From NCBI GenBank assembly GCA_030765065.1, contig CM060979.1:111464350-111528349 (forward strand): a stretch of 64,000 bases of DNA, in the 5' to 3' direction. Below, in pieces: positions 1-64,000 of the stretch. The translations under genes were made by a program, and so were the position numbers. Under the pieces are notes generated by a model. It was given only the letters and a program-made list of their open reading frames with translations, did no database searches and was not told the DNA's origin. Origin of the DNA: Deroplatys truncata (lineage: Eukaryota > Arthropoda > Insecta > Mantodea > Mantidae). Every line of letters begins with the position of its first letter. Position 1 is the first letter of the stretch.

Positions 1-3000
1 TCGATTGAAACAATTTTTTTTCGGTAAAACGATTTATGGAACATTTCAATATACCTAAGCTAAATAATCTTTAAAACAGTGAGTTTTTCTCATGGTAATC
101 AAATGAACGCATCTGATCTTGTTAGCACGACAGGATGCGAGGATGAGTTCATAACAATTAGATAGTGTTTGGTTGATTCTGCTGTTTTCATCTCCCCATT
201 ATTTGTAAATGGTCATTTCACACAGCTTACACAATTAGCTTCATCCCTTGAAATTACCAAACAAATGTGGAGATACCTCAACACACATGCATTTAATGCA
301 GAAACACTATGGTAGGGTAGGGATAAAGCTCCTAATGACTCTTTGGGCCTGTGTTCATATTCCAAATTTTCCCTTAGTTCATAGGACGAATATCGAGTTC
401 ATTTGCGCATTGAAATTGAATTAGTCCAAATTAACTATCTATTTAAAGGGTGTTGAAATTACAAAAGGAATTCAAGGTTATATACTTATTTGCGTGGGTG
501 AACAGAATTTCTTCCATAGATGTCCCCTATTAGCTCTCAAGTTGTCTACACATCAGCTTGAGTGTGCTATAAATCTAAGTGAATATTTATATAGGTCCTG
601 CCTGACTCAGAGTACGGGGTCAAAGAATTCGTGTGGGTTCGAGCCCAACTATGTGAATGGGGATTTTTCGTCGACCCATGGGTAGAGCCAATGCCCTCTT
701 AGCAGCGTGAGGATTGGTGGTGTTCTATGGTACATGAAAATAAACATTCCAACAGAGGGACATGTGGTACTGAACCACGCTACAATTCGACAATCGTACG
801 CCTCTGTTGCATACCTATATGTGGGCGTGAGGTCGACAATCGGTTTGGTAGACCTTGGCCCATCATGGGCTGTCGTGTCATAGAATCTGGAAAGTTAATT
901 AAGGAAACCCTATCATTAAATTGGTTTTTTATATTTTCAGATATTCAGATGTTATTAGCACAGCATATTACGTAACTGCTATAGCAGTGTTACTGTTCAC
1001 GCAAACACACCCAAATATAAACAGTGGCACTCTTGCCGTAGTGTATTATTTTGAAACATCTATCATACTATCCATACTTGTTTTCATCACCTTCCTAGGA
1101 TAAAAGCGAAATACCTAGTAGGTGCTACCAGCTTATATATTACATGTAGGTATACCAAATATTAAGCACATAGAATCAACGTGGTAATATAAAAAGAAAG
1201 AAAACTGTAAGGCACATTTGTGTACTTTGCTACTATTTGCTTTGTCCTGTCTCTGGGTGGGAGGGCGTGGAGAGGTACTCTGACGTAACTTACCCCTCTA
1301 TCGGAGCAGTGGCGTAATGCTGAATCTTAGTTTCGAAAAACTGGAAATGTCTCTAATTCTTATCAACTTTAAGAAATAAATATAATATCGCTTATAAAGT
1401 CATTGTCGTCGTTTCTAATGGTCCTGACGTGGCATGTGACACCCGGATCAGATTGATGGTTTTAAGTGCAGTAGATTTACTAGCATTAAAAGAACTCCTT
1501 CAGGACGAAATTCCGGCACACCGGCGGCGCTGATATGATCCTGGCAATTCAAGCGTCGTTAACAATTTTTTTTTTTTTTTTTTTATTTTTGGGGTATGCC
1601 TCATTCCATCATGCGATCATTGGAACTATTTCTGAGATGGAGGCACCCAGCCGGGGATTACTATCGTCGCTTATAAAGTTGCAGCAAAAATAAACAAAGA
1701 ATACTCAATATTTACGGTACTTACACACAGTACATTGCAGCATCTTGTATGCTATAACATATGAAAGAGCCATTCTTCACTAATGTCCGAACAACTCTTG
1801 TGGAATGCGTCTCCTAAATACCTGAAAATTTCTAAAAATATGCCTAAATCATGATGGGGACCTCGTGTAGTTTGTGATGTGTTTGAAAACCGGTACCTTG
1901 CTCTAACCCCCTTGAGTTAAAGAAAATGTAGAGGTTACGACAATATAGAATATCCCTCTCCGTCACAGTATAACGGCGTGCTTGTCACAAAATATGCAAC
2001 TTGAATCTGTATGAGTTTCAGTTCTTGGCGAGTTTTATTCAGTCACGAAGAAAGCCCAACAACCAACCACCAGGCAAGTTTCTAATAACGTAGCCGTAAC
2101 GATATCAACGGTGCCCATTTTGTTCACGCCTCATAGCATTACATTATTTGGGACAGATATTGAAACAGTCATGGGGTGGAGACGATAGATATACTCACTG
2201 GCGTGCTTGGATTCGATTCCCCATAAGGACAAGAATTTATCAGCTGGATGAGTTTATCGGGGTCCACTATTTCTCCCTCGTATAGGATGGACTTGCATTT
2301 ACTAGAAGAAAGGACTCTGTAAGTGTGTCATGTTAGCAGGAAAGCTGTGTTCATTTTGGAAGTTTAACTTTTGTAGTGAGGTGGACGTCTAAAGCTTCAT
2401 TCGTCGAGGACACAATATTTCATCCTCGAAATCGTGAGAAGTATACAGAACTTGGAAGTCGCGAATCCGAAGACAGTCACGGTAAAGGAACAGTTCTCGC
2501 GGCGTGACAAAAATGCCTGGTTCGATTCCAGGTCGTGACTGGCTACGTTTTTCCCGTGGTCTCTACATTAGGGTTTTTGTGAAGAAGCGTCTGGTGTGAG
2601 AACCGGAGAAAGTTTGCAGAATCGCTTAGAGCCAGAGTGAGAAGGAATTGTTTGGGCCCAGCACGAAGGGTGGATGCGCATGCGGCTGTGGAATGCCACC
2701 ACGACAGAGAGCGACAAAGTGCGGGCTGTGAGGGGCAAAGGGTAGGTCTTCCCGTTTGAACATGAACAGATGAAGAATCTCGCATGGGGCGAGTTCCTTC
2801 TAAAGCGCAAAGTCGGTCGGATGTGCAAATCGCTTTAGCAAAAGTAAAAACATCGAAGCAATTGACGTTAAGGAGTTGTAAATAACAGAGAAAGACAGTT
2901 AACCTTCACAGAAATTAGACTCTGGAGGATTACTTTCCTAAAGATTTTGATGTACAACACGACTTTCTCTACTTATTGTGTATTTCGTAACTATTCTGCT

Positions 3001-3390
3001 AATTGTTAGTTTAACATTTTATTTTTCTTTCTACTTCCTTTTAATCATGATTCGTATTCCCTGGAAATGCTTTCAGTAACTTCTTTTTAATTTTTACGTT
3101 TGTATAGGTAGCCGTCTTAACTTTTGTAGTCATATCGGAGTCTTTGACTTGAGAAACAACTGATTGTCTCTGAGTTCTAAGTTTTAACATTCCACTTGTT
3201 ATATATCACAAATTATTATAAAAATAGAAGAAATTAAGTCGAGGAATGTAACTCTTGTAAAGAGATCGTTCACTTAGCACTTTAGAGCGTAATACAAAAT
3301 ATACCTATTGAATGTTTCAAAAGAACAGGGAATATTACATTTCTTTTATTTCTTTGCAATTTTAGAAAATTCTATGAGTACCTATGGGAA
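1..3390. other. AT-rich stretch left of the first visible exon
   Basis: No coding exon could be supported. tRNA-like B-box sequences (GGTTCGAGCCC near 640, GGATTCGATTCC near 2210, GGTTCGATTCC near 2520) suggest decayed SINEs. A poly(T) run lies at 1567-1584. The region may be intron of the same Psc gene or intergenic DNA. Confidence 0.4.
2495..2565 (+). repeat. tRNA-like fragment, probable decayed SINE head
   Basis: GTGACAAAAATGCCTGGTTC followed by GATTCCAGGTCGTGACTGG has a perfect B-box and a T-arm-like 5-bp pairing (CCTGG/CCAGG), but no full cloverleaf. It is probably the head of an old tRNA-derived SINE. Confidence 0.35.
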
Positions 3391-3542
3391 GTCCCGTGTC
3401 GTAATTTCACGGCACGTAAAAGAACCTCAAGCCTGATAAAGAGGTCTCTGAGCAAAATTTCCTATCTTTCACGCCCAATATAGAATGGGACGCTAAGAAC
3501 CATAGCAGCTAAAGAGCGTCCATAAATTTAAAAAAAAAAAAA
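3391..3542 (+). mobile_element. SINE family S1, 5'-truncated
   Basis: Contains the S1 body (GTCCCGTGTCGTAA, ACGTAAAAGAACCTCAAGCC, TGATAAAGAGG, TTTCACGCCCAATATAGAA, GGGACGCTAAGAACC) and ends in an A-rich tail after GAGCGTCCATAAAT. The tRNA head is missing. Confidence 0.75.
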
Positions 3543-3579
3543 AAAGGTATGCATTTTAATGAAACACGTTTTAAGCCTT

Positions 3580-3582
<3 letters not shown>

Positions 3583-3614
<32 letters not shown>

Positions 3615-3640
3615 AAGAAAGAGAAAGAAAGAAAGGAGAA
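3583..3640 (+). repeat. (GA)n / (GAAA)n simple repeat
   Basis: An uninterrupted GA dinucleotide run passes into GAAA-type repeats. It lies directly downstream of an S1 copy. Confidence 0.9.
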
Positions 3641-4885
3641 GAAAAACAAAGAATGTTTCTTTCTGTCAACGGTGTTTCGGAGTGAAGGGAATTTCATAAA
3701 AGGTTTCGCCTTGCATTCTGTATCTGGTGACTTAATTATGAAATTTGGTATTTATCTATCTTTTTCAGTCAATTGTATTGTCCACAGACAGAGAGATTCA
3801 GACGTATACACGGACATTCACCATCAAGAGAAGAAGGCCACATAAAGTGCGATATTTGGAAAAGCATTATTGGGAGTGACATGAGCTGCTACTTCTCAAC
3901 CAAGAGCTCCTGAATTGATCCCCAATGACGATTAATATACCCCATAAAAGTTCTCATAGCAGGTGAAAAATCCCATGCTGCTACTGGGACTCGAAGCCAG
4001 GTACCATCGCAGAGTAGATAGCAATGCAACTGCAACCTTGAGGATTTTCAGTTTTTATCAGCTATAACCACATAATATTTTATACAGAGCGTGTTTCATT
4101 TCATCGCTTTTCCTTATTCACTTTGTTAAAGGAGTTAATGCATGTTGCAGAAAAGTGGTACATGATAAAGAAAAACTGAGGTCGGTTTTGGATTCAATCC
4201 TCCAGAAAACCGTTAATGGCGCACATTTTGAAAAAAAGAAGTTTTATGGCCCTTAATTATACTGGGTTCTGGGTTATTAACGCGTAACTTCTCAAAATGT
4301 ATATATTGCATGAAAGTTCTCTAAAGCGAAGGAAGTAAGGGACGTGACAGGTGATAGGAGAGGTAGGAACAGATGGAAAAGATAGCGCAGAAGTTGTATA
4401 ACAAAGAACACACGATAAGCTAGGGGGTTGATGAGAAGAAAATGTCTGCTGGGCCTAAGAGAACGAAGAAATCGGAGGAAAAAACAAAACAAAAAGATTA
4501 GAAGAAGAGAGAATGAAAGAGAAGGTGCTAAAGATAGAGAGAAAGACTGATCTAATGAAAAGCGAAGTTGGACTCCGGTGGGATGGTCTGGGCCAGACGC
4601 AAGTGATTGATGTTGTAGACTCTTCGGCTGGAAGGTTTTCTACGGAGACACACCACGGATTCCCCTAACAAGGCCATAAAACTTGAAAACTTGCAGGCCA
4701 ACCACGAGTTCCAGAAAGAAAATCACACTTTCCGGCGCCATGTTCACTTTACACTTTATTTACTAAAAGAAAGACAGCTGTAGCAAATAGTATTCTACAC
4801 AGTATGCACAGGAGTTATGAGTATTAGTAACGCCAACTATTTTAACGATGAAACATCCTGAATGTTCTAACAGTTTGAAGTAGAT
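3641..4885. other. Intronic or intergenic DNA without a recognised gene
   Basis: AT-rich sequence. A reverse-strand B-box-like motif (complement of GGGACTCGAAGCC, near 3990) hints at another tRNA-derived fragment. A purine-rich stretch covers 4320-4570. Nothing else is supported. Confidence 0.4.
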
Positions 4886-5900
4886 ATGTGCCCCACGTAT
4901 GGCTGCCAACTTGAGAAGGTGTTTTTTTACGTAATTTATTTACGTAATTTTATTAGCCTCATGCTTGGGAAGCCAACTTGAGAAGTATTGTTCTTCAACT
5001 GTTGTAGTTTATTGTTGTTGAATTTTTGCACTATGCTTTGGGCGTTAATTTGAAGTTGTTGTTTGTTACGTAATAGTTACTGTTGTTACGTAATATGCTG
5101 CTACGCATGTAAAGCTGATTTTAAGATGTGTTTTTATTGTTACGCTCCGAGTTCTAAAAAAATAATATATTAACTTTCTTATTAAACAGCTTCTATAGAT
5201 AGTATTTAGATTTATGTTTGCCTCGGCTGCGTCAGTCTTGTTTCAAAGTCACGGGTGCGGTGCGACAAGAATGTAGGCTTACACAGATTTTAAGTTTAAA
5301 TTCACTTCTTTTTATTAATTCTTGGCACAAATTAAATAGCACTACACTGATTTTAAGAGCTGTGAGATTCTTTATTACTAGCTCTTAGTTAACGCGTATA
5401 CTTAATTTACGATTCACACGAATACGTAATATTTCTTTAGAGAACACATCTTCCATCCGGTCACTACCAAAGTCTGCAGGCAACTGAACATATTTCAACC
5501 GTCAAAACCCGTAAGCTTCTGTATTTCAAGTCTTCGATTGGCTAATTTTAGTCCAATAGAATACCTGCATTTTACTTAAGCTCTTTTTGGCTGTTGATTT
5601 GCTAATTTTTAAACTGTCATAGTATTTACGTTATCATTGCTCTAATAATGACTAGTAGTATTCAAACTCTCAAACTCATTATTGCCACAAGGTTACCTCA
5701 TTGTTAGCAACATTAAACTTATTATTCTCACAGCTCTTACATTATTAAAGTATGTAATGTATTCACATAACATTATTAAACATGTTTACAATAATATAAG
5801 CATTTGCAATGACTGTTACATACATTTTAAAAAATTATTACATACATCCTGTTTCAAGGCGGGCTGTTATTGAATTTACATATTATATAATACAATTGAA
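4886..5900 (-). mobile_element. Possible LTR-retrotransposon LTR/leader remnant (reverse strand)
   Basis: On the reverse strand, AAGTTGGCAGCCATACGTGG at about 4896-4915 matches the motif repeated at 15281-15430, and two weaker copies lie at about 4968-4985 and 5035-5055. The motif resembles the primer-binding/leader sequence that follows a 5' LTR. The LTR itself, to the right, is not delimited and no gag or pol is visible. Confidence 0.35.
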
Positions 5901-6222
5901 ATTAGTATTAAAATACTGCCTCAAGTTTCATCCTTTTATTTGAAGAAATTTAGTGCCATGGGCAGGATTTAAGAAAGTATCACTAGAAAGAGCGAACAGT
6001 TTGTTTTTTTAGCGCCATTTATGCTGATCCTCCAGGTGGAAGTGGCTGAGACTTGTATATGGAAAAATATGTTTAAACTATTGTTACTGTTGCAAAGGAT
6101 TTGAAAATGTAAAATGGGATATCGACGATACAGAAACGAAAATAAAGTTTGCGGATTTGAGGGGGCTGTTAGTAAAGGAGCTGATGCAACTGGGGCAATC
6201 CAACAGCGTTCACATTTGTAAC

Positions 6223-6282
<60 letters not shown>

Positions 6283-7078
6283 TATTGGAAGTTTAGTTTA
6301 TAAAATGAGTCACTCTATCCAGGAACCTAATATAAAAATAACAACGAAAATCCAAAAAATGAGAGAAAAAAATAGGTAAATACGTTTTGAAATATATTGA
6401 ATCGATATGAAATGATATCTTAAAGTTATGGTAGATACAAGGAGCATTTCTGACCTTTTGTCATCCAATACAGTTCACGAGTTATTAGCGAATCGGTGCT
6501 CTGTTGTATTGACAAATGACTGCACGGAAGGAATACCTACTTTTGAAAGGTTTACTGTAAAGTTTGTTTTTCCCTGCGTCCAACATGACATACCATTCTT
6601 TAGAATCATTTCGTAGAGGATTGTCCTCTACTGAGCTAGCTGTTTGATATGGAACAGATGCCTCTGCAGTCCTTATCGCATCCATAAAATTTGTGTGTTC
6701 AGATTTGAATGCGACCTTTATGTACGAACCGAACCTTTACTCCTGATGATTCACTAATGCAATGGTTTATAATGATCAAATATAAACAGCCATATTCTGA
6801 TTAGTTGTGGATGTAATTAACTTTGGAATAAATAGGAACTTTCGCTGTGTTTCTTTCTTGACTCCTTTTGTGGTGGTTCCATTCCTTTTCTTTCTTTCTT
6901 TTCCCTGTTGAGGCTAATACTCATTCTTACAACTTAAATCGATGGAATGATGTTCTCTGGACCTATTGACCTGAAAGTTGTCTGCGTAATGAAGGCAAGG
7001 AAAAACTCCGGAGAGAGAGAGAGAGAAAATGTTTTCCAAAAAGTTCACTCAAATCGAAATTCAAACTTATGCCGTCCG
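5901..7078. other. Intronic or intergenic DNA with (ATT)n repeat
   Basis: AT-rich DNA with a long (ATT)n run at about 6223-6281. Short open frames here have no recognised domain. Confidence 0.4.
6223..6281 (+). repeat. (ATT)n microsatellite
   Basis: About 19 perfect ATT units. Confidence 0.95.
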
Positions 7079-7094
7079 TTTCTTTTTTGGGGGG

Positions 7095-7290
7095 GGGGGA
7101 CGCTTTTAACTGCTATGGTTCTTGGCGTCCCATTCTATATTGGGCATGAAAGACCGGAAATGTTGCCAGGGACCTCTTTATCAGGCTTGAGGTTCTTTTA
7201 CGTGACGTAAATCTACGACACGGGACCACCAGCTTTACTTCCCTCCCGAAAAAGAATCCTTCGCCCTCCGGATTACGGAAGTGGGTTTCT
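7095..7290 (-). mobile_element. SINE family S1
   Basis: Reverse-strand S1 body with GACGCTTTTAACTGCTATGG, TTTATCAGGCTTGAGGTTC, ATCTACGACACGGGACCACC and CTTTACTTCCC. The tRNA head is decayed after TCGCCCTCCGG. It is preceded by a G run at 7089-7099. Confidence 0.8.
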
Positions 7291-7627
7291 TAGTTCTACA
7301 TGAAATATTGATAATTGTTCTACTTTTAGTACGCCATATTACTTTTTACAATATAACCAAAGAAAGCTAATTTCTATAATCACAGTGGCCTTGAGATTAT
7401 TATCACTTTGCTACCGTTCTACCTTTTGTCTGTACAAAATCGATATTCAACGAAAGTCATGGTATGCTATGTGAAAATATTCTGACTATTGTATCTCTGT
7501 TTTAACACCAAACAAGTCATCACGACCTAGTGCAAGTTTCCCTTGTTTTAAAAACGTAATAGGGTTGCCAGAGCTCTGCTAAGAGTCGATTTCATTGGTG
7601 TTTTTATTTTATTAGAATGCTTCATTT

Positions 7628-8372
7628 TTAATTTCTCTACCACGTACTTAGTAGGTAGAGAAGATACTACATTCCACCCAAAAATTCGATAACGAGATTT
7701 CACGGAAATCCGTCACGTTTTGAAGCCCCCGAATCCAAAAAAGCATTTTTAGAAAAAGATCCTTGTGTGTGCCTGAACAGCATAACTCAAAAACAAATAG
7801 TTGGATAAATACCAAACTTGCTATTTAAGTTCAGTATCTTCCAAAGATGCGACACGAAGATTTTCAAGAAAATCCCCCCACCCTCAACTATTCTTTACAT
7901 GGAACCTTTCTCAAAAATGGCTTTGACGATTTTGATTAAAATACTACATTGAAGATGACCACATGACAATAAAATGTGTATCTTGAATTTCCTGGGTATA
8001 GCCTGTGAAGACCACCTCATTAAAAAGGAATTTTGCATAATCTTGTATAACTGGTAAACGTAAAACAATCTGATGAGAACGTAAAAATTTCTGTGCCATA
8101 AACCATTTCCGAGATATTAATTATTAATGGTTCAATACTTGGTAATTGTTTTAAAGTCCTGTCGATTTTCAGTTGTTTCTCGCGATTGCTTGGAAAGACT
8201 ATGGAATTTTTATGCCATCGTATAAGCGAAATGTGTAATGTAGCTATTACCGAAAAGGTTTACCTCGATTAAAATTAAGTAGGTAGAAAAAATAAACTTT
8301 CGCAAGAGTAGTTGTGTATCGGTAATAAATGATAAGGTAGAGAAAGTTGTGTGAATGTAGCATTTCAGTTTT
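7628..8372 (+). mobile_element. R1 (DINE-1-like) copy, full length
   Basis: Starts TTCTCTACCACGTACTTAGT, whose palindromic half AGGTAGAGAAG follows. It keeps the core blocks CAGCATAACTCAAAAAC and ACCAAACTTGCTATTTAAG and ends with GGTAGAGAAAGT plus a T-rich run. Confidence 0.85.
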
Positions 8373-8985
8373 TTTTTTTAATCTTTACACACTTTGTTTC
8401 AAATGTGATCCAAGGTATTGCTTTTCTTTGTATTCAGCGGGATTGTTACCGATAAATGAATCATTTTGGTGAGCACTGGCGCCTAAAGTTTCACACTAAG
8501 GTACTTTGTATCGTCAAGCTTTACCCCGTTTTCTATATTACTCGAAAAGTTTTTCACTGGTTGCCGTGCGGATCGATGAAGAGCGAGTAGCCTTCACAAA
8601 GCTGTGCTGTCAGACCGGTGTCACAAAGTAAAGTGGCACGTTAGGATTGGCATAACGGGATATGTGTCCCACAGCTACTTAACAATACATGAACTGACGC
8701 CCTGGGTAACACTTCCTCGCTTCGCCGCAGTAAGCGATACCATACCTGCTTGCTTGCTTCTTGTTTTAAACACAAGTCAGACCATGTGTATCTTCATCAA
8801 TGCATCTTACCTGACGTCAACCCATGCATACGATAAAGCCGTAACCAATATGTTACATAATAAATGTTATGTATATTTTTATTTTGTATAAATAGCTGTT
8901 CATCTGAACACCTTTAAGACGTGTATCAACTTACGCATTTTGTAAAAAGACACATCCAGAAAATAATCTCCTCCGTAGTTTATTA

Positions 8986-9031
<46 letters not shown>

Positions 9032-9420
9032 AAAATATTGGTTAACCAATTTCTGATAATAAGCTGGTGGGCATAATTGCATTTTGTATAATATGTAATG
9101 ATTTACATTAGCAATGAAATCCATTACAACATATAGAGGGAATGCAGCAAAACCTTCTTACATAAGGATTGTTATAAGATTTTGGCATAACTATGTATCG
9201 TATCTACCTTTACGCTTCTCCCAACATTTAGAAAAGGTACAAACGATATGCCGCTTATTATGTAAGAAACTATAAACGCAAACTTTCAACAAATCGCTTG
9301 TCATGCCACTACTTTGTTAAGAGGCTATAAGTGCGGACCTGTCTTTGTTACGTGGGATGGGATCCCCAGGAAAGAATGGTAACTTTTATCGCTTTTTTCA
9401 AGCGGAAGTTCCTTTGAACC
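8373..9420. other. Unrecognised intronic or intergenic DNA with (ATT)n
   Basis: Contains an (ATT)n tract at 8983-9027. A 95-codon open frame at 8604-8891 has no recognised domain and is taken as chance. Confidence 0.4.
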
Positions 9421-10243
9421 CTTTTTACTTTCTCTACTACATAGTAAGTAGGGGAAGTATTGTATTCCACCCAAAAATTCGATACCGAAATTTCACCGGA
9501 AATATATGTTTTGAGGCCCCCTGAACCCAAAAAGAGCATTTTTGGAAACATGTTCGTGTGTGTGTGACTGTGAACAGCATAACTCAGAAACGAACAGTCG
9601 GATGAACACCAAACTTGGTATTTAGGTTCAGTATCTTCCAGAGATGCGACACTAAGGTTTTCAAGAAAATCCCCCCACCCCAGATTACCCTTTACATGGA
9701 ACATTTTCCGAAAATTTTAATTTTCTCAAAAATGGCTCTAACGATTTTGAATAAAATACCATAAGTTTAAGACATTTTTGTGGCAAATGAATTGTATATC
9801 TCGAATTTTCTGGGAATGTCTCCAAAAGTATTCTTCATTGTGAACGACTTTTGCATAACTGGTAAACCATAAGAGATAGACAAAAGTTACTACACAAAAA
9901 ATGACATTTACATTTTTGTTGTTGAGTGAACCATTTTCGAGATATTGCTTGTTATTCCCTTAAATTTTCCAATGCTTACACTTTTTCTCAAATGGGAATT
10001 CGTTATTCATTTTTTTTTGTCCTGGACATGCAAAGAGAATGGAATACTCCACATAGCAACCAGCTCTTAAAATATTTGACTATCGCTTAAAGCCTACCAA
10101 TTCACCTTGCATCTACAAGAAAATTAGTAATAAGATTAACATCTCGATATCTCGATTAACATGAAGCAAATGGAGAATAAGAGTTTGTAAAAATAGTTTG
10201 TACAAGAGTAGAAAAAGCCATGTGAGTGTAACACATCAGATTT
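9421..10243 (+). mobile_element. R1 (DINE-1-like) copy, full length
   Basis: Clear 5' end TTTTTACTTTCTCTACTAC, microsatellite core GTGTGTGTGACTGTGAACAG, then ACCAAACTTGGTATTTAGG and CAGTATCTTCCAGAGATGCG. The 3' end CATGTGAGTGTAACACATCA forms the small stem-loop. Very similar to the copy at 59188-60155, suggesting both are relatively young. Confidence 0.9.
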
Positions 10244-10708
10244 TTAAATTTTGCAGCAACTATATAACCAGTTTCGCCTGTGTTCTGTTTTCTTGGTGGC
10301 TAAATCCTAATCATCTGTGTACATTGCTTGAATGGAATATCTTTTTCTCAAACACACGTTTTATTGGAGAAACAACTATTTTATACCATGCAATTCTCAA
10401 CGAAAAGTCAAAGCTTTCTTCACAAGCATGTTCTTTTATGTCTGCAATCCAACATACATACTTTTTTGTGCATTTATTTCAGTTTAACTTACTATGTCAT
10501 TCTATCGCAACGAATTTACAGTGAAGTAACATTTCTGTGTCACGGATTGCTTTAGAGTACAGACTTTGTTAACCCATTTTAGTATTTTAGTAATTAAGGA
10601 ATTGGAATTACGTTTCTTTATAGTTTATGTCCGTCGGAAAGTACAGTGGTTTTGAGTGGTGAAAGAATTAGCGAAGTCGGTTTAATGGTTTCCCCCACGC
10701 GCGCGCGC

Positions 10709-10709
10709 C

Positions 10710-10754
<45 letters not shown>
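10709..10754 (+). repeat. (CA)n microsatellite
   Basis: Long CA run preceded by CGCGCGCGCCCG. It lies just upstream of an S2 SINE. Confidence 0.95.
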
Positions 10755-10757
<3 letters not shown>

Positions 10758-10789
10758 TACACATTTTCTCTCTTTATAATATTACTATA

Positions 10790-11060
10790 GGTCTTTAAGA
10801 TCGAGGTCGTTAAGACATGGACTCGGGAACGGGAAGTCCGCATTTCAAATCCCGGCAGAACCGCCCTCCTTGACTGAGGTTTCTTCCCAGGTTTTCCTCA
10901 GTCCACATGACTAGCAAATGCCAGGGAGGTACCCTAAACGTAGACCTGAAACGTTTTCTTCCCAAAGTTCCTTTCCTAATTATCATTTCATTTCGTGTAT
11001 CATCAGTGTCCACCGCCTGTGGTGCTGATGTAGCACGAACGGTCGTTAAGCACTCAGCCA
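10790..11060 (+). mobile_element. SINE family S2
   Basis: The tRNA-like head has B-box-like ATTTCAAATCCCGGCAG. The body shows GACTGAGGTTTCTTCCCAGG, TTTTCCTCAGTCCAC and CACCGCCTGTGGTGCTGATG, ending ACGGTCGTTAAGCACTCAG. The same body occurs reversed at 19706-19895 and 23146-23375. It abuts the inverted-repeat element on its right. Confidence 0.75.
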
Positions 11061-11061
11061 A

Positions 11062-11597
11062 AAAACTACGAACCGGCTACGCGGTGTTTTTCCTGTCCGC
11101 GACCTCGGCGCTCGTCGTCTGCCGCTATCATAGAAAGGCGCGGATGAAACCTACAACATTTTTAAAACTACTTTTAAAAGCTTTACTTACCAACTTTATG
11201 AAAAGAGATGCTGAAACTGTCCGCCGTCGTTGTCCATACATTTTTGGCACCTCTTTAGGAAACTATCCATCACTCGCCGTAGTTCATGTTGAGAAATTTC
11301 CTGGCGGATATTTTGTTTTAATTCTTCCAGGGTGTGTGGGTTGTCTTGTACACTTTGCTTTAAGTTATCCCAGAGATAGAAATCGCAGAGGGGTTAGGTC
11401 GGAGGAGCGAGGGGGCGACAAATCTCTGCTAATAATTCTGTCCTCAAACACAGTTTCATAAAGTTGTTAAGTAAAGCCTTCAAAAGTAGTTTTAAACATG
11501 TATGGTTTCATCCGCGCCTTTCTATGATTGCGGCAGACGGCAACGAGCGCCGAGGACGCGGACAGGAAAAACACCGCGCAGCCGGTTCGTAGTCTTT
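11062..11597. mobile_element. Deleted Tc1/mariner-superfamily element with ~140-bp inverted arms
   Basis: The left arm (ACTACGAACCGGCTACGCGG, CCTGTCCGCGACCTCGGCGC, AGAAAGGCGCGGATGAAACC, continuing to about 11202) reappears inverted at about 11458-11597. Between the arms lies a reverse-strand transposase remnant. The total of about 540 bp is far below a full element, so it is an internally deleted, non-autonomous copy. Confidence 0.8.
11200..11440 (-). pseudogene. Transposase C-terminal remnant (DDE, mariner/Tc superfamily)
   Basis: The reverse strand reads PLCDFYLWDNLKQSVQDNPH, then TLEELKQNIRQEISQHELRR and VMDSFLKRCQKCMDNDGGQF. This is the tail of transposases with the PRSPDLTPLDFYLWG motif; the third catalytic Asp is kept (PLCDF) but an in-frame stop precedes it. 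The DNA-binding part and the first two catalytic Asp residues are absent. It lies inside the inverted arms of the element. Confidence 0.8.
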
Positions 11598-11794
11598 TGA
11601 GTCTCCCTGTATATATAAGGAATTTTAAAAACAAGAACAAATGAAAGTAATAGGTAATTGGTTAAAGTGTGTTCAAAGTGTTTTTAGCGCTTCGACGTTG
11701 TGTAACGTTATTCAGATAGATTTCGGCAGATAATTATACACCATGGCGGCTGAGCCGAGGTTATTGTTGTATTGTTCCCAGTACAGTGCAAAAT

Positions 11795-12112
11795 TTACTT
11801 TCTCTACCACATACCTAGTAGGTAGAGAAGGTATTGCATTCCATCCAGAAATTCGATACCGAGGTTTCACGGAAATACATGTTTTGAGGCCCCCCGAATA
11901 AAAAAAACATTTTTGGAAACATGTCCGTGTATTTGTGAACAGTATAACTCAAAAACGAAAAGTCAGATAAGTACCAAACTTAGTATTCAAGTTCAGTATC
12001 TTCCAAGGATGTGACACGAAGATTATTAAGAAAACTACCCTTTACATGGAACATTTTTCGAAAATGCCTATTTTCTAAAAAACGGCTTTAACGATTTGAT
12101 TAAAAAATCTGC
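11795..12112 (+). mobile_element. R1 copy, 5' part only
   Basis: Starts ACTTTCTCTACCACATACCT and runs through GAACAGTATAACTCAAAAAC to ACGATTTGATTAAAAAATC, where it stops abruptly against an inverted R1 copy. Confidence 0.85.
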
Positions 12113-12116
12113 CGTA

Positions 12117-12891
12117 TTGCATTCACATGACCTTCTCTACCCTCTATCGCTTATTGGGTATACAAACTATACTTACTAAAGCTTATTTTTCTATCCATTT
12201 CATTTTAATGCAAATAAACCATTGCTGCATTACACATTTCGTTACATTAATGACAAAGGGGACAACGTTAGTCAAATGTTTAAGAACTGGACGCTGAACT
12301 TAAACTTCCATGCTCTTTCCATGGAATCGCGAAAAACAACTGAGTGTTGACAGGACTTGAAAAGGATGACCAAGTATTGTACAAATCGAACTATCAATAA
12401 CGGATATCTCAGAAATGGCTGTGTTTTAAAGAGATGTATCTACACTTTTTGTGTAGTACATTTTCGTCTCTCACTTAACGTTTACCAGTTATACAAGATT
12501 CTACCTACAAAATTCTTTCCGAATGAATGCGACTTCATAGGTATTCCCATAAAATTGAAGATATACATTTTTTCATGTAAATACTTTTAATACCTTATTT
12601 TAATCAAAACCACGATAACCATTTTTAGAAAATAAAACATTTCGAAAAATGTTCCATGTAAAGGGTAGTGTGGGGTGGGGGATTTTCTGGAAAATCTTAG
12701 TGTCGCATTTTTGGAAGATACTGAACTGGAATACCAACTTTGGTATTTATCCAACTTTTCGTTTTTGAGTTATGGTTAACACACACACACACGCGCGCGC
12801 GCGGGCGTTTTTCTAAAAGTGCTTTGTGGGGTTCAGGGGGCCTCAAAACATGTATTTCCGGTGAAATATCTACATCGAATTTTTTGGTGAA
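12117..12891 (-). mobile_element. R1 copy in reverse orientation, lacking its own 5' end
   Basis: Reading right to left it runs from TTCGATGTAGATATTTCACC through the core (CACA microsatellite 12778-12803) to GGTAGAGAAGGTCATGTGAA. The expected ACTTTCTCTAC 5' terminus is replaced by a second, inverted 3' end at 12892-12972. Confidence 0.8.
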
Positions 12892-12972
12892 TACAGTAAG
12901 CTTTAGTAAGGATGGTTTGTATGCCTACTAATAAAGATAGAGGGTAGAGAAGGTCATGTGAACATATCACAT
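12892..12972 (+). mobile_element. R1 3'-end fragment making a ~60-bp inverted repeat
   Basis: AAGCTTTAGTAAGGATGGTT through GAGGGTAGAGAAGGTCATGT is the inverted counterpart of 12122-12183. The reverse R1 copy is thus flanked by two 3' ends. Confidence 0.8.
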
Positions 12973-13369
12973 TGGATGTTTTGCTCCAGTTACGGCCGCA
13001 ACTGTTACGTGCGTCCTTTTAGCTTGCTTTACTGTATAAACCTTGAGTAACCCTGTGTTGTTCAGCAGGAGACCGAACTGATGATGTCCTTTATTACGTA
13101 CTGTATGATTCCTTGTACTCTCTGTAGTTGGCTTCAATATTTCCAACTAGGAGTGCATAACATCTCTGTTGCTGAAAGCACCGTTGTATTTATTACGTGA
13201 GTGAAGAAGTTTACGTGTTTTAAATGTTGTTGCTGCAGTATAACTCAGAGGTTTACGACTTAAGTGAGCCTCCTTTAAGCTTGTAATATTGATGTGCATG
13301 TTAAGAAAGAGTAGCATTAAGTGAAGAAGACAGGATGATTTATTGCAACATGTGGTTTTTGTGTTGCAG
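12973..13369 (+). other. Intron just upstream of the RING exon
   Basis: Ends in a T/G-rich stretch and ttgcag acceptor. No other feature is seen. Confidence 0.5.
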
Positions 13370-13466
13370 TTTGTAGGAGTTGCATCATCAAGTACCTGGA
13401 GGGGAGCAGCTTCTGTCCACTATGCGAGTGTCAGATCCACAAGGCCAAGCCCCACCGCAACCTCAA
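13370..13466 (+). CDS. Psc: Psc exon: second half of RING finger
   Basis: The acceptor is ttttgtgttgcag and the donor is gtgagt. The exon begins with two bases of a split codon, then reads CRSCIIKYLEGSSFCPLCEC followed by QIHKAKPHRNL, and ends with two bases of the next codon. CxxC and CPLC are the last four zinc ligands of the C3HC4 RING found in PCGF proteins (compare FC-x2-C...YCPIC in BMI1). The RING contacts the Sce/Ring1 RING to form the E3 ligase core of PRC1. The first four ligands must come from an upstream exon, which I could not find between 1 and 13369. An in-frame upstream reading is blocked, which agrees with an intron boundary here. Confidence 0.93.
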
Positions 13467-14420
13467 GTGAGTCATCCTCATTGATTCTGTGTTTCATTAA
13501 GGTGACCATCCGTCCCGTAACGCAGGTCCGGTAATCAATCAAGCTAACTTATCGACTGCACAATATTTTTCCCCTCTGAAGTTATATCAAAATTTAAAAA
13601 ACAACATTGATATAATATTATCGTTCGTGAGTACGTTCCCATCAAGCCCAGCCAATGCAATGCACTGAAAAGCTTGTTGGCAACACTGTGCGTATCCATA
13701 TGCTTTCGCTGCCCCAAGATCTCGATTCATTTACAATCGGTGCAGAGTATTTCGTCGTAGTAGTAGTATTTCAACTTTACGATGATAAAATTTCTGAAAA
13801 TGAAATATATGTGTAATGTACAGAGTTAGATAAAAACTGTCCACCTATCAAAGTGAAAAAAGTACCTTATTTTATTATGTGAAGTGCAGTTCTAAATTTT
13901 CTGTTACTCATTATGGGGGGCGGATATTCCACAATGTTTAATAAATGCCCAAGGAAGTAGATGTAGCTGCTGTTATTTGACTGGCTGATTTTGACCACAC
14001 AATGCAGTTAAACACTATGTCACGAAGTGTTACACACTACAGAATGCAACAAGTTTCACGCATTATGGGACAAAATTCCAGATTCTTGACCAATTACATC
14101 CTGTTTTCTTTCATATGGTAAAATCATTGTAGAGTTAATAAATTGCCACATCACACGTTTTGAAATCTTACTTGTGGTTCATTCGGTATAAACACGGTGC
14201 CCCTACATCACACACAAAAATTAAAAAGGAAGAAATTTGGGGGGAGATGCTACACACACGCGGTTACATTCACACGATTCACATACAACCTTCCACACCA
14301 GACCCTCGACCTAAAAGTTGATGCAGTAATTTGTATCACAAATTACTTAAATGTAAATAATGATTGTAATATGAATATGCATTTTTATGTGACATTGATT
14401 TCATATGTTTATTGATTATA
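13467..14420 (+). other. Intron after RING exon, unique sequence
   Basis: Begins with the donor gtgagt. No repeat or coding sequence is recognised up to the LTR-like region. Confidence 0.5.
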
Positions 14421-15245
14421 AATATTGTTGAGAAGTAAGTTTTTAATACCTTACTGAAACTGTCAATAATAGCGCGCAATAATGCAGAGAGGGGGGTGAG
14501 CTGTTTATCATTATTGGAAACGAGGAAGTTACGTAATGTTGGCGCGTTTTTCGGTAGAAACTTCTGGAATATTTTCTCCCTAAAGCATATGTATTCATAA
14601 TTTTCATTGGATATTAAAATAGACGCTAATGTTGGCGCGTTTTATTAGCCAATAGTAGTTCAGTTATAATCTTTAGGCGTATCTGGATGCAGGAGTATAA
14701 ATAGGGTAGGTTAGAGGTAGCTTGAGGGCAGTTCATCGAAAATCTCAATACATTACACGTCGCCTTCAGTTGCTCAGTTCATCAAAATTCTTTGTGCACT
14801 ACACGTCGTCTTCAGTTCGTCAGTTCGTCAAAATATTTGTATGAGATACGTCGGCTATAGATTCACAAGTTACGAAAATCTAAAGTATTATAAAGTTAAT
14901 TATACACATAGTTGAAGTACGTGAATTAAGAGTGATTAGTAATGAAGTTATTATAACAGTTTCAGTTTGGCGAGTGTTAAGATCAATGTATAAATGTGAT
15001 AGTTAACGTGTTTGACAATAAATGTGTAAAAACAAATTTCTTCATCAGTGTTATATTTGGATAAAAGATTCCTTTCCGTTTACACACTCTGATTCTAGAG
15101 ACATGTTCGACTGAGAAATAATAGCTAGCCGGAGGACAGTAAACAAAACTTATAATTCTTTCAAACACTAATACTACCACAAATTGCTAACACTAGATGG
15201 AGCTATGAACCTAACAAAGAATGACGTCACAAGATGGCTTCAACA
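14421..15245 (+). mobile_element. Candidate LTR upstream of leader repeats
   Basis: Shows promoter-like features: two copies of TGTTGGCGCGTTTT (14537 and 14630), a TATA box GTATAAATAG at 14695-14704, and two about 50-bp direct repeats starting CAGTTCATC with a shared ACTACACGTCG-like core. It is followed by the leader-like array at 15281. Ends and target duplication are not fixed. A single-gene promoter is a less likely alternative, since no coding exon follows. Confidence 0.4.
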
Positions 15246-15280
15246 CATGATGTTAAATAAACATTAATAAATACACTCGC

Positions 15281-15430
15281 AAATTGGCTACCACAACGTG
15301 GGGCTACAATAATGTTAAATACATTATAAATAATACCGTTATAAATTGGCTCCCAAACGTGGGGCTACAATAATGTTAAATAAATACAACATTTGAACCG
15401 CATCAAATTGGCTCCCATACGTGGGGCTGT
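15281..15430 (+). repeat. Three tandem 62-bp units with primer-binding-site-like motif
   Basis: AAATTGGCTNCCANACGTGG recurs starting at 15281, 15343 and 15405, an exact 62-bp period, each followed by GGCT and usually ACAATAATGTTAAAT. The TTGGC...CCCAACGTGGGGC form resembles a retrotransposon primer-binding/leader sequence. A related motif occurs reversed near 4896. Confidence 0.75.
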
Positions 15431-15701
15431 TAAAATTATGTAACCAAACAAAACAAAAGCAGCACAATCTTCAAGTTCTAATAATTTACGTAAAAACATA
15501 TTACGTAAGCACCATCCGCTACAAAGTGAAGCTCACCACACAACACCCAAAGAATAACGCTCACTTCCCCCACTCTCCACCGCTGGCCAGGATCGCCAGC
15601 TAGACGGTGGCGAGTCGCCACGCCAGACGAACTTCAAAAACCCAGCCGAAAGAATTACCCCAACAATACTGTCGCCAACGATGCAATAATGTGTCTGGCG
15701 T

Positions 15702-15730
15702 GACAACACACACACACACACACACACATA
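15702..15730 (+). repeat. (CA)n microsatellite
   Basis: A CA run in the intron, about 80-90 bp before the second visible Psc exon. Confidence 0.9.
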
Positions 15731-15807
15731 CACTCCACAATAGCTCATCATGTGGAAAACAAAGTAGGATAACTAAAATGATGGCGTTTTCTTCTTTCTT
15801 ATTCCAG

Positions 15808-15911
15808 ACCAGACAAGGCCCTTCAAGACATCGTGTACAAACTCGTGCCTGGATTATTCCATTCAGAAATGAGGCGGCGGAGGGAATTTTACGCAAAGCA
15901 TCCAGAATATT
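15808..15911 (+). CDS. Psc: Psc exon: post-RING basic linker
   Basis: The acceptor is cttattccag and the donor gtaagt. One base completes the Lys codon from the previous exon; the exon then encodes 34 residues, [20 protein letters not shown] followed by [14 protein letters not shown], plus one base. [16 protein letters not shown] and the Arg run before FYxxHP are hallmark PCGF sequences directly after the RING, known in the family to help contact the partner RING and the nucleosome. The MRRRR stretch may also act in nuclear import (inference). A (CA)n tract lies about 90 bp upstream of the acceptor, and the intron to the next exon is 6.4 kb. Confidence 0.94.
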
Positions 15912-18415
15912 GTAAGTATTTCTTTTACATACAGTACTAAAATGTCTTCAAATAGCTCGAATTCTTTGACTACACAGGGCTTTAAAACCCGTCAGATCTT
16001 GGGAGCAATAATTGATTAGTGGGATGTCTAGACTCGTTAAAGGCTTTCTCACAAAAAACCAAAAAAACAAACAAACAAATTCCCCGTTATATGAAGGAGA
16101 ATACCAAGCTAATTTGTAAGTTCAGTATTATTTTGCAGGAACCGAAGTTTGGAAAATGAAGTGAACAAGCAATCAAACGTATTTGAGCTATAGAGAGGGA
16201 AAATATGCTTTTATCCAGCTTCTCTAAATTGAAGTTGTCCTACAGATAATTCTGAATAAGGATAAAAACCCATATAAATGTCGTAAATGATTTTTAAAAT
16301 CTGTAAAACTAAGAGAAAATAAATTCCTCTGTAGATGTTTGTGGTATTAAATGTGGGAATCTTTGTAAATAGCTGATAACATACACATCCTGAGATGAGT
16401 GATTGAGTGAGAGGGAGAGAGAGAGAAGAGCGTTTGAGAGAGAGGACGGAGCGAAGGATGGTTGGAACGAAGGCATAACATATATGTTAAAATCAGATAC
16501 ACGGGTTTCCAATATAATTTTCTATCTGAGAATATTAATAGTAACAATCCCTAATTTTGGAAAGCTTTATTACGAATTTGTTGCTTGTGGTGTTTGTAGA
16601 TATTGGTCTAAAGGCGCCACACTTATTCCTGTTTTCATGACTCGGAACGGTTTCTCGATAATGCAGCTGCTTACCGTATATGACGTTCACTTCAAATTAT
16701 AAGGTCTAATATACGGTGTAATTAGAAATCCCTTAGTAACCTCTCAGTACTGTTAACATAGCAGCATTATATTCCCCGCGGAAATGTTGAAGAGAGTAGT
16801 GGGGATTCGCCGGTAGCAGGCTGCCGCAAATACAATAGATAGGAGTGTGGCAAAGAGGGCAGGTTGTTCGTTTCTGATCCTGTTACAGCACTACATTTTG
16901 GAAATAAATGTTATTAAACGATGCTTCTGTGCATACTTTTCCTGTATATTTGGTAAATGGATGTGCATTTTAATTAATGTAATTTGCCATTTATTATTCG
17001 TTACAAGCAAGTTGCATATCTTGCTCAATCTTGGTTATTAATCGCACTACAACACTAAACCTACTAGACATGTGGTTTCTCGGACTCTTCCTTGTGCTGT
17101 TACTCCCCACCAGTCTTCAAAAGGCTTAGTATAACCTACTGTTCTATGTGTATTTTGATGCAGTACTCCGCGGTTTATCCTTTCATTATGGTTATTGTTT
17201 ATATCCATTCTTTACTCTTGTGGGATGCATTATATTGTGGAGTACGCCAAACTTATCTGCAGATGTTTTTATTGTTAAATAAAGAAGCAAAACATAGAGA
17301 GTTAAATAAATTTTAATAGATAATAACGGCAAGAATTTTAGTAAAAGGTGTAGTAATAGTTTTAAACTAAAAAGAAATAGTAACCTAGGTCGTCAGTTGT
17401 TCTTTTGTAGAAAAACACACGTGCTCAACAAGTCGAAGTGCTGTATCGGTCTTCAGCGTCATGGTAGTAATTTATGAAAGCAATCAGATACTGAATCTAA
17501 GGCCTATACTAGAAAGGGACAGTGGAGATAAAATCCAAGCATTCTCTCCTCCAGGAATCGATACCGGAACCTCCCGAGCAGTAGCCGCTCGAACCGAATG
17601 AGTCATATCTTTGATCCTGCATCAAGTATTGTAGCAGTTTATCTTTTGTCATCCCGCAAGCTATTAGAAGAAATAATAGGGCAGGCGGGTTTTTCCACAC
17701 AGCCGATGTAACTGCCTATTGTAAACAGATAATTATCAAATACGGGATAAAGCTGCATTACAAGCTATGCTCTTCGGCATGTTCCCAAATTCCGTAGAAT
17801 ACCTATATAGAGTTGCATTGCTATTCATATGTTTGCTGAATATTTGATAGCACCATCGCCACGTTTATCACCACAAATAATAATAACGATGATAATAATA
17901 ATTACTCCAATCAAAACTACACCTACATCCTATCTCGGCGGTGTAATGGGTAGCGTTTTTGTCTAGTAATTTGCAGGGACTCAGTTCATATCTCGGCTTA
18001 ACAAAATTGACAACCAGATCAACCGAATCATGAATAAGATTTGGCAATAAGTTACGTTATCAAAAGCAAAATAGCTACAAATTAGTAGCAGTGGCCCCTT
18101 AGAAAGTGTCATATTAGCCTTGAAACTTTGAAGGCTTATAAGTTATAATTCATGCTACGATCAGTGATTTGTACCAATTTCTTCCGCATCAAATGCGCAC
18201 TTTTGTTATTTGTAGTCGTTAATACATAAGTGCATTAAAACAAAAGTTTTCAAGTTAAACGGAAATTACTTTTATCCAAGAAAAGGGTTGTGTGGCTTTT
18301 ATTTTCAAATTCTTGCATTCGAGGATGTTTTATTCTAGTTTATAACTTAATAAGTAAATTTCATTAAATAATACACCATTTTGGATTTGTTTGTTCAATT
18401 TCGCTGCAATTTGCC
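15912..18415 (+). other. Intron, mostly unique
   Basis: Begins gtaagt. A (GA)-rich stretch lies at 16409-16445. A tRNA-like B-box fragment may lie near 17940-18000. No coding feature is supported. Confidence 0.45.
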
Positions 18416-18419
18416 TATG

Positions 18420-18500
18420 CTAGTTAGAGGAAGTATTGCATTCCACCCAAAATTCGAAGTGAGATTTCAGCGGAAATGCATATTTTGAGATCCCAGAACG
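18420..18500 (+). mobile_element. R1 fragment
   Basis: Matches the R1 5' region: GGAAGTATTGCATTCCACCC, AATTCGAAGTGAGATTTCAG and GGAAATGCATATTTTGAG. Truncated on both sides. Confidence 0.7.
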
Positions 18501-18796
18501 TCTAACTATGAAACTTATAAAAAATGTAAAACTTATGTTTTTGTTTAAGAGTTTATTTCTGCTCTTGGTAGTTTTCCCGCATTTCAAACTATACAATACC
18601 GAAATTTCATTCCCGCACTTTCTTTCTCACCAGGCCTTCAAAATACCTTCAAATCAGGCACTAGCACACCTGTCTAGTCCTGGATACATACTTCTTTTCA
18701 ATGTCTGACACACTATTGACCGTTAGCATGTAGATACATAGGAATAATAAAATGTGTGTTGAAACCAACGGAAACTATAACAAGCTAAGAAGTGTT

Positions 18797-18799
<3 letters not shown>

Positions 18800-18838
<39 letters not shown>

Positions 18839-18839
18839 G
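18800..18839 (+). repeat. (GA)n microsatellite
   Basis: About 17 GA units. Confidence 0.95.
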
Positions 18840-18959
18840 GGCTCTTACTATAAATAATTTGCAGAAAGTAATTTAGTGGTTATTAAAAATTTTATGGTTG
18901 CAACACATCGCATTTTTTCCAAATATTTATGTTAATTAAGTTCTTCGATTTTTTGGTTG

Positions 18960-19087
18960 TATTACAAAAGCTCCAAATAAACCCGGCGGGCGCGCCCACA
19001 CACAAACACACCTTACCCCCCAAAAAATTGTGTTTTTAATTCATAGGGTGTGAAATTTGATATAAAAATTTAGGGTCGAATATCGTA
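18960..19087 (-). mobile_element. Degenerate R1 fragment
   Basis: GTGTGAAATTTGATATAAAA followed by ATTTAGGGTCGAATATCGTA aligns with the reversed R1 5' region, next to a CA-rich tract that matches the R1 core. Confidence 0.5.
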
Positions 19088-19705
19088 CTTACTATTTTAA
19101 AGTGACAGAATAAATATATTTGTATTTTTATTTGGATTTATATTTATTGCGAAAAACCAATTGGTTACGAATTGTCAATTATAAAGATAAAAATAATAAT
19201 TAAAAGTATCCGCACAAGCTTCCCATTTTATGCCGCATTTGCGTCCAATAATCACCTGCAATCATGAGGTGAGAACCTTGTGTGAGTGACTGTTGCAACA
19301 TAGCGCACTGTTTCGTTCAGACATTTTATAGCTTCTGGCTCTGTCTCTTCTAAAGTTAATCGCTGTCCTTTCTCGTTACAATCGTGCGGTATGGAATTAG
19401 AGGTGATATTGCTATGATTTTCGACATATACTGCCGGAATGATTTATGGGGTTATCTGTCATTTCAGTGCTGTGCCACATTTCAGTTTCGTGTAACAGCG
19501 CTGTTAATCTCAGAGTTTATGACTTTAGCAGGAGTGAGCACGACCATATCTCATGCATTAGTTATACTGCTTCATGTCAGAGATTTCTGCATTTTGTATC
19601 CACATAGGTTTGTTGGTTCTTCCTTTGTCGAAGTATTTTTGAGAATGGTATTGAGAATGGTATTACATTCTCCCATGTTGCTCGGCGTGTGCGTGTTTCT
19701 TTTAT
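19088..19705 (+). other. Intron with no recognised feature
   Basis: A 107-codon open frame at 19384-19707 has hydrophobic stretches but no recognised domain or splice context; taken as chance. Confidence 0.4.
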
Positions 19706-19895
19706 AGTGGTGTTTAACGCCCGTTCTTACTACATATGGCACCACAGTCAGTGAACACTAATGGTACATGAAATTGACAATTGGGAAAGAGAATTTGAGA
19801 AGGAAAAAATCCGTCAGGGAGGACATCTGGCGGGACTTCAACCGCAGACTTCCCGTTGAAAAATTCGTGCTTTAACACCTCGATTAATCGCGCAC
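19706..19895 (-). mobile_element. SINE family S2
   Basis: Reverse copy: TTTAACGCCCGTTCTTACTA, CATATGGCACCACAGTCAG, GACAATTGGGAAAGAGAATT, and a tRNA-like end GGACTTCAACCGCAGACTTC. An internal part of the body is missing compared with the copy at 23146. Confidence 0.75.
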
Positions 19896-19987
19896 GCGCG
19901 GGCGTATGTATGTGTATAATGTATGTTCACCACCTATTTTATTTTGAACTAGCAGATTCCTCAGCTTAGCTCGGCTTAGTGCGTTAT

Positions 19988-20393
19988 ATGTGAAGATTTA
20001 GCTCTGTCCCTCTCACTTTCTCACAGTCTCTCCCTCCCTCCTGCACTAGCACTCTCTCCCCCTGCATTTGGAGAGTCAGATTTCTCTCTCTCACTGTCTC
20101 TCCCTTCTTCTCTCTCTTTCCTTCTGTTACCTCACTCTCTTCCCCTCCATGTTTACATATGGAGATTCAACTTTATCTCTCTTAATCCCTCACTCTCTCC
20201 CTTTCATAGTTTAATGTGGAGATTCAGCTTTGTCTCTCACTTTCTCACTCTCCCCCTCCCTCTCTCTCCCTCTCCCTCTCTCCCTTCCTGTTTACCCCTC
20301 CAAAGTCACACGTGGAGATTCAGCTTTGTCTCCCTTACTTTGTCATTGTCTCATTCTCCCTCGCTCCCTCCCTCTTCTTTCTCTCTCTGTGCA
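19988..20393 (+). repeat. Minisatellite of ~5 pyrimidine-rich units
   Basis: Five degenerate units of about 55-95 bp, each beginning like ATGTGGAGATTCAGCTTTGT (near 19988, 20068, 20159, 20214 and 20310), followed by CT-rich runs of varying length. Confidence 0.8.
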
Positions 20394-20811
20394 ACTTATA
20401 TGATATATTATGTTTTAACAAACCGATAATAAAACTTTTTTTCAGACGCGTTAATATTTATTTAGACACACGCAACAAGTTTTAACAGTACACAAACTGG
20501 TGCCTTTTTCTTATGCTGGCTACACGATTGGAGGTATACGTTTTCCCATGGTAATCAGTTTGTGTAAACCAATAATGAATAGTAACGAAGAATGGTATTA
20601 CTTCTTAAATATTTATCCTGTCAAATTGTATAATTAACGTAGCATTCATTATGATATACCTTCGCTTTAGTTAGATTACATTTTTAATAAAGTACAGTAA
20701 TAAGTGAGATTTTTCCATATTTTTTATTTCCTATCTCTGGGGAAAATAATTGAGACGTCATGTAGCTGATTTTCTCAGTTGAGGTGTGTTGCATACAAGT
20801 TCTTTTTTTTA

Positions 20812-20814
<3 letters not shown>

Positions 20815-20842
<28 letters not shown>
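20815..20842 (+). repeat. (CA)n microsatellite
   Basis: Perfect CA run in AT-rich intron. Confidence 0.95.
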
Positions 20843-20845
<3 letters not shown>

Positions 20846-21194
20846 TTAAAAATGTCTTATATTCAGCCGTAACATTACTATCAATGCTTATTGTGTTGCC
20901 TTTTTTACATTCTTTCATCTTATTTTCAATGGTAAGGTTCAAAACAGTTACAACAAAGAGTAATGTTACATTCCTTTCAAAAAGAACCTTTGCAACCAGC
21001 CTTTATATGCCTTAGTGTTAATTAATCACCCAAAATCGAAAAATACCAGACAAATATAGGTTGCATTTTTATTGCACGTATACACTAGCAGGACACGCAG
21101 CTCTGCTCACGTTATTGCATTAAATGCGAATATTCTACTGTTTCTCCTGCTTTCTCACTACTTATCCCTCCATCTTTCTCTCTCACTTTCCCTA

Positions 21195-21258
21195 ATACCC
21201 TTTCTGATATTAACTGAATCCAAAAAAAGGCACTTTGTGTGTGTGTGTGTGTGTGTGT

Positions 21259-21303
<45 letters not shown>

Positions 21304-21640
21304 GCACAACTCAAAATGAAAAGCCGGAATGCGAAAGTTAGTATTTATGTTCAGCATCTTCCAAGAATGCGAGATTTTCCGGAAATTCAAGCTATTCTTT
21401 ATCTGGACAAGTTTTCATTAAAATACCACATATTTAAAATATTTGCATCGTTAATAAAATGTGGATAGGTGTATCATGAATTTTCTGTGAATAACCTATA
21501 AAGTCGTCTGCATTCTGAATAAATTTTGTATAATTGGTAAATCATAAGATATAGATACAATCTTACTATACAAAACATGTAGAGCTCAGTGAAATTTATG
21601 TCTAATAAATACTTCTTTTGCATTAGCCGTTTTCCGAATA
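21195..21640 (+). mobile_element. R1 copy, truncated, with expanded (GT)n core
   Basis: CTGAATCCAAAAAAAGGCAC precedes a GT tract at 21235-21300, followed by ACAACTCAAAATGAAAAG, TCAGCATCTTCCAAGAATGC and CTGTGAATAACCTATAAAGTC. The 5' and 3' ends are missing. This is the longest microsatellite core of any copy here. Confidence 0.8.
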
Positions 21641-21644
21641 TTCG

Positions 21645-22278
21645 TTGTATGTTTAAGTTTCCACGGTTGTATTTTGTTTGTGGAATTGTGCATGCAACCT
21701 GTTTGGTTTAGGATTATATATATTAAAAGTTATTGTTAACAGAAGAATAGCCTTTTTTATGCGAATAGTGTAATTATTAGTGGAATTATGTGAAGTTGCA
21801 ATGGGCAATTTATCAAACAATCACACTTCTTTCTGCCGGATTAGGAGCAACCACGTGTAGTATAGAAGGGATGTGCAAATTCATTTGATAAGATAGTTTC
21901 AAAGAGTTTGAAAACTGCAAATACCTTCCTTCTTTTTCTCATATCTAAAAGAAAGTGAAAATGAGCTCACACATTAATAATTTTAAAAATTAAATCCGAA
22001 TGAAATGTATATATAGCCAGAACGGTTGGGTGTGGTTATGAAAACGAAACCCATAATTTAGTTGAATAACTCTGACAAAGGGTTTGTAGCAGATTAGCCA
22101 TTACATGGTGTTTTTAATGGCAATTACTGACAGAATGAGGAACATTATAGCTTTATTACCAGTCGCCATAATCAGCCGTACTGGAATAGCTTTGATTAAT
22201 ACCAGTGTTCCATGTCACAGTGTACACATTGCTTGGATGTGCAGTATATCTAACATGCCGCGTTGTGCTATTTTGCAG
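21645..22278 (+). other. Intron before the RAWUL-start exon
   Basis: AT-rich unique sequence ending in the gctattttgcag acceptor. Confidence 0.5.
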
Positions 22279-22378
22279 TAAGAGATGCCACTACGCCAGA
22301 AGGACGGGGCGAGGGAGTGGAACGTCTTATCTACTCGCCCGACGACAGCATCAGCCTTTCCCTCGAGTACCTGGACCC
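22279..22378 (+). CDS. Psc: Psc exon: linker and start of RAWUL domain
   Basis: The acceptor is gctattttgcag and the donor gtaagt. After two bases completing a Leu codon it encodes RDATTPEGRGEGVERLIYSP then DDSISLSLEYLD, plus two bases of the next Pro codon. SISLSLEYLD corresponds to the IISLSIEFFD motif at the start of the ubiquitin-like RAWUL domain of BMI1-type proteins; the preceding acidic and Gly-rich linker is variable in the family. The exon is followed by a 34.8-kb intron full of transposons. A 19-bp piece of it (22354-22372) recurs in that intron at 24564-24582. Confidence 0.93.
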
Positions 22379-22507
22379 GTAAGTATTCAGTTTCATACCT
22401 TGCCTGTCGCATTAACTGCACGTTTTCTGTTACACTGATCTACCTGTGCGTTCCGTTAGCTTCGTTATACAGGGGATTAGCGAACTTATTCCTTTCAGAA
22501 ATTGAAA

Positions 22508-22715
22508 TTGAAATTGAGTTTTTGTTTATGGACGCTCTTTAATTTCTGTGGTCCTCTTTATCAGGCTTGAGGTTCTGTTACGTGCCGTAAAATTACGACA
22601 CGGGACCACCGGCTTTACTTCCCTTCCGAAGTAAGCCATGCTAAGGATTTTTACGTCCGAAAAAATCCATCGTCCTCCGCCGGGTTTGAACCCGCGACCT
22701 TGGGAACTATTCCTT
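22508..22715 (-). mobile_element. SINE family S1 with B-box head
   Basis: Reverse copy from GAGTTTTTGTTTATGGACGC to GTTTGAACCCGCGACCTTGG. The head gives the B-box GGTTCAAACCC on the reverse strand. It adjoins the mariner-superfamily element at 22724. Confidence 0.9.
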
Positions 22716-22723
22716 TCAGTAGT

Positions 22724-23142
22724 ACAGGATTATTCAAAAAGAGGGAACAGACTTTCCATATTTATTTCTAATGAACTACAATAGATAGCGACACATAGTA
22801 CGACACATCATTAAATAGAGGAAAGTTCAAAGTTTAGCCCCACCTATTAGTTCCATTCAGTGCCTACTGAATGTTTGTTTGTTTACGAGAAAATGGTGAC
22901 GCCTCAGAAAAGTCGTTTTGTGTGCTGCATTATGCAAAGAGTGAATCCATTGTTTCATTGCAGCGTGCATTTCGTTGTAACTTCAGCAACGAGCCGCCTC
23001 GTCATAAAAAATTACAATTGATACAATAAATTCATAGAAGATGGTTGCATATGCAAACGGAAAAGCACTGGTCGTCCTCGTATAACAAATAGTGCTCAGT
23101 TTGAACACATAAGTCTGTTCTTTCTTTTTGAATAATCGTGTA
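22724..23142 (+). mobile_element. Deleted Tc1/mariner-superfamily element with ~30-bp TIRs
   Basis: The left end TACAGGATTATTCAAAAAGA is matched by the inverted right end, whose complement is TACACGATTATTCAAAAAGA; both continue to GAACAGACTT. It holds the N-terminal part of a transposase and nothing of the catalytic domain, so it is a short non-autonomous copy (about 420 bp). A TA lies at each terminus, as expected for this superfamily. Confidence 0.8.
22893..23092 (+). pseudogene. Transposase N-terminal (helix-turn-helix) remnant
   Basis: Starts MVTPQKSRFVCCIMQ; then, with frame changes, SLQRAFRCNFSNEPPRHK and GCICKRKSTG-like sequence. This is the DNA-binding start of transposases of the MVTPQEKAQCV type, of which the C-terminal part is seen at 11200-11440 in another copy. 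Frameshifts and a stop make it non-functional. Confidence 0.7.
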
Positions 23143-23145
23143 CTT

Positions 23146-23380
23146 AACGTCCGTTCTTACTACATACGGCACCACAGGCGGTGGACCTGATCATACCTGA
23201 AATAAAACGATAATTGGGAAAGAAAATTTTGGAAGGAAAAGCTCTAGGCCTAAATTTAGGGTACCTTCCTCAGTTATGAGGACTGAGGAAAACTTTGAAA
23301 AAGGCTCAGTGAAGGAGGACGGTCCTGAGAGGATTTGAACCTCAGACCTCCCGTGTCTTGACAATTTAGATCTATTCTGG
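23146..23380 (-). mobile_element. SINE family S2
   Basis: Reverse copy: TTAACGTCCGTTCTTACTAC, GGCACCACAGGCGGTGGACC, AGGGTACCTTCCTCAGTTAT, AGGAGGACGGTCCTGAGAGG, ATTTGAACCTCAGACCTCCC (B-box region). It lies directly against the transposon right end. Confidence 0.85.
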
Positions 23381-24925
23381 CTACACCCTCCGGGAGGAAG
23401 GGATGAAGTGAAGAATTCGCAGGAAGTCGCAAGTCCGCAGGCAGACAGGATTACAGAGCCACACGGAAGTCCCTATCATTTCCAGTACGAAACACCCGCT
23501 CTCGCCAGTAGACAAGACTTCGGCTACCCGTGTCATTATTATTTTATAAGATGAATGGGTACTGTAAATGCCCATTAGGATTCTTGACTCAATAGGAACT
23601 CGTGAAGTAAATTGTGCAGAATTAATGAAAAACTGTTTAAAAAGCGAGAAAAGCATCTCTTTAATTCCAAGATTCTGTAATGCACTTCGCAAACGTATAT
23701 TTCAGAATATATTTTTCGCTATATCGTATTTTGGCTTCGTGGAAAGAGTTCTGCTAAGTGAAGAAGAGTCCATTTTGAACGTAAATTGACACTACGGCGG
23801 AATCAAGTGAACGTGTCATTCCGTAGGTCATGACAACCAACATGCACAGAAGGCAGATATTTTACGAATAATAAGATAAATATTACAGCATTGATATGCA
23901 ACTTGACAATCTGGGTCGTTGATGTAATATTTCTACTTCTAGCTCTCTCTATACGTATCTTCTATTTATCTTTAGCTTTAAAGCATAGACATAACGCCTC
24001 TCCCACTACCTTTGAGATGATTAAAGGTCGGCACCAAAGTACCTGCAACTAATGTACATTTAAAATTAAGGGAGAAGATACCCTCAACGTTCCTAAATAT
24101 TTTTGAAAAAAAAAAAAGTCATTTTATGTTCTCCACAGAATGAATATTTGAAGTATGTAGTATTTAATTTCAATCGCCATACTTCGCCTGTTCAGTGCGA
24201 AAGTATCACACCTCTCTTTCAAATATTTTCTTTTGTGCATTTAAAAATATTAGATTTTCCTGAACCACAAGCAATTTACTGAAGTTTTTCATTTAGTTAT
24301 ACATTACATTTTGAATCTTCTTATCAAAGAAACTACTGTGTATGTACATTTATTCCAAAATATTGTGCAATAATTTACGTATTAGTATGTCTTTGCTAAT
24401 GAAATTTATCGAAATGTAGATTAGATTGTTATTTTAATATGTTTAAATATTATGGAATGATTATTTTAAAAAGCAATATAAATTAACTTTAAATAAAATA
24501 CAAATGAGTTTAAGTCAAGCCAAGAAAAACAATACATATTAATATTCTTGAATATCGCCGAAGGCCTTTCCCTCGAGTACCTCCTAAGGTATAATTTTAT
24601 TTAATACTAAGAAATTTTTGTTTAAACTTAGAAGTAGTTTTAAAATTACCATCTAGGAGAAAGAGTACATACATAATATTTCAGTCAAAAGATGGAGTAT
24701 CGACTTTCAAATATGACTGAGGTAAATAAAATCGCTTGAATATGTACTCCTCTAGAGAGAAACTCCTTAAAATGATCCTAATTATACCGAAAACAATTAT
24801 TTATAATAATCCTTTATGGCTCCAGAAGTTATAAAATAATTGTTCCTAAAAACGTTTCCCTGAATATTTTTTTTTTTTTTAAGTATCTATAATTTAACTC
24901 AGAGTAGGAGAGAAATCTAGGAAAA
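23381..24925 (+). other. AT-rich intron with 19-bp exon copy
   Basis: No element is recognised except the 19-bp match to the exon at 22354-22372, found at 24564-24582. Confidence 0.45.
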
Positions 24926-25763
24926 TGTTACCTACTCCATGGCGACTTTCTCTACCCTATATAATTTATTAGTGGGCATACAAACTATTATTACGAAAGT
25001 TTATTTATCTATCTACTTCATTTTAATACAGATAAGCCTTTCCGGAAATAGCTGCACACATTTCGTTATAGATACGAAGGGAATAGCGAAAGCCAAATGG
25101 TTTAGAACTGGACAATACACACTGGCCTTAAAATTCCATACTCTTTCCTTGAGACCGCTAAAAACAATTGAAAATGGACTTTAAAAGAATGACTTAAGCA
25201 TTGAGCAATTCGAACCATGACAGGCCAAAAAAGTTATTTAAAATAAATTGTGCGTTTTTATATTGTTTTGTAGTATGTTTTCGTCTATCGCTTAACGTTT
25301 ACCAGTTATATAGGATTATACAAAATTCCTTCCGAATGAAGAGGCTATTCCCAGAAAATTCAAGATATACATTTTGTTTGTCATGTAAATTTCTTTAATA
25401 TATGGTATTTTGATAAAAGTCGTTAGAGCCCTTTTTTAGAAAATTAAAAATTTCGACAAATCTTCTCTGTAAAGGGTAATTTGGGATGGAAGTATTTTCT
25501 TGAAAATCTTCGTGTCGTAACTTTGGAAGACATTGAACTTAAATACCAATTTTGGTGCTATTCCGACTTTTCGTTTTTGAGTTATGCTGTTCATTGGCAC
25601 ACCCCCCCCCCCCACACACACACACACATGAAGCTTTTTCTAAAAATGATTCTTTTGGATTCGGGGGCTTCAAAACATGTATTTTCGGTGAAATATCGGT
25701 ATGGAATTTTTAGCTGCAATACAATACTTTTCCTACTGTATACGTAGTAGAGAAAGTGAAAAG
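24926..25763 (-). mobile_element. R1 copy, near full length
   Basis: Reverse copy from GACTTTCTCTACCCTATATA to TACGTAGTAGAGAAAGTGAA. The CA core at 25613-25628 is preceded by a C run. Confidence 0.85.
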
Positions 25764-26215
25764 AGAATCAGAGATATGCAGTGATACAAGCCGAGGAAGT
25801 TCTTGAAAACAGCCGATTTTTCTCGGAAGTAGCTGTTCTGTTGACATCTCTTCCGAAAGGAAGAATGCTGCGGTAGTTGGTAAAAATTCCACTGGCTTTA
25901 AGCGAGTGAGCAACTTTTTGACGGTGAAAGTTGTTGCGGAGAGAGTGCGCGCGCATGCCAGCAGCAGCCTCAGGCAGGAGCTGAACTCGGACCTGTCGGA
26001 TATCGAGTGAAAGGAAATAAAAAACAAAACATCTTCAGCAAGTTTATTTGTGGCAACTAGCAAGCGGTTCCGTCCGGATTAATGGGCATCGAGACAAGGA
26101 CAGCTACTGGCCACCTTTATCCTACTAGGGAGTCTTGCCTAGCAGAAAACTGCGCAACTACTCGGCTGGATAGGTTGTCAACCTATACTGATACTAGGTT
26201 GTAAAGAAACAATTC
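25764..26215 (+). other. Intron without recognised repeat
   Basis: Lies between two reverse R1 copies. A reverse-strand 117-codon open frame (25710-26063) overlaps the R1 edge and has no recognised domain. Confidence 0.4.
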
Positions 26216-26216
26216 T

Positions 26217-27027
26217 GATGAGTTACACTCACATAGCTTTCTCTTAACCTTTATCGTTTATTTTTATATACGTAATTCCTATAAGCCATTCTTACGGAAA
26301 TTTATTTTTCTTTCTACTTCCAGTTAATCGAGATAAACTTTGTAGAAATAATGCAATACCATTTCGTTATAGGCACAAGGGGGATACACGAAATCGAATC
26401 GGTAGTTCGATGTTTAAAAACGGTTTGCTATATGCTACTTTGAAATTCCATAAACTTTACGTAACATCACAAGAAACAACTGATAGCGACAGCACTAAAA
26501 TATTAGTGTTGAAAAATGCAAGCCAATAATAACGTATATCTCAAAAATTCCCGATACCACAAAAAAGTTACTTAAAATACATTGTGTGTTTTAAAGGCAT
26601 CTACTTTTTAGTGTAGTATGTTTTTGTCTCTTGTGGCTTACACGTACTACAAAATTATACAACATTCTTGCTGAATAGATTAATTCAAGATAGGTATCCA
26701 TTTTATTTTCCATGTAAATATTCTAAATATGTGATATTTTAATCAAAATCGTTAGAGCCAATTTTAAGAAAACAAAAAGTATCGAAGATGCTGAATTTAA
26801 ATTCCAAGTTTGGTTGTTTATACGACATTTGGTTTTTGAATTATGATATTTACAAATACACACACACACACATGCACAAGGACCTTTTGTAAACAAATGC
26901 TTTTTTCATCTAGCCTTTTTATTCAGGGGACCCAAAATGTGTATTTTCTGTAAAATTTTGGTATCGAGTTTCTTGAGTGGAGTGCAATGCTTCCTTTGCT
27001 ACTAGGTACATGGTAGAGAAAATAAAA
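26217..27027 (-). mobile_element. R1 copy, near full length
   Basis: Reverse copy from CACATAGCTTTCTCTTAACC to CATGGTAGAGAAAATAAAAA. Core GATATTTACAAATACACACA. More diverged than its neighbour. Confidence 0.8.
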
Positions 27028-27394
27028 AAGTGTCTCTGCCAATGATAAGCATCTAATACCTGATCCTCTAAGTCTAAACATTATTCTAGTGGCTAGCAAG
27101 AAGTACAGAAAAAGAAGTGCTTAAGAAATTCCAAACGTCGTTTTAAATATTTAATACCTTTGCACAGCTTTTTGTTTAGGACATTTATAAACAAAACAGA
27201 AACATTCGCATTCTTTACATATAGAGGGCACAATGAGCAAATCACTTGTGAAAGGCAGAATAGGCTCAAACGTTTGAATCTTACATTTTAGGGCAGTTTT
27301 GAAGCCAATGGCAGATTCTCTTAAAGCGCGACTGATTGTGTTTCAGGATTACAACAATGTTAAAAAAAAACCAAGTTCAGCAGTATTAAGGATT

Positions 27395-27475
27395 CCACTT
27401 CTGTGATCCGACAGTCGCGTTATGGCATCTAAATCCAGAGACTCCGGTTTCGATTTCCGGGGGAGGATTTTTACT
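27395..27475 (+). repeat. tRNA-like fragment
   Basis: GACTCCGGTTTCGATTTCCG resembles a B-box and T-arm. The left half could hold a decayed A-box. Probably an old SINE head. Confidence 0.3.
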
Positions 27476-27699
27476 TCTGCTGCCAGTCGCCAATAGAAAA
27501 AATTTATCTTCATCAAAATATTCCATATAGAGATTTCATTGAAAGTGTATGCATTGAGGTCCATTGAAACCCCCCCCCCAAATGTGTTTGAAAGACTGAC
27601 AGACAGAGACAATGCAACTCAAAAAACGTAAACTATTTTACTGTCTTGCTTGCGTCCTGAAAATTCGATGTAGTTACAATAAAATGTATATGACTGTCT

Positions 27700-28330
27700 A
27701 TGATCAAGCTGTCAGGATGTCTCAGGCGGTAACGTCTGTGGCCTGCATTCGGGAGGTCGTCTGTTCGATTCCCGCGGCCGACCTTCCTGACCCATGGGTT
27801 TTTTTTCTGGGTTTCCCCTGGTCGCTAGGCGAATGCTGGGGAGGATCATTACATCCCCCGAATTTCCTGTGCCTCTATTTCACCTCCATTCTCATTTCAC
27901 TTCACCTTTCATCTGCTTGGTCTCTTTCAGGGTTGGAAGTGTCGATGGGAGGTCTCGGCGTGTGCATGGTGGGGGAAAAGGATGCTCTGACTAAAGCTTC
28001 GTAACGCGGATTGGGGGCGGTCTCCGGATTCCGGCCCCCCTCCAGGGGATGTGTAAGACCACAGGAGGGAGGGCCGGCTGAACCAGCTGCCATCCGGGGA
28101 GTTTAAATCTGTAAACGGTAGAGACCCTGCCCTCTGCCTGTCGTGCCTCTTGGTCCGGCTGCCTTCTGTCTCCACTCACCTCATTCCTCTCTCTCGGGGG
28201 CGCCCCGCCAAGGTCCTAGGTACAAAAGATCTGCATAGGTCGAGGTGCTAAGTTCCCCCCGCTCCGAGTCCTAACCTTTCCAATGTTCAATAAGAAACTG
28301 TGTTACAAATGTATGTTAATAAAACGTACA
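27700..28330 (+). mobile_element. Long SINE family S3
   Basis: tRNA-like head with CTGTTCGATTCCCGCGGCCG, then a GC-rich body of about 550 bp (CCATGGGTTTTTTTTCTGGG, CCCTGGTCGCTAGGCGAATG, CCGGGGAGTTTAAATCTG, GGGGGCGCCCCGCCAAGGTC) and an A/T-rich 3' end. GC content is far above its surroundings. It shares head and body with 30981-31540 (inverted). Confidence 0.85.
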
Positions 28331-30970
28331 GGTTAACGAGTCACTATGATTTGTTTCTCAAGTCGAAGCCCCCGATATGACCGCAGAAGTTAAAGGGGGC
28401 TATATAAATGAAACAATTAAAACATGTATATTGAAACCATTTCGAAAAACGTTTTGCATGTTTCACAAGAGTTAGAAAACTAAATAATTAGTAAATAATT
28501 CCCAGAAATAAATTATAGTGGATAAAAAATAGTCTTACGATTGTAACAAATCAGATTTTTTGTAAATATTCCCTACCTTCCAGAATCTGGAAAATATGAA
28601 CGACGAAGTGAATGTAAGTGTATTTCATTACAGAACTAGTAAAATCAGTAAAATAAAAGTCACTCCAACCGTCATTAATTGATGTTCAAGTTAAAATCTT
28701 CGATATTTTGGTAGAATAATTAAAAGGATCTGTACAAATGAAATATGTAAACACATGAAGAAAAAAGCAAGGAATTGTGTTTAGTCATAGCTGCCAGTAT
28801 GACCAGGGCAGTTAGGAGCGGTTATACAAATAAATGAGTAGAAACTAATTTACAAGCATAAGAACACGGTAAAATCGCCATTTTGTTTCCTGCCACTGCA
28901 TTCCTATTTGGCATACCAATATGTGTAGTCCTGACATGTGTATTTTAAAATGATGCACATTATTTTAACTAGAGATTGTTAAAACGCTTGTTAATGGCTA
29001 TTAACAACCGAGTTTATTTCTATTATTAAGGAGGCGTGTAGTCTCTCTAATTATTTTAACGCTTTTTAGCTTCATTATGAATTTCTGAGTATTAAGTCAA
29101 TGAAGATACCTGTAAAAAGTATTAAAAACCACTGTTACGATTTTAGCGCTTTAAAATTTTTATTACTGCCTGGAAATGCAACATAAAATTTGAATGTATA
29201 AGCTATTGCTTATATCAATTTCTGGTTCCTCATTTAATAAGATGATTAAATGTTCCACGAGTTAAACACGCTGCTCAGAATTTTATTTTGGCTTTAAAGC
29301 ACACCAATTTCTTATGAATAAAACGTAGTCTTTTGGTATTTTCATACATTAATGTACTAGTTTTAGTACACTAAAACAAAAGCTTTAAAATCAAACAGAA
29401 ATGTTTTCTATACAAGAAAAGGGTTAACGCAGCTTTTGTCTTTTTGCTCTCTAATTCTTTTATTTGAAGTTACATCGTGGTAGTTAAACATTACTACGTA
29501 AATTTCCCATAAAATACACGTGTTTTATATCTTTTTTACAATGGGTTAAGTAAATATGCATCACATTAGCTTCACTTCTGGGGGTAAATTACAAATACCC
29601 TGATTGTCCCTACAGACATGACACTGAACTGAGTAGCCAAAAATGCCTGAAAAAATTATACTGCTAGTTCAGAAAGTGATATATTTAGTGATAATAAAGT
29701 GTGAAAACTCCCCAGCATTTCGATGCTCCCAAACGATGACCACGAACTAGATTAGTGCCTGCAAGAGGATAAAGCTACCGAAGTTAGAGGAGTAAGCTAC
29801 CTAATAGTTTGCTTTTGAAGAAAACAGGTAAAAGAAAGTCTTTGCAAGTATAGCTATTACATTAAAAACCGTGGGACACGAACCTTGTTTAAACTTAAAA
29901 GAGTTCCACTCGAGAGTCTAGCGGGATGTGCCTAATGGCCACACAGCGCGACAGTTTTCGGATCTGAGAGATAATTAATTGGACAAGAGCGAACATAAGC
30001 AATCAGGATGAAAAGGAGGATGGGCTGAAATCACGAAGTGGATATTGGAGACAGATTTCTAGAGCCTGGACAGGTAGTTAGTGAAAAGAGAGACCAGTTA
30101 GACTGGATCTACCCTTCAGGAAAAATTAGCACATGAAACCAGTGTTTTATATTTGACGCCAGCTGCTACTTACTACACGATCACTGAAATAATTTTTGAA
30201 AAGTTGTAAATCAATCACAAAGATTGATTTACAACTTTATAGGCTTCAATTTATGATGCATAAATATGAATAAAATTGATAAATAACCAGCGGGTTTGAT
30301 GAAGTTTATTTAAAGTACATTTATGTGACATAAAATAATATCAGTTTCAATATGTGTTTTAAAAAACAGCAATTTGCTTGGTAAATTAAAACGTTACTTA
30401 TAAACATTGTGATACAGATTAATATACCTGCTTCTCATGCTGCGGACACTGATTAAAATCTCCGTGGACCAAACTGCTAGCAAAGCCTATTTAAGACTTC
30501 TGATTTGTCCGTAGGATTAATGTTAATTAGCTTTAAATCTCGAGATAATTTGCACATTCATTTCATTCATTCACGTCTTGCTCGTCGAAAAGGATGTTAA
30601 ATTCAAAGCGGTACATACTATGTTTTTTTAAACAATGTGCTTTTCGCGGTGCATTTGTTCCCGTCACCCCTGGGCAGCCGCTAGGCCATGCAGAAACTTC
30701 TTTCAACGCAACACAAACCTTCATGCTTACAAGTTCTTGATGGATTTCCAAGACAGGTTCGACGGACAGAAGTAACGGTTTTGTAATCAAGATTTCGTAC
30801 TGAGAAAACTTGCATGTTTGTTTTGTATGCTATGCTTCTTGAGGAATGCATTACATTACAACACATTACAAATAACACATCAAAATATTTGAAAAGAGAA
30901 GAGAATGAATAAATAGCGATCTTTGAGCACTTTTTAGGATGAGAAAACCGGGAAGTCTCATCCATGGCCA
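28331..30970 (+). other. AT-rich intron, largely unique
   Basis: No gene or long repeat is recognised. A perfect 17-bp stem hairpin lies at 30200-30238. GTAACAAATCAGATTTTTT near 28540 may be a lone R1 tail. Confidence 0.45.
30200..30238 (+). repeat. Perfect short inverted repeat (17-bp stem, 5-nt loop)
   Basis: AAAGTTGTAAATCAATC, loop ACAAA, then GATTGATTTACAACTTT. Confidence 0.95.
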
Positions 30971-30980
30971 GAGGTATATT

Positions 30981-31540
30981 GGATTGGATTGGATTGGATT
31001 GACTATGGAGGGCACTTGGCACTGATCCACGTAAGGGATTTCGTACCTAAGCCTTACAAGGGGCGTCCCGGGAAGGATGAGGCGGGAGGAGACACCGGGC
31101 GGCCGGAACCAGGAGTGACGGCACAGGAATGGCAGGTCCCTAAATTTCCAAATAGAAACTCCCCGGCAGACGGACAGGCAGACCGGTGATCCACCCCGCA
31201 CAGAGGGGATCCAACGCCCCTCAAGAGGGTTCGGGTACCCCGGCAGCTAGCTGAAAGCCAAGTGACGGAGAGAGTCATCAAGAGCATCCTTTTCCCCTGT
31301 CACTGCACCGAAACACCATCGTCGACACTTCCAGCCCTAAAAGATGAAGTGAAATGAGAATGGAGATGAAATGGAGGAACAGGAAATTCGGGGGATGTGA
31401 GAATCCTGCCCAGCATTCGCCTGGCGACCCGGGAAACCCCCGAAAGAAACCCATGGGTCAGAAGATCGGCCACGGGAATCGACCCACGACTTCGCGAATG
31501 CGGGCCACAGACGAAAGCGCCCGAGTCATCCCGCTCGGTC
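30981..31540 (-). mobile_element. Long SINE family S3 with (TCCAA)n tail
   Basis: Reverse copy. On the left is GGATTGGATTGGATTGGATT, a 3' tail of TCCAA units; on the right is the tRNA head (ATTCGCGAAGTCGTGGGTCG on the reverse strand). Flanks GAGGTATATT (30971-30980) and AGAGATATAT (31541-31550) form a near-perfect target duplication. Confidence 0.85.
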
Positions 31541-31550
31541 AGAGATATAT

Positions 31551-33195
31551 TAGTGATGCACAAGCAAAAGGAAATCGCGCAGGGAACCTGTATGAATGAT
31601 TCCGGGATTAGTCCGGTTACTAAAGCATTCTGTAGGTTGAACTCGAGGGCTCTGATCCAAGCGCCCTCTTCACTGCGAACAGTCACCATTAGTCAATGTG
31701 ACAGTCCAAACAAAGCACTCTCTCGTACTTAACCCGCATGGAAAATGACGTTTTATTGAGATGTGGCAAACAACAACCTGTATCCTGAGAGGAATGAATG
31801 GCAGTAGTGATCTCTGTGTGAGCAAAGTCGGCGGGTGGCGGGGAATACGTTACCATGGTTACTGGAAGCCCCCCCACCGAGCCAGCCCTAAATCAACGCG
31901 ACTGTTGCCTCGCTGGTCGATATATCCTCTACGTTCCGTGCATCACTGCATCAAAGTGCCGGCCTGCCGGCTTCCAACTTGCATTTCCAGTTCCACGTTT
32001 CCTCGGGTGTGACTGACACACATGCCTCTTTTATGCTTCAGAAGGCACACAGCGCAGGGATACAGTAGCAAGGTGTGTCTCGCTGTAATAACGTGATTAC
32101 GTAACATACCTTGCATCTTGTATTGCCACGTGGGTAACACGCGGTGTTATCTCAAGAAATTATTTGGAAAGAGCTGTAAAACCTAAATTACACAATGACA
32201 CACAGCTTTTAATTTAGACTTCTCAGTCACATCCGAGATAATATAGCATCTCTTTATGATATTTGATGTAGAAAGGAAACAAAAGCATCGACATACCCCC
32301 TAAACACCGACCTTCACGAAATATTGGGAATGTGTCGAATTACTCTTTATCCACAGTGGGCTAATATTTCTGTGGTCAGTTTCGGAATTTTTCCAGTTTC
32401 TTGCTGAAGAGCTATTGGCTTAAGTCACAATACTCGTTCTTTCATGTAACCCAGCAAGCTAAAGTCGGATGGATTTAGAATTATATATCTATGGTCAGCT
32501 GCCTGCTGATGGCATACTTTACGAGTGTTATACAAGGTTGAAGTTTACAATGCAATACGAGCATTATATTAAATCCTTAAACACTCTCATTTTGCTTTGC
32601 AATAATAACATTGAATAGTATGACTGCACCTTAAAATTCCTCTTGCAATATTAATTACGTTGTGTTTTAATCAAAATATATGCAAAACAGTAAAAAAAAA
32701 AACTTTTTATTTATTCTAACCATTGTATTATTATGATTGGCTGTGTTATAAAGTTTAAGTGACATTTAAAAGAACATGTAATTAGTTTGAATAGACAGGA
32801 ACACTCCTTTCTTTCAAAGCAGTGATTTCGTTCGAGTTTCATGAGTGGCTTTTCAAAAATTGATCGTCTTCGATTGTTGTTTTGAACGGTCGGATTTGTG
32901 CTCGACTTCACCCTTCGTTCTCTGCGATGTTGCCGACTTCTCTTAGTCTTATCTTCCTTCCATGCGCGCTTCTTCCTTCTTCGAACGAGTGTGCTCTCTC
33001 AAGCAAAATAAGTTCTTATGGGACTTTCATAACATATTGTTATTTCTAAGCAAAAGACCTATTACAAAATGAGCTGATCACAAAATCACAGAGATTGCTA
33101 TTTTGGTTTTTTTCATTAACCTATGATGCAAACGTTCATTGTATGTGCCCATGTATCCATCTAAACGTAAATTTCCTAGAAGGCAATCTTCAGCA
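31551..33195 (+). other. Intron without recognised feature
   Basis: The 31740-32160 part is GC-richer than usual, but no gene or repeat family is recognised. Confidence 0.4.
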
Positions 33196-33438
33196 CGGAA
33201 CCCGAAGTCGCGGTGGAGGGCGGTGGATTTTTTCGGGCGTAAAAATCCGTAGCATGGCTTCTTTCGGAAGGAAAGTATAGCCAGTGGTCACGTGTCATAG
33301 ATTTAGGACACGTAAAACAACCTCAAGCCTGATAAAGAGGCCTATGAGCAAATTTTCCAGTCTTTCACGCCCAGTATCAAATGGGACGTTGAGAACGCAG
33401 TAGTTGAAAGCGTCCACAAATAAAACTCAGTTTAATTT
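33196..33438 (+). mobile_element. SINE family S1
   Basis: Forward copy: GGATTTTTTCGGGCGTAAAA, CTTTCGGAAGGAAAGTATAG, ACGTAAAACAACCTCAAGCC, GGGACGTTGAGAACGCAGTA, ending AAACTCAGTTTAA. The head is decayed (GGAACCCGAAGTCGCGGTGG). Confidence 0.85.
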
Positions 33439-33518
33439 TTTTCAGCACTGAAAACAGCTGCATGAAGTTTCCTCAGCGCAGGTATTGGCGTTTTCTTCAA
33501 AATAATTGTTTTTCGTAC

Positions 33519-33520
<2 letters not shown>

Positions 33521-33564
<44 letters not shown>
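33521..33564 (+). repeat. (AT)n microsatellite
   Basis: About 22 AT units, self-complementary. Confidence 0.95.
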
Positions 33565-33567
<3 letters not shown>

Positions 33568-34349
33568 GATCGAGAAGAACACAATGAACTAACTTCCCAA
33601 CCGATTTTTAGCTCACTTTACAAGTAAAACTTCGGCTTATGAACCTGATTTTCGAAATTGATGCCCCGCAAACTTGTAAGCCTGATTAAAGCTCTTTTCA
33701 GATTAAATAAGCAACCTTTCTCTTCTCCAATGCGATATTAGGTTTCCTGGGATTTTTGCGAGTTTTTAAACCAAACCTACGTGTATTAAAAGGAAGTTGA
33801 ACTACTTAAGAGAGAATTGAGTTAAAATAATAGCCATTTCGATTAGACTTTTGTAATTTTTATTAAGGAATTGCATGAAGTCTAACTTACGTTTTATTCC
33901 TCCGATCAAACTTTTCCTAAAGAACTGATTTGCCTATACTAAATTGTTTGTAGCTAGTATAGGTATCTTGTTTGTTTTAATTTTACTTTTATTGTAATTG
34001 TTTCCTTTCAATTATTAATTAATTTGATTATTTTATTCAGTTTTTTTTGGAGAATAGTGTTAAAGTATATTTAAATATCTCACAATTGCATTATTAATTA
34101 ACATATAAAATATACACTTATATTTTTAATATAAATAATATGTTGTAAAAGTAATTTGAAGAGTTCACTTTTGAATTTTATATGAAAAACTCTTTACATT
34201 TTCTTTTAAAAATAATGCATAGAATGGAACCAAACTTACATGAAAAAAATAACAAATCGTACTCTTTCAATTGTCTTAGTTCAGAAAATATTTTCAAAAG
34301 AAAGAAAGAGAGTTAGAAAGAAAATTTTCAAACGCATTATTTATACTTT

Positions 34350-34748
34350 CTCTTTCGCTGGTAGAAGTACCTACTGCTTTCCATCCAACCATTCAGTATC
34401 GCGATTCCATCGGAAATTGGGATCCCTGAATAAAACCCAAAGACGTCCGCATGCGTCTTTGCCTGTGAACAGACTAACTCATAAACGAAAACTGATAAAT
34501 ATCAAGTTCATACTTGAGTTAGAAAACATTTAAGGATGTCAGGCGAAGGGTTTAAAAAATATTTTCTCATCCCAAACTACGCTTTAACTGGAAAATATGT
34601 CGTCGTTTTAAATTTTCTTAAAAATTACAATAATGATTTTGATTAAAACGCGCATGAATATTAACTTGAGAAGTTTAGCGCATACCAAGATTGTTCTGTG
34701 AATAGCCTAGGAAGTCATTTTTATTCTTATTACCAGGCAGAGGAATTC
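34350..34748 (+). mobile_element. R1 copy, 5' half, diverged
   Basis: CTTTCTCTTTCGCTGGTAGA, CCATTCAGTATCGCGATTCC, GAACAGACTAACTCATAAAC and TCTGTGAATAGCCTAGGAAG follow R1 order. The copy breaks off at the element starting 34752. Confidence 0.7.
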
Positions 34749-34751
34749 TTA

Positions 34752-35526
34752 GGTGCATTCACAATGAAATGTAAGCGTTAACATAACGCAGCATAAGCGC
34801 AGGCGTGAGGGAAGACCATTCAAAATGCAGTCGCAGGCGTAACGCAAGAAGTTTGCACGGGCTTCTAGATCCTTAAACTAATTGCGGAAATCTTCGAGTG
34901 CACCATAAGTTTCAAGTTTAATAATATAACCAACAATATCAAATAAGAAAGTTCACTCAATATTTTATAAATAAATAGGTCACAAAAAGATACATACACC
35001 CAACTGTCGCCCGTAGCGTTAGTAACATCGCGAATGTTAGTCCAAAATATTGAAAATAGTTGTACAAGTACTATGGAAACTGCAGAAAGTTATATATGTG
35101 ATGAAACAGCTGCACAAGTTATATTAATGCGCCTTACGATTTGTGAGCCAAGAAATCTAGGCGCAGATGCTGGGTTCATCCAGTAAGTGAAAGGAGAATT
35201 CAGTAAGGAGACTACCATAACCTCTTGAGAGAAATAAGAAATGGTGACCCACAACAATTTGTGTGGCACGGCCTAATGGAAGAGAGCATGCATGTACATT
35301 AGACGGCGTAAAGTCTCGCATCGCGATCGTCTGCTGTTGAACAGCAGGCATTGCAAAGAGAAAGAAATGCAGGATTCTTCCTCTATGCACGCAACGCAAG
35401 CATAAAGTTTGTAGGTTGCAAACTCTTGCGTTACGTAGCGCGTTGCATGACTCTATGTGAATGCTTCCATTAAATAACAAATGCGCTTATGCTAAGTCTG
35501 CGCTTACATTTCATTGTGAATGGGCC
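34752..35526. mobile_element. 775-bp inverted-repeat DNA transposon (MITE-like)
   Basis: The left end GGTGCATTCACAATGAAATG and the complement of the right end GGCCCATTCACAATGAAATG both continue TAAGCG. The arms stay similar for about 100 bp (AACGCAAGAAGTTTGCAC against AACGCAAGAGTTTGCAAC). No intact transposase is seen. The GG-start ends are compatible with PIF/Harbinger, but no clean target duplication is visible, so the superfamily is open. Confidence 0.7.
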
Positions 35527-37149
35527 AGTAAGCAGTTTAGCTTCAAGTTAGATATCTACACTCAAAGGTAAGCAACAGCGGCCTAGGATAACTTGCGGCA
35601 GCTGTAAACGGTTTGGTGTCCCTGCCTAAAGTCTAGTAGCGGTTCAACGTTATTATATTTCATCCTGACTTCAGTGCTTACATTTTATATAGCTGGGAAA
35701 TCACAAGAGATACACAAAATTTGCTGGAGCAAGGTCCCTAAAATGTACAGTTTGTCATATAAATTTGTTTGCAGCATTAGCCTTTTCAAACAAATTGGCT
35801 GTCGTTCGGTTAGCTTTTCCAGTATTTTAAGCTAGGTATTTCAAAAGCGTTGTTTTTGAACTCTTGCAGAGAGTATTCAAGACTGGTTGATTGTCGTATC
35901 AACCTCCAGTATGCTCTTGTCTACTTGTCACAAAATGTGTAGGTACTGAAACCATTTCTGCAACATTATCTAATTAGAAGGGAGTGTACAGAAAGGAAAC
36001 GTTCATATTTGCTCGATAAGCAAATTAGAGTAGAGAGAAAGTGTGGTTGCAACAATCTAGCCATCACTCAGTGAGAAGTGTGGATACGTTGCACGCTTGC
36101 GGCACGTGCAGTAAACTACGCTAGGGAAGTAGGCTTCCTCTGCGAGCGAGAACAGCAGTGGGCGAAAGAAGCCAAGACAACCCAACCGCATTACGTATGG
36201 ATCTCACGTCATTCAACTCACTACTTTCTACCACAGCGTGGGTAACCAACACTGTACCCGTTAATTGCACAGTAATTCTAACAAAGGCAAGATGCACGCC
36301 TCCATCCATGCAAACCAAATGTCTGCTATTGGATATTTAGCTAAATGGCGTAACTCTCTTCCTTTTTTTAATCAGGTGTTTTTGTTACTCCTGTCTCTGT
36401 TGTCATGGTTAGTAAGCAGGAGAAATGCTGTTTATTTCCACCATTAACAAAATATTAGAATAAAGAGTTCTCAATGTATTATATCAGAATATTTAAGATG
36501 ACATAATTGGAGGATAGTTCAATTCAGGATGAAGAAAAAACTTAAATCAATCATTGTCTTTCTGTCATGGGACGATGTTCCAAATAAATATAGAGGTATT
36601 TTAGGTAATGTCTCCATTGGGTACTATGAAATATAAGAAGAATGGATTGTCCTGTAAATAACAGCAAATATAGGTGTATGTTGTATAGATTTCCTATGGC
36701 AGAGCAGAAATAAATAATAAAATATCAAATGTGTATTATCCGTATTCTTGTTATAGATATTTTAACAACATGGCTGAAATGCAAACAAGTCCCAATACTT
36801 ATTATTTCTGGGCTTTCGATTGCCCTCGTAAGGGTACTGATCAAAGGTTTGCCAATACAAATCCTGAAATCATCAGTGGCATTCAAATTATATCTTTATA
36901 CCCTGATATTTCGGAGGAGAGGGCTGACAATTTAAGAAGTTGACTTCCACAATTCTTCATATCTGCATGTAGAAATATATGTTCGCATTTGTACCGTTAT
37001 AATGAGATGTAATTCGTAGTTGAGTTATGATACTTTCTGACTTACTTGAACACGTCCGGATTTGTCACAGCATGGCTAACTTCTTAAATTATTCTTCAAG
37101 AGAAAAGCTTGTTTTGCTTGGTCGAAGCTTTAAAAGCAGTTAAAACAAC
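35527..37149 (+). other. Intron without recognised feature
   Basis: Two short overlapping forward frames at 36729-36943 have no recognised domain. Confidence 0.4.
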
Positions 37150-38016
37150 TAAATTTATACATTCACATGACTTTCTCTACCCACTACCATAGTTTATTTT
37201 TAAATAGCTTCTACAAAGTATTCTTAGGAAAGTTTGTTTTTATATCTACTTTATCTTAATGGAGAAACCTTTACAGAAATGGTTCGATTACACTTTTCGT
37301 TATAGGTGCAATAGGGATAGAGAAAATTGACTCGATAGTTCAGATGTTTAAAACCGCGACACTATAATATGCTGGCCTTAAAATTACATTCTCTTTCCAT
37401 GAAATCGCAGGAACAACGGAATAACGACAGCACTTAAAAAAGTGACAAACATATTGAAATATTCAAACCAATAATAACGGATATCTCAGAGATGGTTGAT
37501 GCCACAAACAAGTTACTTGAAAAAATTGTGTATTTTAAAGAGAACTGCATTTTTTTGTGCAGTAAGTTTTGTCTGTTAAAGTTTACATGTTACACAAAAT
37601 TCCTTTCTTCCTTCAGTATAGAAAATTTAAGATAAACTTTTAATTTGCCATGCAAATATCTTAAGACACATATGGTATTTTAAACAAAATTGATGTAGCC
37701 ATTTTTGAGAAAATAAAAAAAATATATATATCCAACGTTTTTCCATATAAAGCGCAGCTTGGGTTTGGGCATTTTCTTAAAACGTTTTGTATCGCATATT
37801 TGGAAGATATTGAACTTAAACATCGAATTCGGTATTTATCGAGCATTTCGTTTTAAAGTTATACTGTTCATAGGTATCATACACGTGAACCTTTTCATAA
37901 AAATGATTTTCTTGGATATAGGGGACCTCATAACATGTATTTCCATTAAAACCTCGACAACGCCTCATTTTTGGGTGAAAGGCAAATACTTCCTCTCACG
38001 TAGGCAGATAAAGTAA
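37150..38016 (-). mobile_element. R1 copy, full length, diverged
   Basis: Reverse copy from CATTCACATGACTTTCTCTA to GGCAGATAAAGTAAAAATG. The core microsatellite is almost lost (CATAGGTATCATACACGTGA), so it is probably an old copy. Confidence 0.8.
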
Positions 38017-39113
38017 AAATGTATGTAAATGCTCTCGAAACTCTTGAGCTAGTGAACAGCGTGGATTTTCAATACACTTACAAAGGTTTCATTTCAAAAC
38101 TTTCCAGTCTATAACGCATATGTAAATCAAATTTTATTTTATTAGTTAAACAAGCGATATGTTGCAACATACATGTTTAAAACCACTGTTACCTAAGCTA
38201 GCAATGTCCCTTCGGACTTAACCCTTACTGTATTTAGACTGGCAAGTTTATAAATAAAACCTTGGATACTGTACTAGTTCTTAAATACACATTAATGTAC
38301 TGTTCATTTTTCGTGCTTATAGTCAACATTCCTTCATATGCATGAGACATACCGCCATTTCACTAGTGGCATCGCGCCAGCTTTTCGCATCACACTTGTT
38401 TTGTTACCTTCGCAATGAAGGAAGTACGAGAAGCAGGAGTGAATTTCTGGGAATAATATGCCTAGATAGCACTTAATGTAATTACGGATTTTGCATGCAT
38501 TTAAACGCTCGCTGTCGATGAAACGCGTGCAAATGCAAAGCCTTACATGTTACACTTAACGTGACGTGATGTGATGCGCCGTAACGTAAAATTCTCATTT
38601 AGCCTTTACTTAAAGTCACTTTAGAATTTGTAAATGTCAATTTTCTTTCCCTTTTCCTTGAATTATCATTGCTTCTATAGCCATAAAGTTCGGAAATTAA
38701 AAGTAGGACCTTGCATAATTGCAACTCGCCTTTGAAGGTATGCTACCTCGGTGTATTTAAGATCGCCTTAAAGGTATTCCAGGAAGCGTATATCAGCTGA
38801 GAAGTTTAATGTGCGTTCGCGCATTTACCACTATAGTTTAGTCATAGACCTTAGGACCGGAAAGCCATGGTAACACTGACGCTTCAGTTCTGATTTAACT
38901 CTCCAACTTTAGCCTACACACTGCCAATGTGAAGAAACGTTAACAATAATCTTTAAAATATTTGCAAATGTTTGGTTTTCGTTAATCTTTTGTGTTGTAA
39001 ACATCTAGCGGAACATAATAACTATATATTGTAGTCAGGGACATGCAACGCTTGTTTGATTCAATTTGCTTTGATTTATATAAAAATGGAGGTGGGTTAT
39101 ATCCTCGCGTGGC

Positions 39114-39146
39114 ACTAAAACTAGTTAAAAGTTAACTAGTTTTAGT
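39114..39146 (+). repeat. Perfect short inverted repeat (15-bp stem, 3-nt loop)
   Basis: ACTAAAACTAGTTAA, loop AAG, TTAACTAGTTTTAGT. Confidence 0.95.
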
Positions 39147-40408
39147 TAAATAGAGCTTTTCCTTTAATTAGGAGCAGTGGACTTTTAATTTAATTCTTTG
39201 TAAGAATATGTTCTTCTAGTTTTACAAAACCCAATAGGTTGTTTGACTCACGTGAAGTTCATCGAAATATAGATACAATATGAGTATCACGAGTACGAGT
39301 ATGGTAAAATTGGTTAATTGCCCTCTATCTTAGAGAAACGTTTTCGTAAAGCTAGACCGTATTTTAAATTTTAAAACCTCGCTCTCCACAGGTGTTAATT
39401 AACACAGATAGTAATCAAAACGAAGGTTACACCTTTAGCTTTAAAGTTAATTCCTCAGCTTTCATTCTCCAGGACGACATTTTGAATCCCAACTGGATTA
39501 ATCTTGTTGGTTTTCCTCAGGAGAATTAATATCTTTAGGGCCATATTGATGCATTTGATCTGTACTTTTATCCGATGTGATCTCTCCCATAAAGGATGTT
39601 AACTAAATAACAAAAAATAAGAATCAACATACCATAAATACATTTTGGAAATACTTCATGGGAAATTTCAAGCCCTCTTGCGAAAAACATGAAAGCAGTT
39701 TGTGATTAGCCCAATATAAAACAAATTTTTGCGCATGTATTAAAATAATTATCAGTAACTCCAGATTAATTTGTTCTAAGATTACCAGGACTTAACTTGA
39801 AAAGGAGCCATAGCCATCTGAAGTTTTAGCAAAGAAATTTGGTTCATCTCACTGCGCGTGTTTATTAAGCTGGAACAGCTTTGACTTGTGTATCACAATC
39901 GTGGGTTACAAATGAGAAAGAACTGTACTTAGTAAACATTAATTACTACCTCATTAGCAGATAGGGAACCAACAATTTGTTTGCTAAAACTACTGCGGCA
40001 AAAATTTCGTGGACTTATAAAATTATATTCTTTAAATTTATACTTGGGCCTAAATTCAAAACTGATTTTGAATATTCTATATAGATTTTTTCGCCACCTG
40101 CGTCGGTATTTCAAGCGGATATGAAAAACGAAACTCGCTTGCTCACTCACTCACACTTACTATACAAATATTGCATATGTCTATCTTAAATGGCCCTAGT
40201 TGTCCACCTCTGTGGCGTGTCTGGCTTCAAATCCCATAGCGCCTGGTTGGAGTAAGTTGTTTATAAATATATTTTCCCAGGGGTTTTCTCCTTTCAGATG
40301 TCGGGTAAATATAAGCTGTATGGACCACGCGCTCATTTGGGCATTCAAGCGTTCATTGATTTCATTCACCATTTACATAGAGCGGCGTTACAGCAGGCGT
40401 GAAACACA

Positions 40409-40411
40409 CAG

Positions 40412-40451
<40 letters not shown>

Positions 40452-40452
40452 C
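40409..40452 (+). repeat. (CT)n microsatellite
   Basis: CT run with one TTT interruption. Confidence 0.95.
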
Positions 40453-40669
40453 CTCATATAAAAAGTCTTTAGTTAACAGTTTCTCGCTAGACGATAATCT
40501 TGTTCTGCCTTTTTCCCCTGTGCATAAAAATAGGCGTTTTGGATTTCCTCTTTATGAGATTTAGGAAGTCACAATATAGCATCCATTAACAAACAATATC
40601 GCATCATATTATTGTTACCTTGAGAGCGCTTATTTCCTCTCCAGATCTTTTAATGTAAATTCTCTCCTT

Positions 40670-40675
<6 letters not shown>

Positions 40676-40712
<37 letters not shown>
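40676..40712 (+). repeat. (CT)n microsatellite
   Basis: Second CT run 230 bp after the first. Confidence 0.95.
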
Positions 40713-40714
<2 letters not shown>

Positions 40715-41325
40715 GCACCAACATGAAGATTTTCAGACAGAGAAGAAGCCATTGTCCCTTTCACTACTAACGATGTATCCGTTGTAGCGCTGTATTATTT
40801 CGTGGTCGTCATCTTCCATTAGCTTTGCTTTCTTCCCTCGGCATGTGTCTTGGTTTGTGCTATCCGATTTCTGAATGGCACGATTTATGGCGTTGACCGC
40901 AGTTTTTGGTCTTTATTTTGGATACGGAAAAGATCTGCGGTTTTCGCACAAATTGCCCTGCGCTGTGTACGTTCCTTCAAAGAAAAGAATAGCAGAACTG
41001 TCAGACCTTTCGGCAAGTTTAAACCTTTATTGCTCTTTAGAAAGTTAATAATCACACTTTTGGAGTTAGTACAAGTCTCTGTCAATGTCAGACGATTTGC
41101 CGGTGTCCGAGCTCTGCTTTGGCTCAACGATAAACACAGTGACAGGTTGCTAGAATGAGTTCACAGCCTAATAATAGGTTAACCTAGAAAAATGCCGCTG
41201 GAGTATAGAATACCCGAGATATTCATAACATACGAACTTCAATTTTAGTTTTGTGAATAAAGGATACCTATTCGGTGTATAAAATTTTATGTCGCTCCTG
41301 ATTTTAGAACATAAAGAGAAGCTAA

Positions 41326-41377
41326 ATTATTATTATTATTATTATTATTATCATCATCATTATCATTATTATCATCT
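41326..41377 (+). repeat. (ATT)n/(ATC)n microsatellite
   Basis: ATT units passing into ATC/ATT mixture. Confidence 0.9.
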
Positions 41378-43079
41378 CAGGCCTAATAATAAAAAATCGG
41401 CGAGAAACACCTGCACTACAGTTCAGTGTTAACTAACCAACTTTGAAAACAATCAAATACCGTGTCCCATTATCCCGAAACCGAAGACAGGAGCTGGCAT
41501 AGAGATATTGTTGCATCTGTTTCTGGCTCCTGTCAGTCCAACTCAATCACTAATACGTGGCCGTAAATAAAAACTACAGACTAAATCAAAACAACCTACA
41601 ATTTGATAGAAACGAGATCATGGTTAAAAGACTATATTTTACCTGTTTCATACAGGCTGTACCTTTGGGGAACGTAATTATTACTTAAAGAATATTCTCA
41701 ATTAATACTTTTAAGCTTTTTCTCAGCTAAAACTGGTGAGGTTTTCTCGGGATTCCAGGAAAGTAACGTACTGATAAAGGCCACGGAGCTATGATGACTG
41801 TAAGCTCTATTTTAAATGTAACAGTTTGATATGTAGCTAGTCAATGAGCTGAGAGCGTCTTAGACTTGAAAGCACACCGTTGAAAAATTAATTGGCATAA
41901 ATTGCAACGCTTACATTTTTAGCTCTTTTGTGCAATGTTTTAAATTGGAATTTCCAGTTTAATTTGATAGAGTCCTTCGTTTTATGCCAAGGCCGCGGAT
42001 CGCGCGAATGCGCACACAGTCTATTACACTGCGGAACTTTCCGTTCCGTAACTCCCGCGTTACTTACTCACGAGTATTAGTAACATATGTAATGAGTACT
42101 AACCTTGTAAGTTATGTTGAAAATGGTGTCCATCTGCGCGAAGACATTCTTGACATCGTCGGATGAGATTACCATTCACAAGCATACGTTTTTCTTGCGT
42201 ATTGTTAATAATTTCTGCTTTTATATTGCCCTAAGTTCGTTTATGGTGTGGGGATTGTTCCTCAAAGATTTATTTTTTAGCGTTTAGCGATCCCGTGGTT
42301 CTAAATTTATTGACAAAACATCTCACAGTATCTCTACCCGGAATTGATAATCAGGAAATTGCTGCTGAAATTGTCAACACACCTGTCTATATGATTCAGT
42401 TTTTACGTATGTATCATATATAAAAATACCTTGTTCAAGCGTGAATTTGTTGGCAGGCATTTCCATGGACTAATAAGAGAAAAAAATATTCCCAAGGAAA
42501 TTACACACAACACACATATTGTCGAAACGCTTCAGAACACGAAGAGAAAGCAACGACTGAGATAGCTCACATACCCTTGATACGTCCTGCAGTGCTTCTG
42601 CGCAGTCATAATACCGAGGTCACTGTCATCACGGCCGTTACGCATATAAGGCAGTTGTGGCCTTGGCATAAAACGAAGGCACTGTACTCTATCCACAATA
42701 CCTGTATTTTAAACACATTTTTTAAAAAATGGTCTTCCATTTGTCATTTTGCACTCTGAATTCTACATTACTTCACAGAAATAAATTGTGACTTTATACT
42801 TCTGTTAAAATTGGCAACTTCCACGCTTCCAACCCATGTGATTTTTAGTTTGAGCAGCCTTTACTGCGATACATTTTAACGAAGAGGTGTGCAACTAAGA
42901 GAGAATCCGATATTCTTTAGTAAACGAGATTATTGTGTAAAAGTAGATTAATGAACTTAGAAGCTCTACATCATGTAAAAAAAAAATCAGTCTGTAAATT
43001 GTTTCGAAGATAATGGGGGTCATGAAGTTAGCACATTTAATATTTGCCAGATAGGTATTTTAATCTTCCTCTAGAATCT

Positions 43080-43350
43080 GAAATCTTTATATTCTACAGG
43101 GAAATTGTTTAATCTCCGGGGAAAAGAAGTAAAAAGAGAACTTAATTTATATTGTTAACAGATGCCCTGTTCTGTGCATAAAGGAAAATTCAAGATATGC
43201 AATTACTTGTCATTCTGTTAGCTTAACTGTATGTAAATTCTTAAAACGTTTTCTTAGAAAATAAATGAGTAAAGTAAAGTGATAACTGGGATGGATGGAT
43301 TTCTCTGAAAAGATTTGCTGCGCATGTTCAGAAGAAGTTTAACTCTAAGG
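43080..43350 (-). mobile_element. Degenerate R1 fragment
   Basis: GGAAAATTCAAGATATGCAA, GGGATGGATGGATTTCTCTG and AAAAGATTTGCTGCGCATGT follow the reversed R1 middle region in order. No ends are seen. Confidence 0.5.
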
Positions 43351-46226
43351 GGGACCGATGGGCAAAAATTACAATTAAGGTTTTGTAATTATTAAATTAT
43401 TATGTCTGATTCTCTAGGAACGTTTTCGCGTAAATCCTTTTATATCGAAGTGAACGCAAAGGCTTACGTGAGGATTTAAATAACTCTGAGCGGAGTGCGT
43501 ATTATAGCATTTCAGGCTTTTTTGCTCTTTCTTACATTTCTCCAACATTTCTTGAAGTTTCTTCCGAAATTTGTAGCACGTTAATCAGTTTCTAACTTAT
43601 GCATTTATATACAAATGTACATTTTATGAAAAATACATCAGCAGAACTTCAGGCCAGTTAATATCAACGAGTTATCCAATGCGTTTTTCTGGATTGTAAT
43701 ATTTTCAGCATTTAAAATGCTCCTTACGATGCAATTTGTAATCTTTTCGAACAACTTTGAAATAGTTTCTCCAATGCTGACTAATTAAAACTTACTATGC
43801 AGTTATTATTGTGAGGCAAATGTGTTACACCAGCAAGCTCACCCATTTTTGATAGGCATGTACCTTTTTTGTTTTGTTTTGTTTTGTTTTGTTGTGCAGA
43901 AGCCGAAATTAGAATTGAAACAAAAATAATTTTTTGAAAAGCAAATAATTTAAAACTATATTTCTTAGCAAACTTTTTCTCTAGGTCAATAAGGAACATA
44001 AGTCTGAAATGTTTTAAAAAATAATGAAAATTGCATCAAAAGAGAATTTTTTAATAAAATAGCTTAAATTCGTGCTTAACAATGCATAATCCAGGAATGA
44101 CCCAATACATGTGTGTATACCAAACTTTACAACAGCTTTTCTTTATACCGACATAAGCTGCGGTAAACTTTTCAAGAATCTCAATAGAATTGGGTTTTGG
44201 AAAATTCACAGATCGGTGCCCTTTAATAACAAAATGCCAAATTTGATATTTTTGTGAACGTTCAGTTTTGTGTTAAATATGTTTTCCACAAATTGTCATA
44301 TAGTCAGAAGTACAATGAACACACATATTCACCTGTTTTCAGGTCGACTTTTTCCAGGACATGTTTTGAAACTTCGATTGCATAGCGCCTGAGAACGCAT
44401 GAATTTTCTTGTACTCCGTTTTTGCACTGCACTCCGGGAAGGTCTGTGGTCTGTGGCGAGCATAAAATAAATTGTCCAGCACTGCTTCAGCTTTCATTTT
44501 TTTTTCTTCTTCCCGTTTTGCTTCTTATTCGGAAAGACCTTGATGACGCTGTAGGATGATGCATCGAGAAGGGTACGTTGGTGAAATCTTTGCCATTCGC
44601 TCCCTTCCCAATTCATTCCTTTCCCCGCTTCACCCTCGTTACCATCCCCCTCTCTTCGACTGTCTCTCCCTCCCTTCCTCTGAGGCATCCTGGTGATCTA
44701 GTTTCTGCGCAAAGTGGAGTGCTTCTGAATTTGTTTCTCGGACGGCATTGTTCACCTCGCAGATGCATCAGATCAGGGTTGTCCAAGCTGCGACGCGGCG
44801 TCAGATGATTTGGCTGACATTTCTTCCAGAACGATAAAATAAGAAAAGTGTAGGGTCCTTTATTAAAAACCCCACGAAATAAGAGGTTCGCTAATCTTAG
44901 TTGGTATTGAATATAAATATAAAGTATGAGCAGCTCTAAAAAATAAATTAGTATAAGAAATAGTATCCAAATGTTATAAACTATGAATTAGACGTAATGT
45001 TTGTTAACGGACCAGATTAGGAAGTTAACGTGACAGTTGGGGTTTTGATGTCATGCCTTTCTTCTCTTATTTACTGCTCTCTTTTCGCAATAACATGTTT
45101 TTTGTTTGTGCTTTTTTTAAAACTCTTTCTTGCCATGTTAATCTTGCAGTAATCCATTAAATTTTTCTTCTGTTCTCTCTTCTTAGTGTTGGTGTGTTGT
45201 TAACTCCTACTCGTCACTCAAATTTTTATAGTATCTACCTTATACTATACTATATAAGAGATTGTGTGAAATTATCACCGTTGGAGAAAGTTTAGGAGTG
45301 TGACACATCAGATTTTGCTGTTTGGGAAAGGTTGTAAAAATGCAATGGGTCACTGCGTCTGCTTTGGGCTAGTCGATATACGGTGTTGTATGGTCAAGAC
45401 TTCTCATTTGAAGATGTTCCTAAATTGTGGTATACCGTTTGTATATAAGGACAACAGTGGGCAGCAGTTCGTAGAAGACCTCGGTCTAGCGTCGATAATT
45501 TTCTATAAAACCATTTTCACTTAAGTGTAGCGAAAAATTGCTTAGCAATTACATTTGGACTGCACTTTGGAGATTGTCTCGTCTATCTATACATGATAGG
45601 TTGCATGTTCCTGGATCTCGGGAGAGAAACACTTTTTCCTCACCCCCGGGGAAGCTGATACAGTAAGTGTACAGTCATCAAACGCGTATCAAGCAATGAA
45701 TATTGTTTCAAGTTTAATACAGGTGACATAAACTAAGGTCACCTGGCTGATTTTGGTCTCTCATTTGAGATAAATCTGCTCATACTTAATGCAATAGATT
45801 ACAAGCTTGAATCCTCAAGAGGATGGAAGTACATGTGCTGTCGGGAATTGTTACTAGGATCGCCGTTATTGGCTCGTCACGTCGCTGTCAGGTAACACTG
45901 AAAGCATTTTCATTTATATATCTTTGCGCCCTCGTGTATTCTGTTAAGGAGTAGACGCTGCGAGCTGGCGCCGTGCATGCAAAGCCGTGCTGTATGTATG
46001 TAGAACGTGACGCCTGGGAGAATACCACGCCTGTCTCTCCTACTCATTGACTCGCGCTTCAAATCGATATCCTAGACGTCATCGGCGCTGTGTAGAGCTG
46101 CTGTTTCAGCTTGGACACTCGCCTCTAAGGACATCTTATACGCCACTGAGTTACAAACGCGCATTCGTCAAAGGTTTCTCATCCCATACACCAGCCTTTG
46201 AGTTTTAGCAATAAGTCTGACGTTTA
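43351..46226 (+). other. Intron without recognised gene
   Basis: A short (TTTTG)n run lies at about 43869-43892. GGAGTGTGACACATCAGATT at 45294-45313 is probably an isolated R1 3' end. Nothing else is supported. Confidence 0.4.
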
Positions 46227-47031
46227 TTATTTTTACTTTCTCTACCTCGTACGTAGTAGGTGGAGAAGGTATCGCATTCAACCGAGATTTCACCGGAAAT
46301 AATATTTTGAGACTCTGAATACAAAAGAAGCATTTTTAGAAAATTGTTCGAGTGTCTATGAGCAGCGTAACTCAAAAACGAAAAATTTTGGTGTTTAAGT
46401 TCAGTATTTTCCAAAGAAAATCTCCCTACACCAAACTACCCTTTATATGGAACACTTTTCAAATTTTTTTATTTTCTAAAAATGGCACTAATTATTTTGA
46501 TTTAAATACCACATATTAAAATATTTACATGACAAATAAAATGTATATATTGAATTCCCTGGAATAGCCTTCGAAGTCCTCTTCATTCGGAAGAAATTTT
46601 GTATAATCTTGTATATCTAACTCGTAAACTTAAGCGATAGACGAAAACGTACGGCACAAGTAATGTAGATCTCTTTAAGACATACTATTAATTTTAAATA
46701 AATGTTTGTGGCATCACTCATTTCCGAGATATCCGTTATTAATGGTTCGAATTGTTCCATGCTTAACCAATCATTTAAAGTCCTATATTCACTTGTTTCT
46801 CACGGTTCCATGGAAACAGTATGGAATTTTAAGGCCAGCTATAGCGTCCAGTTCTTAAACATTTGACTATCGCTGTTACATTTCTATCTATAATGAAAGG
46901 TGTAATGTAGCTATTTCTGCTAAAGTTTATTTTGATTAAAATGTAGTACGGGGCTTTAGTAAGACCTGTTAAATACCCAGTAATGAGTGATATTGGGTAG
47001 AGAAAGACATGTATCACATCAGATTTTTAGA
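46227..47031 (+). mobile_element. R1 copy, full length
   Basis: Starts TACTTTCTCTACCTCGTACG with its palindromic partner TAGTAGGTGGAGAAGG, and ends GGGTAGAGAAAGACATGTAT then CACATCAGATTTTT. The core microsatellite is reduced to GAGTGTCTATGAGCAGCG. Confidence 0.85.
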
Positions 47032-47486
47032 TATCATTGGAAAGATGAATAAATAACAGAAAGTGGTATTATTTCAGATATGCAGTTTTATTCGTCGTAT
47101 ACTGCAACGCAGTATTTATTTAAACATTTACCAAATAACACTATATTTGGGCGCAAAGGGATTTAAAACGTGGCGCCCCAGGTCCCTGTAAGTAAACAAA
47201 TCGCTGTATACTATTTTCTGCATGTAACTTTTTTAACGGCGCTAATATTAGTAGTTGTAAGACATATTGCGACATCTTGCCTCAAGCAGTTGGCTTGTGA
47301 TCTACGGATAGCCTAAGAGTTGCCTTCTATACCATCTCTTTTTGTTTATTTTGACGGTGATCAGCATTATTTCCTACCTTTTGCTGCAATGTGTGCCTTG
47401 TGGTTGTGAAAAGCGGTTCTCCGTGTTTTATTTAACTCTTGGAAATGTATATCTAGGCATTTTTATATTTATGTAATGTGTAACTA

Positions 47487-48376
47487 CGAGGGCTGATCAA
47501 TAAAGACTGAGACTGATTTTTTTTCACAGATATTTATTACTCCATTTCAATGTTGACATGATCTTTTTCAAAGTAGTCCCCTCCTAACTGAATGCACTTT
47601 TTATACGTCTCTGCCAGTCCTCGAACACATGGTGCAGGCCATTCTTTGTCAGGTCTTTGGAATCGCCTCACTTTTCTTTAGCACTGTTTCAGTGCTCTCA
47701 AATCGAATGCCCCGGAGCTTTGCCTTTAGTAATGAGAATAAAAAGAAATCACAGGGGGTAAGACCGGGGCTTTAAGGCGGATGCGGCACACAGGTAATGT
47801 TGAATTTAGCCAAAAATTCCTGGACTTGATTTGCGACGTGAGGCCGCGCGTTGTCGTGATGAAGTCGCCACCCAGTCCGATTATGTTCTGAACGTTTCCT
47901 TGTAATGTGCTTCCTCAGTGTAGCCAATACTGACGTGTAGTAGCTGCTGTAACAGTAGTGTGAGGGGGGAACTGCATGCTGGTAAATCATTCCATTCCGA
48001 AACACCAGGCCCACCTTGCTTAGCACAGAGGACTCGCCCTTCTTTGAAGTCCAACCACCTAAACACCGTTGCACGAGGTAGTGCATCTTCACCGTATGCT
48101 TGCTTCAGCTTTTCGAAAGTTTCAAGGCTGTATGATTTAAACGAAAATAAAATTTTATTGCGCTGTATTGCTCCTCTCGTGTCACCTCTATTTTGTGGTA
48201 TGCGAAATTCAAATAGGGATATACAGCATTACTACCAACCTACCGTTACGAGAGTGCTATTGCTTGTGGACATTATACATGAAACCCTGCTCTTTTCAAG
48301 TATTCGTGGTAGAGACATAAATCTATCAAGGAAACTACAGAAAAAAATCAGTCTCAGTCTTTATTATCAGCCCTCG
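47487..48376 (-). mobile_element. Mariner element, internally deleted (890 bp)
   Basis: Flanked by TA on both sides. The left end CGAGGGCTGATCAATAAAGA is matched by the inverted right end (complement CGAGGGCTGATAATAAAGAC), both continuing into GACTGAGACTGATTTTTT. Full mariners are about 1.3 kb; here the middle is lost. Confidence 0.9.
47770..48110 (-). pseudogene. Mariner transposase remnant: HTH joined to catalytic C-part
   Basis: The reverse strand holds the DNA-binding part (FEKLKQAYGEDALP, FRWLDFKEGR) followed by a deletion that removes the first catalytic Asp. It then resumes at NGMIYQHAVPPSHYC and, after frame changes, HHDNARPHVANQVQEFLAKF (second catalytic Asp). A stop replaces the Tyr of the PPYSPDLAPCD block; the third catalytic Asp is still coded just after it. 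Non-functional. Confidence 0.85.
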
Positions 48377-48797
48377 TATTATATTACTAACCGTGCTTCG
48401 GGTAAAATTTCTCGTTGTTTAGTTGTTGAGAAAGAATACGTTATGTAGGCTTCTCCGTGCATGTAATTTGCTGGACATCCCCTGGTTAACGCTTAGTTAG
48501 GAAATTACTGTTGTATATGTATTTTTTTAAACATGAATGGTTATACAAACAGTACATTTTCGAGTGTAATTTTAATATGCGCATATATGTCTTGTTTCCT
48601 TTTTGTAAATATTTCGCAATTGGGTGGCTGATATTAACATCTCGGCTTGTGACAATTGAATGGTAACAAAATACTGGCACAATATATTCAACAGCATTTT
48701 CAACACCAGCTGTTGTACACGTATCCAAACTCGGCGTACCTACATAATTTTATGTCAGCAGCGGCGAAAATTCACGCGCGCAATACCATGCAGCAGG
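48377..48797 (+). other. Intron between mariner and R1 copy
   Basis: No feature recognised. Confidence 0.4.
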
Positions 48798-49606
48798 TGT
48801 TACAGTCACATGACTTCTCTACCCACTATCGTTTATTGTATAGCTTCCACAAACTATTCTTATGAAAGCTTATTTTTCATTTAATCGAAATATACCTTTG
48901 CATAAATAGTTTATCATACATTTCGTTATAGGTGGTGAAATGGTATAGAGGAAGTTTATCGATAGATATAACAAGCTACTTGGCTCTTGGAATTCAAACT
49001 CCTTCCATGACATTGCAGGAAACAAAAATAGCGACAGCACTTTAAAAATGAAAAAAAAAAGTTGAAAAATTCAAACCAATAATAAGGATATGTTGTATAT
49101 GACTGATGTCTTAGAAAAAGTTATTTGAAATAAATTGTGTGTTTTAAAGAGGTTTATACTTTTTGTGTAGTACGTTTTTGTCTATCTTATACAAAGGTGT
49201 ATAAAACTCCTTTCTAATGAAGAGGAATACTTCTCAGGCCATTCCTAGTAAATTCATGATATACACTTTATTTTTCATGTAAATATCTTAAATGCCTATA
49301 TGGTATCTTAATAAAACTCGTTAGTCATTTTTAGAAAAAATATTGCATAATTTTCTATGTAAAGGGTAGTTTGGGATGGGAGGATTTTCTTGAAAAGCTT
49401 CGTGTCGCATCTTTGGAAGATACTGAACTTAAATACAAAGTTTGGTATTATTTACCGCACTTCTCGTTTTTTAGTTTCACAGATAATCTACACACGCGGA
49501 CCATCTAAAAAAAATGGGGGGCGGCTCAAAGTGTCTCAGAACATGTATTACCGTTAAATTTCGATATCGAGTTTTTTGGTGGAATACAAAACTTCCTCTA
49601 CTTGTA

Positions 49607-50487
49607 CGAGGGCTGATCAACAAAGACTGAGACTGATTTTTTTTCACAGATGTTTATTACTCCAATTCAATGTTTACATGATCTTTTTCAAAGTAGTCCC
49701 CTCCTACTTCAATGCACTTTTTATAGCGTCTCTGCCAGTCCTTGAACACGTGCTGCAGACCATTCTTTGTCAGGTCCTTGAGAATCGCCTCACTTTTCTT
49801 GAGCACTGCTTCAGAGTTCTCAAATCGAATACCCCTAAGCTTTGCCTTTAGTGATGGGAATAACAAAACGTTACAGGGTGCAAGATCGGGGCTATAAGGT
49901 GGATGTGGTACACAGGTAATGTTGAATCGAGCCAGAAACTGCATGACTTGATTTGCGATGTGAGACCGTGCATTGTCATGAAGTCGCCACCCAGTCCTAG
50001 AAAGCTCTGGTCGTTTCTTTGCAATGTGCTTCCTCAGTATTAGCCAATACGGACGTGTAGTATGCTGCTGTAACAGTAGTGTGAGGGGGAACTGCATGCT
50101 GGTAAATCATTCCATTACAGTCAAAAAATGTGATCACCGCCACTTTCCCTGCAGATGGAACAACTTTTGCCTTTTTTGGTGTTGGAGAACCTGGCGATTT
50201 CCACACTGTGCTGGCTTGTTTTCCTTCAGGATCATAATAATGCAGCCATGACTCATCACCGGTGATAATTGATTTAAAAAAATGTGTTACCTCCATTGTG
50301 TGGTATGCAAAATGCACGTAGGGTCTACAAAATAGAGCTTTACTACCAACCTACCATACGAGAGTGCTGCCGCCTACCAACATTATGCATAAAAACCCGC
50401 TCTTTTCAAATATTTATGTTACAGATACGAAACTATCACGGAAGCTACAGGAAAAAATCAGTCTCAGTCTTTGTTGATCAGCCCTCG
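49607..50487 (-). mobile_element. Mariner element, internally deleted (881 bp)
   Basis: TA-flanked, same family as 47487-48376 with near-identical TIRs (CGAGGGCTGATCAACAAAGA). Inserted into an older R1 copy. Confidence 0.92.
49657..50320 (-). pseudogene. Mariner transposase catalytic-domain remnant
   Basis: The reverse strand starts near TMEVTHFFKSIITGDESWLH (first catalytic Asp in GDESW) and goes through KKAKVVPSAGKVAVITFFD and NGMIYQHAVPP. After a frameshift near 50025-50050 it continues with HDNARSHIANQVMQFLARFN (second Asp). The third catalytic position reads Asn in YSPDLAPCNVLLFP. The C-terminal end KCIEVGGDYFEKDHVNIELE and stop are intact. The HTH part is deleted. Frameshift, D-to-N change and missing HTH each argue against activity. 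Confidence 0.88.
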
Positions 50488-50511
50488 TAGATACGTATAG
50501 TAGAGAAAGTA

Positions 50512-51500
50512 GAAAAGCCGGCCAGAGATAAGTCCACATGCTACTCGCGAATAGCCGTATGACGCGAGAAAAAAAGGTGTCAGTGGTTAAAGTGTCTCAC
50601 GAACCCAGGTCACCGAGACGTTAGTTGCTGATGTCCACTACACCAACCGGAAAATATAGCTGATAGTGATTAACTTTTAGCCGGTCTTTAACATTTTAGT
50701 TTCAATAAGAAGTCAATGACAGCGGACCATACCTATGCTTGTTTTTGGACTAGATTATATTTTTTGAAATCAAGTAACTGAACGATGTGACCTTTCCTTG
50801 TTACTCAAGGTATCCGCTGGTGTGCTCTCCTAAAGAAATAGTTTTTTACCTTGTGTGTTTCAAGCCAGTTTTGCACAATTTCCCGTTCCTGGCACACCTA
50901 TAATCAATTTTATACATGTTGAAAACACGTTTCTTGTTCTCACCAGGCGAGCGAAGTTCCGGAACCCGCTCTTGCTTGCTTTAGCATTCGTATGTTGTCA
51001 TCTGGGAGTGGTTTAGGGAATTAATCACCCAACCAGAATGAAAATGTATATTTGTGTGAAACTACTAATTCGGAACTAATTTCAAAATACAAGGTTGGAA
51101 GAAATGAATTGTTTATTCAGGAGTTATTTGGGCATACTTAAAACTTAAATGCTCATTTAATAAAGTAAACTATACTAATTTTATAAAGAAAATATGTGTG
51201 TGTGTGTGTGTGTGTGTTGTGTGTGTGTCTATAGAGTAATCTTAAAAACCGTTCCGTCTATTCTGACAACCCTTTCAACATTCGCAGACATAGACTACTA
51301 GACCTCCTGATTTCAATTTCTAAACGACTAAAATACTAAAAAAGAATTACAAGGCTTGCTTGCTTGCTAAAATACGAACACAATGAAGTCATAAAAGGAA
51401 CATGCTTGCGGGGATGACTGTGACTTCGCTTTGAGAATGCAAATGCAGTAGGAAACCGTTGTTGCCCTGTGTCTCTTATATACTCCACATTAATGCATGT
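50512..51500 (+). other. Intron with (GT)n
   Basis: A GT run at 51195-51228; a tRNA-like piece may lie near 50585-50640. No other feature. Confidence 0.4.
51195..51228 (+). repeat. (GT)n microsatellite
   Basis: GT run with one interruption. Confidence 0.95.
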
Positions 51501-51713
51501 AAAAAAATCTTGTGCGTTACATTTACATGAGATTATCTACCCTCTGTGATTTATTCAAGGGTATAAAACCTATTCTTACGAAAACTTATATTTCTGTCTA
51601 TTCCATTTTAATCAAGATGAACATTTGCAGAAGTAGCTGATTTACACATTTCATTATAGATACTCGTACAAAGGGAAAAGCGATAGTCAAATGTTTAAGA
51701 ACTGGACGCTATA

Positions 51714-52425
51714 CCAGGAGGCCCAAACAAGCCGTCATTTTCAGTTGTGTTTCCCTCATACATAGGTGCAAAATAAGTTGCCGCATGATTGCTGTTCAAA
51801 GGGGCAGTACAGGTACAAAGCGAAAGGAAACAGGTAACTGCTGTCTGCAGGTGTTTAGGTGGTAGTTACGTACTGTTTTAGGTCACGTGGTCGTCTGCTT
51901 TCAGTTCGAGCCAGGCTGTTAAGACAAAAAGGTAACGTTCACTCCAATAACGAATACACAGAAATAGCTATTTTGCGGAGACGCACCAAAATGCAAGTGA
52001 GGCTCGAAAGTTGTGTTCTGAACATTTTAATACGCTGAATCTGTCTTCTCCGCAGTTTTTTTCCCTCTTTTTTTGGGGGGGGGCATACAGAAATAATATT
52101 AAGAAATTATGTATCACTCCAGGTAGAACGTACGCCTGAGAGGCCCTTAACATCATTTCGTTCACCAAGGCGGGCATATTTTTGCACATGCTTATTCTGA
52201 ATAATGCACTAATATACAATAATTTAATTCCAACGTATCTTTAAGGGTACATAAATATAATAAAAATATAATTTTGTTTAATCCTGTTAACTTTGCGGAC
52301 TGTATATTAACTGTCATGGAACTAAATGACTGAACACGTGTGCTCAGATTAGCATCAAGCGGCAATCCTGAATTTTTTTTAACGAGCGAATTGCTTATTA
52401 AATAACCGATAACCCCCCAGCCCCT

Positions 52426-52466
<41 letters not shown>

Positions 52467-52780
52467 CTAGGTACTCTTACATTCAATCACCAGACTCTGG
52501 GCATACCCTGAATTTTTTTTGTTTAAGGACAACTTTCTGGATGCAGCCGATGATCGAACCCGGAACACGTCATATAGCAGGCAGTTTCCCTATGGAATGA
52601 GCTCTGGGATCAGTGATAGCCGTTAAAGTGTTCGTTTTCAAGCATTGGTCTTTCATTTAGCAGTCTCCTCTCTGTTGGTATGGAATCCCCTTTGCAGTTC
52701 TGCTGAGGCAAACCTTTTGGCATCCGCGCTATCCGGTATAGTTTAGCTTCAACTATGGACGGCTTGTGTGGGCCACCTGG
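51714..52780. mobile_element. Non-autonomous DNA transposon, 1,067 bp, ~24-bp TIRs
   Basis: The left end CCAGGAGGCCCAAACAAGCC and the complement of the right end CCAGGTGGCCCACACAAGCC both go on to GTC. It interrupts an R1 copy, which fixes its boundaries; flanks are TATA and TATG, compatible with a TA(T) duplication. It holds a CA microsatellite and a reverse tRNA-like fragment but no intact transposase. SNNEYTEIAI near 51940-51970 weakly recalls a transposase N-terminus. Confidence 0.8.
52431..52464 (+). repeat. (CA)n microsatellite
   Basis: Perfect CA run inside the TIR element. Confidence 0.95.
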
Positions 52781-53639
52781 TATGTTGGCCTTAAAATTTC
52801 ATGTTCTTTCCATTCAATCGCGAGAAACAAGTGAATGTTAACTGGAATATAAGGGAATGATCAAGAAATGAACAATTCGAACCTTCAATAGCGGATGTCT
52901 CGGTAAAGGCTGAGGCCACAAAAATATTATTTGAAGTAAATTGTGTGTTAAAGATATTTGCATGTTTTGTAGTACGTTTTCGTGTATCGTTAACGTTTAC
53001 CATTTATACAAGATTATACAAAATTCGTTCTGAATGAAGAGGATTTCACAGGCCATTGGCAGAAAATTCAAGACACACATTATATTTCTAATGTAAATAC
53101 GTTTAATGTATAGTATTTTAATTAAAATCGTATGGGTCATTTTAGAAAAAAAAGTCGAAAAATGTTCCACGTAAAGGGTAGTTTGGTTTGGAGGATTTTC
53201 TTGAAGATCTTCGTGTCGCATCTTTGGAACGTACTGAACCTAAATACTAAGTTTGGTATTTATCTGACTTTGCGTTTTTGAGTTATCTATGCTGTTCACA
53301 ACACATACAAGTCAAATGGACTACGATTTGCTTCAGTGAAACAAGATACAAATCACAATATATAAATAAATACAACTGAAGAATATAGAAGCACGTAAAA
53401 GACATCCGTAATTTAGAAAAAAAAATTATGTATATATTTACTAAACCACACACACATGGGCAGGCATTTTTCTAATTTTTTTGTATTCAGAGGACCTCGA
53501 AACATGCATTTTCGGTGAAATTTCGGTATCAAATTTTTGGGTGGAATGCAATACCTACCTTCTCTACCTACTATGTTCTGGTAGGGAAAGTAATAAGACA
53601 AAAAGCAGACGACTCAGCAAACAAAATATAATCGGTCCC

Positions 53640-53730
53640 TGCTTATGGTACCTCTCGGGGGCACACTCAGGGGCTTCAGGCATAAAAGATCTTGTAGATC
53701 GAGGCGCTAAGGCCCCCCCCCCGCAGTTAA
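53640..53730 (+). mobile_element. SINE S3 3'-fragment
   Basis: CTCTCGGGGGCACACTCAGG, AAAAGATCTTGTAGATCGAG and GCGCTAAGGCCCCCC parallel 28190-28260 of the S3 copy. Confidence 0.6.
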
Positions 53731-53733
53731 AAA

Positions 53734-54036
53734 AATAAATTGAGTTTTACTTATGGACGCTCTTTAACTGCTGTGCTGTGGTCCTTAGCGTCCCATTCTA
53801 TATTGGGCGTGAAAGACCGGCTATTTTGCTCAGAGGCCTCTTTATCAGGCTTGAGGTTCTTTTACCTGCCGTAAATCTACGACACGGGAACACCGGCTTT
53901 ACTTCCCTTCCGAAGGAAGCCATGCTAAGGATTTTTACGCCCGAACAAATCCATCGTCCTTAGTCGGGTTTGAACCCGCGACCTCGGGAACTAGAGGTCA
54001 CTAGCATGGTCACCACTACTACACCACGGAGGACGA
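53734..54036 (-). mobile_element. SINE family S1, full length
   Basis: Reverse copy with the whole head: CGGGTTTGAACCCGCGACCT (B-box reversed) and GGTCACCACTACTACACCAC (A-box region reversed). Best template for the family here. Confidence 0.92.
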
Positions 54037-54699
54037 CTGCTCCGAAGTTAGTACTAGTCCTAGTCCTATTGTGCAATATGTGTGCGATGCTTACTTCTTT
54101 GGCATATTAATCAAATACAGTAGGTGTGTGCAGAATTTAGCATAAAAGGTCCTGAATAACATATATTGTAGTTCTACAGACACATACTGTAGTGTTTCTG
54201 GATCTCAAAAGCCTTTAATAACTCTCATGTAAGAAAATCTTATGTATTTTCCGTATACGTATGTTGTCAAGTGCATAACCTACGGATGTATGCCAAATAA
54301 TATTATATAAAGAGTGAAAATTTCTGTCCAACCGATATTTGTGGTCGGGGGGACGGGGAATCTTCGTATTTGACAATTTTGCCCCTATTTTATCGAATAT
54401 TGATATCAGGATTTTCAGTAGATTATGTAAAACCTCGGAGATTTTATGTTAATAAATAATTCCAATATCAAAGAGAAGGTGCAAAAGTTAAAACTTTCAT
54501 TCCCTGGGATTAAAAATCATTCGCCCACCCCTCTACTTCAAAACACACTTACCACTATGGATACATTATTTCTAGAATTTAGAAGATTTTCGGCGTAATT
54601 TAGGGAAATTCGAAATACTACATTGGCGGATAGATCATACCTATTTCTGTGAATATCAGTGATCATTCCGTCCGTTATTAGGAGTATATAGAAGATCTG
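54037..54699 (+). other. Intron between inverted S1 copies
   Basis: Unique AT-rich DNA forming the loop between two oppositely oriented S1 copies. Confidence 0.5.
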
Positions 54700-54965
54700 A
54701 ATTGCTCTAGTTCCCGAGATCGCGGGTTCAAACCCGGCGGATAGCGATGGATTTTTTCGGGCGTAAAAATCCTTAGCATGGCTTTCTTCGGAAGGGAAGT
54801 AAAGCCGGTGATTCTGTGTCGTAGATTTACGGCACGTAAAAGAACCTCAAGCCTGATAAAGAGGCCTCTGAGCAAAATTACCGGTCTTTCACGCCCAGTA
54901 TAAAATGGGACGCTAAGGAACACAGCAGTTAAAAGAGCGTCCACAAATAAAACTCAATCTAATGT
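54700..54965 (+). mobile_element. SINE family S1
   Basis: Forward copy: CGCGGGTTCAAACCCGGCGG B-box, full body, ending AAATAAAACTCAATCTAATG. Lacks only the outermost head. Confidence 0.92.
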
Positions 54966-55655
54966 TTTTTAGACCTGAATCGCAATTTTACGCAACAAAG
55001 GGCAGGATTTGCCGAGATTGTTGTACGGTGGGAGATAAGCGAAATTAATTAAATCGACATTCCAGACTTTAAAAGTCAACTAACAATAACTCTGGATAAA
55101 CCAGCTAGCATTAAAGGCTTTCGATGGATAATAGGCTAGAAGTCACTTATGAAGCCATTAACCTATTCGCTGAGGAATTAGAGAGAGCGGTTTGAGAATT
55201 TATATAATAAACACGGGAACTTTGGTAATGTCATAATCCAAAATAAAAGTCCAGAAAAAGGCGGAAAGACATAAACGCAAAATGTTCAAATGAATGACAA
55301 TGCATCCCAAAGCACATACAAAAATCGAACGGCAGATGGCCAAGAAAGAATTTATCCGTTTTCAGCAGCGAGAGAGGCGTATATCAATGGACCCGTACAT
55401 GGCAAAATAATATATCAGAAATCCCGTTCTATAGCCAACATGATTGCAACAACTTGAAAATACGACCTCTTAGATATTATACAAATCCCATGCTAGAACC
55501 AGGTACAAGCTGCCAACGTGCCATCAACAAAATATTGTGTGTTAAACCAATGTTAAGTACAAGCAGAGTATCAGCTGCTAAACTGCTAGGTAATCAGGCT
55601 AAGCAAAACGGGTACACGCAGTGCTCGTGATAGGATCGCAAGGCACAAGGAGTTA
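54966..55655 (+). other. Intron without recognised feature
   Basis: No repeat or coding sequence recognised. Confidence 0.4.
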
Positions 55656-56520
55656 ATTTTTACTTTCTCTACTACGTATAACAAGTAAGGGAAGTACCTA
55701 TTTATTCCACCCAAACATTGATGTCGAGGTTTCGCCGGAAATATATGTTTTGAAGAGCCCTGAGCACATACAAAAAAAATCATTTTTAGAAAAAGGTCCG
55801 TGTGTGTCTCTCTGTGAACATAACTCAAAAACGAAGATTCGATAAATACCAAACTTGGTATTTAAGTTCAATATCTTCCAAAGATGTGGCACGAAGATTT
55901 TTAAGAAAACCCCACCACTCTAACTACCCTGGAACATCTTTCAAAATGATTGATTTTCTAAAAAAATTCTTTGACGATTTTGATTAAAATACTGTAATTA
56001 AAGATATTTATATCACAAATAAAATGTACATTTTTAATTTTCTGGGTATAGCCTGTGAAGTCCTCTTCAGTCGAAAGGAATTTTGTATAATCTGGTAAAC
56101 ATTAAGCGGTAGACGAAAACGTACTGCACAAAAAATGTAGATCTTTTTAAGACACACAATTTATTTCATATAACTTTTTTGTGGCATCAGCCATTTCTGA
56201 AATATCCGTTCTTAATAGTTCGAATTGTTCAATACTATGTCATTCTTTTAAAGCCTCGTCGATTTTCGAGTGTTTCTCGCGACTGCATGAAAAGAGTATG
56301 GAATTTAAAGCTAGAGTATAGCATCCAGTTCTACAACATTTGACTATCGCTATTCCCTTTGTATCTATAATGAAATGTGTAATGGAGTTTTTTTTGGAAA
56401 GGTTTATCTCGATTAAAATGAAGTAGACAGGAAAATAAACAAACTTTCGTAAGAATAATTTCTATACCCATTAATAAGCGCTATAGGGTAGAGAAAGTCA
56501 TGTGAATGCAACATCACTTT
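55656..56520 (+). mobile_element. R1 copy, full length
   Basis: Starts TTTTTACTTTCTCTACTACG, core GTCCGTGTGTGTCTCTCTGT then GAACATAACTCAAAAACGAA, ends GGGTAGAGAAAGTCATGTGA. Confidence 0.88.
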
Positions 56521-57218
56521 TCTTTTTAAATAGCGAAATGCATCACATTGCGATTGCCTGATCGTGTTTAGCGTTCAGAACTTTCTTAGTAGGGCTGTCT
56601 TCTTTATTGATCTCTTCTGCCGTTCTGTTTCTTCCCTAGTGGGATATCTGTATATTCTGGAATGAGCATCTCCTCTAAGTGATCTGTCTCTCTCTGAATA
56701 TGGCCCATTTCCCGGTTTTATTTTGAATCGGATACGAATTTGGATTTTAATACTTACGCAATAGGTGCATACCGTCACACAAGAGCTAGCCACATGTTAT
56801 GCGGTCTCAAAATGCGCGGAAAGCATTCAACATAAAACGAACGAGTGCTCATGGCGGGCAGAGGCAGTGGCACGTCTACGCCTTTGCTGGTTGCATGAAA
56901 TATATCTATAGCAGCGAAGGTTCTAAATGTAATGAATCTTTGTGATATTTATGAATATAAATTAAAGTGATTTTGTGATTTGTATTCTGATTTTGATTGT
57001 GTTATTCGTTTTAATTAATTGCTTTGACAATTTTGCCGAATGATAGATATAATCTAAAGTAAGTTAGTTGCCGCACATGCTACTGTGTTGGAAAACTGTT
57101 TGTGGCAAAAGAGTATGTGGCAATTCATTAACATGAATAACCTTGGTTTTCTAGGTGTTGTATTTAACTTTTAACATTTGAAATACATAAAATAATTGCT
57201 AATTTTCTCTTGTTGCAG
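56521..57218 (+). other. Intron before the micro-exon
   Basis: Unique sequence ending with a pyrimidine-rich tract and ttctcttgttgcag. Confidence 0.5.
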
Positions 57219-57264
57219 TGATATTATCAAGAATGCCAACGGCGAAATACCCGCAGATTGCAAG
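57219..57264 (+). CDS. Psc: Psc micro-exon (46 bp) in RAWUL domain
   Basis: The exon is bounded by ttctcttgttgcag and gtaagc. Its first base completes a Pro codon left by the previous exon, then 15 codons read DIIKNANGEIPADCK and stop exactly on a codon boundary. It fills the gap between LEYLDP and the next exon's KRYLQCP, the position held in BMI1 by the variable loop before KRYLRCP. The phases on both sides agree, which is strong support for so short an exon. It sits between introns of 34,840 and 3,500 bp. Skipping it would shift the frame, since 46 is not a multiple of three. Confidence 0.9.
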
Positions 57265-58132
57265 GTAAGCAGATATTTAATACCTTGTATAATCATAATA
57301 AATACACGAGTACAGTGAAAATAGTCACAAAATTATCGCTGAACTGATACACATTTGGAATATTTCACTAATAAAACAGAAGACATGAATATATCTCTAA
57401 AATGTGCCTGTAAAATTATAGCAACTCTAGAGAGTCGTTATTTAAGATTATTTACTCAGGCATTGTTAATACGTGAATGTCTGTCATTTTTATTGCAAGT
57501 CTATTGAGCTGTTACAGCAAGATTTCATTATCTTATTTTTAAACTACCTTAGTCAAACATACATGCCTTGAAAAACATTATTGGCAGCGCACTATGCAGA
57601 ATGAACAGTTTGGTTTATTTGAAAATAACCACTATCAAAGAAATGATTGGAGTAGTTCTATGTCATCCCCCAAGTGTGTGGTTGTCACTGGCTAACGTCA
57701 ACCCAGCGTCCCTAAATCTCGGAACTTGTACTATTCTAGGAAATCCCGAATATATTTCATTCGGGGGAGCAAATCCAAATCACAAGTATGGGCTCTTTCC
57801 AGTGAGCATGGAGGATAAATCACCGAGCTTCAAATCAATAAGCATGGAGGATATTCCGATATGTTAGCGCCAGAACAGCCCTCATAGCCTTCACAGTTAC
57901 CAGACAGTCTAATGAACTGTATTATCCACATACTTCACCATGAGTCCATTTGAGTTAAGAGTATGTTGATAGTAGTTCATAATACAAAAGACGTGATTCC
58001 TAGTGATCTTTCTAAAAGAAAACTTTCAACGTGTCTTACTATTCACTCTTTCTTCGGCATTAACGGTATCTAGCTTTTCGACAGAAGCGTTTATATTTAC
58101 TGCAGGCCTAGCCTGCATGCCTATATCACCTG
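57265..58132 (+). other. Intron after the micro-exon
   Basis: Begins gtaagc. A 99-codon open frame at 57568-57867 has no recognised domain. Confidence 0.4.
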
Positions 58133-58145
58133 GTAAGTTACAGTG

Positions 58146-58493
58146 AGTGGCAGCGCCCTGGCCGAATTGACAGTCCGTCCCTCACCAAGGTGGCCCGAAT
58201 TCGATCCCAGGGACCCACGTGGGATTTGTGTTGAACGAAGCGACCCCTTGGGCGTGTTTTCTCCTTGTTATCCGGTGCACGCCGTTCATTCCACCAATTG
58301 TTCCATCATCACTTACGTTTCATCCATTTACCTTCATTTTTATACCATCTTCTTCCCTCACTCTCATACCTGATTCTGGGTTCTTAATTCTCTGATTCAG
58401 TGTTCGTCTGCTCATCTACAGACCTCTGACCTAGGCACGGTTGCATGTTCTAGGGGATGTAAGGTCTACATACGATGAGGATAAGCCGACTAA
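58146..58493 (+). mobile_element. SINE family S4 with perfect 13-bp target duplication
   Basis: GTAAGTTACAGTG occurs at 58133-58145 and again at 58494-58506. Between them is a tRNA-like head (GCGCCCTGGCCGAATTGACA; B-box CGAATTCGATCCCAGGG), a body of about 270 bp and the end AAGCCGACTAA. Ends and flanks are those of a LINE-mobilised SINE. Confidence 0.88.
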
Positions 58494-58506
58494 GTAAGTT
58501 ACAGTG

Positions 58507-59187
58507 GGAAACGTTAGGCGATATGTGAATTCATACAGTTTCAAATGATGAGACAAATCCTTGAGAGAACAAAGGTGCAGAAAAACTACCAAGGCACTTC
58601 ATTCGAGTGTTTCCTGTATTGTTGTTATTATAATCACCATTCTTATTGTTATTATTGCTATTAAGATTATAAACATTACTCATTCGCAATTTACAATTAA
58701 TACAAATAAAGCGATAGAGTCAGCGGATGAATCTGATCAGCAATTAAATAAACTTATTGAGTAGCAAAAATTCTCTCTTTATATAGTTGACTCTCTTTCT
58801 CTCTTTCTCTCTCTGCGTCCGCTCCTATTAATTATGAGCTGGCCGTTAAGTTACTAGTCAAGTAATTAATTTTGAAAGTCAAAATAAAAAGGTGCTCCCA
58901 TGGGACAGAGAAAGTACCGGGGCGGCACCCTGTTGCGCCCTTGCACCACTGCACTCCTGACTTGATGGGAAACTGAGCATTAGTGCGCTCCTCTTGCCCT
59001 TCATCTTAAGAAAACACTCGGCTGACAGCATCCAACAACTCCCAAGCGATAATTGATTCTTGTTTCACGATTTATATGAAAATGTATATGGCAGCAACGA
59101 GAAAAAAAAAAGTTATAAAAAGGAAACTAAACATGTAATGCTGTGTATAAATCTTATGGGTTCAAATTCAACAATGCTTTCCCTTTC
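58507..59187 (+). other. Intron without recognised gene
   Basis: Contains a CT-rich tract at 58788-58816. No other feature. Confidence 0.4.
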
Positions 59188-60155
59188 TTTTTACTTTCTC
59201 TACTACGTATAGTAAGTAGGGGAAGTATTGTATTCCACCCAAAAATTCGATACCGAGATTTCACCGGAAATACATGTTTTGAGACCCCCTGAATCCAAAA
59301 AAAGCATTTTTGGAAACATGTCCGTGTGTGTGTCTGTCTGTGTGTGTGTCTGTGAACAGCATAACTCAGAAACGAACAGTCGGATAAACACCAAACTTGG
59401 TATTTAGGTTCAGTATCTTCCAGAGATGCGACGCGAAGGTTTTCAAGAAAATCCACCCACTCCAGATTACCCTTTTATATGGAACATTTTTCGAAAATTT
59501 TAATTTTCTCAAAAATGGCCCTAACGATTTTGATTAAAGTATCATATGTTTAAGATATTTTTATGACAAATAAAATGTACATCTTGAATTTTCTGGGAAT
59601 GTCCCCAAAAATATTCTTCATTGTGAACGACTCTTGCATAACTGGTAAACCATAAGAGATAGAAAAAATTTTACTACAGAAAAAATGTAGATCGCGTTAA
59701 AATACACAATTTATGTCATATACATATTTTTTGTTGAATGAACCATTTTCGAGATATTGCTTGTTATTCCCTTAAATTTTTCAATAATTTTCTCAAATGG
59801 GAATTCGTTATTCATTTTTTTGTCTTGGATATGCAAAGAGTATTAATCTGTGGCAAAGAGAATGGTGTTGCACATAGCAACCAGCTATTAAGATATATGT
59901 ATATGCTTAAAGGCTACTGTATTTCTATTTTGCCCTTGTAAATACAAAACAAGGGGAACATAGTACGCCTTAAGCGATAGTCAAATATTTTTAGAACTGG
60001 TCGCTATGTGTAAAATGTAATTCTCTTTGCCTGTCAAAAGATCGTTTCTGCAAATGTTTATCTCGATTAATATGAAATAGATTGGAGAATAAGAGTTTGT
60101 AAAAATAGTTTGTACAAGAGTAGAGAAAGTCATGTGAGTGTAACACATCAGATTT
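59188..60155 (+). mobile_element. R1 copy, full length, best preserved
   Basis: Starts TTTTTACTTTCTCTACTACG, core GTGTGTGTCTGTCTGTGTGT, then GAACAGCATAACTCAGAAAC, ACCAAACTTGGTATTTAGG and CAGTATCTTCCAGAGATGCG. Ends AGAGTAGAGAAAGTCATGTG followed by AGTGTAACACATCAGATTTT. Confidence 0.92.
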
Positions 60156-60764
60156 TTTCTTTCTTTCCTTCTCTTTTATACTTCGTGGACAGGAAATACT
60201 AGCAACTGTTGGATAAAATATTCGCTGGTAATAGACGTAGGTAATACCATGAGATTTTGTTCCGAATTTATTTCATTCTTCATAAGACGATATGGTTTTC
60301 ACTGGCCCTTCCGTCTCTTACTGCTAACATTACCAGTTCTCTTATGCGTTTTCCGTAAACATAAGCAATAACACATCTGAAGTTAACGCCTGTAATATCC
60401 TCTGTACAAGAACTGTTTGCAAAATGGTTGTCATATATTATCAAAAGGAATATCGAAATGTATGTTAAGCAGTACCAACTTCACTACGGAGAATCAGAAT
60501 ATACAGTCTTTCTAAACGTTAGCACTGTCGTTATGGGTCCCTATTACCTAGCACCCATTAATTATTACATAAAGTTAGAATTATTTTAAAGTACGAATTT
60601 CGTATTCAAAAAAGCTATGTAACATACTTTGCGATTTATGTTTCAATGCTGTAAATTAGGTTTCTTTTGGTAATATTTATTTTAAATGCTTTTACAAAGT
60701 GCTTTGTAAAGAGGAAGTTTGTTGAGCAGCATGACAGTACTTATCCGTTTTCACCCTGTTACAG
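60156..60764 (+). other. Intron before the RAWUL exon
   Basis: AT-rich unique sequence, ends in tcaccctgttacag. Confidence 0.5.
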
Positions 60765-60947
60765 ACCGGCTCCAACAAGAGATACCTGCAGTGCCCAGCC
60801 CTAGTCACAATATCGCATCTCAAGAAGTTTCTGAGGCACAAGTACGATCTCACTCCGGACCACATTGTAGAGCTTATACACAGGCGAGAATCGTTACCAG
60901 ACGACTACACTCTCATGGATGTTGCCTACATCTACACGTGGAAAAGA
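60765..60947 (+). CDS. Psc: Psc exon: RAWUL core
   Basis: The acceptor is tcaccctgttacag and the donor gtaagt. The exon is 183 bp, exactly 61 codons in phase 0. It contains KRYLQCPALVTISHLKKFLR, then HKYDL, HIVELIHRRESLPDDYTLMD and VAYIYTWKR. These match the RAWUL ubiquitin-like fold of PCGF proteins ([20 protein letters not shown] and DYYTLMDIAYIYTW in BMI1). In the family this domain binds partners such as Polyhomeotic or BCOR-type proteins. All the expected hydrophobic positions are kept and no break is present. Confidence 0.95.
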
Positions 60948-61345
60948 GTAAGTGTTAGCACCAGAAGTCGGGCATCCTTTAATATGCTATGAATACAGAG
61001 TTTTATTTGATAACCTACAGATAAAAAAATTACTGCTTTTCCTCAAATGTGACATGTAAAATAAGAAATAAACCTAGTTCTAGAGTTTTAATAAGCTAGG
61101 TACGAAAGAAGAGCTTAAAGCTTTCCAAAAACTGTAATATTATGCAGAAACGAGCTGACTTAAAACTCTTCTACAGTATTAATTCGTTATAATGTCCTTC
61201 GTTGTTGAATATTTTGACCCATAGACCTGCAAGGTTTTACACTTCGTCAATAACTTTAAAGTAATTTCAAACATATTGCGGTATGTCTTACTCCATTTGC
61301 TCAATCCATATTTTATGTTAATCGCTCTTTTATCTTCCTTCACAG
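60948..61345 (+). other. Short intron (398 bp) within RAWUL
   Basis: gtaagt ... cttccttcacag. The shortest intron of the gene; no repeats. Confidence 0.85.
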
Positions 61346-64000
61346 AGCAATCCAATGAGATTCTTCTACCGCATCTACGAAAGGGGCAGCAGGAATGCAA
61401 TAGCAAACCTCCGTAGCATAACTGGTCCGACTGAGAACACGAATGGTTCCTCAGTCACAAGCTGTGCTGAGGAAGAGCGTCATGAGAAGAAAGAGCAACC
61501 AAAGTGTGTCCCAGAATCAAACTGTGCTTCTGTTGAAGAAGAAACCCTGTCAAAGAGTAAAAAAGAAGATGTTACTCCAATGGCCGAAGAAAGTACGATG
61601 ACCCCATCAGCGGAAGAAATAAATCCCCCCGAAACATCACATTGCAATGAGGAAAGTGGTACTAAAGAAGATTCTTGTATCACTGCAAACAAAAGTGACG
61701 TTCTCTCTCGTACTTCCGGATCCGTTACAGAGGCACTTGCACCTCCTAAAAGTAAACTTGGCGGTAAAAATACTTTATCAGCTAAAATACCTAGGTTAAA
61801 ACCAGGGCATCGAAACGGATCTTTAGGTAAAAAACCAACAGCAAAATTGTCACTGACCACGCAACCAAATGCCAAACGTCACAAGAGCATGGATGAAGTG
61901 CAAGTAAGTTCCATAAATGTTAAATATGCTGCTGAGGTCATTGTTGGGGATCAGTCATCGAATTCCCATTGTCCAGAAGAGAAAGCAGTCTCTGAGAACG
62001 AGAACGAAGCAATTACTTCTGGAAACAGCTTGGTAGAACCCGCTGGTGACAATTCAGTAGACAGTACTGTGAAAACCCCCTCCACTAGCACAGAAACTCC
62101 ACATAGTTCTACAGAAAGTTCTTCTAGTACCACGACAAAAGATGGAATAGTGTCAGAAATTCCATCTGCAGTATCTTGTGCATTCTCTGAAAGTGAAAGT
62201 CTCAGAGATCCAACAGACAGCCAAACTGCCTCTGAGAAAAATCTGGAAGTGTCTGCGAAAAACATTGCCATAGTTTCCTCCTCGAGTCCAAAACAGGTTA
62301 TTGAATCTCCAGATTCCACTAAAGAATCATGCTCAAGCTCTGACAATGGTGATTCTGGCATTCTGGTATCGCCTAGCAGTAATTTAAGTGAAACTTCGTC
62401 ATCTGCTGAGAATAGTCCAAATAATTCTGAAACAGCTTCTCCTGTTAGCACAACTAAAGAGTGTACCACACCACCTCAAAATAGCACTCTTCAGGCTTCT
62501 TTGCCTACCCAAGACAACATTGAACAAACCACATTGCCTCCGCAGAACAAAGGTGCAGAAAGTCCACCATGTTTTCAAAGCAGTGCTATAGAAGAGACAA
62601 CATCCATTCTGGAAGACCGTTCTGCCAAACGGCTGCTTGAGCAAAACAGTAATACGGAAGATACGCGAACAGCTGAAAGCAATAGCATCACGGTTCCTTC
62701 AGAGAAAATCATAGGAGATACTTCTTCCTCTACTTCTCAAGCAGAGCTCTCAGAAGTACCTCAGGCCAGTGCATCAAAAGATTTATCATGTCAAAAGCCA
62801 CAGTCTTCCGCAACACAGTCATCGGAAAATTCATCAGTATCGAACTCCAGTGTTCTAACCGCAGATGAGACAAGGAAACTTTCCATAGAACACAGCATAG
62901 ACAGCAAAACCATGCAAGTGTTAAAATCCGAGTGTGAAATAAAAAATATGTATTCTACAGCTTCAACGCCAAACCAAGTGTGTGCTCTTAAACTTCCCAT
63001 TAGGGCAAACGCAGGATCAGTGGAAAATGCCAAAATTGTCCAAAATAAGAACATTTTGTGGAAGAAACTGAGTACCCCTAAAACATCAAAAAGCAGTGTG
63101 AAACAAACAAGGACCCATGGTAAAACTAGCGCTGAGCTCATTAATAAACTAGATATAACTAAGAAAGAACCTCCAAAAAGCTCACAGCCCACAACAGGAA
63201 TAGACAAGCAGAATCTTAAAAATATACACTCAGTGAGCAACAATACGAAAACGCCAGCAGCAGCAGCAGCTGCAACTACTAATACTGCTACTATTACTAC
63301 TACTTCTACCACTACCACTACTACTACCGCTACTACTATCACTACTACTACTATCGCTGCCACTACCGCTATGAAAGAAGGCGATAAAGCGCAAACTACG
63401 AGGAACATTTTGAAAAACAATCAACAAATTCTTAAAAAGAACGATGAAATACTTAGAACTGTAAATTCAGTGATCCCATATTTTAAAGCCCAACAGAAGC
63501 TGGGAGTGGCATACCAAAACATTGCAAACCTAAAAAGAAAGCAGCAAACTGCAGAAACTTGGCAGAAGAAGAACTGCAATATCCAATCTCAGGTTAGCGA
63601 GGACAAGCCAAGTGCGAAAAAGCGCCGAGTAATGATATCCAAAGACAATGCAACCGTAACGAGCAGTAGAAGTGCTAATACCCCGATGCCAAATAAGCCG
63701 TTAATGCCTGTCGTTAGTTCAGGTTTGACGCTTGAAGCTTCTAATTCGAGCGTGGAAAAGAAACCACCTCAAGCTGGAAGTCACGATCCACAGAGTACAA
63801 AAACCCACAGTGCTGTTACACCTTCACAGGCCTCGCAGTTAGGTAAACGAGGTAGTTCGGCGTTGGAAGTGACCTCCAACACGGCGCTTCCAAAACCTGG
63901 CATCGAAACCTTCAAACGCATTAAAACAGAATCATCACAACATGGCGATAATGCAGACACAGGTAAAAATATGTTCTGCATGAATAGTAACGGTTTACAA
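61346..64000 (+). CDS. Psc: Psc last visible exon: RAWUL end and long disordered tail (runs off the edge)
   Basis: After the acceptor cttccttcacag the frame stays open for all 2,655 bases (885 codons) to the edge. It starts SNPMRFFYRIYER, the last RAWUL strand, and then turns into low-complexity sequence rich in Ser, Thr, Glu and Lys. Visible parts are an early acidic/Ser-rich region, a basic segment IPRLKPGHRNGSLGKK (about 61790-61835), an Ala/Thr tract at 63249-63369, a helix-prone Lys/Gln segment with NNQQILKKNDEILRTVN (63417-63470), and a nuclear-localisation-like AKKRR (about 63615-63630). In Drosophila Psc the corresponding long tail compacts chromatin and blocks remodelling; a like role is inferred. 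GTAAGT at 61903-61908 resembles a donor, but the frame continues. No stop or poly(A) signal is reached. Confidence 0.92.
63249..63369 (+). repeat. Coding trinucleotide repeat (GCA then ACT/ACC) in Psc
   Basis: Five GCA/GCT Ala codons, then a run of mostly ACT/ACC codons broken by Ala, Ile, Ser and Asn. It encodes an Ala then Thr-rich tract inside the disordered tail. Confidence 0.9.

Follow-up and report, generated by a model that had tools for sequence, protein, structure and literature searches.

The window analysed here, a stretch of DNA of 64,000 bases taken whole, carries a gene that runs off one end and is densely populated by a repeat family, R1 (Table 1). The gene had been annotated as Psc-like, in a host taken to be an insect, and the RAWUL domain in one of its exons supports the Psc-like identity. 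An nhmmer profile made from nine copies in the window placed R1 on 11,603 of the 64,000 bases (18.1%), and BLAST with the consensus on 17.3%. Reversed sequence gave 0 hits by either route, so that chance and base composition could be ruled out as the source of the R1 matches. The first-pass annotation had estimated R1 at well over a tenth of the window, in agreement with these values, and had listed 17 sites; the profile matched the starts of 16, but nothing above threshold was seen at 18960. Pieces absent from that list were found with the profile at 2952-3818 (two pieces), 27470-27571, and 35682-36056, and with BLAST only at 28409-28560. One copy (12103-12898, minus strand) is nested in another (11794-12981, plus strand), and the missing segment would be explicable by one deletion.

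Table 1. R1 copies and gene features in the 64,000-base window
Feature	Position	Strand	Evidence
R1 fragment, 3' part	2952..3051	-	nhmmer profile 775-876, E 0.0017; BLAST E 4e-7
R1 fragment, probably same element as 2952-3051	3554..3818	-	nhmmer 132-347, E 3.6e-10
R1 full-length copy	7625..8374	+	nhmmer 1-890
R1 full-length copy, younger subfamily shared with 59188 copy	9422..10245	+	nhmmer 1-890; K2P 0.11 to 59188 copy
R1, 5' part, host of nested R1	11794..12108	+	nhmmer 3-350
R1 nested in 11794 copy; intact 3' end in host T run, 5' end deleted	12103..12898	-	BLAST 41-890; junction read
3' end of host R1 starting at 11794	12895..12980	+	nhmmer 803-889
R1 5' fragment	18394..18504	+	nhmmer 3-113, E 1.4e-13
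R1 fragment, microsatellite and core	21275..21648	+	nhmmer 139-580
R1 full-length copy	24922..25762	-	nhmmer 1-889
R1 full-length copy, diverged	26211..27027	-	nhmmer 2-888
R1 5' fragment; 28409-28560 may be its 3' end	27470..27571	+	nhmmer 3-111, E 3.4e-7; BLAST 729-890, E 3e-12 for 28409-28560
R1 5' half	34342..34781	+	nhmmer 3-473
R1 3' half, ~900 bp from 34342 copy, probably its second half	35682..36056	+	nhmmer 449-880, E 9.5e-14
R1 full-length copy	37144..38018	-	nhmmer 2-889
R1 internal fragment	43184..43345	-	nhmmer 215-401, E 1e-9
R1 full-length copy	46231..47027	+	nhmmer 2-889
R1, 5' inverted repeat split by mariner	48796..50515	-	nhmmer 17-880 at 48796-49610; 5' end ~50510 and mariner ends read
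R1 in three pieces: 1,066-bp insert with inverted ends at TA and one smaller insert	51504..53595	-	nhmmer 655-889, 149-687, 2-152; junctions read
R1 full-length copy, best score in window	55657..56522	+	nhmmer 1-887
R1 full-length copy with internal inverted piece	59188..60156	+	nhmmer 1-889
Psc/PCGF-type RAWUL exon	60780..60947	+	PF16207 8.9e-20
Long open exon after RAWUL exon, runs off window	61322..64000	+	open frame; no Pfam match

The layout previously described for R1 was recovered, with the 5' motif, its inverted 3' copy, the microsatellite, GAACAGCATAACTC, and CACCAAACTTGGTAT all present. In the alignment, a GT/CT tract precedes the core, and GT/CT runs are found at 59319-59354. The ends of the element (subTIRs) are inverted at 10 to 12 of 12 bases in seven of eight full copies, copy c8 failing, and the 3' subTIR is internal, lying about 22 bp from the 3' boundary. 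The 3' stem ATGTG-N7-CACAT attributed to the family is exact at three places in the window (10220, 12956, and 60132) but decayed in the remaining window copies; the exact stem was seen again in younger R1 copies elsewhere in the genome. It is short (5 bp) and folds weakly, with a z score of -2.16 in one of six 3' ends folded and of -1.06 to 0 in the others. The first-pass annotation had missed a second inverted repeat (IR) that adjoins the 5' one and generates a 5' hairpin. This hairpin gave z scores of -2.96, -4.81, and -3.76 in the three copies folded, and in six of eight copies no more than 4 of 100 shuffles equalled the IR match, c8 and c10 being the two that failed. About five T's border the elements on either side. 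The window has 96 open frames of 80 aa or longer, and Pfam identified neither Rep nor helicase among them, indicating that no partner resides within the window at that length, and Rfam at gathering thresholds gave no match in the window or in two pieces of array.

Across the 4.29-Gb genome, 265,059 matches to the R1 core and 249,888 to the R1 3' end were obtained, and R1 filled 17.2% of 20 arbitrary 10-kb samples, with each reversed control at 0. Roughly one-sixth of the genome, which is very large, seems to consist of R1. The copies in the window look old, and some copies elsewhere look younger. Tandem arrays bearing R1 are also present in the genome. Scanning viral and bacterial contigs with the R1 core gave 0 matches; looser core scans picked up three bacterial contigs and one viral contig, none with a convincing R1 match (best E 0.029), and these were taken as chance.

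The first-pass annotation had suggested a search for a Rep/helicase element with the same ends, and such an element is indeed present in the same genome. It spans about 9.85 kb, with an R1 5' block and an R1 3' end surrounding a 2,345-codon open frame: the R1 5' end lies at C5:94822092, the block matches positions 2-748 of the R1 profile, the frame occupies C5:94823970-94831005, and an R1-type 3' end follows. The frame encodes protease-like, DUF6570, Rep, PIF1 helicase, and AP-endonuclease regions, and also contains a Herpes_teg_N domain; it encodes these rather than a DDE transposase, and the scanned parts of the element gave no match to reverse transcriptase. Motif 2 of Rep has an S between G and P (RGSPH), which is diagnostic of Helentrons (VEFQMRGSPHEH, one copy read). 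The PIF1 helicase (PF05970, C5:94828872-94829540, 5.6e-27) is fused to Rep in this frame, and the C-terminal AP-type endonuclease, with SDHKPI, matches Exo_endo_phos_2 at 4.5e-6 and 26.9 bits, just below the Pfam cut-off of 27.4. Rep (PF14214) has at least 152 matches in the genome and none in 14 control genomes, three of which do have matches to PF05970. Among four window copies compared, the 59188 copy is closest to the 5' block of the autonomous element (91.6% over 773 bp).

The pattern of the partner's 3' end occurs 77 times in the genome and the junction between the R1 block and the leader 57 times, with reversed controls at 0. Among the 150 Rep matches listed, the 3' end lies 3,970-5,685 bp downstream on the same strand in 51, the junction lies 2,378-7,234 bp upstream on the same strand in 50, and both are present in 40, including all 18 with frames longer than 2,100 aa. 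Seen from the ends, Rep is on the expected side at 51 of 77 3'-end sites and 50 of 57 junctions, and never on the wrong side or the opposite strand; the other 26 3'-end sites have no Rep nearby among the matches listed, and 11 of them fall within a single duplicated region of C15. One autonomous copy was read to its extreme 5' end; in others, it was the block/leader junction that was located. Some of the gene-bearing partners are apparently intact, judging from their unbroken reading frames. R1 positions of about 640-850 are absent from the one autonomous copy read, which rules out R1 as a simple internal deletion of that copy.

Insertion occurs in T runs. At the 5' flank of R1, the T fraction is 0.87-0.94 at positions -5 to -1 and 0.16 at -6, and it is 0.65-0.84 over the first six bases past the 3' end (n=31, a set in which seven or eight 3' boundaries were misplaced by the script). 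The autonomous copy on C5 has another R1 as its host and lies within the T run of that R1. Between the two host halves (139-637 and 638-890) is a single unit that opens with the R1 5' end and closes with the R1 3' end. In 18 of 19 distinct sites of the ATGTCC type (10 of them from one array), the unoccupied site is T7. The Helentron-occupied site reads T4+T8, and an R1-occupied site in L028 reads T5+T6 versus T7-T9 when empty. Occupied sites differ from empty-site paralogues by added T's only; these number about 4-5 and may have arrived with the element or arisen by a duplication confined to T's. The claim of no target duplication therefore holds in that none was seen beyond the T's, but it is demonstrable outside the T run only. 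Within the window, none of 11 joined flanks gave a convincing empty site; the one match that spanned a join was weak (65% over 81 bp).

Three other explanations were weighed against these data. If R1 were a MITE of a cut-and-paste DNA transposon, with terminal repeats bound by a DDE transposase and a target duplication of about 5 bp consisting of T's only, its inverted repeats, lack of coding capacity, and many copies would be accounted for, as would the T5 on both sides, which is compatible with a TTTTT duplication, and the one window copy with TTTTC on both flanks. However, the 3' repeat is internal, own-pair flanks match no better than cross pairs (p 0.12 and 0.40; 0.77 in the n=31 set), and two inserts inside R1 in the same window lie, by visual reading, at TA, where mariner-type elements are expected to insert. 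The combination of a non-T target duplication with terminal repeats at both ends was not found in R1. Above all, the coding element with R1 ends carries Rep, PIF1, and an endonuclease, which largely refutes this explanation and leaves it very improbable.

It is equally improbable that R1 is a canonical non-autonomous Helitron or Helitron2 rather than a Helentron. Such elements are also rolling-circle transposons with a 3' hairpin and without duplication, and the genome does hold a second, more decayed Rep group. Yet an R1-type 3' end or junction lies near none of the best 20 Rep matches, which belong to the other, higher-scoring group; R1 has subTIRs and a 5' IR, its ends read without the 5' TC and 3' CTRR given for Helitrons (PMC2374699), and the RG-S-PH motif and C-terminal endonuclease of the partner are marks of Helentrons (PMC4067079). 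R1 is so common that an R1 beside any gene is expected, and a Helentron might merely have landed beside unrelated R1 DNA, the shared ends being coincidental neighbours. The similar distances and consistent sides of the ends around Rep, their joint presence in every listed match with a frame above 2,100 aa, and the interrupted host R1 on C5, whose halves flank a single unit bounded by R1 5' and 3' ends, make such a coincidence hardly credible.

Our results thus favour R1 as a family of non-autonomous Helentrons (HINEs) with the layout of DINE-1, with a probability of roughly 0.96. This identity had earlier been inferred from structure, and it is now supported by the coding partner with R1 ends and by the published DINE-1/HINE plan. 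R1 shows the marks of HINEs, namely, subTIRs with the 3' one internal, a 3' palindrome, a T-rich target, and an autonomous partner with shared ends (PMC4067079), together with those of the DINE-1 subgroup, an IR by the 5' subTIR and a GTCY-rich microsatellite in block A (PMC2374699). The Rep-helicase-endonuclease of the partner would nick at T runs and copy one strand by rolling-circle replication, and the single strand would be joined into another T run. The partner would handle R1 as its own element because the ends are identical. Because T runs are found both at the ends and in the interior of R1, it would itself be a target into or beside which further R1 copies and Helentrons insert, and this would account for nested and head-to-tail arrays.

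R1 is a known type of element; its abundance, its apparently intact partners, and the R1-bearing tandem arrays are what is remarkable. A broader reading, tentative and as a whole rather doubtful, is that one DINE-1-type HINE family makes up about 0.5-1 Gb of the 4.3-Gb genome and so ranks with the largest masses reached by any one rolling-circle family; that apparently intact autonomous Helentrons continue to feed it and part of its growth is by insertion into its own T runs, from which tandem arrays and satellite at contig ends are seeded; and that its core is homologous to that of Drosophila DINE-1 and hence is of great age or was transferred horizontally. The size of the family is relevant to the question of what makes certain genomes so big, and self-insertion at T runs suggests a way, open to testing, in which a rolling-circle transposon could give rise to satellites. 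Within one genome, a non-coding family is here linked to coding elements whose ends match its own; the identity of the partners of DINE-1 was described as a mystery until 2014 (PMC4067079).

Sequence related to DINE-1 was found by BLAST in Diptera only (PMC2374699), and DINE-1-like elements were recognized by structure in Lepidoptera, Hemiptera, and others (cited in PMC4067079). True homology of the R1 core to that of DINE-1, in a host other than a fly, would extend the range of the core itself. As a first lead, the R1 core aligns with a provisional version of the conserved 90-bp Drosophila core (of 500 shuffles, 0 did as well when the microsatellite was included, 4 when it was left out, and 7 over the entire provisional stretch); a printed DINE-1 core sequence was not found in the literature searched, which comprised part of the matching papers. 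No paper combining "DINE-1" with "cockroach" was found in that literature, and neither "Helentron" nor "DINE" occurs in the available portions of PMC9689775 and PMC6544945.

Like R1, DINE-1 (INE-1, mini-me) of Drosophila is non-coding and has subTIRs, an IR by the 5' subTIR, a GTCY-like microsatellite in block A followed by the core, a 3' stem-loop right after the 3' subTIR, and T-rich insertion (PMC2374699, PMC4067079). The two differ in the subTIR sequence (ACTTTCTCTACY in R1 versus ATACCCGTTACTC and others in the published Table 1), in the 3' stem (5 versus 7-11), in the absence of central repeats from the standard copy of R1, and in the larger genome share of R1. The lepidopteran and hemipteran DINE-like "MITEs" with (GTCY)n resemble R1, by description, as microsatellite-bearing non-autonomous insect elements (cited in PMC4067079 and PMC9659126). 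In the HINE/Helentron families of mite, Culex, and oyster, as with R1 and its partner, coding and non-coding elements have common ends and a Rep-helicase-endonuclease is encoded, and boundary T's are shared with the Culex family, which has 2-5 (PMC4067079, PMC7492417). The oyster Cg_HINEs have an IR and GTCY-type microsatellites, as does R1 (PMC7492417), whereas neither the IR nor the core, both present in R1, occurs in the HINEs of mite (PMC4067079), and the Herpes_teg_N domain distinguishes the partner described here from the mite, Culex, and oyster Helentrons.

Using an alignment of nine long window copies, we rebuilt R1 as a consensus and a profile of 890 positions. The profile matches 16 of the 17 sites listed in the first-pass annotation, while 18960 holds no copy, and covers 11,603 of the 64,000 bases of the window (18.1%; 0 matches in the reversed window). 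By BLAST the consensus covers 17.3% (reversed control, 0), so R1 does exceed a tenth of the window, as had been claimed. The claimed DINE-1-like layout was also recovered, with subterminal inverted repeats (subTIRs), microsatellite, core, 3' stem-loop and T-rich insertion in the published order (see the table). The 5' and 3' repeats match at 10 to 12 of 12 bases in seven of eight full copies (no more than 2 of 100 shuffles do as well); the match in the eighth, c8, is no better than shuffles. The inverted repeat (IR) beside the 5' subTIR stands above shuffles in six of the eight, c8 and c10 failing. In three copies folded, the 5' hairpin gave z values of -2.96, -4.81 and -3.76; the 3' stem folds weakly (z of -2.16 for the strongest of six ends folded, with the remaining five between -1.06 and 0).

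Parts of R1 (in element orientation) and of the autonomous partner read at C5
Element	Part	Position	Content	E value
R1	1		T run, then 5' subTIR ACTTTCTCTACY	
R1	2		short loop and inverted arm resembling GTAGRGRAAGTAT (IR), making the 5' hairpin	
R1	3		conserved block, then GT/CT microsatellite	
R1	4		GAACAGCATAACTCAAAAACG...CACCAAACTTGGTAT after the microsatellite, then ~600 bp more	
R1	5		3' subTIR RGTAGAGAAAGT, then CATGTGANTGTAACACATCAGA with 5-bp stem, then T run	
Partner	left flank		host R1 to profile 637, then GTTATTCA-TTTT	
Partner	5' end	C5:94822092	new R1 5' end, R1 profile 2-748	
Partner	after 5' block		inverted piece, profile 327-532, then non-R1 leader	
Partner	open frame	C5:94823970-94831005		
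Partner	frame domain		Herpes_teg_N	1.6e-9
Partner	frame domain		DUF6570	3.8e-17
Partner	frame domain		Rep with VEFQMRGSPHEH	
Partner	frame domain	C5:94828872-94829540	PIF1	5.6e-27
Partner	frame domain		UvrD-like helicase end	2.7e-7
Partner	frame domain		Exo_endo_phos_2 with SDHKPI	4.5e-6, slightly below cut-off
Partner	3' end		TGTAGAGAAAGTTATGTGAATGTAACACATCAGA and TTTTTTTTATGTCC; host R1 picks up again at profile 638	

The nine copies lie at Kimura distances of 0.13 to 0.25 from their consensus, which indicates that these window copies are old; 9422 and 59188, at 0.11 from each other, are a younger pair. The joined flanks of 11 copies gave no convincing junction-spanning match elsewhere, as expected for dispersed insertions; one weak match reached 65% over 81 bp. 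Two mariner elements (window 47485-48378 and 49605-50489) are 77% alike, with transposase matches spread over several frames. As read by eye, two inserts in R1 lie at TA: the second of these mariners, in the 5' end of a copy near 50.5 kb, and an element of 1,066 bp bearing inverted ends (51.7-52.8 kb). A 541-bp element with long inverted repeats (11059-11599; 69% match to its own reverse complement) lies immediately upstream of R1 at 11794. An unclassified interspersed family of SINE-like look has six copies of ~130 to 275 bp (3396, 7098, 22553, 33211, 53729 and 54705), 85 to 92% alike to the longest.

The genome search for a Rep/helicase element with R1's ends, proposed in the first-pass annotation, found one at C5, the contig carrying the window: an autonomous Helentron of ~9.85 kb with Rep, PIF1 and endonuclease in one frame. 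This copy was read in pieces covering all but two inner stretches of the frame, and the openness of its frame rests on Rep and PIF1 profile searches of the genome. Its 5' block is 91.6% identical to window copy 59188 over 773 bp. Herpes_teg_N, which is cysteine-protease-like, opens the frame and is followed by repeated charged motifs ahead of DUF6570 (locus L055, from C5:94823970). The Rep family PF14214 has at least 152 matches in the genome and none in 14 control genomes; 18 of the 150 matches listed lie in open frames of >2,100 aa. A second Rep group (C4:128870265, C1:38116489, C13:170325206, C16:246487701 and others), whose Pfam scores are higher and whose frames are mostly broken, perhaps represents canonical Helitrons.

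The partner's 3'-end pattern, which includes element-specific bases ahead of the end, occurs 77 times in the genome, and the junction of R1 block and leader 57 times (both reversed controls, 0). Among the 150 listed Rep matches, the 3' end lies 3,970 to 5,685 bp downstream in 51, the junction 2,378 to 7,234 bp upstream in 50, and both are present in 40. Both accompany each of the 18 with frames of >2,100 aa; neither is near the first 20 listed, from the higher-scoring, mostly broken group. Conversely, a listed Rep is on the expected side of 51 of the 77 3'-end sites and 50 of the 57 junctions, and within 12 kb no listed Rep lies on the unexpected side or on the other strand. This positional match indicates that the coding element itself carries both the R1-like 5' block and the R1-type 3' end; its extreme 5' end was read in the C5 copy alone. 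Of the 26 3'-end sites that no listed Rep accompanies, eleven lie in one duplicated stretch of C15 (105608962-107526715), where eleven Helentron 3' ends with a common one-base variant stand ~142 to 259 kb apart, probably as a large segmental duplication array. R1 as a simple deletion of the partner is ruled out, since the partner copy read does not carry R1's 640-850 segment.

Insertion into T runs was seen both in flanks and in empty sites. For ten window copies whose ends were placed by hand, the T fraction is 0.92 in the final five 5' bases and 0.88 in the first five 3' bases, and own-pair flanks match no better than cross pairs (5.0 versus 4.64, p = 0.12; in register, 4.2 versus 4.11, p = 0.40); one copy has TTTTC on both flanks. 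In 31 copies drawn from both window and genome, with ends placed by script, the T fraction is 0.87 to 0.94 at -5 to -1 and just 0.16 at -6, and own flanks again match no better than cross pairs (3.42 versus 3.51, p = 0.77). The ten-copy test is the cleaner one, because the larger set includes seven or eight visibly misplaced 3' boundaries, one or two misplaced 5' ends, four rows of near-identical array units and two rows with common flanks.

Empty sites were counted from uninterrupted T runs, which left out at least four copies with interrupted runs (L020, L021, L030 and L047). At GTTATTCA-Tn-ATGTCC, the R1 site when unoccupied, 18 of 19 distinct cases carry T7 (10 of the 18 from one tandem array) and the remaining one T8; for the GTCYTGG variant, T7, T8 and T9 were counted 4, 2 and 1 times. 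The Helentron-occupied site has T4 and T8, the R1-occupied site in L028 has T5 and T6, and non-T flanks are present once each at both. Insertion thus adds ~5 T's (Helentron) or 2 to 4 T's (R1, L028) and nothing more. At the sites read, flank pairs and empty-site paralogues alike agree with the earlier claim of no target duplication, T's aside, and with T-run insertion. PMC4067079 describes the boundary T's of Culex elements as carried by the element; here, the T's may be element-borne or duplicated. A nested R1 pair in the window, with CAGA then six T's where the consensus has a TTTT run, fits T-gaining insertion into a T run.

Tandem R1 copies join head to tail through T runs at two loci. J22 holds a full R1, an R1 cut at the internal T run and another full R1; J30 has the same order, though the stretch read includes only part of its first copy. 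Helitrons may stand in tandem with 3'-truncated inner copies (PMC7492417), and the arrangement would fit either rolling-circle copying or self-insertion at R1's own T runs. L037 holds eight tandem ~120-bp units of profile 1-126, and L040 five ~497-bp units containing profile 276-616. A ~3.41-kb satellite lies near the starts of four contigs (C1:18.7-121 kb, C16:21-257 kb, C7:94 kb and C13:78-119 kb; L005-L012, L014, L015), all places listed being within 260 kb of a contig start, and looks subtelomeric. A 41-mer of its unit (≤3 mismatches) has 102 matches, all forward and 0 reverse (control, 0), and a single full R1 is present in every one of the 10 distinct units read.

The window (C5:111464350-111528349) belongs to an assembly of 4,289,915,091 bases, in which the R1 core 21-mer (≤1 mismatch) occurs 265,059 times and the 36-base 3' end (≤2 mismatches) 249,888 times (controls, 0). 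In 20 stretches of 10 kb at round coordinates on C1 to C5, R1 makes up 34,385 of 200,000 bases (17.2%; bootstrap, 11.9 to 22.9%), with matches in 17 stretches and 0 in the reversed control. If these stretches are typical, R1 amounts to ~0.5 to 1.0 Gb. Such a share has precedent in the house fly, with Helitrons at 28% of the genome (PMC6327564). Three pairs among 11 copies compared are 95 to 97% identical, so the genome includes R1 copies far younger than the window's own.

R1 and the partner have common ends, and both enter T runs with no further duplication at the sites read. The Rep of the partner may nick DNA, rolling-circle copying would follow, and R1 may be mobilized in trans. The DINE-1/Helentron-like reading of R1 proves right as observation and, given a coding partner with shared ends and T-run insertion, as interpretation. 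What goes beyond routine is how much of a very large genome R1 occupies, together with the satellites and with partners that look intact.

As described in PMC2374699 and PMC4067079, DINE-1 has 13-bp subTIRs, an IR that partly complements the 5' subTIR, a GTCY-rich microsatellite inside block A, a ~90-bp core, a 3' stem-loop a few bases past the 3' subTIR, and insertion in TT or T-rich DNA; R1 has the corresponding parts in that order. An approximate DINE-1 query gives an alignment to R1 that runs from the microsatellite to ACCAAAYTTGGTAT inclusive (7 of 500 shuffles score as high over the full query, 0 of 500 over core plus microsatellite and 4 of 500 over the core alone). Because the query letters are approximate, homology of the two cores is putative, a lead only. 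The partner shows both Helentron marks given in PMC4067079, a C-terminal endonuclease and, in Rep motif 2, an S placed between G and P. By the rule stated there, that at least 11 identical subTIR bases make one family, R1 and the partner would be one family, perhaps in different subfamilies. R1 is a DINE-1-type HINE (non-autonomous Helentron), an already known kind of element.
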